Of a stretch of 64,000 nucleotides of DNA, positions 1-64,000 are shown piece after piece. A program made the position numbers and the translations under genes. A model generated the notes under the pieces. That model ran no database searches, had not been told where the DNA came from, and was given only the letters and a program-made list of their open reading frames with translations. This DNA is from Chloropicon primus. Taxonomy: Eukaryota; Chlorophyta; Chloropicophyceae; Chloropicales; Chloropicaceae. Location of the stretch: contig CP060761.1 of NCBI GenBank assembly GCA_023205875.1, forward strand, positions 1 through 64,000. The letters run 5' to 3'. Numbering within the stretch: the first letter of the stretch is position 1; each line of letters begins with the position of its first letter.

Positions 1-210
1 GCCTAAGGCCTAAAGGCCTGGGCCTGGGCCTAAGGCCTGGCCTAAGGCCTGGGCCTGGAGCCTAAGGCCTGGGCCTAAGGCCTAGGCCTAAAGCCTAAGG
101 CCTAAGGCCTAAAGGCCTAAAACCTAAAACCTAAAACCTAAAACCTAACAACCTAACAACCTAACAACCTAACAACCTAACAACCTAACAACCTACAAAC
201 CTACAATCCT
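1..210. repeat. Degenerate telomere-like and GGCCTAAG-type repeats
   Basis: The first 110 bases are irregular runs of GGCCTAAGG and GGCCTGGG units. They grade into four CCTAAAA-like 7-mers (about 115-145) and then six CCTAACAA 8-mers (about 146-190). The C-rich strand reads 5' to 3' from the left edge, as expected for a left chromosome end. The units resemble, but do not exactly match, the plant/algal CCCTAAA telomere, so this is best read as telomere-adjacent or decayed telomeric sequence. Confidence 0.7.
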
Positions 211-216
211 AAACCT

Positions 217-905
217 AAGGAAGGACGACCTGGCCAAGGAAAGGAGCCGGAGAACAAAAGAAGCCTAAGAGAAAGACACCGTCGCATCATCCAACCTTTC
301 CATGGTGCCTCCAAGCCACCGCGTTTCCTAAATCCTTGGGAGTCCTAAAACCTAACGCCTAAAAGGCCCTCTCGTGGGTCCGAAGTGCCTTGAGTAGGGT
401 TTGCCCGAGGAAGGAAGGAAGGACGACCTGGCCAAGGAAAGGAGCCGGAGAACAAAAGAAGCCTAAGAGAAAGACACCGTCGCATCATCCAAGCTTGCCG
501 TGGTGCCTCCGAGTCACCGCGTTTCCTAAAGCCTTGGGAGTCCTAAAACCTAACGCCTAAAAGGCCCTCTCGTGGGTCCGAAGTGCCTTGAGTAGGGTTT
601 GCCCGAGGAAGAAAGGAAGGACGACCTGGCCAAGGAAAGGAGCCGGAGAACAAAAGAAGCCTAGGAGAAAGACACCGTCGCATCATCCAAGCTTGCCGTG
701 GTGCCTCCGAGTCACCGCGTTTCCTAAAGCCTTGGGAGTCCTAAAACCTAACGCCTAAAAGGCCCTCTCGTGGGTCCGAAGTGCCTTGAGTAGGGTTTGC
801 CCGAGGAAGAAGGAAGGACGACCTGGCCAAGGAAAGGAGCCGGAGAACAAAAGAAGCCTAAGAGAAAGGCACCGCCGCATCATACAAGCTTTCCGTGGTG
901 CCTCC
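217..905. repeat. Subtelomeric tandem repeat, about 198-bp unit, about 3.5 copies
   Basis: A unit beginning AAGGACGACCTGGCCAAGGA recurs at 221, 419, 617 and 814, giving a period of 197-198 bp. The first three copies are complete and nearly identical; the fourth breaks off near 905. Each unit contains short telomere-like bits (CCTAAAACCTAACGCCTAAAA), suggesting that the satellite grew out of telomeric sequence. No coding potential is evident. Confidence 0.9.
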
Positions 906-2462
906 AAGCCTAAACCGCATGTTTTCCTTCTGGTATAGGTTTAAGTGTGATCTGGGTTTTAGTCGGCCCTAAACCAGGTCGCATAAGACGACGGATTCCA
1001 GCAGAAGAGTGGATCAGGGTAAGGTTTACGATTGGACCTCGTTATTCTCTGGTGCCCTAGATTGCACTCCACCCGGAACAGGTCTCTCCATCACGGACTC
1101 CATTCACATAACATCATCATCATCCATGGAGGTCTGTGGTTTGGGTTTTAGTGGTCCGACAGATGGACCTGTACAGGTTCGACGACGACGGAAACATACA
1201 CCATATTAGAGGAGTATTCAAATATAAAATACAAGCCCCTTCTGACAAAGTTTTACAGCCATCGGACACGAACTGGATCCGTCACTCCACTATTCGTGCC
1301 AAAAAGTAGGCCCCAAAATGGACAATAATAGCTACAGAATCATATCATACACACCTACATTACACAATCAACTCAGCATGAACCAAACCAAGAGGATCCA
1401 AGCCACGAACAACTACCCACAGACACCTCTCCTCGCCTTCCCTCCTCTCCCACACTCCAGCATTGCCCCAAGAACACCTCACCTCTCCCACCCCTCGACG
1501 CCGGTGCCCGGACCCGAGCACACATCATCTGGCCCCTCCTCCCACTCATTGTCATGGTCCATGACTCATGGAGCAAGGCCACTGAGATCAACGCATTCCA
1601 ATAACCCCAATTGGGCCCCCACAGACCCAAAGACACCTCAAAATCAATCATGTGCCTCTCCGCTGGACCTCCATTAGCCCCTCCACAGGCCCTCCATCAG
1701 CTCCCCATGAGGTTCTCCAAGCCTAATCAGAAGATGCCACCAAAGTCCACCGATGAACCCAACACACAGAAGCATTCCAACACTAACATAACAACCCAAG
1801 ATCACCTCCTCACCTCCCCTCTCCTCTCCGCCATCACCCAGCAGGCTGGGCTTGGGCGTGGTGATTCACCATGCATTGTGTCAGCCCCCGGGCCGGGGCC
1901 ATGGAGCAGAAGAACTACTGAAGGGGCACGAACAAGTCACCCAAAACCACAGAGATGCCCTTCGACCCACTCATTGCCCCCAACATTCTCCTCCCCTCCC
2001 CTCCCACACTCCTGCATTGCCCCAAACAGCCTCCTCCCTCTCCCTCGACGGCGGTGCGGGTGGGCTGCCCCTTGTCCCATCCCATCTGTGCCTCTCTCCT
2101 GGCCACCCTCAGCCCAAGCAAACCTCTTGGAACCTTGGCAAAGCAAACGCATGAAGCGCCTCTGCATTCCTTGGGGACCTCAAGTTGGGGTTAGGGCCTG
2201 GTTCCTTTGGGCATCCGATGTGAGTGACCCAACCGGGGCTTCGCCTGGTCGCGGCTCGCGCGTCGTCGGGTCGGTCGGATGGGGTCGGGGCTCGTGAAGA
2301 TCGAGTTGAGGACGCAGGGGTAGAGAGTGCAGAAGTAAATAGAAAAGATCTAATATTATTAAAATAGGATTCTACTTAGGAAAATTTGTTAGTTTAATTT
2401 TTTTATCATCATAACGCCTTTCATTCTCTTGATGAAGGCTTGGGCGTAAAACTTTTCACGCT
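906..2462. other. Gene-free subtelomeric stretch and 3' flank of the giant gene
   Basis: I see no recognisable gene here. Short open frames exist but have no family signature and biased, C-rich composition. Two weakly similar C/T-rich blocks occur near 1420-1530 and 1965-2090 (both contain CCCACACTCC then GCATTGCCCC), looking like old diverged duplicates. The last 120 bases (about 2337-2420) are AT-rich and are the likely 3' untranslated and polyadenylation region of the minus-strand gene that ends at 2463. Confidence 0.6.
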
Positions 2463-5400
2463 CTACTTCTTCTCATTTCTCAACTTGGCAATAGCCTTGA
2501 GCTTCATGCGGGCCTTCTGCCACTCAGGTGCAGCGGTAGTTGTGCTCGTCCTCGATCTTCTGAAAGAATGGAGCTTCTCCACGCTCCTGAGCTTGGAGCG
2601 AGCCTGGTTGATGAGCTTGCAGAAGTCAGACTTCTCATCCGTGGACATGCTGCTGTTGAGCAGAGTTCCTTGCTCGATCTTGTTCAAGCTCTGCTTCAAG
2701 ATATGAAGCTTGTCAGAGGTGAGCTGCTGGGTGTTGCCCTCCTTGCTGACCACCTCATCCTGGCTGTCAACGAGCGTGGTACTCAGCTCCTGCCAGGTGT
2801 GCATCGCAAACTCAAGATCCCTTTCCGTGGTAGTCTCAACGACACTCTGAGAAAGCTGCGAGATGGAAGCTTCAAACTCCTTTCCAAGCAACTCCATGCT
2901 TTCCTCGATACTGCTCTCAGACACGTTTGCGGTCTGCTTCGTGCTTGTGCTGTAAAGAGGGTTGCTGTAAGCAGACGAAGAGATGTTCTTGCTCCTGCCG
3001 TCGTCAAGAAGCTCGCTACCCTCGCCGTCACTTCCTTGTGGCGACTCGGCTATGGATGGCATAATGTTCTCGTCCTCCTCTTCCTTGTCGAACAGAGGGT
3101 TGGACAAGAAAGACATTCTGGCACCAGACTTCATAGCAATCGTGCTCTTCCTGGACTTTCCTCCAGAAAGTCCGAACATAGGGTTCATCAAAAGCATGCT
3201 CTGTCTCGAGTTTGGCTCGGACTTGTTGGATCCCTGGCTCACCGCAGAATACTGGGCGGAGCTTGGAGCAGCATTGCTCTCTCTCTTTCTCTTCTGCCTG
3301 ACGTACACGAAGGCAAGTCCCATCATGCAGCAGACGGCTGCACCGACGATGCCACCGACCATGACCATGGAAACGGAAGCAGTGGAAACCTCGCCCTCGG
3401 CGTCTCCGGTCTCGGACTCGAGCTTTCCGCCTTCCGTCTCCTCGACCTCGGAGGACGTCGTATCGCTTCCGTCGTGCGACTGGCCATCTTCAGAGTCTTG
3501 TCCCTCGCCATCAGAGTTAGAATCTTCATCATCCGTCACAACGCCAGACCCATCTGTCGAGTTCGAGGCTGGAGGTGGTGGCGGCGGCGACAGCTGCTCG
3601 CACCCGCTTGTGGTACAAGACTGGAAGTCCTGCGTGTAAGCACACTCCTTTCCATTGTTTTCGGCTGAGCTGACGATGTTGAAAAGTCTGCATCTAGTGT
3701 AGAGTCCAACGCCGGCATCCAGCTTGCATTCACCGTAGTCAGAGAATTCTCCAACGCAATCCACTGGAGCTCCGCATCCCTGGGAGGAGCACTTGAGCTC
3801 GTTGTGAGTGTAGTCACACTGCGTTCCGTTGTATGCGCTTGGTACAGAAACTTCGTACCTCCTGCACTTGACGTTCTCCTCAGCAATAGTATCGAACCAG
3901 CATCCGCCTTGGTCCATCCATTTGCCAACACAGTCCACTGGCTGAGAGCATTCCTCGTTGGTGCACTGCTTGAGGTTGTCCACGAATGGACAGGCAAAAC
4001 CGTTGTGAGCAGCGTTGGTGCTGATCTTGTAGTGCCTGCACTTCTTGTTCTTGTGGTTCTCCTCATCGTAGAAGCACTCGTCATACTTGTCCCAAGCTCC
4101 GACGCAGTCGACAGGCTGCGTGCAACCGCTCACAGTGCACTGCACATAGCTATCAGCGTATGGGCAAGCATATCCACTGTGGGCAGCAGCTCTCTCAACC
4201 TCGTAGGTGCGGCATCTCTTGTTCTTGTGAGACTCGGCGTCATGGGTGCACACACCATAGTCGCCCCATTGTCCCAAGCAGTCCACTGGCTGGGCGCAGC
4301 CCTCAGTGGTGCACTGCTTGTAGGAGTTCTTGTATGGGCATCCGTAACCGTTGTGTGCGGCACTCGTGCTGACAGAGTAAGTCCTGCACCTCCTGTTCTT
4401 GTGGTCGTTCGTGTCGTGGAAGCAGGCGCCGTAGGCACCCCAGTCTCCAACACAGTCCACAGGCTGCTCGCAGTTCTCTTGCTCGCATTCCACAAGCCCA
4501 TCCTTGAATGGACACTGAGTGCCTCCCAAGTCCGCCTTGGTGCTGACAAGATAGGTTCTGCACCTCTCGTTCTTGTGATCAGCAGCAACGTGGTTGCAGC
4601 TGCCGTACGTAGTCCACTCGCCCTCGCAGTCCACAGGCTGGCCGCAGCCGCTCTTGGTGCATTGCTTGAGCTTGTCCTCGTGTGGGCAAGCAAAACCGTT
4701 GTTGGCGGCAGCCTGGCTCACACTGTACACGCGGCAGCGCTCGTTCTCGTGATCGTTCTCGTCGTAGTGGCAGGCATCGTAGTCACCCCAAGATCCGACG
4801 CAGTCCACAGGCTGGGCGCACTCCTCGGTGGTGCACTGCTCGAACTCGTTGGCGTATGGGCAAGCATAACCGTTGTGAGTCGAAGGCACGGCAACCTTGT
4901 ACAGTCTGCACCTTTTGTTCTTGTGCTCCTCGGTATCGTGGTAGCACTCGGCATACTCGTCCCAGGCTCCGACGCAGTCAACAGGCTGGACGCAGAGCTC
5001 GGTGCTGCACTGGATGTAACTGTCAGTGTATGGGCAAGCATATCCATTGTGGGCAGCAGACCTCTCAACCTCGTAAGTCCTGCACTTCTTGTTCTTGTGA
5101 GAGTCATCATCATGAATGCAAGATCCCCACTTGGACCATTCTCCCAAGCAGTCCACAGGCTGAGAGCAGCCCTCAGTGGTGCACTGCTTGTAGGTGTTCT
5201 TGTATGGGCATCCATAACCGTTGTGGGCGGCAAGGGTGCTGACAACGTAGTGCCTGCACCTCCTGTTCTGGTGATCGTCGCTGTCATGGAAGCAAGAGCC
5301 ATAAGGACCCCAGTCTCCAACACAGTCAACAGGCTGAGAGCAGCTCTGAGTAATACACTCGATCTTGCCGTCCTTGTAAGGACAGTCCTTTCCGTTCAAT

Positions 5401-8400
5401 GCTGGGCTCGTGTTGACTTCGTAGGTTCTGCACCTCTCATTCACGTGAGTGTCATCAACGTGCTTGCAGCTGTCGAAGGAAGTCCACTCTCCCTGGCAGT
5501 CCACAGGCTGACCGCAGCCGCTCTTGGTGCACTGCTGGAGCTTGTCCTCGTGTGGGCAAGCGTAACCGCTGTTAACAGCAGGCGTGGTCACAGCGTAGAC
5601 ACGGCAGCGCTCATTATGGTGATGCAGGTCGTTGTGGCTGCAAACGCCGTACGCCTGCCAAGCACCGACGCAGTCAACAGGCTGAGAGCACTTGTCAGTA
5701 GTGCACTGCTCAAGCTCGTTGGCGTATGGGCAAGCATAACCGTTGAAGGCAGAAGGCACAGAGACCTTGTAGAGTCTGCACCTCTTGTTCTTGTGAAGCT
5801 CCTCGTCATGGAAGCACTCATCATACTCGTCCCAGGCTCCGACGCAGTCAATAGGCTGAGCGCAGCCACTCACGGTGCACTGCACATAGCTGTCAGTGTA
5901 AGCGCAAGCGTAGCCCATGTGGGCAGCAGCTCTCTCCACGACGTAGGTGCGGCATCTGGAGTTGGTATGCTGGTTCTCATTGTAGACACAATCCGTGTAA
6001 GATCCCCATTGTCCCAAGCAGTCCACTGGCTGGGCGCAGCCCTCGGTGGTGCACTGCTTGTAGGCATTGGCGTATGGGCATCCGAAACCGTTGTGCGCGA
6101 CATCGGTGCTGACGATGTAGTTTCTGCACCTCCTGTTCTTGTGGTCCTGGTCATCGTGGTAGCACATTCCGTACTCGCCCCAGTCGCCAACGCAGTCAAC
6201 TGGCTGGGTACAGGTACTGCTTTCGCACTCGACCAAACCATTCAAGTGTGGGCACTGCTTACCTCCCAAATCAGGGACAGTAGTGACCTTGTAAGCCCTG
6301 CACCTCTCGTTCTTGTGACCGTCTTCCACATGGTTACAGTTTCCGTACTCGCTCCACTCGCCCTCGCAGTCCACAGGCTGGCCGCAGCCGCTCTTGGTGC
6401 ACTGCTTGAGCTGATCCGCATGTGGGCAAGCGTAACCGTTGTTAAGAGCGCTTTGCAAAACGCTGTACACGCGGCAACGCTCGTTCTCATGCTCGTAGTT
6501 CTCGTAGTGGCAGGCATCGTAAGCACCCCAGGCTCCAACGCAGTCAACAGGCTGAGGGCACTCATCCACGGTGCACTGCTTGTACTCGTTCCTGTATGGG
6601 CAAGCATATCCGTTGTGGGTAGCAAAGACACGGACCTTGTACAACCTGCATCTCTTGTTCTTGTGAGTATCCTTGTCATAGTAGCAAGATCCATAGATGT
6701 CCCAGTCTCCCTCGCAGTCAACAGGCTGTGTGCAACCGCTCACAGTGCACTGCTGGTAGCTGTCGGCGTATGGGCAAGCATAACCACTGTGGGCAGCAGC
6801 TCTGCTCACAGCGTAAGTCCTGCACTTCTTGTTCTTGTGGGTCTTGTCGTCATGCGTGCAAGCTCCGTACTGCTCCCAAGCTCCCAAGCAGTCCACTGGC
6901 TGGGCGCAGCCCTCAGTGGTGCACTGCTTGTAGGCGTTGGCGTACGCACATCCGTAACCGTTGTGCGAAGCAGCGGTGGCGATCTTGTAGTTCCTGCACC
7001 TCCTGTTCTTGTGGTCCGCATCGTCATGGAAGCAGGCGCCGTAGGCCTCCCAGTCCCCAACGCAATCGACAGGCTGGGTACAGTCATCCGTGGTGCACTC
7101 AACCAAACCATTCAAGTGTGGGCACAGCTTGCCGTTCAAAGAAGCTGGAGTAACAACCTTATAGGTTCTGCAGTGGTCGTTCTTGTGGCCATCCTCAACG
7201 TGCTTGCAGGCATCGTAAGTTGTCCAGGCGCCCTCGCAGTCCACAGGCTGTCCGCATCCACCGGTCATGCACTGTCTTTCGTCATGCTCGAAAGGACAAG
7301 TGTAACCGTCGTTCAATGCAACCTGGGTCACACTGTACATGCGGCAACGCTCATTCGTCTCCTCCTTGCTGTTGTAATGGCATGGCTCATAGTCACCCCA
7401 AGTTCCGACGCAGTCCACTGGCTGGGCGCACTCCTCGGTGGTGCACTGCTCAAGCTCGTTGGCATATGGGCAAGCATAACCGTTGTTGGTAGCGGCGACA
7501 GAGATCTTGTACAACCTGCACCTCTTGTTGTTGTGGGCCTCGGCATCATTGAAGCACGCGGCGTACTTATCCCAGGCTCCGACGCAGTCAACAGGCTGGG
7601 CACAGCCCTCGCTTGTGCACTGACCGTAGTTGTCAGCGTACGCGCAAGCATAACCGCTGTGTGCAGCAGGTCTGCTCACAACGTAAGTTCTGCACTTCTT
7701 GTTCTTGTGGGTCTGATCGTCATGAATGCAGGCATCATATTCACTCCAAGCTCCAACGCAATCCACTGGCTGCTCGCAGCCCTCGGTGGTGCACTGCTTG
7801 TAGGCGTTCAGGTATGGGCAACCCACACCGTTGCTAGCAGCGTCAGTCGCGATGGCGTAGACTCTGCACCTCAAGTTCTTGTGCTTGTTGCTGTCGTGGA
7901 AGCAAGTGTCATAAGCACCCCAGGCTCCAACACAGTCAACAGGCTGAGAGCAGCTGTTGGTCGTGCACTCGATCTTCTTGTCCTCGAATGGGCAGGCCTT
8001 ACCGTTCAAGTCAGCATCAGTGATGACCTTGTAAGTCCTGCACTTCTCGTTCTTGTGGCCGTCCGCAACGTGCTCACAGCTTCCGTACAAGCTCCACTCG
8101 CCCTCGCAGTCCACAGGCTGGCCGCAGCCGCTCTTGGTGCAAGTCCTGAGCTTATCCTCGTGTGGGCAAACAAAACCGTTGTTCAACGCTGGCTGAGAGA
8201 CCTCGTAGACACGGCAGCGCTCGTTCTCGTGGCTGTGTTTCAGATACTCGCAAGCAGCGTACTCAGACCAGGCTCCAACGCAGTCGACAGGCTGGGCACA
8301 CTCCTCGGTGGTGCACTGCTCGAGCTTGTCGGTGTATGGGCAAGCATAACCGTTGTTGGTGGCGGCAACAGAGATCTTGTACAACCTGCACCTCTTGTTG

Positions 8401-11400
8401 TCGTGGACTTCCTTGTTGTGGAAGCAATCAGAGTAGTCATCCCAGGCTCCGACGCAGTCAACAGGCTGCACGCAAAGCTCGGTGCTGCACTGGACATAGC
8501 TGTCAGCGTATGGGCAAGTGAAACCGTTGTGGGCAGAAGCTCTGCTCACGACGTAAGTCCTGCACTTCTTGTTCTTGTGAGTATCGTCATCGTGAACACA
8601 GTCTCCGTATGTACCCCAAGCTCCCAAGCAGTCCACTGGCTGGGCGCAGCCCTCGGTGGTGCACTGCTTGTAAGCGTTGGCGTATGGGCATCCGAAACCG
8701 TTGTGGGCCACGTTGGTTGAGATGGCATAGACTCTGCACCTCCTGTTCTTGTGGTCCTCCTTGTCATGTGCGCAGGCGCTGTAGGCACCCCAGGCTCCAA
8801 CGCAATCAATAGGCTGAGAGCACTCGTCGGTACTGCACTCCACGAGTCCATCCTTGTGTGGGCACTCCTGTCCTCCGAGACCGGAATCCGCAGAAATCTT
8901 GTAGGATCTGCACTTCTGGTTCTTGTGCTGTCCATCAACGTGTGTACAGCTATCCCAGGCGCTCCACTCACCCTCGCAATCGATAGGCTGGCCGCAACCG
9001 CTCTTGGTGCAATGGTTCAAGTTGTGAGTATGAGGACATTCGTATCCGTTATGCAAGGCGGTCTGAGAAATGGTGTAGACACGGCAACGCTCGTTCTCAT
9101 GACCTTCAGAGACATACTTGCAGTCTCCGTAGTGGCTCCAGGCTCCGACACAGTCCACAGGCTGAGAGCACTCCTCCAAGGAGCACTGCTCAAGCTCATG
9201 GGTGTATGGGCAAGCATGACCATTGTTGGCCGAGGCAACAGAGATCTTGTAGGTCCTGCACTTCTTGTTCTTGTGGGCCTCCTCGTCGTGAGTGCACTGG
9301 GAGAAGTTATCCCAGGCTCCCACGCAGTCAACGGGCTGGGCGCAATCAACAGTGGTGCACTGCTCGAGCTTGTCTTCGAAAGCACATGCAATTCCATTGT
9401 GGGCAGACTCGACAGCGACTGTGTAAGTTCTGCACTTCTTGTTGTCATGCGCTTCCTTATCGTGGTAGCACTCAGAGTAGTCATCCCAGGCTCCGACGCA
9501 GTCAACAGGCTGCGTGCAAAGCTCGGTGCTGCACTGGATGTAGCTGTCAGCGTATGGGCAAGTGTAACCGTTGTGAGAAGAGGCTCTGCTCACGACGTAA
9601 GTCCTGCACTTCTTGTTCTTGTGGTCCTTCTCGTCGTGCACACAAGCTCCGTACTGCTCCCAAGCTCCCAAGCAGTCCACTGGCTGGGCGCAGCCCTCGG
9701 TGGTGCACTGCTTGTAAGCGTTGGCGTACGCACATCCGTAACCGTTGTGCGCGACATCGGTAGTGATGGCGTAGACTCTGCACCTCCTGTTCTTATGGTC
9801 TTGGACATCGTGGAAGCAGGCATCGTAAGCACCCCAGGCTCCGACGCAATCGGTTGGCTGAGAGCACTCCTCGGTGGTGCACTCGACCTTCTTGTCCTCG
9901 AATGGGCACTCGGTACCACCCAGTGCCGCCTCGGTGTTCACAACATAGGTTCTGCACCTCTCATTCTTGTGGCCAGCTTCAACATGCTTGCAGCTGCTGT
10001 ACGATTCCCAAGCTCCGACACAGTCCACAGGCTGGCCGCAGCCGCTCTTGGTGCAGTGCTTGTGCTTGTCTTCGTAAGGACAAGTGTAACCGTTGTTCAA
10101 TGCCTTTTGGCTGACGCTGTACACACGGCAACGCTCGTTCTCGTGCTCATTGTCCTTGTACAAGCATGCTCCGTAGTTGTCCCAAGCTCCGACGCAGTCG
10201 ACAGGCTGAGCGCATCCGTCGTTGGTGCACTGCTCAAGCTCGTTGGCGTATGGGCAAGCATAACCGTTGTGGGCAGCGGCGACAGAGACCTTGTACAACC
10301 TGCACCTCTTGTTCTTGTGAGCATCCTCGTCGTGGAAGCACTCGGCATAATCATCCCAGGCTCCGACGCAGTCAACAGGCTGGTCACACAAGTCAGTGCT
10401 GCACTGGATGTACATGTCAGCGTATGGGCAAGCATATCCACTGTGGGCAACAGCCCTCTCAACCTCGTAAGTCCTGCACTTCTTGTTCTTGTGCATGTCC
10501 TTGTCGTAGATGCAAGCATCGTACTCGGTCCAGGCACCCAAGCAGTCCACTGGCTGGGCGCAGCCCTCGGTGGTGCACTGCTTGTAGGCGTTCAAGTAAG
10601 CACATCCGAAACCGTTGTGCGCGGCGTTGGTGGTGATGGCATAAGTCCTGCACCTCCTGTTCTTGTGGTCATCATCGTCGTGGAAGCAGGCTCCGTACGA
10701 GCCCCAGTCTCCAACACAGTCAACAGGCTGAGAGCAGCTGTTGGTCGTGCACTCGATCTTCTTGTCCTCGAATGGGCAAGCCTTACCGCCAAAGTCCTTA
10801 ACAGTGGTGACCTTGTAAGTCCTGCACCTCTCGTTCTTGTGGCCGTCCGCAACGTGCTCACAGCTTCCGTACAAGCTCCACTCGCCCTCGCAGTCCACAG
10901 GCTGGCCGCAGCCGCTCTTGGTGCAAGTCCTGAGCTTGTCCTCGTGTGGGCAAGCATAACCGTTGTTCAACGCTGGCTGAGAGACCTCGTAGACACGGCA
11001 GCGCTCGTTCTCGTGGTCAGACACCTCGTAGCTGCACTCGCCATAAGCTCCCCAAGATCCAACGCAGTCGACAGGCTGAGCGCATCCGTCGTTGGTGCAC
11101 TGCTCAAGCTTGTCAGCGTATGGGCAAGCAAAACCGTTGTGGCCAGACGCAACAGTAACCTTGTACAACCTGCACCTCTTGTTCTCGTGGGCCTCCTCAT
11201 CGTGGTAGCACTCGGCATACTCGTCCCAGGCTCCGACGCAGTCCACTGGCTGCGTGCACAAGCTGGTGCTGCACTGGATGTAGCTGTCGGCGTATGGGCA
11301 AGTGTAACCGTTATGAGAAGAGGCTCTGCTCACGACGTAAGTCCTGCACTTCTTGTTCTTGTGGTCCTTCTCGTCGTGGATGCAAGCACCGTACTCCTCC

Positions 11401-14400
11401 CAAGCTCCCAAGCAGTCCACAGGCTGCGTGCAGCCCTCGGTGGTGCACTGCTTGTAGGCATTGGCGTATGGGCAACCCACACCGTTGTGCGCGACATCGG
11501 TAGTGATGGCGTAGACTCTGCACCTCCTGTTCTTGTGGTCTTGGACATCGTGGAAGCAGGCATCGTAAGCACCCCAGGCTCCAACGCAATCGACAGGCTG
11601 AGAGCACTGGTCCTTGGTGCACTCGACCTTCTTGTCCTCGTATGGGCACTCGGTTCCATGCAAGTGTGCTTCAGTGGAAATGCTGTAGGTTCTGCACTTC
11701 TGGTTGATGTGCTCTCCCGCAACGTACGCGCAGCTGTCCCAGGATCCCCACTCGCCTTCACAGTCGATAGGCTGGCCACAGCCCACGTTTGTGCACTGGG
11801 TAAGGCTATCCTCGTAAGGGCAGTCGTATCCATTGTTCAAGGCAATCTGGCTGATGCTGTAGACACGGCAGCGCTCGTTGGCATGATCGTCAGCAACGTA
11901 CTTGCACTCACTGTAGACTCCCCAGGCTCCGACGCAGTCCACAGGCTGGGCACACTCCTCGGTGGTGCACTGCTCAAGCTTGTCGGCGTATGGGCAAGCA
12001 TAGCCCTCTGACGCGGCAGGCACGGAGACCTTGTAAAGTCTGCACCTCTTGTTCTGGTGAGAGTCCTTGTCGTGGAAGCAAGTGCCGTACTCGTCCCAAG
12101 CTCCAACACAGTTGACTGGCTGCGTGCAACCCTCAAAAGTGCACTGAACATAGCTGTCAGTGTATGGGCAAGCATATCCACTGTGGGCAACAGCCCTCTC
12201 AACCTCGTAAGTCCTGCACTTCTTGTTCTTGTGGGCCTCCTTGTCGTAGACGCAAGCATCGTAATCGGTCCAGGCACCCAGGCAGTCCACTGGCTGGGCG
12301 CAGCCCTCGACAGTGCACTGCTCATACTTGTCGGTGTATGGGCAGCCCACGCCGTTGTGGGCAGCATTGGTAGCAACAACGTAGGTTCTGCACCTCCTGT
12401 TCTTGTGGTGCATGTCATCATAGAAGCAAGTTCCGTAAGAGCCCCAGTCTCCGACGCAATCAACAGGCTGAGAGCAGCTGTTGGTCGTGCACTCGACCTT
12501 CTCGTCCTCGAATGGGCACTGGTTTCCGCCCAAGTCGGCCTTGGTGATGACCTTGTAGGTTCTGCACCTCTCGTTCTTGTGCTCCTTTGCAACGTACTCG
12601 CAACTGGTGTACAAGCTCCACTCGCCCTCGCAGTTCACAGGCTGGCCGCAGCCGCTCTTGGTGCACTGCACAGCAGCCTCAACGTGTGGGCAAGAGTAGC
12701 CACCGTTAGCAGCAGGCTGAGAAATGACGTACTCGCGGCAACGCTCGTTCTCGTGATCACCCTCGTCGTACTCGCACTTGGAGTAGTCAGACCATCCTCC
12801 AACGCAGTCCACTGGCTGGGCGCAGCCCTCGCTGGTGCACTGCTTCAGTGTGTTGGTGTATGGGCAAGCGTATCCACTGTGTGCCGCAGGAACAGTGACC
12901 TTGTACAACCTGCACCTCTTGTTCTTGTGGTTCTCGGTGTCGTAGTTGCACTCGGCATACTCCTCCCAGGCTCCGACGCAGTCAACAGGCTGCGTGCAAA
13001 GCTCGGTGCTGCACTGGATGTAGCTGTCGGCGTATGGGCAAGTGTAACCGTTGTGGGCAACGGCTCTGCTCACGACGTAAGTCCTGCACTTCTTGTTCTT
13101 GTGAGACTCCTCGTCATGGACACAGGCATCATACTCAGTCCAAGCTCCCAGGCAGTCCACTGGCTGGGCGCAGCCCTCGGTGGTGCACTGCTCGAACTCG
13201 TTCGCGTATGGACAGGCGTAACCAGAGAAGTCGTCGAAGGTGCTGATGTTGTAGCTTCTGCACCTCCTGTTCTTGTGGTCACTGTTGTCATGGAAGCAGG
13301 CGCCATAGGAGTTCCATGCACCGACGCAGTCCACAGGTTGCTGGCACTTGTCCTGAACGCACTCCACGAGGTCGTGCTCATGAGGGCACTTCTTACCACT
13401 GAGATCAGACTCCGTGGTGACCTTGTACTGCCTGCACTGCTCATTCTCGTGGGTGTCTGGGTTATGCATACAAGGGCTGTAAAGACCCCACTCTCCCTCG
13501 CAGTCCACGGGCTGGCCGCAACCGCCCTTGGTGCAATGCCTCTCTTGGTCCTTGTGGAGGCATTGCATGCCGTTGTACTCGGCGACTCTCGTCACGTTGT
13601 ACATGCGGCACCTCTCATTCTCGTGATCCAAGCTCTCGTAATTGCAAGCGCCATATTCAGTCCAGCTACCCAAGCAGTCAACAGGCTGCGAGCACTCTGA
13701 CATGGTGCACTCGGTGATGTTGTGTGGGTGCAAGCACTTGTGTCCATTGTTCGCCTCTGGCGTAGACACCTTGAAGACGCGGCATCTGTCATTTGCATGA
13801 AGGTCCTCAACGTACTTGCATTGAGAGTACTCGTCCCAGGCTCCGACGCAGTCCACTGGCTGATCGCACATGTCGGTGCTGCACTGGACGTAGCTGTCGG
13901 CGTATGGGCAAGTGTAACCGTTGTGAGAAGAGGCTCTGCTCACGACGTAAGTCCTGCACTTCTTGTTCTTGTGAGCATCCACGTCATGGGTGCATTCCGT
14001 GTACTCACTCCAAGCTCCAACGCAGTCCACAGGCTGCGTGCAGCCCTCGGTGGTGCACTGCTTGTAGGTGTTGGTGTATGGGCAACCCACACCGTTGTGC
14101 GCGACGTTGGTGGTGATGGCATAAGTCCTGCACCTCCTGTTCTTGTGGTCGTTCGTGTCGTGGAAGCAGGCTCCGTAGGAGTTCCAGTCTCCAACACAGT
14201 CAACAGGCTGAGAGCAGCTGTTGGTCGTGCACTCGACCTTCTGGTCCGCGATTGGGCAGGCCTTACCGTTCAAGTTTGCGGTGACAGCAACCTTGTAGGT
14301 TCTGCACCTCTCGTTCTTGTGGCCGTGCGCAACATGGTTGCAAGAGCTGAACAGGGTCCAATCACCCTCGCAGTCCACAGGCTGGCCGCAACCGCTCTTG

Positions 14401-17400
14401 GTGCAGTGCTTGAGCTTGTTCTCGTGTGGGCAAGCGTAACCGTTGTTAGCAGCAGGCGTGGTCACAGCGTAGACACGGCAGCGCTGGTTCATGTGTTCAG
14501 CCTCCTCGTAGCTGCACTCGCCATACTCTTCCCAAGATCCGACGCAGTCGACAGGCTGAGCGCATCCGTCGTTGGTGCACTCCTCAAGCTCGTTCGTGTA
14601 TGGGCAAGCATGGCCGTTGTGGCCAGACGCAACAGTAACCTTGTAAGTTCTGCACCTCTTGTTCTTGTGGTTCTCCTTCTCGTAGTAGCACTCGGCATAC
14701 TCGTCCCAGGCTCCGACGCAGTCCACAGGCTGGTTGCACATGTTGGTGCTGCACTGGATGTAGCTGTCGGCGTATGGGCAAGTGTAACCGTTGTTGGCAG
14801 ATTCCCTCTCAACAACATAAGTCCTGCACTTCTCATTCTTGTGCTCATCCTTCTTGAAGATGCAAGAAGAGAACTCAGTGAATTCTCCGACACAATCGAC
14901 CGGCTGCAAGCAGAGGGCCTTGGAGCACTGGACTGTCGCATTCGCGAATGGACAGCTGAATCCTCCGTTCTCACCAACAGTGGTAACAGTGTAGGTTCTG
15001 CAGTTGGTGTTGCTGTGGACAGCCTCATCATAGGTGCATCCCTCGTACTCGCTCCAAGCTCCAACGCAGTCCACTGGCTGGGCGCAGCCCTCAGTGGAGC
15101 ACTCCTCGAAAGCATTCTTGTATGGGCATCCGAAACCGTTGTGCGCGGCGTTGGTGGTGATGTCGTAAGTCCTGCACCTCCTGTTCTTGTGGTCCTTAGG
15201 ATCGAGGTAGCAAGCACCCCAAGAGCTGAACCCTCCAATGCAGTCCACTGGCTGGGAGCAAGTCTTCGCGTTGCACTCAATCTTGTTGTGCTCAAACGGA
15301 CACTGCTTGCCGTTAAAGAAGGCCGTGGTGGTAACCTTGTAAGTTCTGCACTTCTCGTTCTTGTGGTCAGCAGCAACGTGGTTGCAAGCGCTGTACACGC
15401 TCCACTCGCCCTCGCAGTCCACAGGCTGGCTGCAGCCGCTCTTGGTGCACTGCTTGAGCTTGTCTTCGTGTGGGCAAGCAAAACCGTTGTTCGAGCCGGG
15501 CTGAGACACCTCGTAGACACGGCACCTCTCGTTCTCGTGACCCTCTTCCAAGTAATCACAAGAACTGTACTCAGTCCAGGCACCGACGCAGTCCACAGGC
15601 TGGGCGCACTCCTCGGTGGTGCACTGCTTGAAGTCATTGGCATACAGGCAAGCAAACCCGTTGTTCTCGGGCTCCACCGTGACCTTGTACAACCTGCACC
15701 TCTTGTTCTTGTGAAGCTCGCTCTCGTGGTAGCACTCAGAGTAGTCATCCCAGGCTCCGACGCAGTCCACTGGCTGAGTGCACAAGTTGGTGCTGCACTG
15801 GATGTAGCTGTCGGCGTATGGGCAAGTGTAACCGTTGTGGGCAACAGCTCTGCTCACGACGTAAGTCCTGCACTTCTTGTTCTTGTGGTCCTTCTCGTCG
15901 TGGATGCAAGCACCGTACTCCTCCCAAGCTCCCAAGCAGTCCACTGGCTGGGCGCAGCCCTCGGTGGTGCACTGCTTGTAGGCGTTGGCGTACGCACATC
16001 CGAAACCGTTGTGGGCCACGTTGGTGGTGATGGCGTAGACTCTGCACCTCCTGTTCTTATGGTCTTGGACATCGTGGAAGCAGGCATCGTAAGCACCCCA
16101 GGCTCCAACGCAATCGACAGGCTGAGAGCACTCCTCGGTGGTGCACTCAACGAGGCCATCGTCATGAGGACAAGTTTTTCCGTTATGAACGCTTGAGGTA
16201 GTGACCTTGTAGGTCCTGCAGCGGTCGTTCTTGTGGCTCGCTTCAACGTGCTTGCAGGCACCATAAACGCTCCACTCGCCCTCGCAGTCCACAGGCTGGT
16301 CGCAACCCCTCTCGCCCTGTCCGGCCTGGAAGCACTGCTGCAGGTCATCTTCGTAAGGGCAAGCATGACCGTTGTCCAACGCAGGCTGGGAGACGCTGTA
16401 GGTACGACAGTTGTAGTTATAGTGGCCAGCAGCATCATACTTGCAGTCGCTGTAGCCACTCCAGTCACCGACGCAGTTCACAGGCTGGTCACAGAACTCA
16501 GTCGTGCATTGGGTATACTTGTCCGTATGTGGACAGGCATGACCGCTGTTCTTCAAAGTCCTGGTAACGACGTACTGCGTGCAGTTACGGTTCTCGTGGT
16601 TCACAGCGTCGTAGGTGCATCTTCCCTCATCAAGCTTCTGCCAGACACCCTCGCAGTCAATTGGCTGCTCGCAGGTCTGCTTGGTGCACTGGTAGTAGTT
16701 GTCAGCATACGCGCATTCAAAGCCGTTGTTGGCAGCCTTCCTGTCCACGCTGAACCTCCTGCACTTCTGGTTAGAGTGGGTCTCTCCGTTGTAAACACAC
16801 TCGGAGTAGTCAAGCCACTCTCCAATGCAGTCCACTGGCTGGGCGCAGCCATCGGTGGTGCACTGCTCATACTCGTTGGTGTAAGGACATCCGAAACCGT
16901 TGTGAGCCACGCTGGTGGTGATCTTGTAGGTTCTGCACCTCCTGTTCTTGTGGTCCGACTTGTCATGGAAGCAAGTTCCGTAAGAGCCCCAGTCTCCAAC
17001 ACAGTCAACAGGCTGAGAGCAGCTGTTGGTCGTGCACTCAACCTTCTGGTCCTCGAATGGGCACTGGCTGCCGCTATAGTCGGCAACAGTGGTGACCTTG
17101 TAAGTCCTGCACCTCTCGTTGACGTGTCCGTCCTCCTTGTGGAAACAGCTTCCGTACAAGCTCCACTCGCCCTCGCAGTCCACAGGCTGGCCGCAGCCGC
17201 TCTTGGTGCAAGTCCTGAGCTTGTCCTCGTGTGGGCAAGCATAACCGTTGTTGGCGGCAGCCTGGCTCACACTGTACACACGGCAGCGCTCGTTCTCGTG
17301 GTCAGCCTCCTCGTAGTGGCAGGCGTCATAGGCTCCCCAAGATCCGACGCAGTCGACAGGCTGAGCGCATCCGTCGTTGGTGCACTGCTCAAGCTCGTTT

Positions 17401-20400
17401 GTGTATGGGCAAGCATTACCGTTGTGGGCAGACTCGACAGAGACCTTGTAAGTTCTGCACTTCTTGTTCTTGTGCAGCTCCTCATCATGAGAGCACTCAG
17501 AGTAGTCATCCCAGGCTCCGACGCAGTCCACTGGCTGAGTGCACAAGTTGGTGCTGCACTGGATGTAGCTGTCGGCGTATGGGCAAGTGTAACCGTTGTG
17601 AGAAGAGGCTCTCTCGACGACGTAAGTCCTGCACTTCTTGTTCTTGTGCGATTCCTTGTCGTGGATACAAGCACCGTACTCCTCCCAAGCTCCCAAGCAG
17701 TCCACTGGCTGGGCGCAGCCCTCGGTGGTGCACTGCTTGTAGGCGTTGGCGTATGGGCATCCGAAACCGTTGTGGGCCACGTTGGTGGTGATGGCATAGA
17801 CTCTGCACCTCCTGTTCTTGTGGTCACTGGTGTCATGGAAGCAGGTGCTGTAGGCACCCCAGTCCCCAACGCAATCGACAGGCTGAGAGCACAAATCGGT
17901 GCTGCACTCGACCTTCTTGTCCTCGAATGGGCACTTGTTGCCACCAAAGGCATCAGGGACAGAGACCTTGTAGGTTCTGCACTTCTCGTTCTTGTGCTCA
18001 GCATCAACATGGTTGCAAGCGCTCCAGAGCTCCCAGGCACCCTCGCAATCCACAGGCTGGCCGCAGCCGCTCGTGGTGCAGTGGGTCAAACCATCTTCGT
18101 TAGGACAAGTGTAACCGTTGTTAGCAGCAGCTTGGCTGACGCTGTACATGCGGCACCTCTTGTTCTCGTGGTTATCCTTGTTGTAGTGGCAGGCATCGTA
18201 GTTGCCCCAAGATCCGACGCAGTCGACAGGCTGGGCACACTCCTCGGTGGTGCACTGCTCGAGCTTGTCGGTGTATGCGCAAGCATAACCGTTGTTGGCA
18301 GAGGCAACAGAGATCTTGTACAACCTGCACCTCTTGTTCTTGTGAGCGTCCTTGTCGTGAGAGCACTCGGCATACTCGTCCCAAGCTCCGACGCAGTCCA
18401 CAGGATGGGCGCACTCTTCAGTCGTGCATTGAACGTACTTGTCCGCGTAAGCGCAAGAGTAGCCATCATAGGCAGATGGTCTGTCGACGTTATAGGTGCG
18501 GCACCTCTTGTTCTTGTGCGTCTTCTCATCGTGTGCGCAAGCCCCGTACTCGTCCCAAGCTCCCAAGCAGTCCACAGGCTGCTCGCAGCCCTCAACGGTG
18601 CACTGCTTGTAGGTGTTGACGTATGGACATCCGAAACCGTTGTGTGCGGCGTTGGTGCTCACAATGTAAGTCCTGCACCTCAAGTTCTTGTGCTTGTTGC
18701 TGTCATGGAAGCATACGCCGTAGGCACCCCAGTCTCCGGCGCAATCAACAGGCTGAGAGCAGCTGTTGGTCGTGCACTCGACCTTCTTGTCCTCGAATGG
18801 GCACTGGACACCGTTCAAGTCAGCCTTGGTGGTGACCTTGTAAGTCCTGCACCTCTCGTTCTTGTGACCATCCTTAAAGTGCTGGCAGCTTCCATAAGGA
18901 TCCCAAGCACCCTCGCAGTCCACAGGCTGGCCGCAGCCGCTCTTGGTGCAAGTCCTGAGCTTGTCCTCGTGTGGGCAAGCATAACCGTTGTTGGCGGCAG
19001 CCTGGCTCACACTGTACACACGGCAGCGCTCGTTCTCGTGGTCAGCCTCCTCGTAGTGGCAGGCGTCATAGGCTCCCCAAGATCCGACGCAGTCGACAGG
19101 CTGGGCACAACCGTCGTTGGTGCACTGCTCAAGCTCATTCGTGTATGGGCAAGCATGGCCGTTGTGGGCAGACTCGACAGAGACCTTGTAAGTCCTGCAC
19201 TTCTTGTTCTTGTGCAGCTCCTCATCATGAGAGCACTCAGAGTAGTCATCCCAGGCTCCGACGCAGTCCACTGGCTGAGTGCACAAGTTGGTGCTGCACT
19301 GGATGTAGCTGTCGGCGTATGGGCAAGTGTAACCGTTGTGAGAAGAGGCTCTCTCGACGACGTAAGTCCTGCACTTCTTGTTCTTGTGCGATTCCTTGTC
19401 GTGGATACAAGCACCGTACTCCTCCCAAGCTCCCAAGCAGTCCACTGGCTGGGCGCAGCCCTCGGTGGTGCACTGCTTGAAGGCGTTGGCGTATGGGCAT
19501 CCGAAACCGTTGTGGGCCACGTTGGTGGTGATGGCATAGACTCTGCACCTCCTGTTCTTGTGGTCCTTGTCGTCATGGAAGCAGGTGCTGTAGGCACCCC
19601 AGGCCCCAACGCAATCGACAGGCTGAGAGCACTGGTCCTTGGTGCACTCGACCTTCTTGTCCTCGAATGGGCAGACCTTACCGTTCAAGTCAGCCTTGGT
19701 GGTGACCTCGTAGGTTCTGCACTTCTCGTTCTTGTGGCCGTCCGCAACATGGTTGCAAGCGCTGTACTGGCTCCACTCACCCTCGCAATCCACAGGCTGG
19801 CCGCAGCCGCTCGTGGTGCAGTGGGTCAAACCATCTTCGTTAGGACAAGTGTAACCGTTGTTAGCAGCAGCTTGGCTGACGCTGTACATGCGGCACCTCT
19901 TGTTCTCGTGGTTATCCTTGTTGTAGTGGCAGGCATCGTAGTTGCCCCAAGATCCGACGCAGTCGACAGGCTGGGCACACTCCTCAGTGGTGCACTGCTC
20001 GAGCTTGTCGGTGTATGCGCAAGCATAACCGTTGTTGGCAGAGGCAACAGAGATCTTGTACAACCTGCACCTCTTGTTCTTGTGAGCGTCCTTGTCGTGA
20101 GAGCACTCGGCATACTCGTCCCAAGCTCCGACGCAGTCCACTGGCTGAGCACAGCCACTCACGGTGCACTGAACATAGCTGTCAGAGTACGCGCAAGCGT
20201 ATCCGTTATGAGACGACACTCTTGTCACAGCGTAAGTCCTGCACTTCTTGTTCTTGTGGGTCTTGTCATCATGCATGCAAGCATCGTACTCGCCAAAGGC
20301 ACCCAAGCAGTCCACAGGCTGGGCGCAGCCCTCGGTGGTGCACTGCTTGTAGGCGTTCAAGTAAGCACATCCGAAACCGTTGTGCGCGGCGTTGGTGGTG

Positions 20401-23400
20401 ATGGCATAAGTCCTGCACCTCCTGTTCTTGTGGTCGTTCGTGTCGTGGAAGCAGGCTCCGTAGGAGTTCCAGTCTCCAACACAGTCAACAGGCTGAGAGC
20501 AGCTGTTGGTCGTGCACTCGACCTTCTGGTCCGCGATTGGGCACTGGACACCGTTCAAGTCAGCCTTGGTGGTGACCTTGTAAGTCCTGCACCTCTCGTT
20601 CTTGTGACCATCCTTAACGTGCTGGCAGCTTCCGTAGGAAGTCCACTCGCCCTCGCAGTCCACAGGCTGGCCGCAGCCGCTCTTAGTGCAGTGCTTGAGC
20701 TTGTCCTCGTGTGGGCAAGCATAACCGTTGTTCTCTGAAGCTCTTGTAACGACATATGTTCTGCACCTTTCGTTCTCATGATCGGCATCAATGTACATGC
20801 AAGTTCCATACTCGCTCCAAGATCCGACGCAGTCGACAGGCTGAGCGCATCCGTCGTTGGTGCACTGCTCAAGCTCGTTTGTGTATGGGCAAGCATTACC
20901 GTTGTGGGCAGACTCGACAGAGACCTTGTAAGTTCTGCACTTCTTGTTCTTGTGCAGCTCCTCATCATGAGAGCACTCAGAGTAGTCATCCCAGGCTCCG
21001 ACGCAGTCCACTGGCTGAGTGCACAAGTTGGTGCTGCACTGGATGTAGCTGTCGGCGTATGGGCAAGTGTAACCGTTGTGAGAAGAGGCTCTCTCGACGA
21101 CGTAAGTCCTGCACTTCTTGTTCTTGTGCGATTCCTTGTCGTGGATACAAGCACCGTACTCCTCCCAAGCTCCCAAGCAGTCCACTGGCTGGGCGCAGCC
21201 CTCGGTGGTGCACTGCTTGAAGGCGTTGGCGTATGGGCATCCGAAACCGTTGTGGGCCACGTTGGTGGTGATGGCATAGACTCTGCACCTCCTGTTCTTG
21301 TGGTCCTTGTCGTCATGGAAGCAGGTGCTGTAGGCACCCCAGGCCCCAACGCAATCGACAGGCTGAGAGCACTGCTCCTTGGTGCACTCGACCTTCTTGT
21401 CCTCGAATGGGCAGACCTTGCCATTGTCAGAGACAGGGACAAAGACCTTGTAGGTTCTGCACTTCTCGTTCTTGTGGCCGTCCGCAACATGGTTGCAAGC
21501 GCTGTACTGGCTCCACTCACCCTCGCAATCCACAGGCTGGCCGCAGCCGCTCGTGGTGCAGTGGGTCAAACCATCTTCGTTAGGACAAGTGTAACCGTTG
21601 TTAGCAGCAGCTTGGCTGACGCTGTACATGCGGCACCTCTTGTTCTCGTGGTTATCCTTGTTGTAGTGGCAGGCATCGTAGTTGCCCCAAGATCCGACGC
21701 AGTCGACAGGCTGGGAGCACTCCTCAGTGGTGCACTGCTCGAGCTTGTCGGTGTATGCGCAAGCATAACCGTTGTTGGCAGAGGCAACAGAGATCTTGTA
21801 CAACCTGCACCTCTTGTTCTTGTGAGCGTCCTTGTCGTGATCACAAGAGCTGTAAGAGTCCCAAGCTCCGACGCAGTCAACAGGCTGGGAGCAGCCGCTC
21901 TTGGTGCACTGCTCAAGCTTGTCTTTGAAAGGACAAGAAATTCCGTTGTGGGCGGACTGCACACTAATCTTGTAAGTCCTGCACTTCTGGTTCTTGTGTC
22001 CCTCGTCATCATGAGAGCACTGAGAGTAGTCATCCCAGGCTCCGACGCAGTCCACTGGCTGAGTGCACATGTCGGTGCTGCACTGGATGTAGCTGTCGGC
22101 GTATGGGCAAGCGTAACCGTTGTGGGCAACAGCTCTGCTCACGACGTAAGTCCTGCACTTCTTGTTCTTGTGCGATTCCTTGTCGTGCACACAAGCTCCG
22201 TACTCCTGCCAAGCTCCCAAGCAGTCCACTGGCTGGGCGCAGCCCTCGGTGGTGCACTGCTCGTAGGCGTTGGCGTACGCACATCCGAAACCGTTGTGGG
22301 CCACGTTGGTGGTGATGGCATAGACTCTGCAGCGCTCGTTCTTGTGGCTGCTCGCAACGTGCTTGCAGGCACTGTAAGCACCCCAGGCTCCAACGCAATC
22401 GACAGGCTGAGAGCACAAATCGGTGCTGCACTCGACCTTCTTGTCCTCGAATGGGCAGACCTTGCCGTTGAAGGCATCAGATACAGAGACCTTGTAGGTT
22501 CTGCACTTCTCGTTCTTGTGGCCGTCCGCAACATGGTTGCAAGCGCTGTACTGGCTCCACTCACCAAGACAATCGATAGGCTGACTGCAGCCATTCTTAG
22601 TGCAGTGGGTCAAACCATCCTCGTTAGGACAAGTGTAACCGTTGTTAGCAGCAGCTTGGCTGACGCTGTACATGCGGCACCTTTCGTTCTTGTGCCCATC
22701 AGCAACGTACTTGCAGTCAGCGTAATTGCCCCAGGCTCCAACGCAGTCCACAGGCTGAACACATTGCTCAGTGGTGCACTGCTCGAGCTTGTCGGTGTAT
22801 GCGCAAGCATAACCGTTGTTGGCAGAGGCAACAGAGATCTTGTACAACCTGCACCTCTTGTTCTTGTGAGCGTCCTTGTCGTGATCACAAGAGCTGTAAG
22901 AGTCCCAAGCTCCCACGCAGTCCACTGGCTGAGCACAGCCACTCACGGTGCACTGAACGTACTCGTTCGCGTACGCGCAAGCGTATCCGTTATGAGACGA
23001 CACTCTTGTCACAGCGTAAGTCCTGCACTTCTTGTTCTTGTGGGTCTTGTCATCATGCATGCAAGCATCGTACTCGCCAAAGGCACCCAAGCAGTCCACT
23101 GGCTGGGCGCAGCCCTCGGTGGTGCACTGCTTGTAAGTGTTGACATATGGGCAACCCACACCGTTGTGCGCGGCGTTGGTGGTGATGGCATAAGTCCTGC
23201 ACCTCCTGTTCTTGTGGTCGTTCGTGTCGTGGAAGCAGGCTCCGTAGGAGTTCCAGTCTCCAACACAGTCAACAGGCTGAGAGCAGCTGTTGGTCGTGCA
23301 CTCGACCTTCTGATCCGCGATTGGGCACTGGACACCGTTCAAGTCAGCCTTGGTGGTGACCTTGTAAGTCCTGCACCTCTCGTTCTTGTGACCATCCTTA

Positions 23401-26400
23401 ACGTGCTGGCAGCTTCCGTAGGAAGTCCACTCGCCCTCGCAGTCCACAGGCTGGCCGCAGCCGCTCTTGGTGCAAGTCCTGAGCTTGTCCTCGTGTGGGC
23501 AAGCATAACCGTTGTTGGCGGCAGCCTGGCTCACACTGTACACACGGCAGCGCTCGTTCTCGTGGTCAGCCTCCTCGTAGTGGCAGGCGTCATAGGCTCC
23601 CCAAGATCCGACGCAGTCGACAGGCTGAGCGCATCCGTCGTTGGTGCACTGCTCAAGCTTGTTAGCATATGGGCAAGCATTACCGTTGTGGGCAGAGACG
23701 ACAGAGACCTTGTAAGTTCTGCACTTCTTGTTCTTGTGAGCGTCCTTGTCATGCTTACACGCGTCATAGTGCTCCCAGGCTCCGACGCAGTCCACTGGCT
23801 GAGTGCACAAGTTGGTGCTGCACTGGATGTAGCTGTCGGCGTATGGGCAAGTGTAACCGTTGTGAGAAGAGGCTCTCTCGACGACGTAAGTCCTGCACTT
23901 CTTGTTCTTGTGCGATTCCTTGTCGTGCACACAAGCTCCGTACTCCTGCCAAGCTCCCAAGCAGTCCACTGGCTGGGCGCAGCCCTCGGTGGTGCACTGC
24001 TCGTAGGCGTTGGCGTACGCACATCCGAAACCGTTGTGGGCCACGTTGGTGGTGATGGCATAGACTCTGCAGCGCTCGTTCTTGTGGCTGCTCGCAACGT
24101 GCTTGCAGGCGCCATAAGCACCCCAGGCTCCAGCGCAATCGACAGGCTGAGAGCACTGGTCCTTGGTGCACTCGACCTTCTTGTCCTCGTATGGGCACTT
24201 GTTGCCACCAAAGGCATCGGAGACGGAGACCTTGTAGGTTCTGCATCTCTCGTTCTTGTGGCCGTGAGTAACATGCTTGCAATTATCATAAGCGCTCCAC
24301 TCGCCCTCGCAGTCCACTGGCTGGGAGCAAAGGTTTTGAGTGCATTGCTGCAACCCATCCTTGTGTGGGCAGACATAGCCATTGTTCAGCTCGAGCTGAG
24401 TAATGCTGTAAAGACGGCACCTTTCGTTCTTGTGCCCATCAGCAACGTACTTGCAGTCAGCGTAATTGCCCCAGGCTCCAACGCAGTCCACAGGCTGAAC
24501 ACATTGCTCAGTGGTGCACTGCTCGAGCTTGTCGGTGTATGCGCAAGCATAACCGTTGTTGGCAGAGGCAACAGAGATCTTGTACAACCTGCACCTCTTG
24601 TTCTTGTGAGCGTCCTTGTCGTGATCACAAGAGCTGTAAGAGTCCCAAGCTCCCACGCAGTCCACTGGCTGAGCACAGCCACTCACGGTGCACTGAACGT
24701 ACTCGTTCGCGTACGCGCAAGCGTATCCGTTATGAGACGACACTCTTGTCACAGCGTAAGTCCTGCACTTCTTGTTCTTGTGGGTCTTGTCATCATGCAT
24801 GCAAGCATCGTACTCGCCAAAGGCACCCAAGCAGTCCACAGGCTGGGTGCAGCCCTCGGTGGTGCACTGCTTGTAGGTGTTGACATATGGGCAACCCACA
24901 CCGTTGTGCGCGGCGTTGGTGGTGATGGCATAAGTCCTGCACCTCCTGTTCTTGTGGTCGTTCGTGTCGTGGAAGCAGGCTCCGTAGGAGTTCCAGTCTC
25001 CAACACAGTCAACAGGCTGAGAGCAGCTGTTGGTCGTGCACTCGACCTTCTGATCCGCGATTGGGCACTGGACACCGTTCAAGTCAGCCTTGGTGGTGAC
25101 CTTGTAAGTCCTGCACCTCTCGTTCTTGTGACCATCCTTAACGTGCTGGCAGCTTCCGTAGGAAGTCCACTCGCCCTCGCAGTCCACAGGCTGGCCGCAG
25201 CCGCTCTTGGTGCAAGTCCTGAGCTTGTCCTCGTGTGGGCAAGCATAACCGTTGTTGGCGGCAGCCTGGCTCACACTGTACACACGGCAGCGCTCGTTCT
25301 CGTGGTCAGCCTCCTCGTAGTGGCAGGCGTCATAGGCTCCCCAAGATCCGACGCAGTCGACAGGCTGAGCGCATCCGTCGTTGGTGCACTGCTCAAGCTC
25401 GTTTGTGTATGGGCAAGCATTACCGTTGTGGGCAGAGACGACAGAGACCTTGTAAGTTCTGCACTTCTTGTTCTTGTGAACATTCTCATCATGAGAGCAC
25501 TCAGAGTAGTCATCCCAGGCTCCGACGCAGTCCACTGGCTGAGAGCACATGTTGGTGCTGCACTGCTCAAACTTGTCCTCATATGGACAAGCGTAACCGT
25601 CGTTCAGCGGGGTCACTGTGATTTTGTAGAACCTGCACCTCTTGTTCTTGTGCGAATCCTTGTCATAGAAGCACGAGTAGTAATCCCCAAAGGTACCAAC
25701 GCAGTCAACAGGCTGGGCACAATGCTCAGTGGTGCACTGCACATAGCTGTCAGCGTATGGGCAAGCGTATCCGTTGTGAGAAGAGGCTCTCTCGACGACG
25801 TAAGTCCTGCACTTCTTGTTCTTGTGGACATCGTCGTCGTGTTTGCAAGCACCGTAATCACCAAACGCACCCAAGCAGTCCACTGGCTGGGCACAGCCCT
25901 CAGTGGTGCACTGCTTGTACTCGTTAGCATACGCGCAGCCGTAACCGTTGTGTGCCACGCTGGTGGTGATCTTGTAGTTCCTGCACCTCCTGTTCTTGTG
26001 GTCCTTGTCGTCATGGAAGCAGGCGCCGTAGGCACCCCAGTCCCCAACGCAATCGACAGGTTGAGTGCACGAATCGGTGCTGCACTCGACCTTCTTGTCC
26101 TCGAATGGGCACTTCTTGCCGTTCAAGTCCTCTTTTGTGGTGACCTTGTAGGTTCTGCACTTCTCGTTCTTGTGGCCGTGCGCAACGTGCTTGCAAGAGC
26201 CATAAGCTCCCCACTGGCCTTCACAATCGACAGGCTGGCCGCAGCCGTTCTTGGTGCACTGGTTCATCTTGTCCTGGTGTGGGCAAGCATAACCGTTGTT
26301 CAACGCAGGCTGGGTGATGCCGTAGAGACGGCAACGCTGGTTCGAGTGATCACTCTCCACGTAGGAACAAGTCCCGAAAGCTCCAAATGAGCCGACACAG

Positions 26401-29400
26401 TCCACAGGCTGAGCGCAGCCTACGTTTGTGCACTGCTCAAATTTGTTGGCGTATGGGCAAGCATGGCCACTGTGGGCCGCACTTGTTGTGAGCTTGTACA
26501 ACCTGCACCTCTTGTTCTTGTGGGTTTCGGTGTCATGGCTGCAATCGCCATAAGAATCCCAGGAGCCAACACAATCCACAGGCTGAGCGCAACCAGACTT
26601 GGTGCACTGCTTGTAGTCGTTGGCATACGCGCAGGAATATCCGTTGTGTGCAGAGGTGACTGTGATCTTGTACAATCTGCACCTCGTGTTGGTGTGATCC
26701 TTCGAAACGTAGGAACAGGATCCGTAGGCATCCCAGGCTCCCACGCAGTCCACGGGCTGAGCGCAACCATCGGTGGTGCACTGCTTGTAAGTGTTGACAT
26801 ATGGGCAACCCACACCGTTGTGCGCGGCGTTGGTTGTGATGGCATAAGTCCTGCACCTCCTGTTCTTGTGGTCACTGGTATAGTGCTTGCACGAGCCGTA
26901 GGCACCCCAGTCTCCGGCGCAATCAACAGGCTGAGAGCAGCTGTTGGTCGTGCACTCGACCTTCTGGTCCTCGAATGGGCACTGGACACCGTTCAAGTCA
27001 GCCTTGGTGGTGACCTTGTAAGTCCTGCACCTCTCGTTCTTGTGACTATCCTTAACGTGCTGGCAGGTGCCGTAAGCTCCCCACTCGCCCTCGCAGTCCA
27101 CAGGCTGGCCGCAGCCGCTCTTGGTGCAAGTCCTGAGCTTGTCCTCGTGTGGGCAAGCATAACCGTTGTTGGCGGCAGCTGTGGACACGGCGTAGACACG
27201 GCAGCGCTCGTTCTCGTGGTCAGCCTCCTCGTAGTGGCACTCACCATAAGCTCCCCAAGATCCAACGCAGTCGACAGGCTGGGCACAACCGGTGGCCGTA
27301 CAATCCTCTGCTTCGTTGGCGTAAGGACAGGCCGCACCACCAAACATGCTTGCGACAGAGACCTTGTACAGTCTGCACCTCTTGTTCTTATGCTCATCGG
27401 TGTCATGTTTGCAAGGGCCATAAGGAGCAAAACCTCCTTCACAATCCACAGACTGGAGGCAACCAGTCATCGTGCACTGCACATAGCTGTCAGCGAAGGG
27501 GCAAGTGTAACCGTTGTGAGAAGAGGCTCTCTCGACGGCGTAAGTCCTGCACTTCTGATTCTTGTTCGTCGTCAGATCACGCTCGCACTCAGAGTAGTCA
27601 TCCCAAGCTCCCAAGCAGTCAACCGGCTGGGCGCAGCCCTCGGTGGTGCACTGCTCAAAGGCGTTGGCGTATGGGCAACCGTAACCGTTGCTGGCCTTGT
27701 TGGTGGCGATCTTGTAGACTCTGCACCTCCTGTTCTTGTGGTCCTTGTCGTCATGGAAGCAGGTGCTGTAGACACCCCAGGCTCCAACGCAGTCGACAGG
27801 CTGGGCACAAGTTGCTTTCGTGCACTCCTCCTTGTTATGGGTGTGAGGGCATCCTTTTCCATTGTGCTTGGCCGCGATGCTGACCTTGTACAATCTGCAC
27901 TTTTCGTTCTTGTGACCAGCAGCAACGTGCTTACACGTGCCATAAGAATCCCAAGCACCCACGCAGTCCACAGGCTGAGAGCAAGTGGAAGTGGTGCACT
28001 GCTTGTAGTTGTTCTGCTGTGGGCACTGATAACCGTTGTGCGCAGCTTGAACACTGATCTTGTAGAGCCTGCATTTCTCATTCTTATGACCATCCTTGTT
28101 GTATCCACAGACGTTTCCGTCAGCATGTGTAATCCAAGAATCCCAAGCACCAGCACAGTCCACAGGCTGAGAGCAGCCACCAGTAGTGCAAGACTCGTAC
28201 ATGTTGGCGAAGGGGCATCCATAACCGTTGTTTGCGGCATTGGTTGCCACCTTGTAGTACCTGCACCTCCTGTTCTTGTGGTCAGACGCGGTATGCTTGC
28301 AAGCTCCGTACTCGTCCCAAGAGCCAGCACAGTCCACAGGCTGAGAGCAACCAGACTGGGTGCAAGACTTGTACATGTTGGTGTATGGGCATCCATAACC
28401 GTTGTGGGCTGCCGCGACAGTGATCTTGTAGTGCCTGCACCTCTTGTTCTTGTGGACAGAGGAATCGTGGAAGCAAGCACCATATGGATCCCAGGATCCA
28501 ACACAGTCCACAGGCTGAGAGCAACCAGACTGAGTGCACTGCTTGTACATGTTGGTGTATGGGCACCCATAACCGTTGTTCGCGGCGTTGGTGCTGTACT
28601 TGTAGTGCCTGCACCTCTTGTTCTTGTGGTCCTTTCCATCGTGGTAACAAGATCCATAGGCATCCCAAGCACCGACGCAGTCAACAGGCTGAGCGCATCC
28701 ACCAGTAGTGCACTGCTCAAAGTTGTTCGTGTAGGCACACTTGAAACCGTTGTGGGCAGCAGCAGTGGTGATCTTGTAGTTCCTGCATCTCTTGTTCTTG
28801 TGATTAGAAGCCTCGTGCTTGCACGAGCCATAAGCCCCCCAAGCCCCGACACAGTCCACAGGCTGAGCGCAGCCAGAAGTGGTACAGGACTTGTAGTTGT
28901 TAGCGTATGGGCAAGAATATCCATTGTGGGCGGCATTCTTGCTAATCAGATAGAACCTGCAACGTTCGTTCTTGTGAACGCTTGGCGCAAGAAGAGATCT
29001 CCTCGAGAAAGGCATGGACAAGTCCATTCCATCAGGAGACAACTTCGGGTTCGCAAGATCCAACTTGAGGCCACCAACATACGAGCAAGAACTGTAAGAG
29101 CCCCAAGCACCGACGCAGTCCACAGGCTGAGAGCAACCAGAAGTGGTGCACTGCTTGTACATGTTGGTGTATGGGCATCCGTAACCGTTGTGAGCAACGT
29201 TGGTAGCGATCTTGTAGAACCTGCACTTTCTGTTCTTGTGGTCCTTGGAATCATGCTTGCATGGGCCATATGGATCCCAAGCACCAGCGCAGTCCACAGG
29301 CTGAGAGCAACCAGACTGAGTGCACTGCTCAAAGTTGTTGGTGAATGGGCATCCATAACCGTTGTGAGCGGCGCTCTTTGTGTACTTGTAAGTTCTGCAC

Positions 29401-32400
29401 CTCCTGTTCTTGTGGTCAGAGGCAGTATGCTTACAGGATCCGTAGGCACCCCAGGAGCCAACACAGTCCACAGGCTGAGAGCAACCAGAAGTGGTGCACT
29501 GCTCAAAGTTGTTGGTGTATGGGCATCCATAACCGTTGTGGGCGGCGTTGGTGCTGTACTTGTAGTTTCTGCACCTCCTGTTCTTGTGATCAGAGGCAGT
29601 ATGCTTACAGGACCCGTAGGCACCCCAAGCACCGACGCAGTCCACAGGCTGAGCGCATCCACCAGTAGTGCAGGACACCTGGTTGTTGCTGTGTGGGCAC
29701 GACTTGCCATTAGTTGCTGGAGCTGTGGTGACCTTGTAGGTCTTGCACCTCTCATTCTTGTGACCAGAAGCAACGTGCTTACAAGAGCCATAAGCTCCCC
29801 ACTCGCCTTCGCAATCGACAGGCTGTCCACAACCACTCTTGGTGCAATGTTTCTCCCCATTTGTATGCAAGCAAGCATATCCACTGTTCTTTGTGTTCTG
29901 TGTGATCACAAACGTGCGGCACCTTTCGTTCTCGTGGTCCTTCTCATCGTAGAAGCATGCTCCATAAGAAGCCCAAGCACCAACACAGTCCACAGGCTGG
30001 GAGCAGCCCGACGTGGTGCACTGCTGGAAGTTGTTCGTGTATGCACATCCATAACCGTTGTGGGCAGCGCTCTTCGAAATCTTGTAGTTCCTGCATCGCC
30101 TGTTCTTGTGATCTTCATCATGCTTGCATGAGCTGTATGGATCCCATGCACCGACGCAGTCCACAGGCTGGGAGCAACCAGAAGTGGTGCACTGCTTGAA
30201 CATGTTGGTGTATGCACATCCATAACCGTTGTGGGCAGCGTTGGTAGCGATCTTGTAGAACCTGCACTTTCTGTTCTTGTGGTCAGCAGTGTCGTGCTTG
30301 CATGGGCCATAGTTGTCCCAAGAGCCGGCACAGTCCACAGGCTGAGAGCAACCAGACTGAGTGCACTGCTTGTACATGTTGGTGTATGGGCATCCATAAC
30401 CGTTGTGAGCAGCGTTCGTGCTATACTTGTAGTGCCTGCACCTCCTGTTCTTGTGGTCCTTTCCATCATGATAGCAAGCTGCATATGGACCCCAAGCACC
30501 AGCGCAGTCCACAGGCTGAGAGCAACCAGAAGTGGTGCACTGCTCAAAGTTGTTGGCATATGGGCATCCATAACCGTTGTGAGCGGCGTTGGTGCTGTAC
30601 TTGTAGTTTCTGCACCTCCTGTTCTTGTGGTCAGAGGCAGTATGCTTACAAGACCCGTAGGAACCCCAAGCACCAGCGCAGTCCACAGGCTGAGAGCATC
30701 CACCAGTAGTACACTGCTGGAAGTTGTTGGTGTGTGGGCACCCATAACCGTTGTTCGCAGCGTTGGTGCTCACCTTGTACAACCTGCACCTCCTGTTCTT
30801 GTGGTCAGCAGTGTCGTGCTTGCATGAGCCATAGTCGTTCCATGCACCGACGCAGTCCACAGGCTGAGAGCAACCAGAAGTGGTACAAGACTTGTACATG
30901 TGAGTAAATGGGCATCCATAACCGTTGTAGGCAGAGTTGGTAGTGATCTTGTAGTGCCTGCACTTTCTGTTCTTGTGGTCAGACGCGGTATGCGTGCATG
31001 AACCATATGGGTTCCAGGATCCAACACAGTCCACAGGCTGAGAGCAACCAGACTGAGTGCACTGCTTGTACATGTTGGTGTATGGGCACCCATAACCGTT
31101 GTTCGCGGCGTTGGTGCTGTACTTGTAGTGCCTGCACCTCTTGTTCTTGTGGTCCTTTCCATCGTGGTAACAAGATCCATAGGCATCCCAAGCACCGACG
31201 CAGTCAACAGGCTGAGCGCATCCACCAGTAGTGCACTGCTCAAAGTTGTTCGTGTAGGCACACTTGAAACCGTTGTGGGCAGCAGCAGTGGTGATCTTGT
31301 AGTTCCTGCATCTCTTGTTCTTGTGATTAGAAGCCTCGTGCTTGCACGAGCCATAAGCCCCCCAAGCCCCGACACAGTCCACAGGCTGAGCGCAGCCAGA
31401 AGTGGTACAGGACTTGTAGTTGTTAGCGTATGGGCAAGAATATCCATTGTGGGCGGCATTCTTGCTAATCAGATAGAACCTGCAACGTTCGTTCTTGTGA
31501 ACGCTTGGCGCAAGAAGAGATCTCCTCGAGAAAGGCATGGACAAGTCCATTCCATCAGGAGACAACTTCGGGTTCGCAAGATCCAACTTGAGGCCACCAA
31601 CATACGAGCAAGAACTGTAAGAGCCCCAAGCACCGACGCAGTCCACAGGCTGAGAGCAACCAGAAGTGGTGCACTGCTTGTACATGTTGGTGTATGGGCA
31701 TCCGTAACCGTTGTGAGCAACGTTGGTGCTGTACTTGTAGAACCTGCACTTTCTGTTCTTGTGGTCCTTGGAATCATGCTTGCATGGGCCATATGGATCC
31801 CAAGCACCAGCGCAGTCCACAGGCTGAGAGCAACCAGACTGAGTGCACTGCTCAAAGTTGTTGGTGAATGGGCATCCATAACCGTTGTGAGCGGCGCTCT
31901 TTGTGTACTTGTAAGTTCTGCACCTCCTGTTCTTGTGGTCAGAGGCAGTATGCTTACAGGATCCGTAGGCACCCCAGGAGCCAACACAGTCCACAGGCTG
32001 AGAGCAACCAGAAGTGGTGCACTGCTCAAAGTTGTTGGTGTATGGGCATCCATAACCGTTGTGGGCGGCGTTGGTGCTGTACTTGTAGTTTCTGCACCTC
32101 CTGTTCTTGTGATCAGAGGCAGTATGCTTACAGGACCCGTAGGCACCCCAAGCACCGGCGCAGTCCACAGGCTGAGAGCAACCAGACTGAGTGCACTGCT
32201 GATAGTTGTTGGTGTATGGGCATCCATAACCGTTGTGAGCAGCACTCTTGCTGTAAATGTACTTTCTGCACCTGTAGTTCTTGTGGTCAGAGTTCTGGTG
32301 AAAGCAAGATCCGTAGGAACCCCAAGCACCAGCGCAGTCCACTGGCTGAGAGCAACCAGAAGTTGTGCACTGCTTGTAGTTGTTGGTGTATGGGCATCCA

Positions 32401-35400
32401 TAACCGTTGTTCGCGGCGTTGGTGCTGTACTTGTAGTTTCTGCACCTCCTGTTCTTGTGGTCCTTTCCATCGTGGTAACAAGATCCATAGGCACCCCAAG
32501 CACCGACGCAATTAACAGGCTGAGCGCATCCACCAGTAGTGCAGGACACCTGGTTGTTGCTGTGTGGGCACGACTTGCCATTAGTTGCTGGAGCTGTGGT
32601 GACCTTGTAGGTCTTGCACCTCTCATTCTTGTGACCAGAAGCAACGTGCTTACAAGAGCCATAAGCTCCCCACTCGCCTTCGCAATCGACAGGCTGTCCA
32701 CAACCACTCTTGGTGCAGTGTTTCTCCCCATTTGTATGCAAGCAAGCATATCCACTGTTCTTTGCGTTCTGTGTGATCACAAACCTGCGGCACCTTTCGT
32801 TCTCGTGGTCCTTCTCATCGTAGAAGCATGCTCCATAAGAAGCCCAAGCACCAACACAGTCCACAGGCTGGGAGCAGCCAGACTGAGTGCACTGCTTGTA
32901 GTTGTTGCTGTATGGGCATCCATAACCGTTGTGAGCAGCACTCTTGCTGTACTTGTAGTACCTGCACCTGTAGTTCTTGTGGTCAGAACTCTGGTGGTAA
33001 CAAGAACCGTAGGAACCCCAAGCACCAGCGCAGTCCACAGGCTGGGAGCAACCAGAAGTGGTGCACTGCTTGTAGTTGTTGGTGTATGGGCATCCATAAC
33101 CGTTGTGGGCAGCGCTCTTGCTGTACTTGTAGTACCTGCACCTCCTGTTCTTGTGGTCCTTTCCATCATGATAGCAAGCTGCATAGGAACCCCAAGCACC
33201 AGCGCAGTCCACAGGCTGAGAGCAACCAGACTGAGTGCACTGCTGATAGTTGTTGGCATATGGGCATCCATAACCGTTGTGAGCAGCACTCTTGCTGTAA
33301 ATGTACTTTCTGCACCTGTAGTTCTTGTGGTCAGAGTTCTGGTGAAAGCAAGATCCGTAGGAACCCCAAGCACCAGCGCAGTCCACTGGCTGAGAGCAGC
33401 CAGAAGTTGTGCACTGCTTGTAGTTGTTGTTGTATGGGCATCCCTTTCCACTGTGGGCAGCGTACTTGCTGTACTTGTAGTACCTGCATCTCCTGTTCTT
33501 GTGGTCAGAATCGTGAGCACAAGACCCGTAGGCACCCCAAGCACCAGCGCAGTCCACAGGCTGAGAGCAACCACCAGTAGTGCAAGACACATAGTTGTTT
33601 GTGAAAGGGCATCCATAACCGTTGTGCGCAGCACTCTTGCTGTACTTGTACACCCTGCATCTCTCGTTCTTGTGTCCCATCAAAACATACTTGCAAGAGC
33701 CATAGGCAGCCCAAGCACCAACACAGTCCACAGGCTGAGAGCAGCCAGACTGAGTGCACTGCTTGTAGTTGTTGCTGTATGGGCATCCATAACCGTTGTG
33801 GGCAGCGCTCTTGCCGTACTTGTAGTACCTGCACCTGTAGTTCTTGTGGTCAGAACTCTGGTGGTAACAAGAACCGTAGGAACCCCAAGCACCAGCGCAG
33901 TCCACAGGCTGGGAGCAGCCAGAAGTGGTGCACTGCTTGTAGTTGTTGCTGTATGGGCATCCATAACCGTTGTGGGCAGCGCTCTTGCCGTACTTGTAGT
34001 ACCTGCACCTGTAGTTCTTGTGGTCAGAAACCTGATGGAAGCAAGAGCCATAGGAAGCCCAACCACCAGCACAGTCCACAGGCTGAGAGCAGCCAGAAGT
34101 GGTGCACTGCTTGTAGTTGTTGCTGTATGGGCATCCATATCCACTGTGAGCAGCACTCTTGCTGTACTTGTAGTACCTGCACCTGTAGTTCTTGTGGTCA
34201 GAACTCTGGTGGTAACAAGAACCGTAGGAACCCCAAGCACCAGCACAGTCCACAGGCTGGGAGCAACCAGAAGTGGTGCACTGCTTGTAGTTGTTGCTGT
34301 ATGGGCATCCAGCACCATTGTGAGCAGCGCTCTTGCTGTACTTGTAGTACCTGCACCTGTAGTTCTTGTGGTCAGAACTCTGGTGGTAACAAGAACCGTA
34401 GGAACCCCAAGCACCAGCACAGTCCACAGGCTGGGAGCAACCAGAAGTGGTGCACTGCTTGTAGTTGTTGCTGTATGGGCATCCAGCACCATTGTGAGCA
34501 GCGCTCTTGCTGTACTTGTAGTACCTGCACCTGTAGTTCTTGTGGTCAGAACTCTGGTGGAAGCAAGACCCGTAACCACCCCAAGCACCAACACAGTTCA
34601 CAGGCTGAGAGCAGCCAGAAGTTGTGCACTGCTGATAGTTGTTGCTGTATGGGCATCCATGACCGTTGTGGGCAGCACTCTTGCTGTACTTGTAGTTTCT
34701 GCACCTCCTGTTCGTTGAACCGCTCTTGTGGCAACCTCCATAGGCACCCCAAGCACCAACGCAATTCACAGGTTGGGTACAACCGCTTGTCGTACAACCC
34801 TGATGTCCATGGCCGTACGAGCAACCAGAACCGCCGTGAGCAGGCCAGGTACTGTAACTGTACTTCCTGCAGCGCTGGTTCTTGTGGCCTGAGCTTGTGT
34901 AGTGACAGCTTCCATAGCTACCCCAACTTCCGGCACAGTTCACAGGCTGAGTACAACCGCTGGTGGTACAGGACTGCTGGCCATTGCTGGCTCCACAGCC
35001 GGAACCACCATGGGCAGCGTTCCTCGTCACCTTGTAGCTTCTGCACCTCCTGTTCGTTGAGCCGCTCTTGTGGCAACCTCCATAGCTGCCCCAACTACCG
35101 GCACAGTTCACAGGCTGAGAGCAACCGCTGGTGGTACAGGACTGCTGGCCATTGCTGGCTCCACAGCCCGCACCGCCGTTCTGAGGGTGGACGGTGTACC
35201 TGTAGGTCTTGCACTTTCTGTTTTGGGAGCCAGACTTGTGGCAACCTCCGTATCCAGTCCAGTAACCTTGGCAGGCAACCGCTTTTGGGCAACCGCCCGT
35301 AGTGCAGTCCGCGTGCCAGTTACCGTATGGGCAACCAGGTCCTCCGTTCTGAGCAGAAACAGAGTGCCTGTAGTGCCTGCACTTCTGGCCGCCGCTGCAA

Positions 35401-36266
35401 CCTCCGTAGCTGGTCCAGTAACCTTGGCAGGCCACTGCTTTGGGGCAGCCGGACGTGGAGCAGTCGCCGTGGTAGTTACCGTAAGGGCAACCAGCTCCGC
35501 CGTTCTGGGCGGAGGTGGTGTGCACGTAGTACCTGCACTTCTGACCGCCGCTGCAACCTCCGTAGCTGGTCCAGTACCCCGCGCAGTTCACCGGTTTTGG
35601 GCAACCTGAGCTCGTGCACTGTGATTCTCCAGTTTTCATACACAGAAGATTTCTGCGTGGTGAGCTGGTGACACCACTGAACTCGCTCTCGCTCGCTCCC
35701 TGCAAGTTCCTCCTCCACCTCCCGTAGCTGTACCTGTTGTAGATACTGCTGTACGAGTACCTCGAGGAGTACGAGTACCTGCTGTAGCTATAATATGGAA
35801 TATAATAGCTCGTGGGCGCGACATAGGGCGCGACGTAGGGCGCAACGTAGGGCGCAACGTAAGGCTTTGGTGCAACGTAGGTCGAGGTGTAAGCTCTGCA
35901 CCTCTGGCCTCCGGAGCACGAACCGTACGAGTTCCAGTACCCAGAGCACTGGAGCTGACGTCCCACGCGTCCTTCCTGGTCCGCTTCGGACCAAAGCTCG
36001 AACTTCTCCGCGCTTTCTTCACCCTTCTCGGTACCAAACACTGTTGTATCAGTCAAGGCTGACTCGGTGACGTTCTCGGCGTCACCCGTCTCAGCCTTTC
36101 CTTGCCTCAAGAGGTTTGGGACCACGTCTTGCACAAGATCGTGAGCAGGGCCTGCATGCTTGCTTTCAGGAATAGCGGCAAGCACTAGACCAAGCAAGCA
36201 CCCTGTCACGAGCAAGACGGCAAGAAGGATGGACTTCCTCTCCGAACCAAATCCAAAAGACCTCAT
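2463..36266 (-). CDS. Giant 11,267-residue type I membrane protein with about 184 TSP1-like domains
   Basis: One uninterrupted frame starts at ATG 36266 and ends at TAG 2463. Residues about 10-32 are a hydrophobic signal peptide. A first cysteine-rich unit near residue 105 is followed by APYV and YSRYSYSS low-complexity sequence (about residues 130-185). Then about 184 domains of 58 residues follow, with six cysteines each, in the pattern QPVDCVGAW-x-x-Y-x-x-C, RCR-x-Y, NGxxCP, QCTTxxC. This is the thrombospondin type 1 plan with a single Trp and without the CSxTCG motif. After a PPPPPP and acidic stalk comes one membrane helix (about residues 10965-10988), a KRKRE stop-transfer and a tail of about 280 residues. 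The predicted mass is about 1.2 MDa. A role in adhesion or as a surface coat is inferred from the architecture; no catalytic domain is visible. The array makes collapsed or expanded assembly possible. Confidence 0.9.
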   Translation of the reverse strand: MRSFGFGSERKSILLAVLLVTGCLLGLVLAAIPESKHAGPAHDLVQDVVPNLLRQGKAETGDAENVTESALTDTTVFGTEKGEESAEKFELWSEADQEGRVGRQLQCSGYWNSYGSCSGGQRCRAYTSTYVAPKPYVAPYVAPYVAPYVAPTSYYIPYYSYSRYSYSSRYSYSSIYNRYSYGRWRRNLQGASESEFSGVTSSPRRNLLCMKTGESQCTSSGCPKPVNCAGYWTSYGGCSGGQKCRYYVHTTSAQNGGAGCPYGNYHGDCSTSGCPKAVACQGYWTSYGGCSGGQKCRHYRHSVSAQNGGPGCPYGNWHADCTTGGCPKAVACQGYWTGYGGCHKSGSQNRKCKTYRYTVHPQNGGAGCGASNGQQSCTTSGCSQPVNCAGSWGSYGGCHKSGSTNRRCRSYKVTRNAAHGGSGCGASNGQQSCTTSGCTQPVNCAGSWGSYGSCHYTSSGHKNQRCRKYSYSTWPAHGGSGCSYGHGHQGCTTSGCTQPVNCVGAWGAYGGCHKSGSTNRRCRNYKYSKSAAHNGHGCPYSNNYQQCTTSGCSQPVNCVGAWGGYGSCFHQSSDHKNYRCRYYKYSKSAAHNGAGCPYSNNYKQCTTSGCSQPVDCAGAWGSYGSCYHQSSDHKNYRCRYYKYSKSAAHNGAGCPYSNNYKQCTTSGCSQPVDCAGAWGSYGSCYHQSSDHKNYRCRYYKYSKSAAHSGYGCPYSNNYKQCTTSGCSQPVDCAGGWASYGSCFHQVSDHKNYRCRYYKYGKSAAHNGYGCPYSNNYKQCTTSGCSQPVDCAGAWGSYGSCYHQSSDHKNYRCRYYKYGKSAAHNGYGCPYSNNYKQCTQSGCSQPVDCVGAWAAYGSCKYVLMGHKNERCRVYKYSKSAAHNGYGCPFTNNYVSCTTGGCSQPVDCAGAWGAYGSCAHDSDHKNRRCRYYKYSKYAAHSGKGCPYNNNYKQCTTSGCSQPVDCAGAWGSYGSCFHQNSDHKNYRCRKYIYSKSAAHNGYGCPYANNYQQCTQSGCSQPVDCAGAWGSYAACYHDGKDHKNRRCRYYKYSKSAAHNGYGCPYTNNYKQCTTSGCSQPVDCAGAWGSYGSCYHQSSDHKNYRCRYYKYSKSAAHNGYGCPYSNNYKQCTQSGCSQPVDCVGAWASYGACFYDEKDHENERCRRFVITQNAKNSGYACLHTNGEKHCTKSGCGQPVDCEGEWGAYGSCKHVASGHKNERCKTYKVTTAPATNGKSCPHSNNQVSCTTGGCAQPVNCVGAWGAYGSCYHDGKDHKNRRCRNYKYSTNAANNGYGCPYTNNYKQCTTSGCSQPVDCAGAWGSYGSCFHQNSDHKNYRCRKYIYSKSAAHNGYGCPYTNNYQQCTQSGCSQPVDCAGAWGAYGSCKHTASDHKNRRCRNYKYSTNAAHNGYGCPYTNNFEQCTTSGCSQPVDCVGSWGAYGSCKHTASDHKNRRCRTYKYTKSAAHNGYGCPFTNNFEQCTQSGCSQPVDCAGAWDPYGPCKHDSKDHKNRKCRFYKYSTNVAHNGYGCPYTNMYKQCTTSGCSQPVDCVGAWGSYSSCSYVGGLKLDLANPKLSPDGMDLSMPFSRRSLLAPSVHKNERCRFYLISKNAAHNGYSCPYANNYKSCTTSGCAQPVDCVGAWGAYGSCKHEASNHKNKRCRNYKITTAAAHNGFKCAYTNNFEQCTTGGCAQPVDCVGAWDAYGSCYHDGKDHKNKRCRHYKYSTNAANNGYGCPYTNMYKQCTQSGCSQPVDCVGSWNPYGSCTHTASDHKNRKCRHYKITTNSAYNGYGCPFTHMYKSCTTSGCSQPVDCVGAWNDYGSCKHDTADHKNRRCRLYKVSTNAANNGYGCPHTNNFQQCTTGGCSQPVDCAGAWGSYGSCKHTASDHKNRRCRNYKYSTNAAHNGYGCPYANNFEQCTTSGCSQPVDCAGAWGPYAACYHDGKDHKNRRCRHYKYSTNAAHNGYGCPYTNMYKQCTQSGCSQPVDCAGSWDNYGPCKHDTADHKNRKCRFYKIATNAAHNGYGCAYTNMFKQCTTSGCSQPVDCVGAWDPYSSCKHDEDHKNRRCRNYKISKSAAHNGYGCAYTNNFQQCTTSGCSQPVDCVGAWASYGACFYDEKDHENERCRTFVITQNTKNSGYACLHTNGEKHCTKSGCGQPVDCEGEWGAYGSCKHVASGHKNERCKTYKVTTAPATNGKSCPHSNNQVSCTTGGCAQPVDCVGAWGAYGSCKHTASDHKNRRCRNYKYSTNAAHNGYGCPYTNNFEQCTTSGCSQPVDCVGSWGAYGSCKHTASDHKNRRCRTYKYTKSAAHNGYGCPFTNNFEQCTQSGCSQPVDCAGAWDPYGPCKHDSKDHKNRKCRFYKIATNVAHNGYGCPYTNMYKQCTTSGCSQPVDCVGAWGSYSSCSYVGGLKLDLANPKLSPDGMDLSMPFSRRSLLAPSVHKNERCRFYLISKNAAHNGYSCPYANNYKSCTTSGCAQPVDCVGAWGAYGSCKHEASNHKNKRCRNYKITTAAAHNGFKCAYTNNFEQCTTGGCAQPVDCVGAWDAYGSCYHDGKDHKNKRCRHYKYSTNAANNGYGCPYTNMYKQCTQSGCSQPVDCVGSWDPYGACFHDSSVHKNKRCRHYKITVAAAHNGYGCPYTNMYKSCTQSGCSQPVDCAGSWDEYGACKHTASDHKNRRCRYYKVATNAANNGYGCPFANMYESCTTGGCSQPVDCAGAWDSWITHADGNVCGYNKDGHKNEKCRLYKISVQAAHNGYQCPQQNNYKQCTTSTCSQPVDCVGAWDSYGTCKHVAAGHKNEKCRLYKVSIAAKHNGKGCPHTHNKEECTKATCAQPVDCVGAWGVYSTCFHDDKDHKNRRCRVYKIATNKASNGYGCPYANAFEQCTTEGCAQPVDCLGAWDDYSECERDLTTNKNQKCRTYAVERASSHNGYTCPFADSYVQCTMTGCLQSVDCEGGFAPYGPCKHDTDEHKNKRCRLYKVSVASMFGGAACPYANEAEDCTATGCAQPVDCVGSWGAYGECHYEEADHENERCRVYAVSTAAANNGYACPHEDKLRTCTKSGCGQPVDCEGEWGAYGTCQHVKDSHKNERCRTYKVTTKADLNGVQCPFEDQKVECTTNSCSQPVDCAGDWGAYGSCKHYTSDHKNRRCRTYAITTNAAHNGVGCPYVNTYKQCTTDGCAQPVDCVGAWDAYGSCSYVSKDHTNTRCRLYKITVTSAHNGYSCAYANDYKQCTKSGCAQPVDCVGSWDSYGDCSHDTETHKNKRCRLYKLTTSAAHSGHACPYANKFEQCTNVGCAQPVDCVGSFGAFGTCSYVESDHSNQRCRLYGITQPALNNGYACPHQDKMNQCTKNGCGQPVDCEGQWGAYGSCKHVAHGHKNEKCRTYKVTTKEDLNGKKCPFEDKKVECSTDSCTQPVDCVGDWGAYGACFHDDKDHKNRRCRNYKITTSVAHNGYGCAYANEYKQCTTEGCAQPVDCLGAFGDYGACKHDDDVHKNKKCRTYVVERASSHNGYACPYADSYVQCTTEHCAQPVDCVGTFGDYYSCFYDKDSHKNKRCRFYKITVTPLNDGYACPYEDKFEQCSTNMCSQPVDCVGAWDDYSECSHDENVHKNKKCRTYKVSVVSAHNGNACPYTNELEQCTNDGCAQPVDCVGSWGAYDACHYEEADHENERCRVYSVSQAAANNGYACPHEDKLRTCTKSGCGQPVDCEGEWTSYGSCQHVKDGHKNERCRTYKVTTKADLNGVQCPIADQKVECTTNSCSQPVDCVGDWNSYGACFHDTNDHKNRRCRTYAITTNAAHNGVGCPYVNTYKQCTTEGCTQPVDCLGAFGEYDACMHDDKTHKNKKCRTYAVTRVSSHNGYACAYANEYVQCTVSGCAQPVDCVGAWDSYSSCDHDKDAHKNKRCRLYKISVASANNGYACAYTDKLEQCTTEQCVQPVDCVGAWGNYADCKYVADGHKNERCRLYSITQLELNNGYVCPHKDGLQQCTQNLCSQPVDCEGEWSAYDNCKHVTHGHKNERCRTYKVSVSDAFGGNKCPYEDKKVECTKDQCSQPVDCAGAWGAYGACKHVASSHKNERCRVYAITTNVAHNGFGCAYANAYEQCTTEGCAQPVDCLGAWQEYGACVHDKESHKNKKCRTYVVERASSHNGYTCPYADSYIQCSTNLCTQPVDCVGAWEHYDACKHDKDAHKNKKCRTYKVSVVSAHNGNACPYANKLEQCTNDGCAQPVDCVGSWGAYDACHYEEADHENERCRVYSVSQAAANNGYACPHEDKLRTCTKSGCGQPVDCEGEWTSYGSCQHVKDGHKNERCRTYKVTTKADLNGVQCPIADQKVECTTNSCSQPVDCVGDWNSYGACFHDTNDHKNRRCRTYAITTNAAHNGVGCPYVNTYKQCTTEGCAQPVDCLGAFGEYDACMHDDKTHKNKKCRTYAVTRVSSHNGYACAYANEYVQCTVSGCAQPVDCVGAWDSYSSCDHDKDAHKNKRCRLYKISVASANNGYACAYTDKLEQCTTEQCVQPVDCVGAWGNYADCKYVADGHKNERCRMYSVSQAAANNGYTCPNEDGLTHCTKNGCSQPIDCLGEWSQYSACNHVADGHKNEKCRTYKVSVSDAFNGKVCPFEDKKVECSTDLCSQPVDCVGAWGAYSACKHVASSHKNERCRVYAITTNVAHNGFGCAYANAYEQCTTEGCAQPVDCLGAWQEYGACVHDKESHKNKKCRTYVVSRAVAHNGYACPYADSYIQCSTDMCTQPVDCVGAWDDYSQCSHDDEGHKNQKCRTYKISVQSAHNGISCPFKDKLEQCTKSGCSQPVDCVGAWDSYSSCDHDKDAHKNKRCRLYKISVASANNGYACAYTDKLEQCTTEECSQPVDCVGSWGNYDACHYNKDNHENKRCRMYSVSQAAANNGYTCPNEDGLTHCTTSGCGQPVDCEGEWSQYSACNHVADGHKNEKCRTYKVFVPVSDNGKVCPFEDKKVECTKEQCSQPVDCVGAWGAYSTCFHDDKDHKNRRCRVYAITTNVAHNGFGCPYANAFKQCTTEGCAQPVDCLGAWEEYGACIHDKESHKNKKCRTYVVERASSHNGYTCPYADSYIQCSTNLCTQPVDCVGAWDDYSECSHDEELHKNKKCRTYKVSVESAHNGNACPYTNELEQCTNDGCAQPVDCVGSWSEYGTCMYIDADHENERCRTYVVTRASENNGYACPHEDKLKHCTKSGCGQPVDCEGEWTSYGSCQHVKDGHKNERCRTYKVTTKADLNGVQCPIADQKVECTTNSCSQPVDCVGDWNSYGACFHDTNDHKNRRCRTYAITTNAAHNGFGCAYLNAYKQCTTEGCAQPVDCLGAFGEYDACMHDDKTHKNKKCRTYAVTRVSSHNGYACAYSDSYVQCTVSGCAQPVDCVGAWDEYAECSHDKDAHKNKRCRLYKISVASANNGYACAYTDKLEQCTTEECAQPVDCVGSWGNYDACHYNKDNHENKRCRMYSVSQAAANNGYTCPNEDGLTHCTTSGCGQPVDCEGEWSQYSACNHVADGHKNEKCRTYEVTTKADLNGKVCPFEDKKVECTKDQCSQPVDCVGAWGAYSTCFHDDKDHKNRRCRVYAITTNVAHNGFGCPYANAFKQCTTEGCAQPVDCLGAWEEYGACIHDKESHKNKKCRTYVVERASSHNGYTCPYADSYIQCSTNLCTQPVDCVGAWDDYSECSHDEELHKNKKCRTYKVSVESAHNGHACPYTNELEQCTNDGCAQPVDCVGSWGAYDACHYEEADHENERCRVYSVSQAAANNGYACPHEDKLRTCTKSGCGQPVDCEGAWDPYGSCQHFKDGHKNERCRTYKVTTKADLNGVQCPFEDKKVECTTNSCSQPVDCAGDWGAYGVCFHDSNKHKNLRCRTYIVSTNAAHNGFGCPYVNTYKQCTVEGCEQPVDCLGAWDEYGACAHDEKTHKNKRCRTYNVDRPSAYDGYSCAYADKYVQCTTEECAHPVDCVGAWDEYAECSHDKDAHKNKRCRLYKISVASANNGYACAYTDKLEQCTTEECAQPVDCVGSWGNYDACHYNKDNHENKRCRMYSVSQAAANNGYTCPNEDGLTHCTTSGCGQPVDCEGAWELWSACNHVDAEHKNEKCRTYKVSVPDAFGGNKCPFEDKKVECSTDLCSQPVDCVGDWGAYSTCFHDTSDHKNRRCRVYAITTNVAHNGFGCPYANAYKQCTTEGCAQPVDCLGAWEEYGACIHDKESHKNKKCRTYVVERASSHNGYTCPYADSYIQCSTNLCTQPVDCVGAWDDYSECSHDEELHKNKKCRTYKVSVESAHNGNACPYTNELEQCTNDGCAQPVDCVGSWGAYDACHYEEADHENERCRVYSVSQAAANNGYACPHEDKLRTCTKSGCGQPVDCEGEWSLYGSCFHKEDGHVNERCRTYKVTTVADYSGSQCPFEDQKVECTTNSCSQPVDCVGDWGSYGTCFHDKSDHKNRRCRTYKITTSVAHNGFGCPYTNEYEQCTTDGCAQPVDCIGEWLDYSECVYNGETHSNQKCRRFSVDRKAANNGFECAYADNYYQCTKQTCEQPIDCEGVWQKLDEGRCTYDAVNHENRNCTQYVVTRTLKNSGHACPHTDKYTQCTTEFCDQPVNCVGDWSGYSDCKYDAAGHYNYNCRTYSVSQPALDNGHACPYEDDLQQCFQAGQGERGCDQPVDCEGEWSVYGACKHVEASHKNDRCRTYKVTTSSVHNGKTCPHDDGLVECTTEECSQPVDCVGAWGAYDACFHDVQDHKNRRCRVYAITTNVAHNGFGCAYANAYKQCTTEGCAQPVDCLGAWEEYGACIHDEKDHKNKKCRTYVVSRAVAHNGYTCPYADSYIQCSTNLCTQPVDCVGAWDDYSECYHESELHKNKRCRLYKVTVEPENNGFACLYANDFKQCTTEECAQPVDCVGAWTEYSSCDYLEEGHENERCRVYEVSQPGSNNGFACPHEDKLKQCTKSGCSQPVDCEGEWSVYSACNHVAADHKNEKCRTYKVTTTAFFNGKQCPFEHNKIECNAKTCSQPVDCIGGFSSWGACYLDPKDHKNRRCRTYDITTNAAHNGFGCPYKNAFEECSTEGCAQPVDCVGAWSEYEGCTYDEAVHSNTNCRTYTVTTVGENGGFSCPFANATVQCSKALCLQPVDCVGEFTEFSSCIFKKDEHKNEKCRTYVVERESANNGYTCPYADSYIQCSTNMCNQPVDCVGAWDEYAECYYEKENHKNKRCRTYKVTVASGHNGHACPYTNELEECTNDGCAQPVDCVGSWEEYGECSYEEAEHMNQRCRVYAVTTPAANNGYACPHENKLKHCTKSGCGQPVDCEGDWTLFSSCNHVAHGHKNERCRTYKVAVTANLNGKACPIADQKVECTTNSCSQPVDCVGDWNSYGACFHDTNDHKNRRCRTYAITTNVAHNGVGCPYTNTYKQCTTEGCTQPVDCVGAWSEYTECTHDVDAHKNKKCRTYVVSRASSHNGYTCPYADSYVQCSTDMCDQPVDCVGAWDEYSQCKYVEDLHANDRCRVFKVSTPEANNGHKCLHPHNITECTMSECSQPVDCLGSWTEYGACNYESLDHENERCRMYNVTRVAEYNGMQCLHKDQERHCTKGGCGQPVDCEGEWGLYSPCMHNPDTHENEQCRQYKVTTESDLSGKKCPHEHDLVECVQDKCQQPVDCVGAWNSYGACFHDNSDHKNRRCRSYNISTFDDFSGYACPYANEFEQCTTEGCAQPVDCLGAWTEYDACVHDEESHKNKKCRTYVVSRAVAHNGYTCPYADSYIQCSTELCTQPVDCVGAWEEYAECNYDTENHKNKRCRLYKVTVPAAHSGYACPYTNTLKQCTSEGCAQPVDCVGGWSDYSKCEYDEGDHENERCREYVISQPAANGGYSCPHVEAAVQCTKSGCGQPVNCEGEWSLYTSCEYVAKEHKNERCRTYKVITKADLGGNQCPFEDEKVECTTNSCSQPVDCVGDWGSYGTCFYDDMHHKNRRCRTYVVATNAAHNGVGCPYTDKYEQCTVEGCAQPVDCLGAWTDYDACVYDKEAHKNKKCRTYEVERAVAHSGYACPYTDSYVQCTFEGCTQPVNCVGAWDEYGTCFHDKDSHQNKRCRLYKVSVPAASEGYACPYADKLEQCTTEECAQPVDCVGAWGVYSECKYVADDHANERCRVYSISQIALNNGYDCPYEDSLTQCTNVGCGQPIDCEGEWGSWDSCAYVAGEHINQKCRTYSISTEAHLHGTECPYEDKKVECTKDQCSQPVDCVGAWGAYDACFHDVQDHKNRRCRVYAITTDVAHNGVGCPYANAYKQCTTEGCTQPVDCLGAWEEYGACIHDEKDHKNKKCRTYVVSRASSHNGYTCPYADSYIQCSTSLCTQPVDCVGAWDEYAECYHDEEAHENKRCRLYKVTVASGHNGFACPYADKLEQCTNDGCAQPVDCVGSWGAYGECSYEVSDHENERCRVYEVSQPALNNGYACPHEDKLRTCTKSGCGQPVDCEGEWSLYGSCEHVADGHKNERCRTYKVTTVKDFGGKACPFEDKKIECTTNSCSQPVDCVGDWGSYGACFHDDDDHKNRRCRTYAITTNAAHNGFGCAYLNAYKQCTTEGCAQPVDCLGAWTEYDACIYDKDMHKNKKCRTYEVERAVAHSGYACPYADMYIQCSTDLCDQPVDCVGAWDDYAECFHDEDAHKNKRCRLYKVSVAAAHNGYACPYANELEQCTNDGCAQPVDCVGAWDNYGACLYKDNEHENERCRVYSVSQKALNNGYTCPYEDKHKHCTKSGCGQPVDCVGAWESYSSCKHVEAGHKNERCRTYVVNTEAALGGTECPFEDKKVECTTEECSQPTDCVGAWGAYDACFHDVQDHKNRRCRVYAITTDVAHNGYGCAYANAYKQCTTEGCAQPVDCLGAWEQYGACVHDEKDHKNKKCRTYVVSRASSHNGYTCPYADSYIQCSTELCTQPVDCVGAWDDYSECYHDKEAHDNKKCRTYTVAVESAHNGIACAFEDKLEQCTTVDCAQPVDCVGAWDNFSQCTHDEEAHKNKKCRTYKISVASANNGHACPYTHELEQCSLEECSQPVDCVGAWSHYGDCKYVSEGHENERCRVYTISQTALHNGYECPHTHNLNHCTKSGCGQPIDCEGEWSAWDSCTHVDGQHKNQKCRSYKISADSGLGGQECPHKDGLVECSTDECSQPIDCVGAWGAYSACAHDKEDHKNRRCRVYAISTNVAHNGFGCPYANAYKQCTTEGCAQPVDCLGAWGTYGDCVHDDDTHKNKKCRTYVVSRASAHNGFTCPYADSYVQCSTELCVQPVDCVGAWDDYSDCFHNKEVHDNKRCRLYKISVAATNNGYACPYTDKLEQCTTEECAQPVDCVGAWSEYAACEYLKHSHENERCRVYEVSQPALNNGFVCPHEDKLRTCTKSGCGQPVDCEGEWSLYGSCEHVADGHKNEKCRTYKVITDADLNGKACPFEDKKIECTTNSCSQPVDCVGAWGAYDTCFHDSNKHKNLRCRVYAIATDAASNGVGCPYLNAYKQCTTEGCEQPVDCVGAWSEYDACIHDDQTHKNKKCRTYVVSRPAAHSGYACAYADNYGQCTSEGCAQPVDCVGAWDKYAACFNDAEAHNNKRCRLYKISVAATNNGYACPYANELEQCTTEECAQPVDCVGTWGDYEPCHYNSKEETNERCRMYSVTQVALNDGYTCPFEHDERQCMTGGCGQPVDCEGAWTTYDACKHVEDGHKNDHCRTYKVVTPASLNGKLCPHLNGLVECTTDDCTQPVDCVGDWEAYGACFHDDADHKNRRCRNYKIATAASHNGYGCAYANAYKQCTTEGCAQPVDCLGAWEQYGACTHDDKTHKNKKCRTYAVSRAAAHSGYACPYADSYQQCTVSGCTQPVDCEGDWDIYGSCYYDKDTHKNKRCRLYKVRVFATHNGYACPYRNEYKQCTVDECPQPVDCVGAWGAYDACHYENYEHENERCRVYSVLQSALNNGYACPHADQLKQCTKSGCGQPVDCEGEWSEYGNCNHVEDGHKNERCRAYKVTTVPDLGGKQCPHLNGLVECESSTCTQPVDCVGDWGEYGMCYHDDQDHKNRRCRNYIVSTDVAHNGFGCPYANAYKQCTTEGCAQPVDCLGQWGSYTDCVYNENQHTNSRCRTYVVERAAAHMGYACAYTDSYVQCTVSGCAQPIDCVGAWDEYDECFHDEELHKNKRCRLYKVSVPSAFNGYACPYANELEQCTTDKCSQPVDCVGAWQAYGVCSHNDLHHHNERCRVYAVTTPAVNSGYACPHEDKLQQCTKSGCGQPVDCQGEWTSFDSCKHVDDTHVNERCRTYEVNTSPALNGKDCPYKDGKIECITQSCSQPVDCVGDWGPYGSCFHDSDDHQNRRCRHYVVSTLAAHNGYGCPYKNTYKQCTTEGCSQPVDCLGEWSKWGSCIHDDDSHKNKKCRTYEVERSAAHNGYACPYTDSYIQCSTELCVQPVDCVGAWDEYAECYHDTEEHKNKRCRLYKVAVPSTHNGYACPYANEFEQCTTEECAQPVDCVGSWGDYDACHYDENDHENERCRVYSVSQAAANNGFACPHEDKLKQCTKSGCGQPVDCEGEWTTYGSCNHVAADHKNERCRTYLVSTKADLGGTQCPFKDGLVECEQENCEQPVDCVGDWGAYGACFHDTNDHKNRRCRTYSVSTSAAHNGYGCPYKNSYKQCTTEGCAQPVDCLGQWGDYGVCTHDAESHKNKRCRTYEVERAAAHSGYACPYADSYVQCTVSGCTQPVDCVGAWDKYDECFYDEENHKNKKCRHYKISTNAAHNGFACPFVDNLKQCTNEECSQPVDCVGKWMDQGGCWFDTIAEENVKCRRYEVSVPSAYNGTQCDYTHNELKCSSQGCGAPVDCVGEFSDYGECKLDAGVGLYTRCRLFNIVSSAENNGKECAYTQDFQSCTTSGCEQLSPPPPPPASNSTDGSGVVTDDEDSNSDGEGQDSEDGQSHDGSDTTSSEVEETEGGKLESETGDAEGEVSTASVSMVMVGGIVGAAVCCMMGLAFVYVRQKRKRESNAAPSSAQYSAVSQGSNKSEPNSRQSMLLMNPMFGLSGGKSRKSTIAMKSGARMSFLSNPLFDKEEEDENIMPSIAESPQGSDGEGSELLDDGRSKNISSSAYSNPLYSTSTKQTANVSESSIEESMELLGKEFEASISQLSQSVVETTTERDLEFAMHTWQELSTTLVDSQDEVVSKEGNTQQLTSDKLHILKQSLNKIEQGTLLNSSMSTDEKSDFCKLINQARSKLRSVEKLHSFRRSRTSTTTAAPEWQKARMKLKAIAKLRNEKK
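3900..27200 (-). repeat. Higher-order repeat: five-domain, 870-bp blocks
   Basis: The same domain junction (CCCTCGCAGTCCACAGGCTG or close variants) recurs at 4621, 5491, 6361, 7231, 8101 and 8971, exactly 870 bp apart. It recurs again at 10885, 11755, 12625, 13495 and 14365, and at 18040, 18910, 19780, 20650 and 21520. The 1044-bp gaps 8971-10015 and 14365-15409 mean one extra domain in that block. The five types can be told apart by CEGEW, CVGDWG with KNRRCR, CLGAW with KNKKCR, CVGAWD with KNKRCR, and CVGSW with ENERCR. Confidence 0.9.
28490..32879 (-). repeat. Recent tandem duplication of an in-gene block (about 1.5 kb)
   Basis: The block at about 28490-30008 reappears nearly identical at about 31013-32879, offset by 2523 bp (841 codons). 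The second copy contains two additional domains (348 bp), so that after about 29650 the offset becomes 2871 bp. Both copies share an unusual loop of about 30 residues inside one domain (LKLDLANPKLSPDG then SRRSLLAPS), which marks them as one duplication. Confidence 0.88.
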
Positions 36267-36307
36267 CTTGGTTCAAAGAATCCCGAATTCCGTTCTTCTC
36301 CCTTGTC

Positions 36308-36320
36308 TTCTATATAATAG
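36308..36320 (-). promoter_or_regulatory. TATA-like element of the giant gene
   Basis: On the minus strand the sequence CTATTATATAGAAG lies about 45 bases upstream of ATG 36266, the only AT-rich motif in this gap near the start. If functional it implies a very short 5' leader of about 20 bases. The assignment is positional only. Confidence 0.45.
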
Positions 36321-36743
36321 AGTTCACTGGAAGAGACGACTCATATTCCCGTGTTCGTCTCTCTTTCCCTTTCCTTGAGGGCGCTCGGGTTTCCTCTCCT
36401 CGTTTCCAAGAAGACGGAAAGTCCGACACCACTCGTGGCTGTGTGTTGCTTGCTCCTGGAGCAAGCGTGGCAGTTGGTTCTCTCGTAAGCGGAGACCTCG
36501 CTAGTTTTCTGAACCCCCTTGGTTCACCCCCCTCGGTTCACCCCAAGCCAGCCTCCCGGGCTCGACGAAAGAAAGGAAAGGGCTGTTAAGATAGAACAAG
36601 AACAAGTGGTATGCCCTTGTTGTAAGACGAGACGCAGGTTACAACGGGGTTACAACAAGAACAAGAACGAGAAGCATAGAACAAGAAGCATAGAACAAGG
36701 GTGTAGCACTCTCGCCGCGTATTCCGATGTGGAATACAACGAA

Positions 36744-36814
36744 ACACATAAGACATAAGACATAAGACATAAGACATAAGACATAAGACATAAGACATAA
36801 GACATAAGACATAA
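36744..36814. repeat. Heptamer minisatellite (ACATAAG)n
   Basis: About ten uninterrupted copies of the 7-base unit AGACATA/ACATAAG. It lies about 480 bases upstream of the giant gene start. No function is evident. Confidence 0.95.
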
Positions 36815-37389
36815 GAAGAAGGAATTACAAGGACCACGAAGAAAGGGATGGGGATGGAGATGAGGACAACGCAGAGGAAGAAAAGGAAAGGAAAAGAAAG
36901 GAAAGGGGGGAGGGGCATCTTTTCTTTCTTTCTTTTCTTGTCTATCCCCACGAGCACGAGGGAGGAGGAGGAAAACAAGGAAGAGGGCGGGAAGGACAGT
37001 TTGTATTTTCCGTTGTAGACCACGAGTTTCCCATCCAGAGGAAGAAGAAGAGAGGAGAGGGACCAGGATACAGCCTGAGCTGAGAAGCTGAGACGGAGAA
37101 GAAGAACGAACCAGGGGAAGGACAGGCGGCGACTTTTCCCACCACAAACGAGTGTAATCATAAATGTACACCAAAGGACCGCACTTGCATATGCTTTTGC
37201 GGGTGAAAAAGTGTCGCCGTCTCTCATGGACGGTCGCGAACTCCGAAAACTACGAGTTGTATGGCCAATACGTCAATACGTCCAAAGCCCATGGAGGTTT
37301 AGAAAGGAGGAACGCAGTGACAACCAAAATCGAATAGAGTGGAGTGGAACCACCACACATGAGTTACGCTAGTCTTCCACTTCGACAGC

Positions 37390-37920
37390 CTAGTGAAGAC
37401 CCAACTTCATTTCGAACCAGGGGTCCTTCCCGTGGACGACGGGGGACGGCCCGACCAGGTCAAACCCCGCCTTGAGATACAGGCCCTTGAGGCCCTCCTT
37501 GCAGATCAGGCGCACTTCCTTCACCCCGTTCTCCCCGTCGCGCCTCAGCGACTGGACGTACTCGCGGAGCATGGCGAGGGCGACCCCCTTCCGCCTGAGG
37601 GCCGGCGCCACGACCACGCTGTGCACGCAGAGGAGGCTCCCCTCTGGCTCGTGGTTCGACATTGTCTCGTGCGTCAGCTCGGTCGAGGTCGTCAGGGTCC
37701 CGTTCACGAAGCCGGCGAGGTCCCCTCCCTTCCCCCCGACACTTGTCCCGGTCGTCTCGGCCAGGACGAAAAATCTTCCTGCTTCCCTAATCCTCTTCTC
37801 AATCCCACCCCTCGTTGCCGCCTCGTCCTCTGGGTACGACGCCGCCTCCAGAGCGTAAATCTCGTCCACGTCCTTCGCCCCCGCACCCCTGTACCTCAAG
37901 CCCTCTCCCTCCCCCTCCAT
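37390..37920 (-). CDS. AANAT: Arylalkylamine N-acetyltransferase-like GNAT enzyme
   Basis: A 176-residue single-domain GNAT protein of the size usual for the AANAT family. It would transfer an acetyl group from acetyl-CoA to an amine such as serotonin, tryptamine or a polyamine. The acetyl-CoA loop is seen as VHSVVVAPALRRKGVA (about residues 98-113, the R/Q-x-x-G-x-A signature), followed by LICKEGLKGLYLKAGF and GPSPVVHG with a C-terminal WFEMKL, which match the yeast/algal non-vertebrate AANAT pattern. No targeting peptide is obvious, so a cytosolic location is inferred. The start is ATG 37920; it is divergent from the FG-protein gene across 296 bp. The exact substrate cannot be read from sequence; a polyamine or other GNAT specificity remains possible. 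Confidence 0.8.
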   Translation of the reverse strand: MEGEGEGLRYRGAGAKDVDEIYALEAASYPEDEAATRGGIEKRIREAGRFFVLAETTGTSVGGKGGDLAGFVNGTLTTSTELTHETMSNHEPEGSLLCVHSVVVAPALRRKGVALAMLREYVQSLRRDGENGVKEVRLICKEGLKGLYLKAGFDLVGPSPVVHGKDPWFEMKLGLH

Positions 37921-37931
37921 TCCGTTGTGGC

Positions 37932-37963
<32 letters not shown>

Positions 37964-38216
37964 ATGATGTTGCTGATGGGATCAATTCCCTTTCAAAAGT
38001 CTTGGTGGTTTGTTCGGTGACCGTGCAAACCAGATACCCGAAAGGTCTGAAGCGGACCCCTACGTCCCTGGCCCGTCCTCCCTCCCCTCGCCGTGCCGTG
38101 CCGTGCCGTGTCTTGGCCTCGCCCAAGTCCAAGTCCAAGTCCGAGTCCAAGCGGGAAGCCTTCTTTCCCGGGAAAAAAACAGCATAAAAGAGAGGAGCAG
38201 AGGAGGAGGAGGAGGC
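37921..38216. promoter_or_regulatory. Divergent promoter gap with a TTTCCCGGGAAA palindrome
   Basis: This separates two divergent genes. A CTG/ATG triplet run occupies 37932-37978. A perfect 12-bp palindrome TTTCCCGGGAAA (38164-38175) and a CATAAAAG TATA-like sequence (about 38182-38189) sit 28-53 bases before the ATG at 38217. The palindrome contains overlapping E2F-like half sites, but binding is only a guess. Confidence 0.4.
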
Positions 38217-39251
38217 ATGGGTCGGAACAACAGGAACTACAACAACAACAGGAGGGGAGGAGGAGGAAGACAAGGGGGAGGGAATGTGTCCAACTCCTTT
38301 GGCTTCGGTGGTGGAGGAGGAGGAAGACAAGGGGGAGGGAGCGTGTCCAACTCCTTTGGCTTCGGTGGAGGAGGAGGGGGCTCGAACAACAGGTATAACA
38401 ACAACAATAACAACAACAACAACAACAACAAGTATAACGGCAACAGGAGCCGAGGGTACGACAAGAGCAGCAGGGGTGGAGGGAGGGACGGGGGAGGGAA
38501 CGTTTCTGGGTCGTTTGGCTTCGGTGGAGGGGGTGGTTCCTCGCGATTAGGGCCACCAACCAACAGCTACAACAACAACAACTATAGCAGCAGCAGCAGC
38601 AGCAGCAACCGGTACAACAACAACAACAACAACAACAATGGAGGGAGGGGGAACCACTTTGGAGGTGGGGGGAACCGGGGAGGTGGAGGAGGACCCAGCA
38701 ACAGCTTTGGGTTCGGAGGGGGGGGGGGCTCGCAGGGAGCGGCACCGACCAACTACAACTACAACAATAGCAACTACAGCGGGGGGAGGACGAGCAACTT
38801 TGGGGGTGGGAGTGGTTGGGGGGGAGGGGGAGGAGGCCCCAGCAACAGCTTTGGGTTCGGAGGGGGTGGGGGCTCTCAGGGAGTCGCGCCCATGAACAAC
38901 AGCAGCAGCGGCGGCTTCAACAACGGGGGGGGGGCGAGCAACTTTGGCGGGGGGAGCGGCTTCGGAGGCGGCTTCGGAGGCGGCGGCGCGAGCGGAGGAT
39001 TCCAACCGCAGCAGCAGCAATTCGGGGGAGGGGGCACGCATAACGGATTCGGGCAGCAGCCCAAAGTGGACGTGCCCAAGGTGGAGCAGCTTGTTGCCTC
39101 CACGGACATTGAGATCAACAAAGATGCCGGCAGCAGCGCCAGTGCCGCCAGTGCCAGCGCCACCAGCAATCATGACCAGGACTGGCTCAAGCCCTCCTTC
39201 AACATGGGGGAGATTCCTGAAATTCCACCTCCGCAGAACCTTTGTTACTAG
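38217..39251 (+). CDS. FG-repeat nucleoporin-like protein with Nup42-type C-terminus
   Basis: This 344-residue protein is dominated by Gly, Asn and FG motifs. SFGFGGGGG recurs at least five times, with NFGGG and long poly-Asn tracts between. The C-terminus ends WLKPSFNMGEIPEIPPPQNL, which fits the F-x-x-G-x-IP-x-x-PPP-x-x-L ending of Nup42/hCG1, the segment that binds the mRNA export factor Gle1 at the cytoplasmic face of the nuclear pore. A short alpha-helical segment, PKVEQLVASTDIEI, precedes it. The CCCH zinc finger that opens animal Nup42 is absent, and I found none in upstream frames. The start at 38217 is the first ATG of the frame's repetitive part. It could otherwise be an hnRNP-like Gly-rich RNA-binding protein, but there is no RRM. 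Its stop lies 54 bp from that of the convergent peptidase gene. Confidence 0.68.
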   Translation: MGRNNRNYNNNRRGGGGRQGGGNVSNSFGFGGGGGGRQGGGSVSNSFGFGGGGGGSNNRYNNNNNNNNNNNKYNGNRSRGYDKSSRGGGRDGGGNVSGSFGFGGGGGSSRLGPPTNSYNNNNYSSSSSSSNRYNNNNNNNNGGRGNHFGGGGNRGGGGGPSNSFGFGGGGGSQGAAPTNYNYNNSNYSGGRTSNFGGGSGWGGGGGGPSNSFGFGGGGGSQGVAPMNNSSSGGFNNGGGASNFGGGSGFGGGFGGGGASGGFQPQQQQFGGGGTHNGFGQQPKVDVPKVEQLVASTDIEINKDAGSSASAASASATSNHDQDWLKPSFNMGEIPEIPPPQNLCY

Positions 39252-39305
39252 CGGCCCCGTAAACTAACTTTACATTGTGTTTTTATTGCAACATCATTCT
39301 CATCG

Positions 39306-41609
39306 TCACTTGTCTGCGAGGACCCAAGGCGTGCTTGTGGCCGCGGCCACGAACGAGTACACGTCCGCGTTCTGCTGGATCACTTTTTTGGTGGGCTTTC
39401 CTGCGCCGTGGCCCGCCCTCGTCTCGATCCGAGCGACCAGGGGATTCGTCTGCACGGGCTCCTCGCCGTTCTCCAGAATGCTTAGAATTTGTTGGTACTG
39501 GAGCTCCGCGATGAATTTCAGGGAGTGCAGGGGCACCACCCTGTCGTCGTGATCACCGGTAAGGACCATCGTGGCCGGATAAGTCACCTCCGAGCCGCTG
39601 GGCACGTTGTGCAAGGGCGAGTACTTCACGATGTACTCGAACATCTCGTCGCTGTCTTCGCTGTTGCCAAAGTCCGTGCACCACGCGTGGCCGATCGTGA
39701 ACCTCTGGAATTTGAGCATGTCCATTACCCCGACGTGTGCAATACCACACGCAAAGAGATCAGGACGCTGGTTGAGACATGCGCCCACCAATAGTCCTCC
39801 GTTGGAGCCGCCCTCTATCGCGAGCTTGTCCTCCGCGCAGTAGCCTTCCCGAATGAGAAACTCACCACACGACTGAAAGTCGTCGAAGACGTTTTGTTTC
39901 TGAAGTCCCACGCCGGCCTTGTGCCACTCCTCCCCGAATTCCCCTCCTCCCCTCAAGTTCGCAATGGCGACGACGCCGCCGAACCCCAGGATGTAGCTCA
40001 ATCTGCTGGCGGAGAAGCTCGGAGTCAGCGAAATATTGAAGCCTCCGTAGCCGTAGAGAAGCGCAGCGCCCTTTGGGCTCTCCCCCCTCAGCTCGCCCAC
40101 CGCCCCCTTGGTTCCGACGACGAACATCGGGACCCTTGTCCCGTCCTTGCTTTTGACAAAGACTTGCTCGGTGACCAGATCTTCTGGTTTGTACGCCGGG
40201 CAGTTTAGCTCCGTTTCCTTGAAGACCTCGACTTTGCATGACGATCCAGAGACGTCAAGCCTGAAGATTGAGCCGGGGGAGGTGAAGGAAGTGAATTTCA
40301 CAAAGGCCTCGTCGTCATCCGCGTTTCCCGTGAAGCCCGCAACCGAACCGACAGGAAGCTCGTCCAAACTACGCTTGAGCTCTCCGGTGCCGCTCGAACG
40401 GTGCTGCAAGATGTGCCGAGCGTTGTGCAAGTAACAGGTGACCAAGTTGCCGCCTTTCATGGCAGAAACCCACTCGAGGACGTCCGCTGGGTCTTCGGGG
40501 ATCAGAGTTTCCCAAGCCTCGGGCGTCCCAAAATTGGTCTTGTCCGCGACATCGACTCTCAGGACCTTGGATCGGGGAGCCTTGTGGTTCGTCTTGAACA
40601 CGAAAGCGCTGCCATCGTTACTGACGTACTCGTACTCCGCCTCAAAATCATCAATCACGGCGATGGCGTCCGCAAAGGTTGAGCCCTGCGGCAATGCCAG
40701 GTCCTCAGCAAGAGGCAAGAGGTGCAGCTGGTTGACGGCGTCGCAACCTTTGCAGATGGTTAGGACGGCCCACCTCCCGTCATCGCTGATTTCTGCGCCC
40801 ATCATGTACTGGCTCTCTTCGCCCTTCGCCTCCCAGATGAGTGCGTCGTCCTTTTGGTTAGAACCAACCCTGTGGTACATGAGGCGCTGGTTCTCGTTGC
40901 TGCCGGTTTCCGTACCGGCCTTGTCCAACGAGACCGAAGGCTCAGGGTACGAGTTGTAGAAGAATCCTTTGTTGTCGTGGGTCCACGCCAAGGAAGAAAA
41001 CTTGACCCACATCAGCTTGTCCTCCATCTCCACGGGCTTTCCCCCGTCTTCTATTCCCAGCACCCTGACCTCCTTCCAGTCGCTCCCCCCGCTGCTGAGG
41101 GCGTAGGCCAGCAGCTTCCCGTCCTTGGTGAAGCTGGCCGAGCTCAGCGAGACGGTTCCGTCGTCACTGAGCTGGTTGGGATCGATCACCACTTGCGAGG
41201 TCTCGTCCATTCTTTTCGGATCGACGGCGCCAGACTGGGAGTAGAGCACAGACTGAGCCTGGAGACCCGTGTTGTGATAGTAGAACACCAAGTCCCCCTT
41301 CTTCCTCGGCGCCGTCGTCTTGGGGTAGTCCATGAGCGTGGTCATCAGCTCAGTGTAGTCGGCACGACCCGGACACTCCTCGAGAACTTGTTCTGTAAGC
41401 TTGTTCTGCTCCCGGACGAACTCCTTGCAGATGTCTGCCTCGGGATCTTCGAGCTCGTGGAAGACATCTAATACTTTCTTTCCTGGCCTCGGCTCGAAGT
41501 ACGTCTCCCCTCGGCATGGCGTTTTGGGATACATCCTGGGGTCGACCTTGAGGCCTCCCCTCTTCGCCCCCAGCCTCTGCACCTTCTTCGGCACCTGGCC
41601 CTGCATCAT
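39306..41609 (-). CDS. PREP: Prolyl oligopeptidase (prolyl endopeptidase, S9A)
   Basis: A 767-residue serine peptidase that cuts after proline in short peptides, normally cytosolic. It is collinear with mammalian PREP from the N-terminus (HELEDPEADICKEFVREQN) through the seven-bladed propeller to the alpha/beta-hydrolase domain. The catalytic triad is visible: Ser about 602 in GGSNGG, Asp about 689 in GDHDDRVVPLHS and His about 734 in RAGHGAGK. YGYGGFNISLTPSFS and ANLRGGGEFGEEWHKAG are further family blocks. It is some 50 residues longer than animal PREP, mostly at the N-terminus (basic, about 25 residues) and in a QYQQILSILENGEEP loop. Two tandem ATGs open the frame; the outer one is given. 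It is convergent with the FG protein on the left. Confidence 0.97.
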   Translation of the reverse strand: MMQGQVPKKVQRLGAKRGGLKVDPRMYPKTPCRGETYFEPRPGKKVLDVFHELEDPEADICKEFVREQNKLTEQVLEECPGRADYTELMTTLMDYPKTTAPRKKGDLVFYYHNTGLQAQSVLYSQSGAVDPKRMDETSQVVIDPNQLSDDGTVSLSSASFTKDGKLLAYALSSGGSDWKEVRVLGIEDGGKPVEMEDKLMWVKFSSLAWTHDNKGFFYNSYPEPSVSLDKAGTETGSNENQRLMYHRVGSNQKDDALIWEAKGEESQYMMGAEISDDGRWAVLTICKGCDAVNQLHLLPLAEDLALPQGSTFADAIAVIDDFEAEYEYVSNDGSAFVFKTNHKAPRSKVLRVDVADKTNFGTPEAWETLIPEDPADVLEWVSAMKGGNLVTCYLHNARHILQHRSSGTGELKRSLDELPVGSVAGFTGNADDDEAFVKFTSFTSPGSIFRLDVSGSSCKVEVFKETELNCPAYKPEDLVTEQVFVKSKDGTRVPMFVVGTKGAVGELRGESPKGAALLYGYGGFNISLTPSFSASRLSYILGFGGVVAIANLRGGGEFGEEWHKAGVGLQKQNVFDDFQSCGEFLIREGYCAEDKLAIEGGSNGGLLVGACLNQRPDLFACGIAHVGVMDMLKFQRFTIGHAWCTDFGNSEDSDEMFEYIVKYSPLHNVPSGSEVTYPATMVLTGDHDDRVVPLHSLKFIAELQYQQILSILENGEEPVQTNPLVARIETRAGHGAGKPTKKVIQQNADVYSFVAAATSTPWVLADK

Positions 41610-41916
41610 ATGATCGATCGACGATATGGTATGGCGTCCGAGCCCACACCCTCCGCTGCTGTGACAGCCACAAAATTATCGGGTTTGCTTGCTGGAAGGA
41701 GGGGATTGGAGGGAAATGAAATGAAACGGATGTCCCTCTGATTCGCCTTGGGTTGCTTTTCTGAAACCACACACACACACAAACACACACACAAGCACAC
41801 ACAACTTTTGTCTAATTTTTGTCCCCCTCCAGAACAAGAGAACTTCTCGGAACGGCCCCGGCGGAGTCGTCATCATCGGCGTCGGGTTCGTAAATAATAA
41901 TATGGATTGAATGATT
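41610..41916. other. Gap with (CA)n microsatellite
   Basis: This 307-bp gap lies between two minus-strand genes, so it must hold the peptidase promoter and the reductase 3' end. An imperfect (CA)n run lies at about 41768-41803. Nothing else is recognisable. Confidence 0.6.
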
Positions 41917-43164
41917 TCAGTGGAAGAAGAGGTGCTTGCTCACGAGGCCTTCCCTCTTGGCGTCCAGCCAGAGCTCCTTGGGGACATGGGATCCGAGGGA
42001 GCCCAAGCTCTCCTTGAGCTCGGCCACGGACTTGACCCCGATGGCGACCTTCTTGACGCACTTTGGGAGGAAGGCGAAGGCCAGGGCCACCGCGGCGATG
42101 CTCGTGCCGTGGTTCTGGCACAGGACCCTCCACCTCCTGGCCTTGTCGACCATGGCCCTTTGGGCGGGGGCGTACCTCACCGTGTTTCCTCCCATGATGA
42201 GGCCCGAGGCGAAGACGCCGGCGTTGTGCACCTCGACGCCGTGCCTCTGGCAGTACAGGAGGAGGTCGTGGGCCGACTGGTCCAGGAGGTTCCAGCTCCC
42301 GGCGATCATCACCGTGTCTATGAGGTAGCCGCAGCTGGACTTGAGGGCCCTGAGCGCGAACTCGGGGTCGTTCACCCCGATCCCGATGCTTCCGACCTTG
42401 CCCTCCCGCTTCAGCTTCCCCAGGCCAGCGAGGGCGCCCGCTGCCTTGCCGGTCGCGGTGGCCCTCGCCAGAATCTCCTCCGTCTCGCAGTCGTGGACCC
42501 GCAGGCCGTACACGTGGCCGTCGATCCTCTCCTCGCTCTCCTTGAAGCTGGTTCTGGCGCCCTCCGCGGAGTAATCCAGAACCGCCACGCGGTCCTCCGG
42601 GATGCCCTTGAAGATGCAGCCCTCGCTACCCGCGACGTTGTCCCACTGCACTTCCGACTCGTCTATGGTTTTGCCCACCTCGCCCCTGCCCCGGATCAGC
42701 CGACCCACCTTGGTGTACACCTTCACCTTCTCGGCCTTCCTGGTCAAGGAGTTGGGCATCATCCGGATCTTCCGCAGGCAGGACCCGATCCTCTCCTCGC
42801 TCAGCCCGAGGCCGTAGTGCGGCGCGGTGTCGATGTGGCACACCCCGCAGTCCAGGGCCTCCTTGAGAACCAGGAAGACCTCCTCCTCCGAGATGGGCTG
42901 GAACATTCCGGCGAAGGCCGAACCCCCGAGAAGAATGTCCTTGGCCTCCAGGAGGTCGCCCTTGCCCTTGCTCGTGCCCCTAAGCTGCAGCCGGTTGAAC
43001 CGCGCCACCATCGACCTCACACATTTCACGGCGATCGCCCCGCACAGCAACACCAACCCTGCCTTGCTCGCCGCATCCTCCAACAGAGGAGCCGTTTTCG
43101 ACACCAGGGCACTGCGGGCCTCCCCGACCTCCTCCTCCTCCCCTTCCCTCGCCTCGTCTCCCAT
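41917..43164 (-). CDS. Aldo/keto reductase, D-threo-aldose dehydrogenase-like, with N-terminal membrane segment
   Basis: A 415-residue NAD(P)-dependent oxidoreductase. The AKR tetrad is complete: Asp112 and Tyr117 in HIDTAPHYGLGLSEERIG, Lys152 in VYTKVGR and His224 in LRVHDCE. The TAPHYGLGLSEER sequence and VAVLDYSAEG resemble the D-threo-aldose (L-fucose) / L-galactose dehydrogenase group. In plants an enzyme of this kind makes L-galactonolactone for ascorbate, so sugar oxidation is the likely role, but the substrate is not certain. The family is usually 320-350 residues. Here about 70 extra N-terminal residues include an acidic stretch and a hydrophobic helix (about 35-50), suggesting membrane anchoring or organelle import. 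The start is the first ATG of the frame (43164). It is divergent from KAS III. Confidence 0.88.
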   Translation of the reverse strand: MGDEAREGEEEEVGEARSALVSKTAPLLEDAASKAGLVLLCGAIAVKCVRSMVARFNRLQLRGTSKGKGDLLEAKDILLGGSAFAGMFQPISEEEVFLVLKEALDCGVCHIDTAPHYGLGLSEERIGSCLRKIRMMPNSLTRKAEKVKVYTKVGRLIRGRGEVGKTIDESEVQWDNVAGSEGCIFKGIPEDRVAVLDYSAEGARTSFKESEERIDGHVYGLRVHDCETEEILARATATGKAAGALAGLGKLKREGKVGSIGIGVNDPEFALRALKSSCGYLIDTVMIAGSWNLLDQSAHDLLLYCQRHGVEVHNAGVFASGLIMGGNTVRYAPAQRAMVDKARRWRVLCQNHGTSIAAVALAFAFLPKCVKKVAIGVKSVAELKESLGSLGSHVPKELWLDAKREGLVSKHLFFH

Positions 43165-43590
43165 GCCCCTGTGCTTCCGCTGAGCGCGAAGAACCCCAGT
43201 CAACCTCTGACCAACGCAATGCAACGTGCCCCCCTCTCCCTGTCCTGGTGTTCCTGTTTGTGTGTTGCCTTCCTCTTCCTCTTCCTCACTCCCGCCTCCT
43301 CTCGTCACCCATTAAGCCAGCCCTCGTCCTGGCGTCTCGTCCCTGTTCCCAACCCAATCCAATCCAATCCACAATCCACAACCCGCCCCCTCGTCCTCGT
43401 CGCTCTGTCGTCGTCGCTCGTCGCTCTGTCGTCGTCGCTGTCGTCGTCTCCTCTCTTATCTTTTATCTTGGTTGATCTTCAACGAGAGCCACCCATTGCA
43501 GGGGAGCGCCTCATAACGCACCGCCGAACACAAACAACGAGCGACGAGCGACGAGCGACGAGCGACGAGGGGGGACGAGGAGGAGAGAAC
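43165..43590. promoter_or_regulatory. Bidirectional promoter gap, reductase / KAS III
   Basis: This 426-bp gap between divergent start codons contains three head-to-tail CCAAT motifs (43354-43368). It also holds a GTCGTCGCTCGTCGCTCT duplicated stretch (about 43398-43450) and, just before ATG 43591, a (GACGAGC)n run (about 43535-43568). The last two are partly complementary and could pair. CCAAT clusters are common in plant promoters; the function here is inferred. Confidence 0.4.
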
Positions 43591-44832
43591 ATGAGGCAGG
43601 ACCCCTGCCGGCGGTGCCAGGGGAGGACGCACCCCGCCGCAACAAACACCACGGCGTTGAGGAGGAGGACGACGAGGACGACGACGAGGACGAGGAGGAG
43701 GAGGGAGGTGTGCAGAGGGGGGAGGGAGGGGGGGGAGGACGCCTCCGCCGCCACGACGACCGCCACGACGACCGCCGCCACGAGGACGACGAGGGGGAAA
43801 GGACTGGAGGGTTGTCCGTGGGTGAAGGGGGTGAGGGTGCTGGGGTGCGGGAGCAAAGTGCCGAACAGGATTGTCACGAACACGGACCTCGAGAGGCTGG
43901 TGGAGACGAACGACGAGTGGATCCGGACGAGGACGGGGATCTGCGAGAGGAGGGTGCTGGGGGAGGGGGAGGATCTGTCGTCTCTCGCGGCGGAGGCGGC
44001 GAGGGAGGCACTGAAGGCGTCCGGGGTCGCGCCCGAGGAGCTCGACCTCATCATCCTGGCGACCTCCTCGTCGGACGACCTGTTCGGGAGCGCGTGCAGC
44101 GTGCAGGCGGCCCTCGGGGCGCCCCAGGCGGCCTGCTTCGATCTCACGAGCGCCTGCAGCGGCTTCGTGGTCGGGCTCATCACGGGGGCCCAGTACATCA
44201 GGAGCGGCGCCTACGGCAAGATCCTCGTGGTGGGGGCGGACGCCCTCAGTCGCTTCGTGGACTGGACGGACAGGAATACTTGCATTCTCTTCGGGGACGG
44301 GTGCGGGGCCTGCGTCCTGGGGGCCCAGGACCCGTCCGAGTTCGGCTGCAACCTGCTTAGTTTCCACATCGAGAGCGACGGGACGGGGAGGAAGCACCTC
44401 AACGCGGGGTTCAGCGGGTTTGGGGACAAGTCCTCCGTCGGGACTGGCGCGGAGGAGAGGGGCAAGGAAGGGTCGTACGCCAACATCTGCATGTCGGGCC
44501 AGGACGTCTTCAAGTGGGCGGTCAGGGCCGTGCCCTCCGTGGTCCAGAAAGCCGTCGAATCCAGTGACCTGAGCACGGTGGGCGACATCGACTGGCTGGT
44601 GCTCCACCAGGCCAACACCAGGATCCTGGAAAGCGCCGCGCAGAGGCTCGGAATTCCCTCGGAGAAGGTGATCTCGAACATCGACAAGTATGGGAACACG
44701 AGCGCGGCCAGCGTGCCGCTGGCTCTGGACGAGGCCGTCAAGAGCGGCCAAATCAAGAAGGGGGACGTGATCGCCACGGCCGGTTTTGGAGCAGGGTTGA
44801 CCGCGGCATCCGCCGTCTTCCTGTGGGACTAG
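43591..44832 (+). CDS. KAS3: 3-ketoacyl-ACP synthase III (KAS III / FabH), plastid
   Basis: A 413-residue enzyme that condenses acetyl-CoA with malonyl-ACP to start fatty acid synthesis in the plastid. The catalytic residues are seen: Cys189 in DLTSACSGF, His339 in LVLHQANTRI and Asn369 in YGNTSAAS. Other family blocks are GCGSKVPNRIVTNTDLE, TNDEWIRTRTGI and the C-terminal GFGAGLTAASAVF. The first 70 or so residues are rich in Arg and Thr, lack acidic residues until about residue 46, and precede the bacterial-like start, as expected of a plastid transit peptide. The frame is open for kilobases upstream, so the start was chosen as the ATG (43591) following the promoter gap. It is intronless. 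Confidence 0.96.
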   Translation: MRQDPCRRCQGRTHPAATNTTALRRRTTRTTTRTRRRREVCRGGREGGEDASAATTTATTTAATRTTRGKGLEGCPWVKGVRVLGCGSKVPNRIVTNTDLERLVETNDEWIRTRTGICERRVLGEGEDLSSLAAEAAREALKASGVAPEELDLIILATSSSDDLFGSACSVQAALGAPQAACFDLTSACSGFVVGLITGAQYIRSGAYGKILVVGADALSRFVDWTDRNTCILFGDGCGACVLGAQDPSEFGCNLLSFHIESDGTGRKHLNAGFSGFGDKSSVGTGAEERGKEGSYANICMSGQDVFKWAVRAVPSVVQKAVESSDLSTVGDIDWLVLHQANTRILESAAQRLGIPSEKVISNIDKYGNTSAASVPLALDEAVKSGQIKKGDVIATAGFGAGLTAASAVFLWD

Positions 44833-44949
44833 CGAGGGACGGGGACTTGGGGAGGGACTCGGGTGCTGCACGCTGCTGACGCGGCGGGTGGTCTGAGAGT
44901 TGAGAAGTGTATTATAAAACACGAAAAAAGTCTTTTTCTCCAAGCGTTT

Positions 44950-45733
44950 TCAGATTTTGCCGAAGATGCTCTTCAGCAGGAGTTTCAAGGTCGTTCCCTT
45001 TGACCTCTTGTGCTTCCCGCCGAGCTGGTGGTGGTGCGCCTTTTCCCAGACCTTCATGTTGTGCTTCGAGGAGTCCGAGGGGCCCTCGCTGCTGTTGAAG
45101 GAGCTCCCCGACCCGATTCGGTCCAAAATTCTTTTCGTGGCTTGCACCTTTGCGAGCGGGAACTGCCTTTTCGCTCTCCTGTTGCCGAAGCGAGAGTGCT
45201 TGGGCAGCACTTTTGGCTTCTGCTTCTGCTGGCACGTGTGGACCGTCAAGCTGTCCAGGGATCTGGTGGCCGGGCGCGAGGAGTGAGTGTGAAGCAAGGT
45301 CAGGTCAGGCCGTCAGCAAAAAGGAAAAAATATCAATCATGGGGGGAGAAAACCTCTGAGCTCAGAGTGATCTCACTCACTTTGCGCTGGAGTCCGAGTC
45401 CGAGTCCGAGTCGTCCCAATCGATGTGCTTCTTCTTGCTTTTCCGGTAGGAGAACCGCTGGCGACAGACCTCCTCGGCGTCGTTCTCCAATATCGACAGG
45501 TCCACGATCGTCGTCGTCGCCACCCCCCCGCCCTCGCCGCAGCCCTCGTCCCCGTTCTCCTCCTCCTCCTCGTCGAGATAGTACCTCGGGTCCCCCTCGT
45601 CATCCACTTCGTAGATGGTCGGCGGAATCTTGAGACTGACCCTGGACTTCTTCTTCCCGTATCTCCTGTGACTCCTCCTGGACCTCCCCCCCCGGCTCCT
45701 CCCCAGCCCCCCGTACCCCAGCTCCACCACCAT
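44950..45733 (-). CDS. Unknown two-exon protein, acidic then basic
   Basis: Not recognised. Exon 1 (45733-45381) codes 117 residues: an Arg/Gly-rich start, IPPTIYEVDDEGDPRYYLDE, an acidic run, IVDLSILENDAEEVC and a (DS)n tail. A canonical donor GTGAGT at 45380 and an acceptor CACCAG ending at 45263 remove 118 bp that contain three CTGAC or TGAC branch-like motifs. Exon 2 (45262-44950) continues in frame with SLDSLTVHTCQQKQ and ends KHKRSKGTTLKLLLKSIFGKI-like, strongly basic. The joined exons total 666 bases (221 residues), divisible by three with a single stop. Composition suggests a nuclear or nucleolar protein, but this is inference only. It is divergent from eIF3d and convergent with KAS III. 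Confidence 0.68.
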
Positions 45734-46097
45734 ACTCCCCCCCACCGATGATGCACGACCCCTTGCCGTTGGAACCAGAGAGGAGATGTTGATGTTGTTT
45801 GTTTGTGAGAGAGGTGGAACCTTTGTGTGGAACCCGGATCCCAGGAGCGCAGCGCTCAGGACGTTCCCCTCCCTTTCCTTCGATCGACTTGGACTAGAAC
45901 TCCTCTCCTCTACTCCCTCCCCTCCCCCCTGGCGAGCGTTAATTCCTAAACCCTAAATTAAAACCTAAAACCTCACATTTGAGTGTACCATTTTGGGGTG
46001 GCGGCTGAGGGCGAGGAGCGGAGCGAACCCTTGGCGGTGCGCACACACACGGCGCAGAGAGAGAGACAGAGAGAGGAGAGAAGAGAAGAGGGATAGG
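45734..46097. promoter_or_regulatory. Bidirectional promoter gap with telo-box
   Basis: This 364-bp gap lies between divergent start codons. It carries AAACCCTAAA (45948-45957), followed by AAAACCTAAAACC, about 140 bases before the eIF3d ATG. AAACCCTAA is the plant telo-box, a known element of promoters of translation-machinery genes. The finding agrees with the identity of the right-hand gene. Confidence 0.6.
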
Positions 46098-47804
46098 ATG
46101 AGCAGGTTTGCGGTGCCTGAGGTGCCCTTCAACGAGGGAGGGTGGGGACCGTGCACCCTGCCGGCGCACTTGAAGGACGTGCCGTACGCACCGTATGGAA
46201 AGAACGACAAGATAGGGAGGGTGGCGGACTGGACGAGCAGTGGAAGGGACCACCACCACCACCACGGAGGAAAGTACGACAAGAGGAGGGAGAAGGAGAG
46301 GCAGGAGGAGTCCGCCATCGCGGCGAGCGTGTTCGGGTACGGGGCCTTCCAGACCGAGGAGGAGGACTCGTTCTCCTTGGTGGACAACAGGCCTACGTAC
46401 AAGCCGAGGTACGGCAGGAGGCCACAGAAGTACGTGAGCAGGAGGGAGAGGGAGAAGGAGAGGGAGGAGAAGATCAAGTTGCAGGGAGGGCCGGCCGCCC
46501 AGGCCGCCAAACTCCAGAGGCCAAAGAGGAAGGAGAACTGGAACTACTACCACAGGGACCAGAACCGATACAAGTACGCGGCCTCGGTGGACATCCGACC
46601 CGAGTGGACCGTGCTGGAGCAGATCCAGCTCAGCAGCCTGAACAAGCTCAGCTTGCGCGCCGGAGAGGGCAAGGAGATCACGAGGTGCGGGACCCTGGCG
46701 TTCTACGACAAGACGTACGACCGCGTCACCCCGCGCACGGAGAAGGCCCTGAGGAAGCAGGTGCCCTACCTGACGCCCAACGTCACGGCGTCCGAGGACC
46801 CCGTTTTCCAGAAGCACAAGGACGGAAGCGTCAAGGCGGAGGGCGCGGACGGAAGCGGGGAAGGTAGGACCACCGTGTACGCCACGGACATGGTCCTGGC
46901 GACTCTGATGTGCGCCCCAAGGAGCGTCTACTCTTGGGACATTTTGGTGAAGAAGGAGGGCGGAGCCATCTACCTGGACAAGCGAACCGGGGGGGTGATC
47001 GACGAGACCACCGTGAGCGAGACCTCCCCCGAGCCCATCGCCCCGGACAAGGAGAGCATCAACGGCCATTTCAAGCTCTGCAAGGAGGCCACGATGATCA
47101 ACACCGTGTTCCCCATGCAGGTCCTCAAGACGCAGGACGGGGCCACGTACGACATGGGAAGCAAGAGCCCCTTCGCGCCGGAGAACCAGCCCTCGACCAA
47201 GGGCCACGTGTACAAGAGCTGGCCCCTGGGCGACAAGTACGAGGTCGTGGTGAGGTGCGACGTGGACGGAGTGATGGAGAGCAAGGGCCAGACGGTGCTG
47301 GCCAACTTCAGAGCCCTCAACGAGTTCGACCCCAGGATCACCGGGGTCGACTGGAGGCAGAAGATCGAGAACCAGAGGGGAGCCGTCCTGGCGACGGAGC
47401 TCAAGAACAACTCCAACAAGCTCTCCAAGTGGACCGCGCAGGCCGTCTTGGGCGGCGTCGAGGTCCTCAAGCTCGGGTACGTCGCGAGGACCCACCACAA
47501 GGACAACAAGAGGCACGCGATCATCGGCACGCAGAGCTTCAAGCCGAAGGACTTTGCGAACCAGATCAACTTGAAGGAGGACAGCTGCTGGGGCATTATC
47601 CACGCCTTTTTGGACCTGCTCGACAAGATGGAGGACGGCACCTTCCTCATCTTCAAGGACCCCAACAGGCCCATCGTCAGAATTTACGAGACCCCCGCCA
47701 CCGCCTTCGTCTCGAATTACACGGAGGAGTACATCCCAGAGAACGAGCAGGCCCTTCCCTCCCAGGACAACGCCGACAAGGAGGACAAGGAGGACGACGT
47801 CTAA
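46098..47804 (+). CDS. EIF3D: Translation initiation factor eIF3 subunit D
   Basis: 568 residues, close to the 548 of human eIF3d. The N-terminus MSRFAVPEVPFNEGGWGPC and YAPYGKNDKIGRVADWTS match the family start, which settles ATG 46098 over an upstream non-ATG extension. Conserved blocks follow: EWTVLEQIQLSSLNKLS, TYDRVTPRTEK, VLATLMCAPRSVYSWDI (start of the cap-binding fold), SWPLGDKYEVVVRCDVDG, YVARTHHKDNKRHAIIGTQ and PKDFANQINLKEDSCWGI. The protein is the peripheral eIF3 subunit that touches the mRNA entry channel and can bind the 5' cap of selected mRNAs. A Lys/Asp-rich C-terminal tail ends the chain. The gene is intronless with strong G/C-ending codon preference. Confidence 0.97.
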   Translation: MSRFAVPEVPFNEGGWGPCTLPAHLKDVPYAPYGKNDKIGRVADWTSSGRDHHHHHGGKYDKRREKERQEESAIAASVFGYGAFQTEEEDSFSLVDNRPTYKPRYGRRPQKYVSRREREKEREEKIKLQGGPAAQAAKLQRPKRKENWNYYHRDQNRYKYAASVDIRPEWTVLEQIQLSSLNKLSLRAGEGKEITRCGTLAFYDKTYDRVTPRTEKALRKQVPYLTPNVTASEDPVFQKHKDGSVKAEGADGSGEGRTTVYATDMVLATLMCAPRSVYSWDILVKKEGGAIYLDKRTGGVIDETTVSETSPEPIAPDKESINGHFKLCKEATMINTVFPMQVLKTQDGATYDMGSKSPFAPENQPSTKGHVYKSWPLGDKYEVVVRCDVDGVMESKGQTVLANFRALNEFDPRITGVDWRQKIENQRGAVLATELKNNSNKLSKWTAQAVLGGVEVLKLGYVARTHHKDNKRHAIIGTQSFKPKDFANQINLKEDSCWGIIHAFLDLLDKMEDGTFLIFKDPNRPIVRIYETPATAFVSNYTEEYIPENEQALPSQDNADKEDKEDDV

Positions 47805-47940
47805 GGTTGTTGGATGTTTGGTGAGCGAGCGAGGGAAAGGAGAGGAAGCGAGCAAGGTGATAGGAGATGATTGTCGACGCGCGTTATTTGCGCTACACGA
47901 AAACACCTTTTGCTTTTAATTTATCGTTTCCCCCCCTATC

Positions 47941-48666
47941 TCATATGAGGTAAATGTCGTGGCTGGAGCACATGATGCAGTTCTGGTCCTGGAGGACGCT
48001 CAGGCAAGTCCTCAGGTCCTCCTCGGAGACCTTTCCCCCCGCCAGCGCGATGCCCCCCCGGGGTCCGGACCGGTTGACCAGGGCGTGGAGGTTGCGAATG
48101 GTGCACACGTCGGCCCTCTCCCGCAAGAAGTAGTCCGCGAGCGTCTTCTGGACGAGCTCCACGACCTTCTGCAAGTCCGCCTCGCTGCTGGCCTCCCGAG
48201 AGTCCCTCTCGGTCTCCTCGCGCCCCTCCCCCTGACCCTCCGCCTCCGGCTGCTGCCTCCTCCTCTGCTTCTCCAGGCGAATCTTCCTGCTCCTCAGCTT
48301 GGCGACCCTCTGCTGCCTCGTGAGCGGGTACGTGAAGTCCCCGTAGCCGTAGAGGTGCTGCCCATTGCGCTTGAGAGCGAACAGGACGTCCGTCGTGCTC
48401 ACGGTGTACCTCCCCGCGTGCTCCACCAGCAGGACCAAGTCCTTGAGGATCTTCTCCAGGTACTTCCTCAAGCAGATCCTGGTCTCCTCGTACACGCCCT
48501 TGCTTATGCGTTTCACCCCGCCCTTGCGTGCGAGCCTCCTTATGCTCGGCGTCCCGATCCTCGCCGCCTCCTGGGCCCTCCACTTCCCCAAGACCCTCCG
48601 CTTCAACCCCTGCGAGACCGCCACACCGGCAGGACTCTTCTCCCCACCTCCCTTGCTCCCCACCAT
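47941..48666 (-). CDS. Histone H4-fold protein fused to an MCM3-like C-terminal winged helix
   Basis: 241 residues from ATG 48666. Residues about 36-109 align with histone H4 almost throughout: PSIRRLARKGGVKRIS, YEETR, LEKILKDLVLLVEHAGRYTV and DVLFALKRNGQHLYGYGD. The tail is shortened and unlike H4 (SKGGGEKSPAGVAVSQ). A basic linker (about 115-140) and an acidic linker (to 165) lead to a second domain, residues about 165-241. It ends LQDQNCIMCSSHDIYLI and closely follows the last 60 or so residues of MCM3, whose ending is MQDDNQVMVSEGIIFLI in animals. H4 is normally 103 residues with nothing after YGFGG. A chromatin or replication-origin role is inferred from the two halves. The frame is continuous, so the fusion is not a splicing artefact. 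A perfect inverted E2F-like pair lies upstream. Confidence 0.88.
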   Translation of the reverse strand: MVGSKGGGEKSPAGVAVSQGLKRRVLGKWRAQEAARIGTPSIRRLARKGGVKRISKGVYEETRICLRKYLEKILKDLVLLVEHAGRYTVSTTDVLFALKRNGQHLYGYGDFTYPLTRQQRVAKLRSRKIRLEKQRRRQQPEAEGQGEGREETERDSREASSEADLQKVVELVQKTLADYFLRERADVCTIRNLHALVNRSGPRGGIALAGGKVSEEDLRTCLSVLQDQNCIMCSSHDIYLI

Positions 48667-49281
48667 CCCCTCCGTGTCTGAACAAGCAAACCAAACCAAA
48701 CCAAACCAAACCACCAAGCAACGCCGCTCGCTCCCTCCTCTTCTCTTCTGTTCCTTCCCGCCACTTTTTTTTTCTCTGTTTTTTTTTTCTTTTGGCGGGA
48801 AGGTACCCGTTCTTGATGTAACCCCTCGTACACTCAGAGAGGGAGGAGTAACGCTCGCCCCGCGCCAACTTCATTTTGAATTGACAGAACATCACGACGA
48901 CGAGGACCACCACGACCAGGACCACCACCACGAGGACGAGGACGAGGACGAGGTGAGAGGCGACGTAAGACACGCCATGGGCTGATCCCTCCCTGTCTCT
49001 GTCTCTGTCTCTGTCTCTGTCTCTCTTTCGTTTCGTTTCGTCTCGTCTCGTCACCGAAGCGGAGGCGGAGGCGGAGGACATGGACAGGACAGAAACCCAT
49101 CGATCGATTGATTGATTGATTTCGTCATGATGGAGGATGGTTTGCTTCCTTCCTTCCTTCCTTCCTTTCCTTCCTTTTCTCTTTGGGCGCTGACACCGTT
49201 TTCGTTTTGACACATGGACACACGCGCAGCAGAGTTTCGTTTTAGGCTTGGGAGTCGACACAACAAAGAGACAGAGAAGAG
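48667..49281. other. Divergent promoter gap, H4-fold / coiled-coil genes
   Basis: This 615-bp gap contains the E2F pair, and simple repeats: GAGGAC/CACCACGA triplets (48895-48955), (GTCTCT)n (about 48993-49025), (GATT)n (49105-49120) and (TTCC)n (49146-49175). Also present is CAAACCAAACCAAACC (about 48688-48711) in the leader of the minus-strand gene. No gene was found. Confidence 0.55.
48753..48803. promoter_or_regulatory. Inverted pair of E2F-type sites
   Basis: CCTTCCCGCCA (48753-48763) and TGGCGGGAAGG (48793-48803) form a perfect 11-bp inverted repeat around a poly-T stretch. Both contain the E2F core TTCCCGCC/GGCGGGAA. They lie 87-137 bases upstream of the H4-fold start codon. E2F controls histone and MCM genes in plants and animals, so placement and gene identity support each other. 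Confidence 0.65.
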
Positions 49282-49869
49282 ATGTTTCGCGCTTTGATTG
49301 CGGTGAGCGTGGCGACGATCGCGGGCCTGTTCCGCAAGTGCAAGCAGATGCACGCCGAACTCCAAAAGAGCAGGGGTGACGTCCTGGCGCTGGAGCAGAA
49401 GATGGAGACGCTCTCGACGACGAACGGCAACATGGAGAGGATGAGGGAGGAGGCGGAGGCGAACTTCTTCGAGCAGCTCAGGCAGCTCAAGTCCGAGTTC
49501 GAAGACGAGTGGCTCCTGAGGGAGAGGGAGTGGCAGAACAAGCTGTCGAGCAAGGAGGAGGACGCGCAGCAGAGGCTGGTGGAAATCTCCAGCTGGCAGT
49601 CCGAGCTGTCCAGGCTGAGAACGGAAGCCATCGCCATCAGGAGCGCCATCGAGAAGGTGAGGAGCAGGTCGACCTCGCCCGGGAGGTCCGAGACGAACGA
49701 CTCCGTCTCCCTCATCTCCGAGTCCGTCGTCAGCGACATCTCCAACAAGGAGAACGGGAGCGCGTTCCAGAGCAACCCCGACAAGTCCTCTCTCCACCCC
49801 GCGGCGGACACCGCCGGCAGCGCGTACAGGGGGGATCCCCTCAAGGGGTCCAACGGGCTCCGGGCCTGA
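49282..49869 (+). CDS. Coiled-coil protein with N-terminal hydrophobic segment, unknown
   Basis: Not recognised. It has 195 residues from ATG 49282. Residues 3-16 (RALIAVSVATIAGLF) are hydrophobic and could be a short membrane anchor or signal anchor. Residues about 20-125 are heptad-like and rich in Glu, Gln, Lys and Leu (ALEQKMETLSTTNGNMERMR, WLLREREWQNKLSSKEEDAQ), indicating a long coiled coil. The C-terminal third is Ser-rich with RSTSPGRS and SDISNKENGS, the latter holding a KEN motif of the kind read by the anaphase-promoting complex. The gene is intronless and divergent from the H4-fold gene. Function is unknown; a tether or cytoskeletal linker would fit the layout. Confidence 0.65.
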   Translation: MFRALIAVSVATIAGLFRKCKQMHAELQKSRGDVLALEQKMETLSTTNGNMERMREEAEANFFEQLRQLKSEFEDEWLLREREWQNKLSSKEEDAQQRLVEISSWQSELSRLRTEAIAIRSAIEKVRSRSTSPGRSETNDSVSLISESVVSDISNKENGSAFQSNPDKSSLHPAADTAGSAYRGDPLKGSNGLRA

Positions 49870-50040
49870 GGGAGCCGCAGCACGTTGAACGGAAGCCGCC
49901 CCCGCCCGATGGGACGAGGAGGGAGCGAGCAAGCAAGGACAAGTTTTTCTGCTTTTACTTCGCAGCAGCAGCAGGAAGACGCAAGACACTTTTCTCCTCG
50001 TCGTTCTTTTCATTACAGGAGCGATAAAGAATTGGGAATG

Positions 50041-50069
50041 AAAGTGCGGCTCTACGAAGCCGCTGCTTT
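50041..50069 (+). other. Hairpin followed by a T run
   Basis: GCGGCT (50046-50051) and AGCCGC (50058-50063) pair around a six-base loop, extended by AAAG/CTTT with mismatches, and are followed by TATAAAATTTTTT. It lies between two convergent genes and may mark RNA 3'-end formation. No RNA gene family was recognised. Confidence 0.35.
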
Positions 50070-50142
50070 ATAAAATTTTTTCCACCCCTCCTTCCCTAAG
50101 ACCGAGGCCACGCCTCAGCCGTGCGCCGCTTCCCCCCGCCGC

Positions 50143-50721
50143 TTAGTTGGAGGCATAGAACTGAGCCAGGAACCCGCTGGGCGGCGCCTTTGTCTTCCAG
50201 GGGTCGTGCATCACGACGTACTTGGTGATCTGGCAGAGCAAAGCAGAGAGTAAGGCGGCGTATTGTTGTCAGTAGTCCGAATCCAGCACGGCAGTCCAAC
50301 GCGTTGTCGTTTCTTTACTCACCACGTGGTGCCTCTGCTTGTGCATTCGAAGAAGGAGCCTGAGCTCCTCGTCCCCTTTGTGTACCATGACGTTTATTTT
50401 CTGCACAACAACAAGGCCAAGGAGTGCCACCACCCATTCCCAAGAGCAAAGCAAAGCAAGGAGAGAAGAAGGGAGGGCAAAGAGTCCGTCAGTGGTTCAC
50501 TTCACTTCACTTCACTTGACTTGTATCCGCGGAGTCCCAATCTCCTTGGTTTGTTTTGGTGTTTTGCTTACGTTGAGGTCCTTTACGTGAGCGTTTTGAT
50601 AGAATATGTTCTTGACGCTGTTCTGCAAGGTTTTCATTGTAGTGAGTTCGTCCAACTTGTACATCTCCATAAGGGTCGGCAAGTACTTGCACACCGTACG
50701 ATAAAACCTCCTCGCAGCCAT
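50143..50721 (-). CDS. NDUFA6: Mitochondrial complex I LYR-motif subunit NDUFA6 (B14), three exons
   Basis: A 104-residue accessory subunit of NADH:ubiquinone oxidoreductase on the matrix side, belonging to the LYR family that binds acyl carrier protein. Exon 1 is 50721-50572 (50 codons, ARRFYRTVCKYLPTLMEMY, with FYR in the LYR position, ending QNAHVKDLN). Exon 2 is 50400-50323 (26 codons, INVMVHKGDEELRLLLRMHK, QRHHV). Exon 3 is 50229-50143 (TKYVVMHDPW, FLAQFYASN, TAA). Both introns (171 and 93 bp) are GT-AG, phase 0, with a CTGAC motif. The order NAHVxD, HKGxEEL, KQRHHV and FLxxFY matches plant and animal homologues. It is divergent from the SPOUT gene. Confidence 0.93.
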
Positions 50722-51205
50722 CACGACACGCAGTGTTCAGTGTTCAGTGTTCAGTGTTCCAACTAAAGTCCTCTTCCTCTTCCTCGTCGTCCTCTTCGTC
50801 CTCTTCGTCCTCGTCGTTGCGGGTGTTCTCCTCCTCTGTCTTGTGTTGTGTCTCGTTCTCGTTCTCGTTCGCGTCGTCGTTGGTCGTGTTGTGCGCGGCC
50901 GAGTTGCCCTTTTTGAGTGGGCCACCACACGACCACCACGAGAGCGGAGGACGACGACCGCGAGAGCGGAGGACGACGACCACGAGGAGGACGAGGAGGA
51001 GGGGGAGGTTCGCTTGGATCGGGAACACCTGCTGGAACACGACACAACACAACACACAACACACAGGACAGGTCAAGGCGAGGCGAGGCGAAGAGGAAGA
51101 GGAAAAGGAAGAGGGAGAGAGGGAGAGAGGGAGAGAGGGAGAGAGAGAGGAGTTTTATTTGTTGTTGGAGGAAGGGGTCTTAGCTCAGTGTAGCGTACGT
51201 GTAGC
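50722..51205. promoter_or_regulatory. Bidirectional promoter gap, NDUFA6 / SPOUT1
   Basis: This 484-bp gap holds four AGTGTTC heptamers (50731-50759), a CTC/GTC triplet-rich tract to about 50890, a duplicated CGAGAGCGGAGGACGACGAC (about 50940 and 50960), GA-rich sequence (51090-51155) and ACAACACA runs. No further exon was recognised. Confidence 0.5.
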
Positions 51206-52623
51206 ATGACCACGGGAAGAAAACAACAACAACAACACGACGAAACGGAAGACGGATTGGAAATGGACAAGGCGGAGGAGGGGAACAGGAGGTGAGGAAG
51301 GAGAATGAATGGAACTCCAAATCCAAATCCAATTCCAATTCCAGCTGGGAAAGACACTCACACATGTGTTGTGTTCTCAACTACCACTGGAAGAACTCCC
51401 TCTCATTCTCTCACTCGTGGTTTCTCCTGGTGATGGTGACTGACCGAATCTACCTCTCTCCCTCCCTCTCTCTCTCGTGTCTCTGTGTGTGTGTTGTCTC
51501 TGTCTCTGTCTCTTCCTCCTCCGCATCTTTTCCTTCTCGCAGAGGCGTGCCGTACACCGTGTCCATAGCCGTGTGCAGCTCCATGGTGGACAACGCGCAG
51601 TCCTTGGAGCTCGCTACGATGGTAAGTGCTGGCACGAGGCGCGCGAGGCAGTGTAGTGTAGGGGGGTCGTCGTTTTGGTGGTTTCTGACTTGGGTTTGCC
51701 GCTCCCTTTCTCTCGTTGCCTCGTTGTTGCAGCTTGCCGGCCAGGTGGCTCGGTGCGCCGGCATCTTTTGCGCGGACGAGGTCGTGGTGGTGGACGACTA
51801 CGGCCAGAAGGAGGAGGGGGACAAAACGGTGAGCAGCTGCGCCGCGTTCCTGGCCAGGGTGCTGCAGTACATGGAGACCCCCCAGTACCTGAGGAGGTCC
51901 CTCGTGCCCCAGCACCCCCACCTCAAGCACGTCGGGCTCCTGCCTCCGCTGAACGCGCCGCACCACCCGAGGTCGACCGAGTGGACCAAGTACAGGGAGG
52001 GCGTCGTTGTGGAGAGGGCCTCGACCAGCGACGGCGGGGAGGGGTTCTCCCTCGTGAACGTCGGCCTGGAGAAGCCCGTCAAGGTCCACAAGGTCCTTCC
52101 CGCGAACCAGAGGGTGACGGTGAGGCTCAAGGACAAGGGCTTCGAGGAGGCGGAGAAGGCCGGGGGGGACCACTACAGGGGGAAGGTCGTCAGCAGCCTG
52201 GAGCCCAGGTCGAGGAAGGGCTCCTTCTGGGGCTACAGCGTCCGGCTGGCGAGGGGTCTCCGCGAGGCGCTCCACGGCGGCCCGTGGGACTACGACCTGA
52301 AGATCGGCACCAGCGAGCGGGGGGAGGTCTTCGACCCCTCGAGGACGGACCTCCCGGGGTTCAGGCACCTCCTCGTGGTCTTCGGCGCGGTGGACGGCCT
52401 GGAGTTCGCGCTGAGGAACGATCGAAGGGGGATCGAGGCGACCGCCGAGGGCGGCGATCCCTCCGGGTTGTTCGACCTGTACCTGAACACGTGCCCGGCC
52501 CAGGGCACGCGGACGATCCGGGCGGAGGAGGCCATGGTGATCAGCATGTCCCTGCTGAGCACCAAGTTCCCCAAGTTTTTCGACAAGGACGCCGCCAACG
52601 CCACCGTTCCCCCCCAGGCCTAG
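51206..52623 (+). CDS. SPOUT1: SPOUT-domain RNA methyltransferase, SPOUT1/C9orf114 family, three exons
   Basis: A 351-residue protein: exon 1 is 51206-51291 (MTTGRKQQQQQ start), exon 2 is 51543-51621 (VPYTVSIAVCSSMVDNAQSL) and exon 3 is 51733-52623. Both introns (251 and 111 bp) are GT-AG with CTGAC; the second is a multiple of three and stays open, so only the protein family shows that it is removed. Family blocks include LAGQVARCAGIFCADEVVVV, MLQY-type VLQYMETPQYLRRSLVP, GLLPPLNAPHHPR, GKVVSSLEPRSRKGSFWGY, DLKIGTSERG, LVVFGAVDGLE and the knotted LYLNTCPAQGTRTIRAEEA. Human SPOUT1 (CENP-32) is a nucleolar and spindle-associated RNA methyltransferase; the target RNA here is unknown. The N-terminal region is shorter than in animals. 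Confidence 0.93.
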
Positions 52624-53594
52624 GATCGAGGGCGAGCCTCGAGACAAGTAAAGACAAGTAAAGGGCATTCCATCCTTTGAGGAAGAGGAAAGGAAGTCCA
52701 AAATCTTATCCTATCCTATTCTATTCTATCCTATTCTATTCTATCCTATTCTTTGTCGTGATTGAAGAGCCACCTCCTCTTTATGAAAATCCGCAGCCAA
52801 CAAGACCGGAAGCAAGCAAGCAAGCAAGAAAGCAAGGAAGGAAGGAAGGAAGGCGTTACATCTCCTCTTCCTCAGAGGAAAGGAAGTCCAAACCCTTATC
52901 CTACTCTTTGTCGTGATTGAAGAGCCACCTCCTCTTTATGAAAGTCCGCAGCCAGCCCACAAGACCGGAAGCAAGGAAGCAAGCAAGCAAGGAAGCAAGG
53001 AAGCAAGGAAGCAAGGAAGCAAGGAAGTCGGTCTGTGTGTGTGTGTGTGTGTGTCTTGTTTCGTGTGTCTTGTTTCGAGTGTCTGTTGGTGTTTGTTGGT
53101 GTTTTTTGATTACACTCCGCCGCCGCCTGTCGTGAGGGGATATCCTCGTCTCGTCCTCGTGTGGGTTCTATGGATGAGGCGTAGATATCGTACATTATCT
53201 CTTCCGTGATTCTCCTGGGGAGATTTGCCCCTCCGGCCAATGAAAATACACCACACCTCCAGACCCCCAGCCACAAACCAAACCAAACCAAACCAAACCT
53301 AACATAACCACACCGCCGCGACCAACACAAACACAAACACAAACACAAACACCAGAACCAAACAACAACACCGCGACCAGGACCACGACCACGACCAACA
53401 CCGCGACCTTGCGTTGGCGTTGGGGTGCTGCTCTTGTCTCTTTGTCTCTCTTGGGGAGGGAAGGGACGGGAGGGAGGGAGGAGGTTGGGGCGGGTTGGGT
53501 TGGGTTGGGTTGCTGCTTGTTTCGCTTTCGACAGGCGAGGAAGGGTACGGAGAACTCAACTCTCAAGTAGCGTTGCGAAGAACAAGACGATCGT

Positions 53595-53635
<41 letters not shown>

Positions 53636-53648
53636 GAACAACAACAAG
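52624..53648. other. Gene-free gap with an imperfect direct duplication
   Basis: This 1-kb gap contains two copies of a segment starting AGAGGAAAGGAAGTCCAAA, at 52684 and 52874, each followed by TTTGTCGTGATTGAAGAGCC (52752, 52907) and ending in GCAAGGAA-type runs. The first copy has an extra (CTATT)n expansion. Further on are (GT)n at 53034-53053, AAACC and ACAAAC repeats at 53278-53355, GGTTG runs, and an (AAC)n run (53596-53640) immediately before the next start codon. It must also hold the promoter of the glutamyl-tRNA reductase gene. Confidence 0.6.
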
Positions 53649-55310
53649 ATGGGTTTGATGACGACGACCACGGCGACGACCAATTCGGTGAGATCCTCCT
53701 CCAACTCCTGTTCCAAGGCGGCGGGGGGCTTGCTGCTGCGAGGAGCGCGACGCGGGCACCGGGACAACGCCACCAGGGTGTCTTCCCCTCCCCGCCCCCG
53801 CGCCACCCCGAAGAACCAGAACCTGGTCAAGGTGGCGCACGTCCTCCAGGAAGCCAAAGCGACCTCGGCCTCCACCTCGGCCTCCTTCACGGAGCTGGAT
53901 AAGCTCAGGCTGAGCACGGTCAACAGGTACGCCCAGGAGAGGAAGAACAGCATCATTGCGGTGGGCCTGACCGTGCACACGGCCCCGGTGGAGGTGAGGG
54001 AGAAGCTCGCCGTGGCGGAGAGCGAGTGGAACGAGTGCGTGAGCGACCTCACGGCGTACCCCCACGTGGATGAGGCCTGCATCCTGAGTACCTGCAACCG
54101 CATGGAGCTCTACTGCAACGCCCTGTCGTGGCACAGGGGCGTCAAGGAGGTGGAGGACTGGCTCAGCAAGAGGTCCGGGGTCCCCGTGGAGGAGCTCAGG
54201 CCGTACCTCTTCCTGCTCAGGGACAGGGACGCCATCAGGCACCTGCTGCGCGTGAGCGGCGGCCTCGACTCCCTCGTCATGGGGGAGGGGCAGATCCTGG
54301 CCCAGGTCAAGAACGTGCACAGGCTCGGGACGGAGTACGAGCAGGAGGTCAAGAGCGGGGCGTTCGGGAGGCACCTGAACGCCCTGTTCAAGCAGGCCAT
54401 CCAGGCGGGGAAGAGGGTGAGGAGCGAGACCGACATAGCGTCCGGGGCGGTCTCCGTGTCCTCGGCGGCCGCGGAGCTCTGCCAGATGAAGCTCCCCTCG
54501 AACACCTTTGACGGGGCCAAGGTTTGCATCGTGGGAGCGGGAACGATGTCCAAGCTTCTGGTCAAGCACCTCTTCAGCAAGGGCTGCACGGAGATGACGG
54601 TGGTCAACAGGTCCATGCCGAGGTGCCTGGAGCTTCAGGAGGAGTTCCCGGAGGTCAAGTTCACCTTTGAGCTCTCCCCGAAGCTCATGGACTGCGTGAA
54701 GGACGCGGACGTGGTGTTCGCGGCCTCGAGCTCGGACACCATCCTCATCACCAAGGAGGACGTGGAGCCCATGGGGGAGTGCTCGGAGGCCGTCGGAGGC
54801 GTCAGGAGGTTCTTCGACATCTCGGTGCCGAGGAACATCGACCCCGCGATCACGGAGCTGGACCACGGCCACGCCTACAACGTGGACGACCTGAAGGAGG
54901 TCGTGGAGGCGAACAAGGCCCAGAGGGCGGCGGCCGCGGCGGAGGCCGAGCTCCTGATCGTCGAGGAGATCCAGGGCTACGAGGCCTGGAGGGACTCGCT
55001 GGAGACGGTGCCGACCATCAAGAAGCTCAGGACCAAGGCCGAGGACATCAGGAGGAGCGAGCTTGACAAGGCCCTGAACAAGGTTGGGGAGGGCCTCAGC
55101 AAGAAGGAGAAGAGGGTGCTGGAGGACTTGAGCAAGGGGATCGTGAACAAGCTCCTGCACGGACCCATGGCCGCCTTGAGGTGCGACGCGGGGGATCCAG
55201 AGAGCGTGGCGGAGTCCATCGACAACATGCACGCCCTGGAGAACATGTTTGACTTGAAGAACGAGGAGGAGGACACCAAGAAGATGCTCGAGAGGGCGGG
55301 ACGCAAGTAA
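53649..55310 (+). CDS. HEMA: Glutamyl-tRNA reductase, plastid
   Basis: 553 residues. It reduces glutamyl-tRNA(Glu) to glutamate-1-semialdehyde with NADPH, the first committed and rate-limiting step of tetrapyrrole (chlorophyll and heme) synthesis in the plastid stroma. Catalytic Cys149 lies in ACILSTCNRMELYCN. SIIAVGLTVHTAPVEVREKL opens the catalytic domain, GGLDSLVMGEGQILAQVKN follows, and VCIVGAGTMSKLLVKHL (about residue 297) is the NADPH-binding loop. FFDISVPRNIDPAI and a long C-terminal helical dimerisation region finish the chain. About 95 N-terminal residues rich in Ser, Thr, Arg and Ala form the transit peptide and regulatory region. It is intronless; ATG 53649 follows an (AAC)n leader. 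It is convergent with the peptidoglycan synthase gene. Confidence 0.97.
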   Translation: MGLMTTTTATTNSVRSSSNSCSKAAGGLLLRGARRGHRDNATRVSSPPRPRATPKNQNLVKVAHVLQEAKATSASTSASFTELDKLRLSTVNRYAQERKNSIIAVGLTVHTAPVEVREKLAVAESEWNECVSDLTAYPHVDEACILSTCNRMELYCNALSWHRGVKEVEDWLSKRSGVPVEELRPYLFLLRDRDAIRHLLRVSGGLDSLVMGEGQILAQVKNVHRLGTEYEQEVKSGAFGRHLNALFKQAIQAGKRVRSETDIASGAVSVSSAAAELCQMKLPSNTFDGAKVCIVGAGTMSKLLVKHLFSKGCTEMTVVNRSMPRCLELQEEFPEVKFTFELSPKLMDCVKDADVVFAASSSDTILITKEDVEPMGECSEAVGGVRRFFDISVPRNIDPAITELDHGHAYNVDDLKEVVEANKAQRAAAAAEAELLIVEEIQGYEAWRDSLETVPTIKKLRTKAEDIRRSELDKALNKVGEGLSKKEKRVLEDLSKGIVNKLLHGPMAALRCDAGDPESVAESIDNMHALENMFDLKNEEEDTKKMLERAGRK

Positions 55311-55491
55311 ACTTGCGTTTTTCGCTGGCCTTTGTCAAAACCACTTGTCCAAATTGGCCAGACCTGTATTCTTATCCCTATAAAAACCAATTTGATGCCA
55401 CTTTCTAATATAACGCGGCGGTCCAATTTAACCGTCCTTTGCCAAGAAATAGAAGAAGCGTCCCTTCAGTTAGACGGTCTTTGGACGTTAG

Positions 55492-58416
55492 TTAGATGTC
55501 TTTGGACGTTGTCCTCCACCTCTGCTTCGTTTTCCTCTTTGACATTCCCTTGTCCGTCTGAAACCCAGCGCCCTGGGCGGCCCTCATGAACCTCGCCCAC
55601 ACCGGAGCGGCGAGGGTGGCCCCGCTCCCCGGGAGGCTGGAGTTGTTGTCGCGCCCCACCCAAACCACGCAGGTGAGCTGGGGGGTGTAGCCTGCGAACC
55701 AGGCGTCCCTGTAGTCGTCGCTGGTTCCGGTCTTCCCGGCGGCAGCAACGGCGGGCCACCCCTTGGTCGCCGCTCTCCCGGTGCCCTCGGTCACCGCGGA
55801 GCGGAGCATCCGGTGCATATCGGCGCAGATGTTCTTGCCCAGGACCACTCTCTTCGAGGACTTGTGCCTGTACAAGACTTGGTTCTTGTTGTCCTTCACT
55901 TTGGTGATGAGGTGCGGCCTGCTGCAGACGCCCCCCGCAGCGATGGTGTTGAAGGCGTGGGTCATCTCAAAGGGAGTCACCTCGCAGGAACCCAAAGCGA
56001 GGGACAGCTCGTAGGGCAGCTTGCCCCGAATCCCAAGCTTCCTCGCCATGTCAATGACGGAATCCACGCCAATCAAGTTCGCGAGCTTGACCGTGGGAAC
56101 GTTCAAGCTGTCAGAGAGGCTCTGCCTCAGGGTGACGACGCCCCTGTACTTCCTGCTGTAGTTTTGGGGCTGGTAATCCTCCTCCCTTTCGGCTTCGCTC
56201 TCCTCCTCGGTCTCGGACTCGGACTCTTCCAGGAAGCTCTCGAGCTCCAAGATCAGCGGGTCTGCGTCCGGGACATTCTCCTCCAGCCGGATCAGCTCGT
56301 CCTCCAGATTCGAAGACTCCTCCAGGAGGCCATTGAAGTAAGACTGCTTTTTGACGATCTTGCCGCTCTCGTATTCCGCGATCCGTCTTTGGGTTGCCAT
56401 CAGCTTCTTCCTGACCCTCGCCTTCGCCTCCTTGTGACTCCTCAGCACCCTCTCATCCTTCTCCTTGAGCCTCCTGATCTGGATCCTGCACTGCTCCTTT
56501 TTCTCCCGCTTCTCCCTCCTGTTCGCCAAGATCAGGTTGGCCCTGTCCTTCTTGCTGATGGCGACCCAGCCCTTGCCCTCGACCTCCCTCCTGAACACGA
56601 TCTCCTCGTCCTCGACTTCCGTTCTCGGCGTCACCATCCCAGTCGCCAGAGCGGCGAGGTAAACGATTGGCTTGAATGCGCTACCTGGCTGCCTCCGGGC
56701 CAGCATCGCCCTGTTGTAGGGGCTCTTAACGTAGTTCCTGCCCCCCACAAGGACCCTGACAGCCCCCGTTGCTGGCTCCATCGCCACCAAAGCGGATTCT
56801 CCCTTGTCTTCCCCCAACCTGAGAGTTTTCCCGTCCTCCTGCAAAATCTGCTCCGCGCTCTCTTGCAGGGCCAAGTCCACCGTGGTGTGAATTTGCAGCC
56901 CCCCCCTGTGCAGAACATCGCTGTCGCTCAGCAAGCCCCTCAGCTGGTACAGGACTTCAGCGACAAAATACGGAGCCCTGAAGGGAACTCCGCTCCTCGT
57001 GGGGCTCTCCAAGATGTCGCCCTCTCTCGCACTTCCGGAAAAAATCCCCCCCCCGGCGCTGTGGGACAGCATTGACCTTGGGAGCCCGCGGGACTTCACC
57101 TGCTCCGCTTGCTTCTGGTCGATGTACCCGCAGGCCAGCATCCTCTGCAAGACGAAAGACCTCGCCCTCAAGCAACCCTCCGGGTTCCTGAAGGGGGAAA
57201 GGTGCTCGGGCGCTGGCAAGATTCCTGCGAGCAGCGCGGCCTCGTCCAGATTTAGGTCCGCGGGCTTCTTCCTGAAATACACGGCGGCCGCCCCGGCCAC
57301 ACCCCACACCCCGTGCCCCCAGTACACGGTGTTCAAGTAGGACTCCAAAATAGCCTTCTTCTTCATCTTCCTCTCGATGCCCATGGCCATGAAAAGCTCC
57401 ACAAACTTCCTTGTCAGGGTCCTGCTGTGGGACAGGGCGACGTTCTTCGCCAGCTGCTGGGTGATTGTACTCCCTCCCCCCCTCTTGCCCAAAGAAAGCA
57501 CCGCTCTGCCGATCCCAAACAGGTCGACCCCGGAATGTCTGAAGAACCTCTTGTCCTCGCTGGCGACGATGGCTTGCCACACCGCCGGGCTTGTCTCCGA
57601 CAGCGGCACCCCAAAGACGCAACCGCGGGGGAGGAGCCTCCCCTTCCCGTCCTTGGACTGCACGAAGGTCTGGCTCCCGGAAGGGCTGAGCATCAGCGTG
57701 GCGATCACCCTGCCCTGCACGTCATAAATCACCGTGGGCTCCGCCCCGGAACCGATGAAGCGGGACTTAGCTTTGGCAGAGGAGGAAGGCACGGTGAACT
57801 CCTCGTCCGAATCGAACTCCTCATCGGAGTCGGAGTCCGTGTCGTCCCTCGAGTACAAAGCCGTTAGGGCCTCCAGGCCACCCCCGTCCCCTCCTCCCCC
57901 GAAACCGAAGAGCCTGCCCCCTCCCATCCCCGGCGGCACGCTCGCGAGAAACCTCCCCAAGTCGACCGCGATCCCCAAGGACGCCAAAGCCACCGCAACG
58001 ACAATCGCCCGTCGCACAGTCGGCGGTCGCTTCAACAACAACACGAGCCTCCCCCTCCCCTTGCTCAGCCACTCCCTGGCGCCATCCAAGGAGAACGGAG
58101 AGTTGGACGAGCACACTCTCACCCCTCTCCTCCCCCTCCCCCGCCGCTCTCCCAACCCCTCGCACCTCCCTCCCATCCCCTGCCGCTCCTCCTCCACGCC
58201 AAAGCCCTTCCTCCCTCCAACCCACATCATCATCAACGTCGTCGTCGTCGTCGTGATGGTGATCTGGCGTGCACGGTTGCGTCTCCCCTCCGGCGGCCGA
58301 GGCCAAGCACGGGTCGAGGTGGAGGGTAAGCACGTGCATGTCACCTTCCTCCTGGCGACCGTCCTCGCGGCCTTTGTCCCTCCCTTCCCCTCCACCCGTC
58401 CCCGCAACACAACCAT
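55492..58416 (-). CDS. PBP1A: Class A penicillin-binding protein (glycosyltransferase plus transpeptidase)
   Basis: A 974-residue bifunctional peptidoglycan synthase. A basic leader and membrane helix (about 136-152) precede the GT51 domain, with catalytic Glu287 in IVASEDKRFFRHSGVD, GGGSTITQQLAKN (313-325) and ESYLNTVYWGHGVWG. The transpeptidase has Ser579 in QPGSAFKP (SxxK), Ser770 in SLSDSLN (SxN) and KTG at 895-897 in AAGKTGTSDDYRDAWF, so both activities look intact. Algae and mosses that keep plastid peptidoglycan encode such enzymes in the nucleus; action at the plastid envelope during division is inferred from the leader. Unusually, about 135 charged, coiled-coil-like residues (about 610-748) are inserted between the SxxK and SxN motifs, normally some 60 residues apart. 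An acidic (DS)n stretch lies at 190-207. ATG 58416 is the outermost; a start at a later Met (62-64, 81) is possible. Confidence 0.95.
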   Translation of the reverse strand: MVVLRGRVEGKGGTKAARTVARRKVTCTCLPSTSTRAWPRPPEGRRNRARQITITTTTTTLMMMWVGGRKGFGVEEERQGMGGRCEGLGERRGRGRRGVRVCSSNSPFSLDGAREWLSKGRGRLVLLLKRPPTVRRAIVVAVALASLGIAVDLGRFLASVPPGMGGGRLFGFGGGGDGGGLEALTALYSRDDTDSDSDEEFDSDEEFTVPSSSAKAKSRFIGSGAEPTVIYDVQGRVIATLMLSPSGSQTFVQSKDGKGRLLPRGCVFGVPLSETSPAVWQAIVASEDKRFFRHSGVDLFGIGRAVLSLGKRGGGSTITQQLAKNVALSHSRTLTRKFVELFMAMGIERKMKKKAILESYLNTVYWGHGVWGVAGAAAVYFRKKPADLNLDEAALLAGILPAPEHLSPFRNPEGCLRARSFVLQRMLACGYIDQKQAEQVKSRGLPRSMLSHSAGGGIFSGSAREGDILESPTRSGVPFRAPYFVAEVLYQLRGLLSDSDVLHRGGLQIHTTVDLALQESAEQILQEDGKTLRLGEDKGESALVAMEPATGAVRVLVGGRNYVKSPYNRAMLARRQPGSAFKPIVYLAALATGMVTPRTEVEDEEIVFRREVEGKGWVAISKKDRANLILANRREKREKKEQCRIQIRRLKEKDERVLRSHKEAKARVRKKLMATQRRIAEYESGKIVKKQSYFNGLLEESSNLEDELIRLEENVPDADPLILELESFLEESESETEEESEAEREEDYQPQNYSRKYRGVVTLRQSLSDSLNVPTVKLANLIGVDSVIDMARKLGIRGKLPYELSLALGSCEVTPFEMTHAFNTIAAGGVCSRPHLITKVKDNKNQVLYRHKSSKRVVLGKNICADMHRMLRSAVTEGTGRAATKGWPAVAAAGKTGTSDDYRDAWFAGYTPQLTCVVWVGRDNNSSLPGSGATLAAPVWARFMRAAQGAGFQTDKGMSKRKTKQRWRTTSKDI

Positions 58417-59478
58417 CCTCCTCCTCCTCTGCTCTGGTTCCCCCCCTCCCCTCCCTTCTCAAACTTAACTGATGACATGCAGCCCAGCCCGCCCAGGGGA
58501 AGGGGAGGAGGACGGAGGACGAGGAGAAGGAGGGGGGGAGGGAGGTGTGCCAATGGGTGACTCATTGCTCCATTGCCTCATGGCATCATGGCATCACACG
58601 TTCTCACTTTCTCTTGGAGGAAGGGGAAGGGGAAGGGAAGGGGAAGGGGATGGGAGTCACACACAGGAGGGGGTGCTGCTGATGAGGATGAGGATGAGGA
58701 TGCTTATGGATGGATGGAAAGGGAAAGGGAAGGGGACTAGTGAGCCAACGGGTGCCTCACTACACCCCTCCCACTCCCACTCCCACACGCACACACACAC
58801 ACACTTGTCTCCTGTCAGCAAGTCAAGCCACACAACAGGCCGATGATGCTGGATGCTGAATGGATGCCGGAAGAGGTCGTTGGAAGAGGTCGTTGGAAGG
58901 GAATTCGGTGTTCCAATCGGTACCTCCCTCCCTCCCTCCCCTCTCCCTCCCCTCTGTCTTCTCCTCTCCTCTGATGGATGGATTTTTGATTCTTGTCTCC
59001 GTTTCTCTCTCCGCGGCAGAGGGCGAGGGAGGGTTTGCCAAGGTGGAGACCACTGTCTGCACACCACAAGCAAGGAAAGGAGAAAGGGGACGAGAGGGAG
59101 GATACAATCACACACAATCACTTATCACTATCACACACATCCCCACACACGAATACACACACGACCGACAACACACAAGCAGGAACGAACGAGACATAGT
59201 ATGGCCGCCCAGTGCTGGTACCTTTTGTCGAAAGCTTGCCCAAGGTTTTGGAAGAAGTGTTGTCTTGAATAGTAGGAGCTCCTCGTGGAAGAAGGGAGAG
59301 ACCGAGCGCAAAGTCAAGGCACTGGCAGGTGGGCCAGGAATTGGAGCAAGACCAAGGCAAAGGCGGCACCTTTGGAACCTTTGGTGCGTGCTGCGTGAGT
59401 TCTCTCGTATAGTCGTACAGCCCCACAAGTCGCCAGAACACTGGCCAGAGGTGAAGCAAGGTTGTGAGCAGAGACACC
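58417..59478. other. Divergent promoter gap, peptidoglycan synthase / MYB
   Basis: This 1.06-kb gap is without a recognisable gene. It has GGAAGGGGAAGGG runs (58615-58650), GATGAG/GGATG runs (58675-58720), (CA)n at 58789-58803, CTCCCTCCCT runs (58925-58960) and ACACAC-rich sequence (59110-59180). The MYB leader occupies the right part and carries a short upstream open frame at 59201-59272. Confidence 0.55.
59201..59272 (+). promoter_or_regulatory. Candidate upstream open reading frame in the MYB leader
   Basis: ATG 59201 in a good context (AGTATGG) opens a 23-codon frame beginning MAAQCWYLL and ending with TAG at 59270-59272, 206 bases before the MYB start. No other ATG lies between. If the transcript begins upstream of 59201, it would be translated first and could damp MYB output. 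Confidence 0.4.
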
Positions 59479-60636
59479 ATGGCTCCAGGGGGCACGGGCA
59501 AGAAGATCAAGTGGACTGAGGAGGAGGACCAACAGTTGCGGGACTTGGTTGCGAAGCATGGCACGAAGAAGTGGTCGTACCTCTCCACCTTGTTCCACAA
59601 CAAAGGGAGCAAGCAGTGCAGGAGGAGGTGGCAGAACAAGCTCAGTATGGACGCCAAGAGCACCAGCTGGACCAACGAGGAGGATGCGATATTGCTGAAG
59701 AGCCACAAGAGGTTGGGCAATCGGTGGACGGAGATCGCCAAGCAGTTGTCCGGGAGGACGGACAACGCGGTGAAGAACCGGTTCTTCGCCCTCCGCAAGA
59801 AGAAGCTCAGGGTCGGCGGCGCCAAGAGGGGCGCGAGGAATGACTCGGGCGCCAAGGGCAAAATCACGTCGACCCTGAGCCTGGACAAGCCCTTGGCGGG
59901 CCTGCAGAGGAAGGGAAGCAGCGGAATCAAGTCGCACCTCGCTGGTGGCCTCTCCATAGACATCCCTGGCCAAGGCGACGGCCAGTCACCGGGAAAGACT
60001 TTTGCCATCAATCTTCCGAAGACGGGCTTGACGCGGGAGGATCTGTGCTTGATTGACGAAGTGAACTTGCTCAACACCCCGCTGCAGATTGCTGTCCAGG
60101 ATGCCATGAACAACTCGGCGCCGGGGTCGGGGTCGGACGGGTCCAAGGGGGGGAACAACTCGACCTCCATGTCCCGGTTCCGCGAGTTCATGAACTGGGT
60201 CTTCGCTCCCGAGGAGAGCCTCCTCAGTGCCAGGGCGGGGAGCATGAGGCACGGCGAGCAGCGAACGCCCAACGCGTTGACGCCGCTCTTCGCATCGGAT
60301 TTCAACTTTGCGATCATACCCGAGAGCGTTCGGAGCGTGACGAGGCACCTTCTGACCAAGCAGTTTGCCCACATCTGGACGCCCAAGGTGGGCGGTTCTT
60401 TCGACACCAGCAGCTGCGGAGGGGGGAGCGGGGGGACGGACACCAAGCCGTCCACTCCCTCGCTGGTCGGGGCCGGCTTGACCCCCATCAGCCTCAGGAG
60501 GTCCCCGAGACTTTTGGGCCAGAACTCTAACATGGACTTTGTCGGCATGAAGGTGCCCTCGCCGACCTTCTCGGACAAGGAACTTGACGTGCTTTTGTCC
60601 TGCATGAGCCCCACAACCAACAGCACCAAGAAGTGA
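59479..60636 (+). CDS. R2R3-type MYB transcription factor, FLP/MYB88-like
   Basis: 385 residues. Two MYB repeats fill residues about 9-58 and 62-111, with Trp12, Trp32 and Trp51 in the first and Trp64, Trp83 and Phe102 in the second. SKQCRRRWQNKL and NRWTEIAKQLSGRTDNAVKN are the DNA-recognition helices. The second repeat keeps Trp at its first position and reads RWTEIAKxxSGRTDNAVKNRF, as in the plant FLP/MYB88 (MYB124) group that controls cell-division genes, rather than the large land-plant R2R3 set. After the basic RKKKLR the chain is Ser/Gly-rich and has no other known domain. ATG 59479 has a strong context (ACACCATGG). Nuclear location is inferred; targets are unknown. Confidence 0.88.
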   Translation: MAPGGTGKKIKWTEEEDQQLRDLVAKHGTKKWSYLSTLFHNKGSKQCRRRWQNKLSMDAKSTSWTNEEDAILLKSHKRLGNRWTEIAKQLSGRTDNAVKNRFFALRKKKLRVGGAKRGARNDSGAKGKITSTLSLDKPLAGLQRKGSSGIKSHLAGGLSIDIPGQGDGQSPGKTFAINLPKTGLTREDLCLIDEVNLLNTPLQIAVQDAMNNSAPGSGSDGSKGGNNSTSMSRFREFMNWVFAPEESLLSARAGSMRHGEQRTPNALTPLFASDFNFAIIPESVRSVTRHLLTKQFAHIWTPKVGGSFDTSSCGGGSGGTDTKPSTPSLVGAGLTPISLRRSPRLLGQNSNMDFVGMKVPSPTFSDKELDVLLSCMSPTTNSTKK

Positions 60637-61192
60637 TGTGTTGGCCACGCGTGTTGCATAGATGTTGTACCATACCAAAACAACCTTTCACAAGAAGGAT
60701 GTAAACTATTCATTCTCCCGCACGATCCTCTCTCGCTCTCGCTGCCCTCCCCTGTTCCTGGTTGAATTCTTTTCAATCGTTTCAGGCCACCAAAGGCACC
60801 TGCCAGTCCCATCATTGACACTGTCCCTTCAATGACTACAAGGAGTACAAGGACAGGAGGTTTCCTCCTATCCTTTGCCTCGCCTTGCCTTGCCTTGCCT
60901 TGCCTTGTCTCCCTCCCCAGCGAGGTCTTTCCCTTGTCGTGAGCAGGCAGATGCAGATGCAGATGCAGAAGCAGAGACAAATCGAGGAGGACAATGGTCA
61001 CTCAACCCCCTTGCATGAAGAAGATAAGACCTCCATCCATCCATCCATCCATCCATCCATCCATCCATCCATGCTCCATCCATCACATTCATCGCCTTCC
61101 TCCTCCATATCGTACATCAAGATTCCGGGCCGCCAATCTCTCGGCCATCGAGTCAAGTTGTGTCCCGTCGCGAGGGAGGGAGGGAGTTTGAG
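60637..61192. other. Gene-free gap with simple repeats
   Basis: A 556-bp gap between two plus-strand genes: the MYB 3' end and the uL22m promoter. It contains (CTTGC)n at about 60880-60908, (AGATGC)n at 60950-60968 and (CATC)n at 61030-61072. No gene was recognised. Confidence 0.6.
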
Positions 61193-62104
61193 ATGGGAGC
61201 GTGGGCAGCGGGTCGGGTGACCCTCAAGGGGGTGACGTCTATCCTTCAGGCCGCAGAACAGGTGGCACGTTCGTGCCGAGGGTTGACGCATGGGATACCG
61301 CGAACAAAAGGTGCAGACCTTTTCCTTTTCCCCCTTGGAGGGAGAGGGAGAGGTGGAGATGGAATTGGAGTTGGAATTGGGTTTGTGGGTCACAGGAGCC
61401 TCAGCGGCGTGGCGACGGTCCGCGGAGAAGAAAGCGCGGCGGCGGACACCCGACGGACGAGGTCGTTTGCGGCGGCGAGGTCCTTGCTTTTCTCGACGGA
61501 AGCCGGGAGCGGGAGCCTTTTCGACAAGATCTCGAACATGGGGAAGGGAGGTAGCGAGGGCAAAGAGGCTGCCGTGTCGGGTGGTGGCGATGGCGACCCG
61601 CGGGTGTACAGGCTGAATGAGGGGGAGCACGTCCAGATCACTAAGCCGCAGGACTACGCGAAGAGCGTTCTCAGGCAGGCTCCCATAGGCCCAAGAAAGC
61701 TCAAGAAGGTGTGCAACATGTTGAGGGGCATGTCGGTGGAGGAAGCGCTCTTGCAGTGCAGGCTCACCGTGAAGAAGGGCGCCAAGCTGTGCGAGCAGGT
61801 GATCCTGTCAGCGAGGGCGAATGCGGTGCACAATCACGACTTGGACGCCGGGAAGCTGTACGTGGATCAGATCTTCTCCACCAAGGGGAAGTATAGGAAA
61901 CGTGTTGACTTCGTGGCCAAGGGCAGGAGCGTGATCAAGAAAAAGTACTTTTCTCACCTCACGGTGATCTTGAGGGAGGGGAAGCCCCTCAAGGAAAAGA
62001 TCAAGCTCCATCCCAGCGCGATGCAGAGAAGGGCCAGGAGGATGCAAGCGAGCCCGGCGAGCGGGGAGAAGCAGGAGGCGCAGGCACCGGCCGCGGCGGC
62101 GTGA
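61193..62104 (+). CDS. MRPL22: Mitochondrial large-subunit ribosomal protein uL22m
   Basis: 303 residues. The uL22 domain spans about 150-270: YAKSVLRQAPIGPRKLKKVC, MLRGMSVEEALLQC, SARANAVHNHDLDAGKLYVD and RVDFVAKGRS, ending YFSHLTVILREG. uL22 lines the peptide exit tunnel near the base of the large subunit. The N-terminal 120 residues lack acidic clusters early, are rich in Arg, Ser and Ala, and contain RRTRSFAAARSLLFST, typical of a mitochondrial presequence; a plastid destination cannot be excluded. The first in-frame ATG (61193) is used. A Gly-rich segment at residues 40-65 could be a short intron, but the best GT-AG pair (61311-61395) would break the frame, so the unspliced reading is kept. 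Confidence 0.87.
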   Translation: MGAWAAGRVTLKGVTSILQAAEQVARSCRGLTHGIPRTKGADLFLFPLGGRGRGGDGIGVGIGFVGHRSLSGVATVRGEESAAADTRRTRSFAAARSLLFSTEAGSGSLFDKISNMGKGGSEGKEAAVSGGGDGDPRVYRLNEGEHVQITKPQDYAKSVLRQAPIGPRKLKKVCNMLRGMSVEEALLQCRLTVKKGAKLCEQVILSARANAVHNHDLDAGKLYVDQIFSTKGKYRKRVDFVAKGRSVIKKKYFSHLTVILREGKPLKEKIKLHPSAMQRRARRMQASPASGEKQEAQAPAAAA

Positions 62105-62201
62105 TCAAGTAGTTGTACAAAAGTCGAGGAAGCAAACCCAAATGATATTTATATAAAAATACACACAAAACAACATAAAACCACAAAATCCATCACCTGC
62201 T

Positions 62202-64000
62202 CTACAGGCTGACCTGGAAAAAGTCACTCGAGTAGGAGGAGGACCTCCTGCCTCCGTACAAGTACAAGTCCCCGCCGGCAAAGGCGCATCCGGCATGGAC
62301 CTCCTCGTTCTCGCCGCCCGACCCGGCGGAAGACTCGCTGATGGTCAAGTCCACCCACTGATTGTAGAGGAAATCGTACCTGAACAGCTTGCCGGTTGAC
62401 TCCTTGACGTACCAGGAAGCGTTGTACACACAAGGCGACACGTTCCAGGGACCGAATTCAGGGGGAGACTTTGGCGTGATGTTCGCCCACTCGAGCGAGT
62501 TGTAGTCGAAGCGCCACATTTCCGTGCTCAAGCCGCTGTCGGTGTACCCCCCGAAGACGTACATGCCGTCCTCGAAAGTGGCTGCGGCGTGCCCGTACCT
62601 CGGGCTGGGCCCCGTGGACTTGACGGTCGCGTAAGCGTTCTCGTCGATGTCGTACACAAACAAATCGCTCAGCAGCTCTCCCCCGCTCTTTCCTCCGAAC
62701 ACGTAGATCTTCTTCCCATGCAAAGCCATGGAGTGGTGCTCTCTCGGGGTGGGCCTCAGGGACCCATAAGGCACCTCGGAAGACCACCTCATCTTGTTGA
62801 AGTTGAGAGACCAGACCTTGTCCTCGGCGGCGTGCGGGCCTATTGCTCCGTACGACCCCTGGGATCCACTCGCTCCGTACCTCCCAAAGCCGCCGATCAG
62901 GTACATCTTCTCACCGTCCATGACATAGCTCCTCGTCCTCCTGGAAGGTGGGTTGGTCCCCCTGGTGGAAACCTCGTAAAAGGACTTGCCATTGAAGATG
63001 ACGTCCTCCTCCGCCCCGCGGGTGAGCTCGATTCCCGGGGTGTACTTGGCCACAATGACGGAGTCCCAGGCCCCCACAGACCCCCCGCCCGTGTAGAGCA
63101 ACACCCTGTCCAAGGGCCTGGAGGGCCTGGACAGGGAGGGCTCGTGGACCCCGTCAATGGCGAAGGAGGCCACCGTTCCGTTGTCCAGAATTTCGAACGA
63201 GTGCCACCCTGGGGACTGCGGCACGGAGGTCGCTCTCCAAGGGTAGCAGCTCGAGTAGTTCGTCTTGGAGACCTGAGAGTTCACCCCTACGATGAACCCC
63301 TGGGAACACATGTTCGTGGACTCGACTTTGGTGCACGGATCGTAGTTTGGACTGAACCAGTTCACCGCCGAGGTGGTGCTGCCCGCCTCAGAGACGTAGA
63401 AATACCCTTTCACGAGGTAGGTCGCCATGGAGCTCAAAGGCTTTTCGATGCCCCCCCCCGCGGTCGCCAGGGAGTTCACCTTCAGACTGTACTTCCCGCT
63501 GAGGGCAACCTCGGTGCTCACCGTGAAAGCGGCTGGATCCTGGTCACTCGGGATGAAGCAGGCCCCGCAAGGCGAGGTCAGCGTGTACCCGTGGTCCGCA
63601 AAGGTCTTGCCTTTTCCCTCGAAGTCGTCGTGGACCACCATCAGGCTCCCCGCCGACGAGAGAGCCGAGGACTTGGCGTGCGTGTTGCCATAATACATGT
63701 AGCACTCCTTCTCCGTGGGCCGCAACCAGATCGTCGTCTTGTCCGAGTCGCAGCCCTGGAGGGGATCCACCCAGAAGGGAACGTTGCTGGACGTGCTCGA
63801 GGACTTGAAGATGAGGTCGCTGCAGTCCGCGTTCATTTTCCCTTGGCCGATCAGGGACTTCGTGTCTACCGTGAAGGACAAGGCGTGGCTCGGAACGGAG
63901 CTGAAGCTGAGCTTGCTCCTGTACCTCCATGTGTTCTCCTCGAGGTCTGGCTCGTAGCGCCAAACGCTCTCCACAAAGTCCTTGCTGGCACCCCAGCCGT
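62202..64000 (-). CDS. DUF2341 / concanavalin-like / kelch-repeat protein, 5' part outside the window
   Basis: At least 599 residues are visible; the frame stays open past the right edge (preceding codons read GWGASKDF), so the true start is not seen. VPFWVDP through KECYMYYGN is a DUF2341-type unit. VHDDFEGKG opens a concanavalin/LamG-like sandwich that includes SFEILDNGTVASFAIDG and YTGGG. Four kelch blades then follow: MYLIGGFG, IYVFGGKS, MYVFGGYT and LYLYGGRR, each with the paired glycines and a downstream Trp. DUF2341 plus LamG modules are mostly extracellular in bacteria and protists, so a secreted or surface protein is likely. Kelch propellers usually mediate protein or glycan binding. 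It is convergent with uL22m. Confidence 0.85.
   Translation of the reverse strand, partial: GWGASKDFVESVWRYEPDLEENTWRYRSKLSFSSVPSHALSFTVDTKSLIGQGKMNADCSDLIFKSSSTSSNVPFWVDPLQGCDSDKTTIWLRPTEKECYMYYGNTHAKSSALSSAGSLMVVHDDFEGKGKTFADHGYTLTSPCGACFIPSDQDPAAFTVSTEVALSGKYSLKVNSLATAGGGIEKPLSSMATYLVKGYFYVSEAGSTTSAVNWFSPNYDPCTKVESTNMCSQGFIVGVNSQVSKTNYSSCYPWRATSVPQSPGWHSFEILDNGTVASFAIDGVHEPSLSRPSRPLDRVLLYTGGGSVGAWDSVIVAKYTPGIELTRGAEEDVIFNGKSFYEVSTRGTNPPSRRTRSYVMDGEKMYLIGGFGRYGASGSQGSYGAIGPHAAEDKVWSLNFNKMRWSSEVPYGSLRPTPREHHSMALHGKKIYVFGGKSGGELLSDLFVYDIDENAYATVKSTGPSPRYGHAAATFEDGMYVFGGYTDSGLSTEMWRFDYNSLEWANITPKSPPEFGPWNVSPCVYNASWYVKESTGKLFRYDFLYNQWVDLTISESSAGSGGENEEVHAGCAFAGGDLYLYGGRRSSSYSSDFFQVSL

Follow-up and report, generated by a model that had tools for sequence, protein, structure and literature searches.

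The first large gene counted from one chromosome end of Chloropicon primus, a tiny marine green alga, encodes a protein of 11,267 residues that carries an array of 184 six-cysteine units. The chances are about even that this is a giant single-pass (type I) surface protein, drawn out as an extended cable and acting as a wall-membrane tether or adhesin. New here is the giant array of a variant thrombospondin type 1 repeat (TSR, or TSP1 domain) together with a cytoplasmic tail of no known family. The 11,267-aa protein in the window (the whole stretch analysed, 64 kb in length) is called A, its paralogues are called B, C and D, and P-numbers denote environmental protein records. Feature coordinates are collected in Table 1.

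Reading frame and layout of protein A

The window covers the initial 64 kb of a contig of 860,321 bases, chromosome 8, and the CCTAA-type repeats at its start identify a telomeric chromosome end; the telomere repeat unit of Chloropicon was taken from PMC6731263 and PMC12301720. Gene A occupies 2463..36266 on the minus strand. The frame scan found 11,267 codons from ATG to stop without an internal stop, as expected from the initial annotation, which had described one unbroken frame of 33.8 kb. The openness of this frame is in itself weak evidence, because the complementary register on the opposite strand is also open, up to 1,870 aa. The codons TTA, CTA and TCA, which read as stops on the opposite strand, are rare among the sense codons of A (0, 1 and 17 occurrences, respectively), and the long plus-strand frames within the gene were dismissed as artefacts of this codon usage. 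Rfam and tRNA scans of the 64-kb window gave no matches. The C. primus genome assembly has 17,584,162 bases in 20 contigs. The assembly of strain RCC138 was built from Nanopore reads and polished with Nanopore and Illumina data (PMC12301720).

Protein A has a calculated mass of 1,248 kDa and a pI of 6.25. Larger green algal proteins are known, the extreme being a polyketide synthase of 22,244 aa (PMC6681478). Residues 14-32 and 10969-10987 are the only segments with a 19-residue hydropathy mean of at least 1.4, and the resulting order of N-terminal signal, one C-terminal helix and tail is a type I layout as judged from hydropathy. The signal-like start was likewise judged from hydropathy and sequence. 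These two hydrophobic segments and the 278-aa tail bear out the signal peptide, single membrane helix and cytoplasmic tail of the initial annotation.

Table 1. Features of gene A and of the adjoining chromosome end (window coordinates)
Feature	Position	Strand	Basis or remark
Degenerate CCTAA-type telomere-like repeats	1..212	.	Chromosome end beside gene A
Signal-peptide-like N-terminus, residues 1-30: basic n-region and hydrophobic core	36177..36266	-	Hydropathy maximum 2.84, window from residue 14; sequence
N-terminal linker, residues 31-102	35961..36176	-	Sequence; array begins at residue 103
184 six-cysteine TSP1-like units, residues 103-10890	3597..35960	-	Unit profile; Cys spacing 9-11-15-8-4 in 171/184
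Unit with C2-C3 loop 30 residues longer, containing RRSLL, residues 1539-1626	31389..31652	-	Unit tiling
Second copy of the RRSLL-loop unit, residues 2380-2467	28866..29129	-	Sequence comparison; 264/264 bases identical
Units 60-184, five-domain superrepeat a-d-c-b-e, 870 bp	3597..25367	-	Unit identity highest at multiples of five; cluster string; transitions
Juxtamembrane SPPPPPP and acidic Ser/Asp/Glu stalk, residues 10891-10968	3363..3596	-	Sequence
Single membrane segment, residues 10969-10987	3306..3362	-	Hydropathy 2.23
Cytoplasmic tail, 278 aa, with conserved LNKIEQ...INQAR.KLR region C-terminally	2466..3299	-	Nine-tail alignment; Pfam scan weak
YSAV, YxxPhi-type motif near the membrane	3240..3251	-	Motif scan of tails
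NPMF, first of three aligned NP motifs	3174..3185	-	Tail alignment
NPLF, second NP motif	3090..3101	-	Tail alignment
NPLY, third NP motif	2952..2963	-	Tail alignment

The six-cysteine unit and TSP1 domains

Tiling with a unit profile built from 261 distinct units of A and its paralogues counted 184 units over residues 103-10890, the number of six-cysteine domains estimated initially. Each of the 184 holds exactly six cysteines and 171 are 58 aa long; 166 are distinct in sequence. The cysteines of A total 1,108 (roughly 1,100 had been anticipated), and 1,104 of them lie inside the array, encoded by 953 TGC and 151 TGT codons. Among the 13 units that depart from the common cysteine spacing, nine alter only the C2-C3 loop and four another spacing. 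The C2-C3 loop is the sole place of spacing freedom in 180 of the 184 units, and the inserts also sit there. Tryptophan occupies unit position 9 in 174 units and tyrosine position 12 in 171.

Aligned by hhalign with 27 canonical TSP1 domains, the unit reached a probability of 97.1% (E 7.2e-11, 52 columns), against at most 1.14% for 20 column-permuted controls and 0.39% for one reversed control. The canonical domains had been cut from P0007 and P0009 by a pattern demanding the canonical cysteines, and these two records had themselves been returned by a search with paralogue C. Pfam was scanned with three pieces of A (3,430 of 11,267 residues). The TSP1_spondin sums reached 139.6 bits (in a 1,000-aa piece) and 101.2 bits in two pieces and 25.6 bits in the N-terminal piece (cut-off 41), and the best single array domain scored 29.4 bits against this 41-bit cut-off, which applies to whole proteins. 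The HMM search against Pfam proposed in the initial annotation thus returned the family by summed scores in two of three pieces, with weak scores per domain. The only other match above its cut-off in the three pieces was Fe-ADH_2 (32.6 bits, cut-off 28); it was rejected as a composition artefact, since no stretch passed alone. Against PDB sequences, a two-domain query found F-spondin (1szl) at E 0.019. The profile of the unit alignment retrieved no TSP1 structure from the same sequences, and its matches to complex I and snaclec proteins were rejected as chance.

Members of the TSR superfamily have 50-60 residues and six conserved cysteines (PMC9198472), and the A units agree in size and cysteine number. 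The TSR fold is three-stranded, with stacked Trp and Arg side chains. The motif C-x-x-S/T-C is the O-fucose signal of TSRs and W-x-x-W/C the C-mannose signal (PMC9198472). The former, carried by a subset of TSRs, does not occur in A, B or C; the latter, which is frequent in TSRs and not universal, occurs only 10 times in the whole of A with its 184 units. In group 2 TSRs the third cysteine follows the second by three residues, within C-x-x-S/T-C (PMC9198472), whereas the C2-C3 spacing in A is at least 5 and mostly 11. In the hhalign alignment the third cysteine of the unit is unaligned with that of TSP1 and sits where the TSP1 profile has its first arginine. The unit thus has in common with TSRs (Pfam TSP1_spondin, PF19028, and TSP_1, PF00090) a length of about 58 residues, six cysteines, a tryptophan near the start and GG/NG-x-x-C-P; it differs in the missing C-x-x-S/T-C, in the long C2-C3 interval, in a Cys3 placed at the TSP1 arginine stretch, and in having tyrosine as second aromatic residue. 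By these comparisons it is a putative divergent TSP1-like branch, not canonical TSP1. The TSP1-like label given initially is right with a qualification: C-x-x-S/T-C is absent, W-x-x-W/C is rare and Cys3 is displaced.

Order, charge and relatives of the array

The inner part of the array is ordered in fives. Over units 60-184 the identity between units is 0.64 at lag 5 and 0.75 and 0.63 at lag 10 (two halves), compared with only 0.48-0.51 at lags 1-4. From unit 45 onward the steps a-d, d-c, c-b, b-e and e-a occur 23, 20, 22, 21 and 23 times; identity and clustering were restricted to six-cysteine units of up to 64 aa. The a-d-c-b-e order is also found in B, where many units in the e place carry loop inserts. 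In A, direct comparison along diagonals detected 21 pairs of near-identical blocks, the longest being 1,245 bp at 97%; five pairs are shifted by 1,740 bp or 10 units. B has 107 such pairs, and its longest (3,369 bp at 99%) is shifted by 1,914 bp or 11 units. Ten domains is the commonest nearest-copy shift in A, seen in 34 of 171 units. The array appears to lengthen and shorten through exchanges of entire domains and of blocks of several domains. The median nearest-copy identity over these 171 units is 88%, and therefore much of the array looks old.

The ratio pN/pS between A units is 0.43-0.71 over six bins, with 0.43 at lag 5, as obtained by simple counting at near-saturated sites in 58-aa units (171 of 184 in A, 100 of 123 in B). 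Selection between A units is, by this estimate, purifying on average. Synonymous differences are frequent, bins with a mean pS of 0.53 and 0.67 holding 12,286 of the 14,535 A unit pairs, yet no cysteine has been lost. Constraint shows most clearly in these cysteines: all 1,104 in the array are kept although 151 use TGT and not TGC. The initial annotation had taken the unbroken frame as showing selection on the protein; selection is supported by the kept cysteines, by pN/pS and by a collinear relative (P0010, see below), and the unbroken frame alone is no proof of it.

Net charge (K+R-D-E) is +5.0 per unit over the ten outermost units of A and declines to about -3 over roughly the last hundred, and tyrosine per unit drops from 7.0 to 3.5 from the outer to the inner end. 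The outer ~40 domains are basic and tyrosine-rich and the membrane-proximal part is acidic. The trend was assessed in 11 proteins, namely eight long arrays, the N-terminal fragment P0017 and two canonical TSP1 controls, with units of fewer than four cysteines dropped. The rank correlation of charge with position is negative in all eight long arrays, which share descent and are therefore not independent: -0.72 in A, -0.61 in B, -0.77 in C, -0.72 in P0005, -0.66 in P0003, -0.58 in P0006, -0.44 in P0002 and -0.33 in P0004. The numbers of block shuffles (of 2000) reaching the observed value were, in the same order, 0, 0, 2, 0, 6, 20, 43 and 67. The outer third is basic in A, B, C and P0005 and slightly so in P0006; in P0002 (-2.2), P0003 (-1.3) and P0004 (-3.3) it is less acidic yet not basic. 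The trend is absent in P0017 (+0.14) and in the two controls (+0.38 and +0.51). The fragments P0010-P0016, correlated without shuffles, were mixed (-0.87 to -0.01), and P0008, another TSP1-like protein, gave +0.66.

Three paralogues are encoded in the same genome: B (8,274 aa, C8:74849-99673, minus strand), with 123 units, one of which holds six further cysteines in its loop; C (2,522 aa, C18:158006-165574, plus strand), with ~35 units; and D (638 aa, C20:267349-269265, minus strand; L033:4349-6265), in which two degenerate domains split by long SPPPPP stretches precede a membrane helix and a related tail. The C. primus protein A3770_18p81450 at NCBI and paralogue C are 100% identical in sequence, and we take the locus tag to denote strain CCMP1205; this record, at ~35 units far shorter than A, is annotated as hypothetical only. 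Protein searches, each scoring the 8,000 candidates with the most words in common, gave at least nine relatives with C and at least eight with the tail region of A, and the environmental records include relatives that keep the tail. A search of 5.77 billion proteins with a 10,000-residue piece of A, of which the last 1,000 residues were scored, found no giant homologue (5,500-17,500 aa) at E 0.001 among 394 candidates, and no viral contig matched when searched with C. The genome also encodes a subtilase with two canonical TSP1 domains (C8:613207-616047).

In a tree of 11 tails A groups with P0010 and P0015 (support 99), B with P0005 (100) and C with P0002-P0004 (80), while P0006 and D stand apart. 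From this grouping the A-B-C duplications seem older than the divergence of the compared lineages. The last 14 units of P0010 map to A units 171-184, 13 of them in register, and of its first seven units one is in register. P0005 (2,938 aa, 40 units) tracks B in part of the outer units and at the end, without the expanded middle, whose loss may come from metagenome collapse. P0014, with ~11 units, has its tail in common with P0010 and P0013 and differs upstream, which suggests an assembly collapse there rather than in A.

Tail, proposed function and alternatives

The three aligned NP motifs and LNKIEQ are invariant in all nine aligned tails, as is most of the INQAR-KLR stretch. Each of the 11 tails examined has at least three NP motifs, and all except D have a YxxPhi motif within the first 40 residues. 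Between C and P0002-P0004 tail identity is 87, 75 and 65%, whereas the remainder of these proteins reaches 58, 50 and 53%. A Pfam scan of nine tails was weak (lowest E 0.0018, in a family that three of the nine matched), the match of the A tail itself being below the family cut-off. Against PDB sequences the tail gave nothing below E 0.14, and matches to tryptophan hydroxylase were rejected as chance. With neither a convincing Pfam or PDB match nor a published description found, the tail region appears to belong to no known family. YxxPhi and NPx(F/Y) are short sorting or adaptor motifs, and they may have this meaning in green algae as well.

Protein A most probably acts as an adhesin or membrane tether that extends across the wall, a function we infer from its sequence. 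The array would stretch outwards as a cable held in the plasma membrane. TSP1 domains are 4-5.5 nm long, and at this length per domain the cable would measure ~0.7-1 µm, in a cell of 2-4 µm. The basic outer part may bind polyanionic polysaccharides, whether of the wall or secreted, or else the acidic stalks of neighbour molecules, and such binding would fasten the membrane to the thin, layered wall or adhere cells and surfaces. The tail, with YxxPhi, three NP motifs and the conserved C-terminal region, may connect the cable to adaptors that serve sorting, recycling or a link to the cytoskeleton. The SPPPPP motif is linked to hydroxyproline-rich glycoproteins. By analogy, the SPPPPP stretches of D suggest a hydroxyproline-rich wall setting, and HRGP walls have been described (PMC10762512). 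The class of Chloropicon comprises walled coccoid cells without flagella, 2-4 µm in size, and the wall is layered, thin and delicate with a smooth surface (PMC5656628); the alga is thus as tiny as the initial annotation supposed. Among the roles it listed (coat, adhesin, mating, prey or partner binding), prey capture has the least support because the cells of the class are walled, coccoid and without flagella.

An endocytic or scavenger-type receptor, in which the array captures ligands (organic matter, metals or vesicles) and the YxxPhi and NPx(F/Y) motifs drive uptake in the manner of the LDL receptor, is an unlikely alternative to the tether or adhesin. It draws on the NP motifs of all 11 tails, on the membrane-near YxxPhi of 10, and on the better conservation of the tail among the C orthologues P0002-P0004. 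The wall limits access of large ligands, however, the length goes far beyond the apparent need for capture, no ligand-binding site was identified in A, and the sorting role of the motifs in green algae is putative. The Pfam scan of the three A pieces (3,430 of 11,267 residues) contained no LDLrA or EGF modules, and the rest of the array consists of the same unit. We are more doubtful still of a sexual agglutinin, or a protein for cell-cell recognition, whose array would differ in length and order from lineage to lineage. The length of B against that of P0005 would fit such variation, gene A is subtelomeric and putative MID genes have been marked in C. primus (PMC6731263); but P0005 may be a collapsed assembly, C is identical to its NCBI record, and the class description reports no sexual reproduction (PMC5656628).

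It is improbable that A is a processed and shed matrix protein whose ectodomain is cut at dibasic RRSLL, RRNLL or RRALL loops and joins the secreted mucilage or wall. RR(S/N/A)L sites number four in A, 15 in B and three in C and sit in C2-C3 loops except for two N-terminal ones per protein, and the subtilase with TSP1 domains would be at hand. Past the first unit, however, the A array has only two loop sites (residues 1581 and 2422 of 11,267) and most of it would therefore stay attached, and reading the motif as a processing site is conjecture. A largely neutral expansion or an assembly artefact, the true allele being shorter or broken, we consider barely credible. The subtelomeric position, the near-identical blocks of A and B and the ~11 units of environmental P0014 speak for it. 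It is opposed by 11,267 codons without a frame break, the 88% median nearest-copy identity, the 166 distinct units of 184, the register kept by 13 of the last 14 units of P0010, and the tail of P0014, which is shared with P0010 and P0013 next to a different upstream part and so points to collapse in that record. The assembly, moreover, was made from Nanopore reads with Illumina polishing (PMC12301720).

Several known systems resemble A in part. TRAP/MIC2-type adhesins of Apicomplexa are likewise type I membrane proteins with TSRs and a short tail; they differ in having few TSRs, vWA domains and a tail of another kind. LDL-receptor-family and integrin tails bear NPxY-type motifs as A does, and the A tail has no convincing match among Pfam or PDB entries. 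The SPPPPP stretches of pherophorin and HRGP wall proteins of volvocine algae recur in D and briefly in the A stalk, whereas A is membrane anchored. SCO-spondin of vertebrates, also a giant extracellular protein with many TSRs, has 27 of them mixed with LDLrA, TIL, vWF-D and other domains and is secreted (PMC8487547); A repeats a single domain 184 times and is anchored in the membrane. No paper joining Chloropicon with thrombospondin was found in the literature searched, and the main texts of two Chloropicon genome papers (PMC6731263, PMC12301720) contain neither "thrombospondin" nor "giant". A wider and more tentative proposal is possible though not probable: A would represent a new class of surface cable, so far limited to Chloropicon and environmental relatives, in which a charge-polarised, micrometre-scale chain of TSR variants has its own disulfide layout and five-domain superunits. 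Its basic outer ends would pair with the acidic stalks of neighbours to self-assemble a thin wall, its tail of no known family would link the cell interior, and paralogues of ~35, 123 and 184 domains would set the reach like rulers.

No run longer than the 184 TSP1-like units of A is known to us. A gene of 34 kb is a large investment in a compact picoplanktonic genome, and if all cysteines pair, the 552 disulfides per array molecule would place high demands on folding in the ER. How a polymer-like protein is patterned becomes open to test through the shared charge trend and the five-domain order, and the tail family may offer a handle on wall-to-cytoplasm coupling in green algae.

Paralogues of the giant gene

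The second giant paralogue (B) is located approximately 38.6 kb away from the giant gene (A), and its loop inserts end in RRSLL or RRALL. Block duplications in B (3,369 bp at 99% identity) are very recent. The third paralogue (C) is identical in sequence to NCBI A3770_18p81450 and shares 49-59% identity with its environmental relatives P0002-P0004. The fourth protein with the conserved tail (D) contains long SPPPPP stretches and two degenerate domains.

Features in the window and on contigs C8, C18 and C20 of the C. primus genome
Feature	Location	Strand	Description
Subtelomeric tandem repeat	window 217-910		198-bp unit, 3.5 copies at 96%
Long open frames within A	window 2568-34718	plus	longest 1,870 aa
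ACATAAG heptamer array	window 36746-36816		perfect, 10 copies, upstream of A
Class A penicillin-binding-protein architecture	window 55492-58416	minus	transglycosylase + transpeptidase
B	C8:74849-99673 (L010-L012, L019, L020)	minus	8,274 aa, 123 units
Subtilase (Peptidase_S8)	C8:613207-616047 (L016:5207-8047)	minus	two canonical TSP1 domains
C	C18:158006-165574 (L018:1006-8574)		2,522 aa
D	C20:267349-269265 (L033:4349-6265)	minus	638 aa

Frames opposite the giant gene

The long plus-strand frames inside A, nine of them in the complementary register, arise because TTA, CTA and TCA codons are rare in the sense frame.

Other TSP1 proteins and a further gene in the window

Since the subtilase carries canonical TSP1 domains, canonical TSRs are present in the C. 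primus genome alongside the variant ones. Two further database records, P0008 and P0009, contain tandem TSP1-like domains of kinds other than the A unit; in P0008 (ENA record) the unit starts resemble PVDCVGTW and the second and third cysteines remain near each other. The gene with class A penicillin-binding-protein architecture is located on a green algal nuclear chromosome, and possibly has a role in plastid peptidoglycan.
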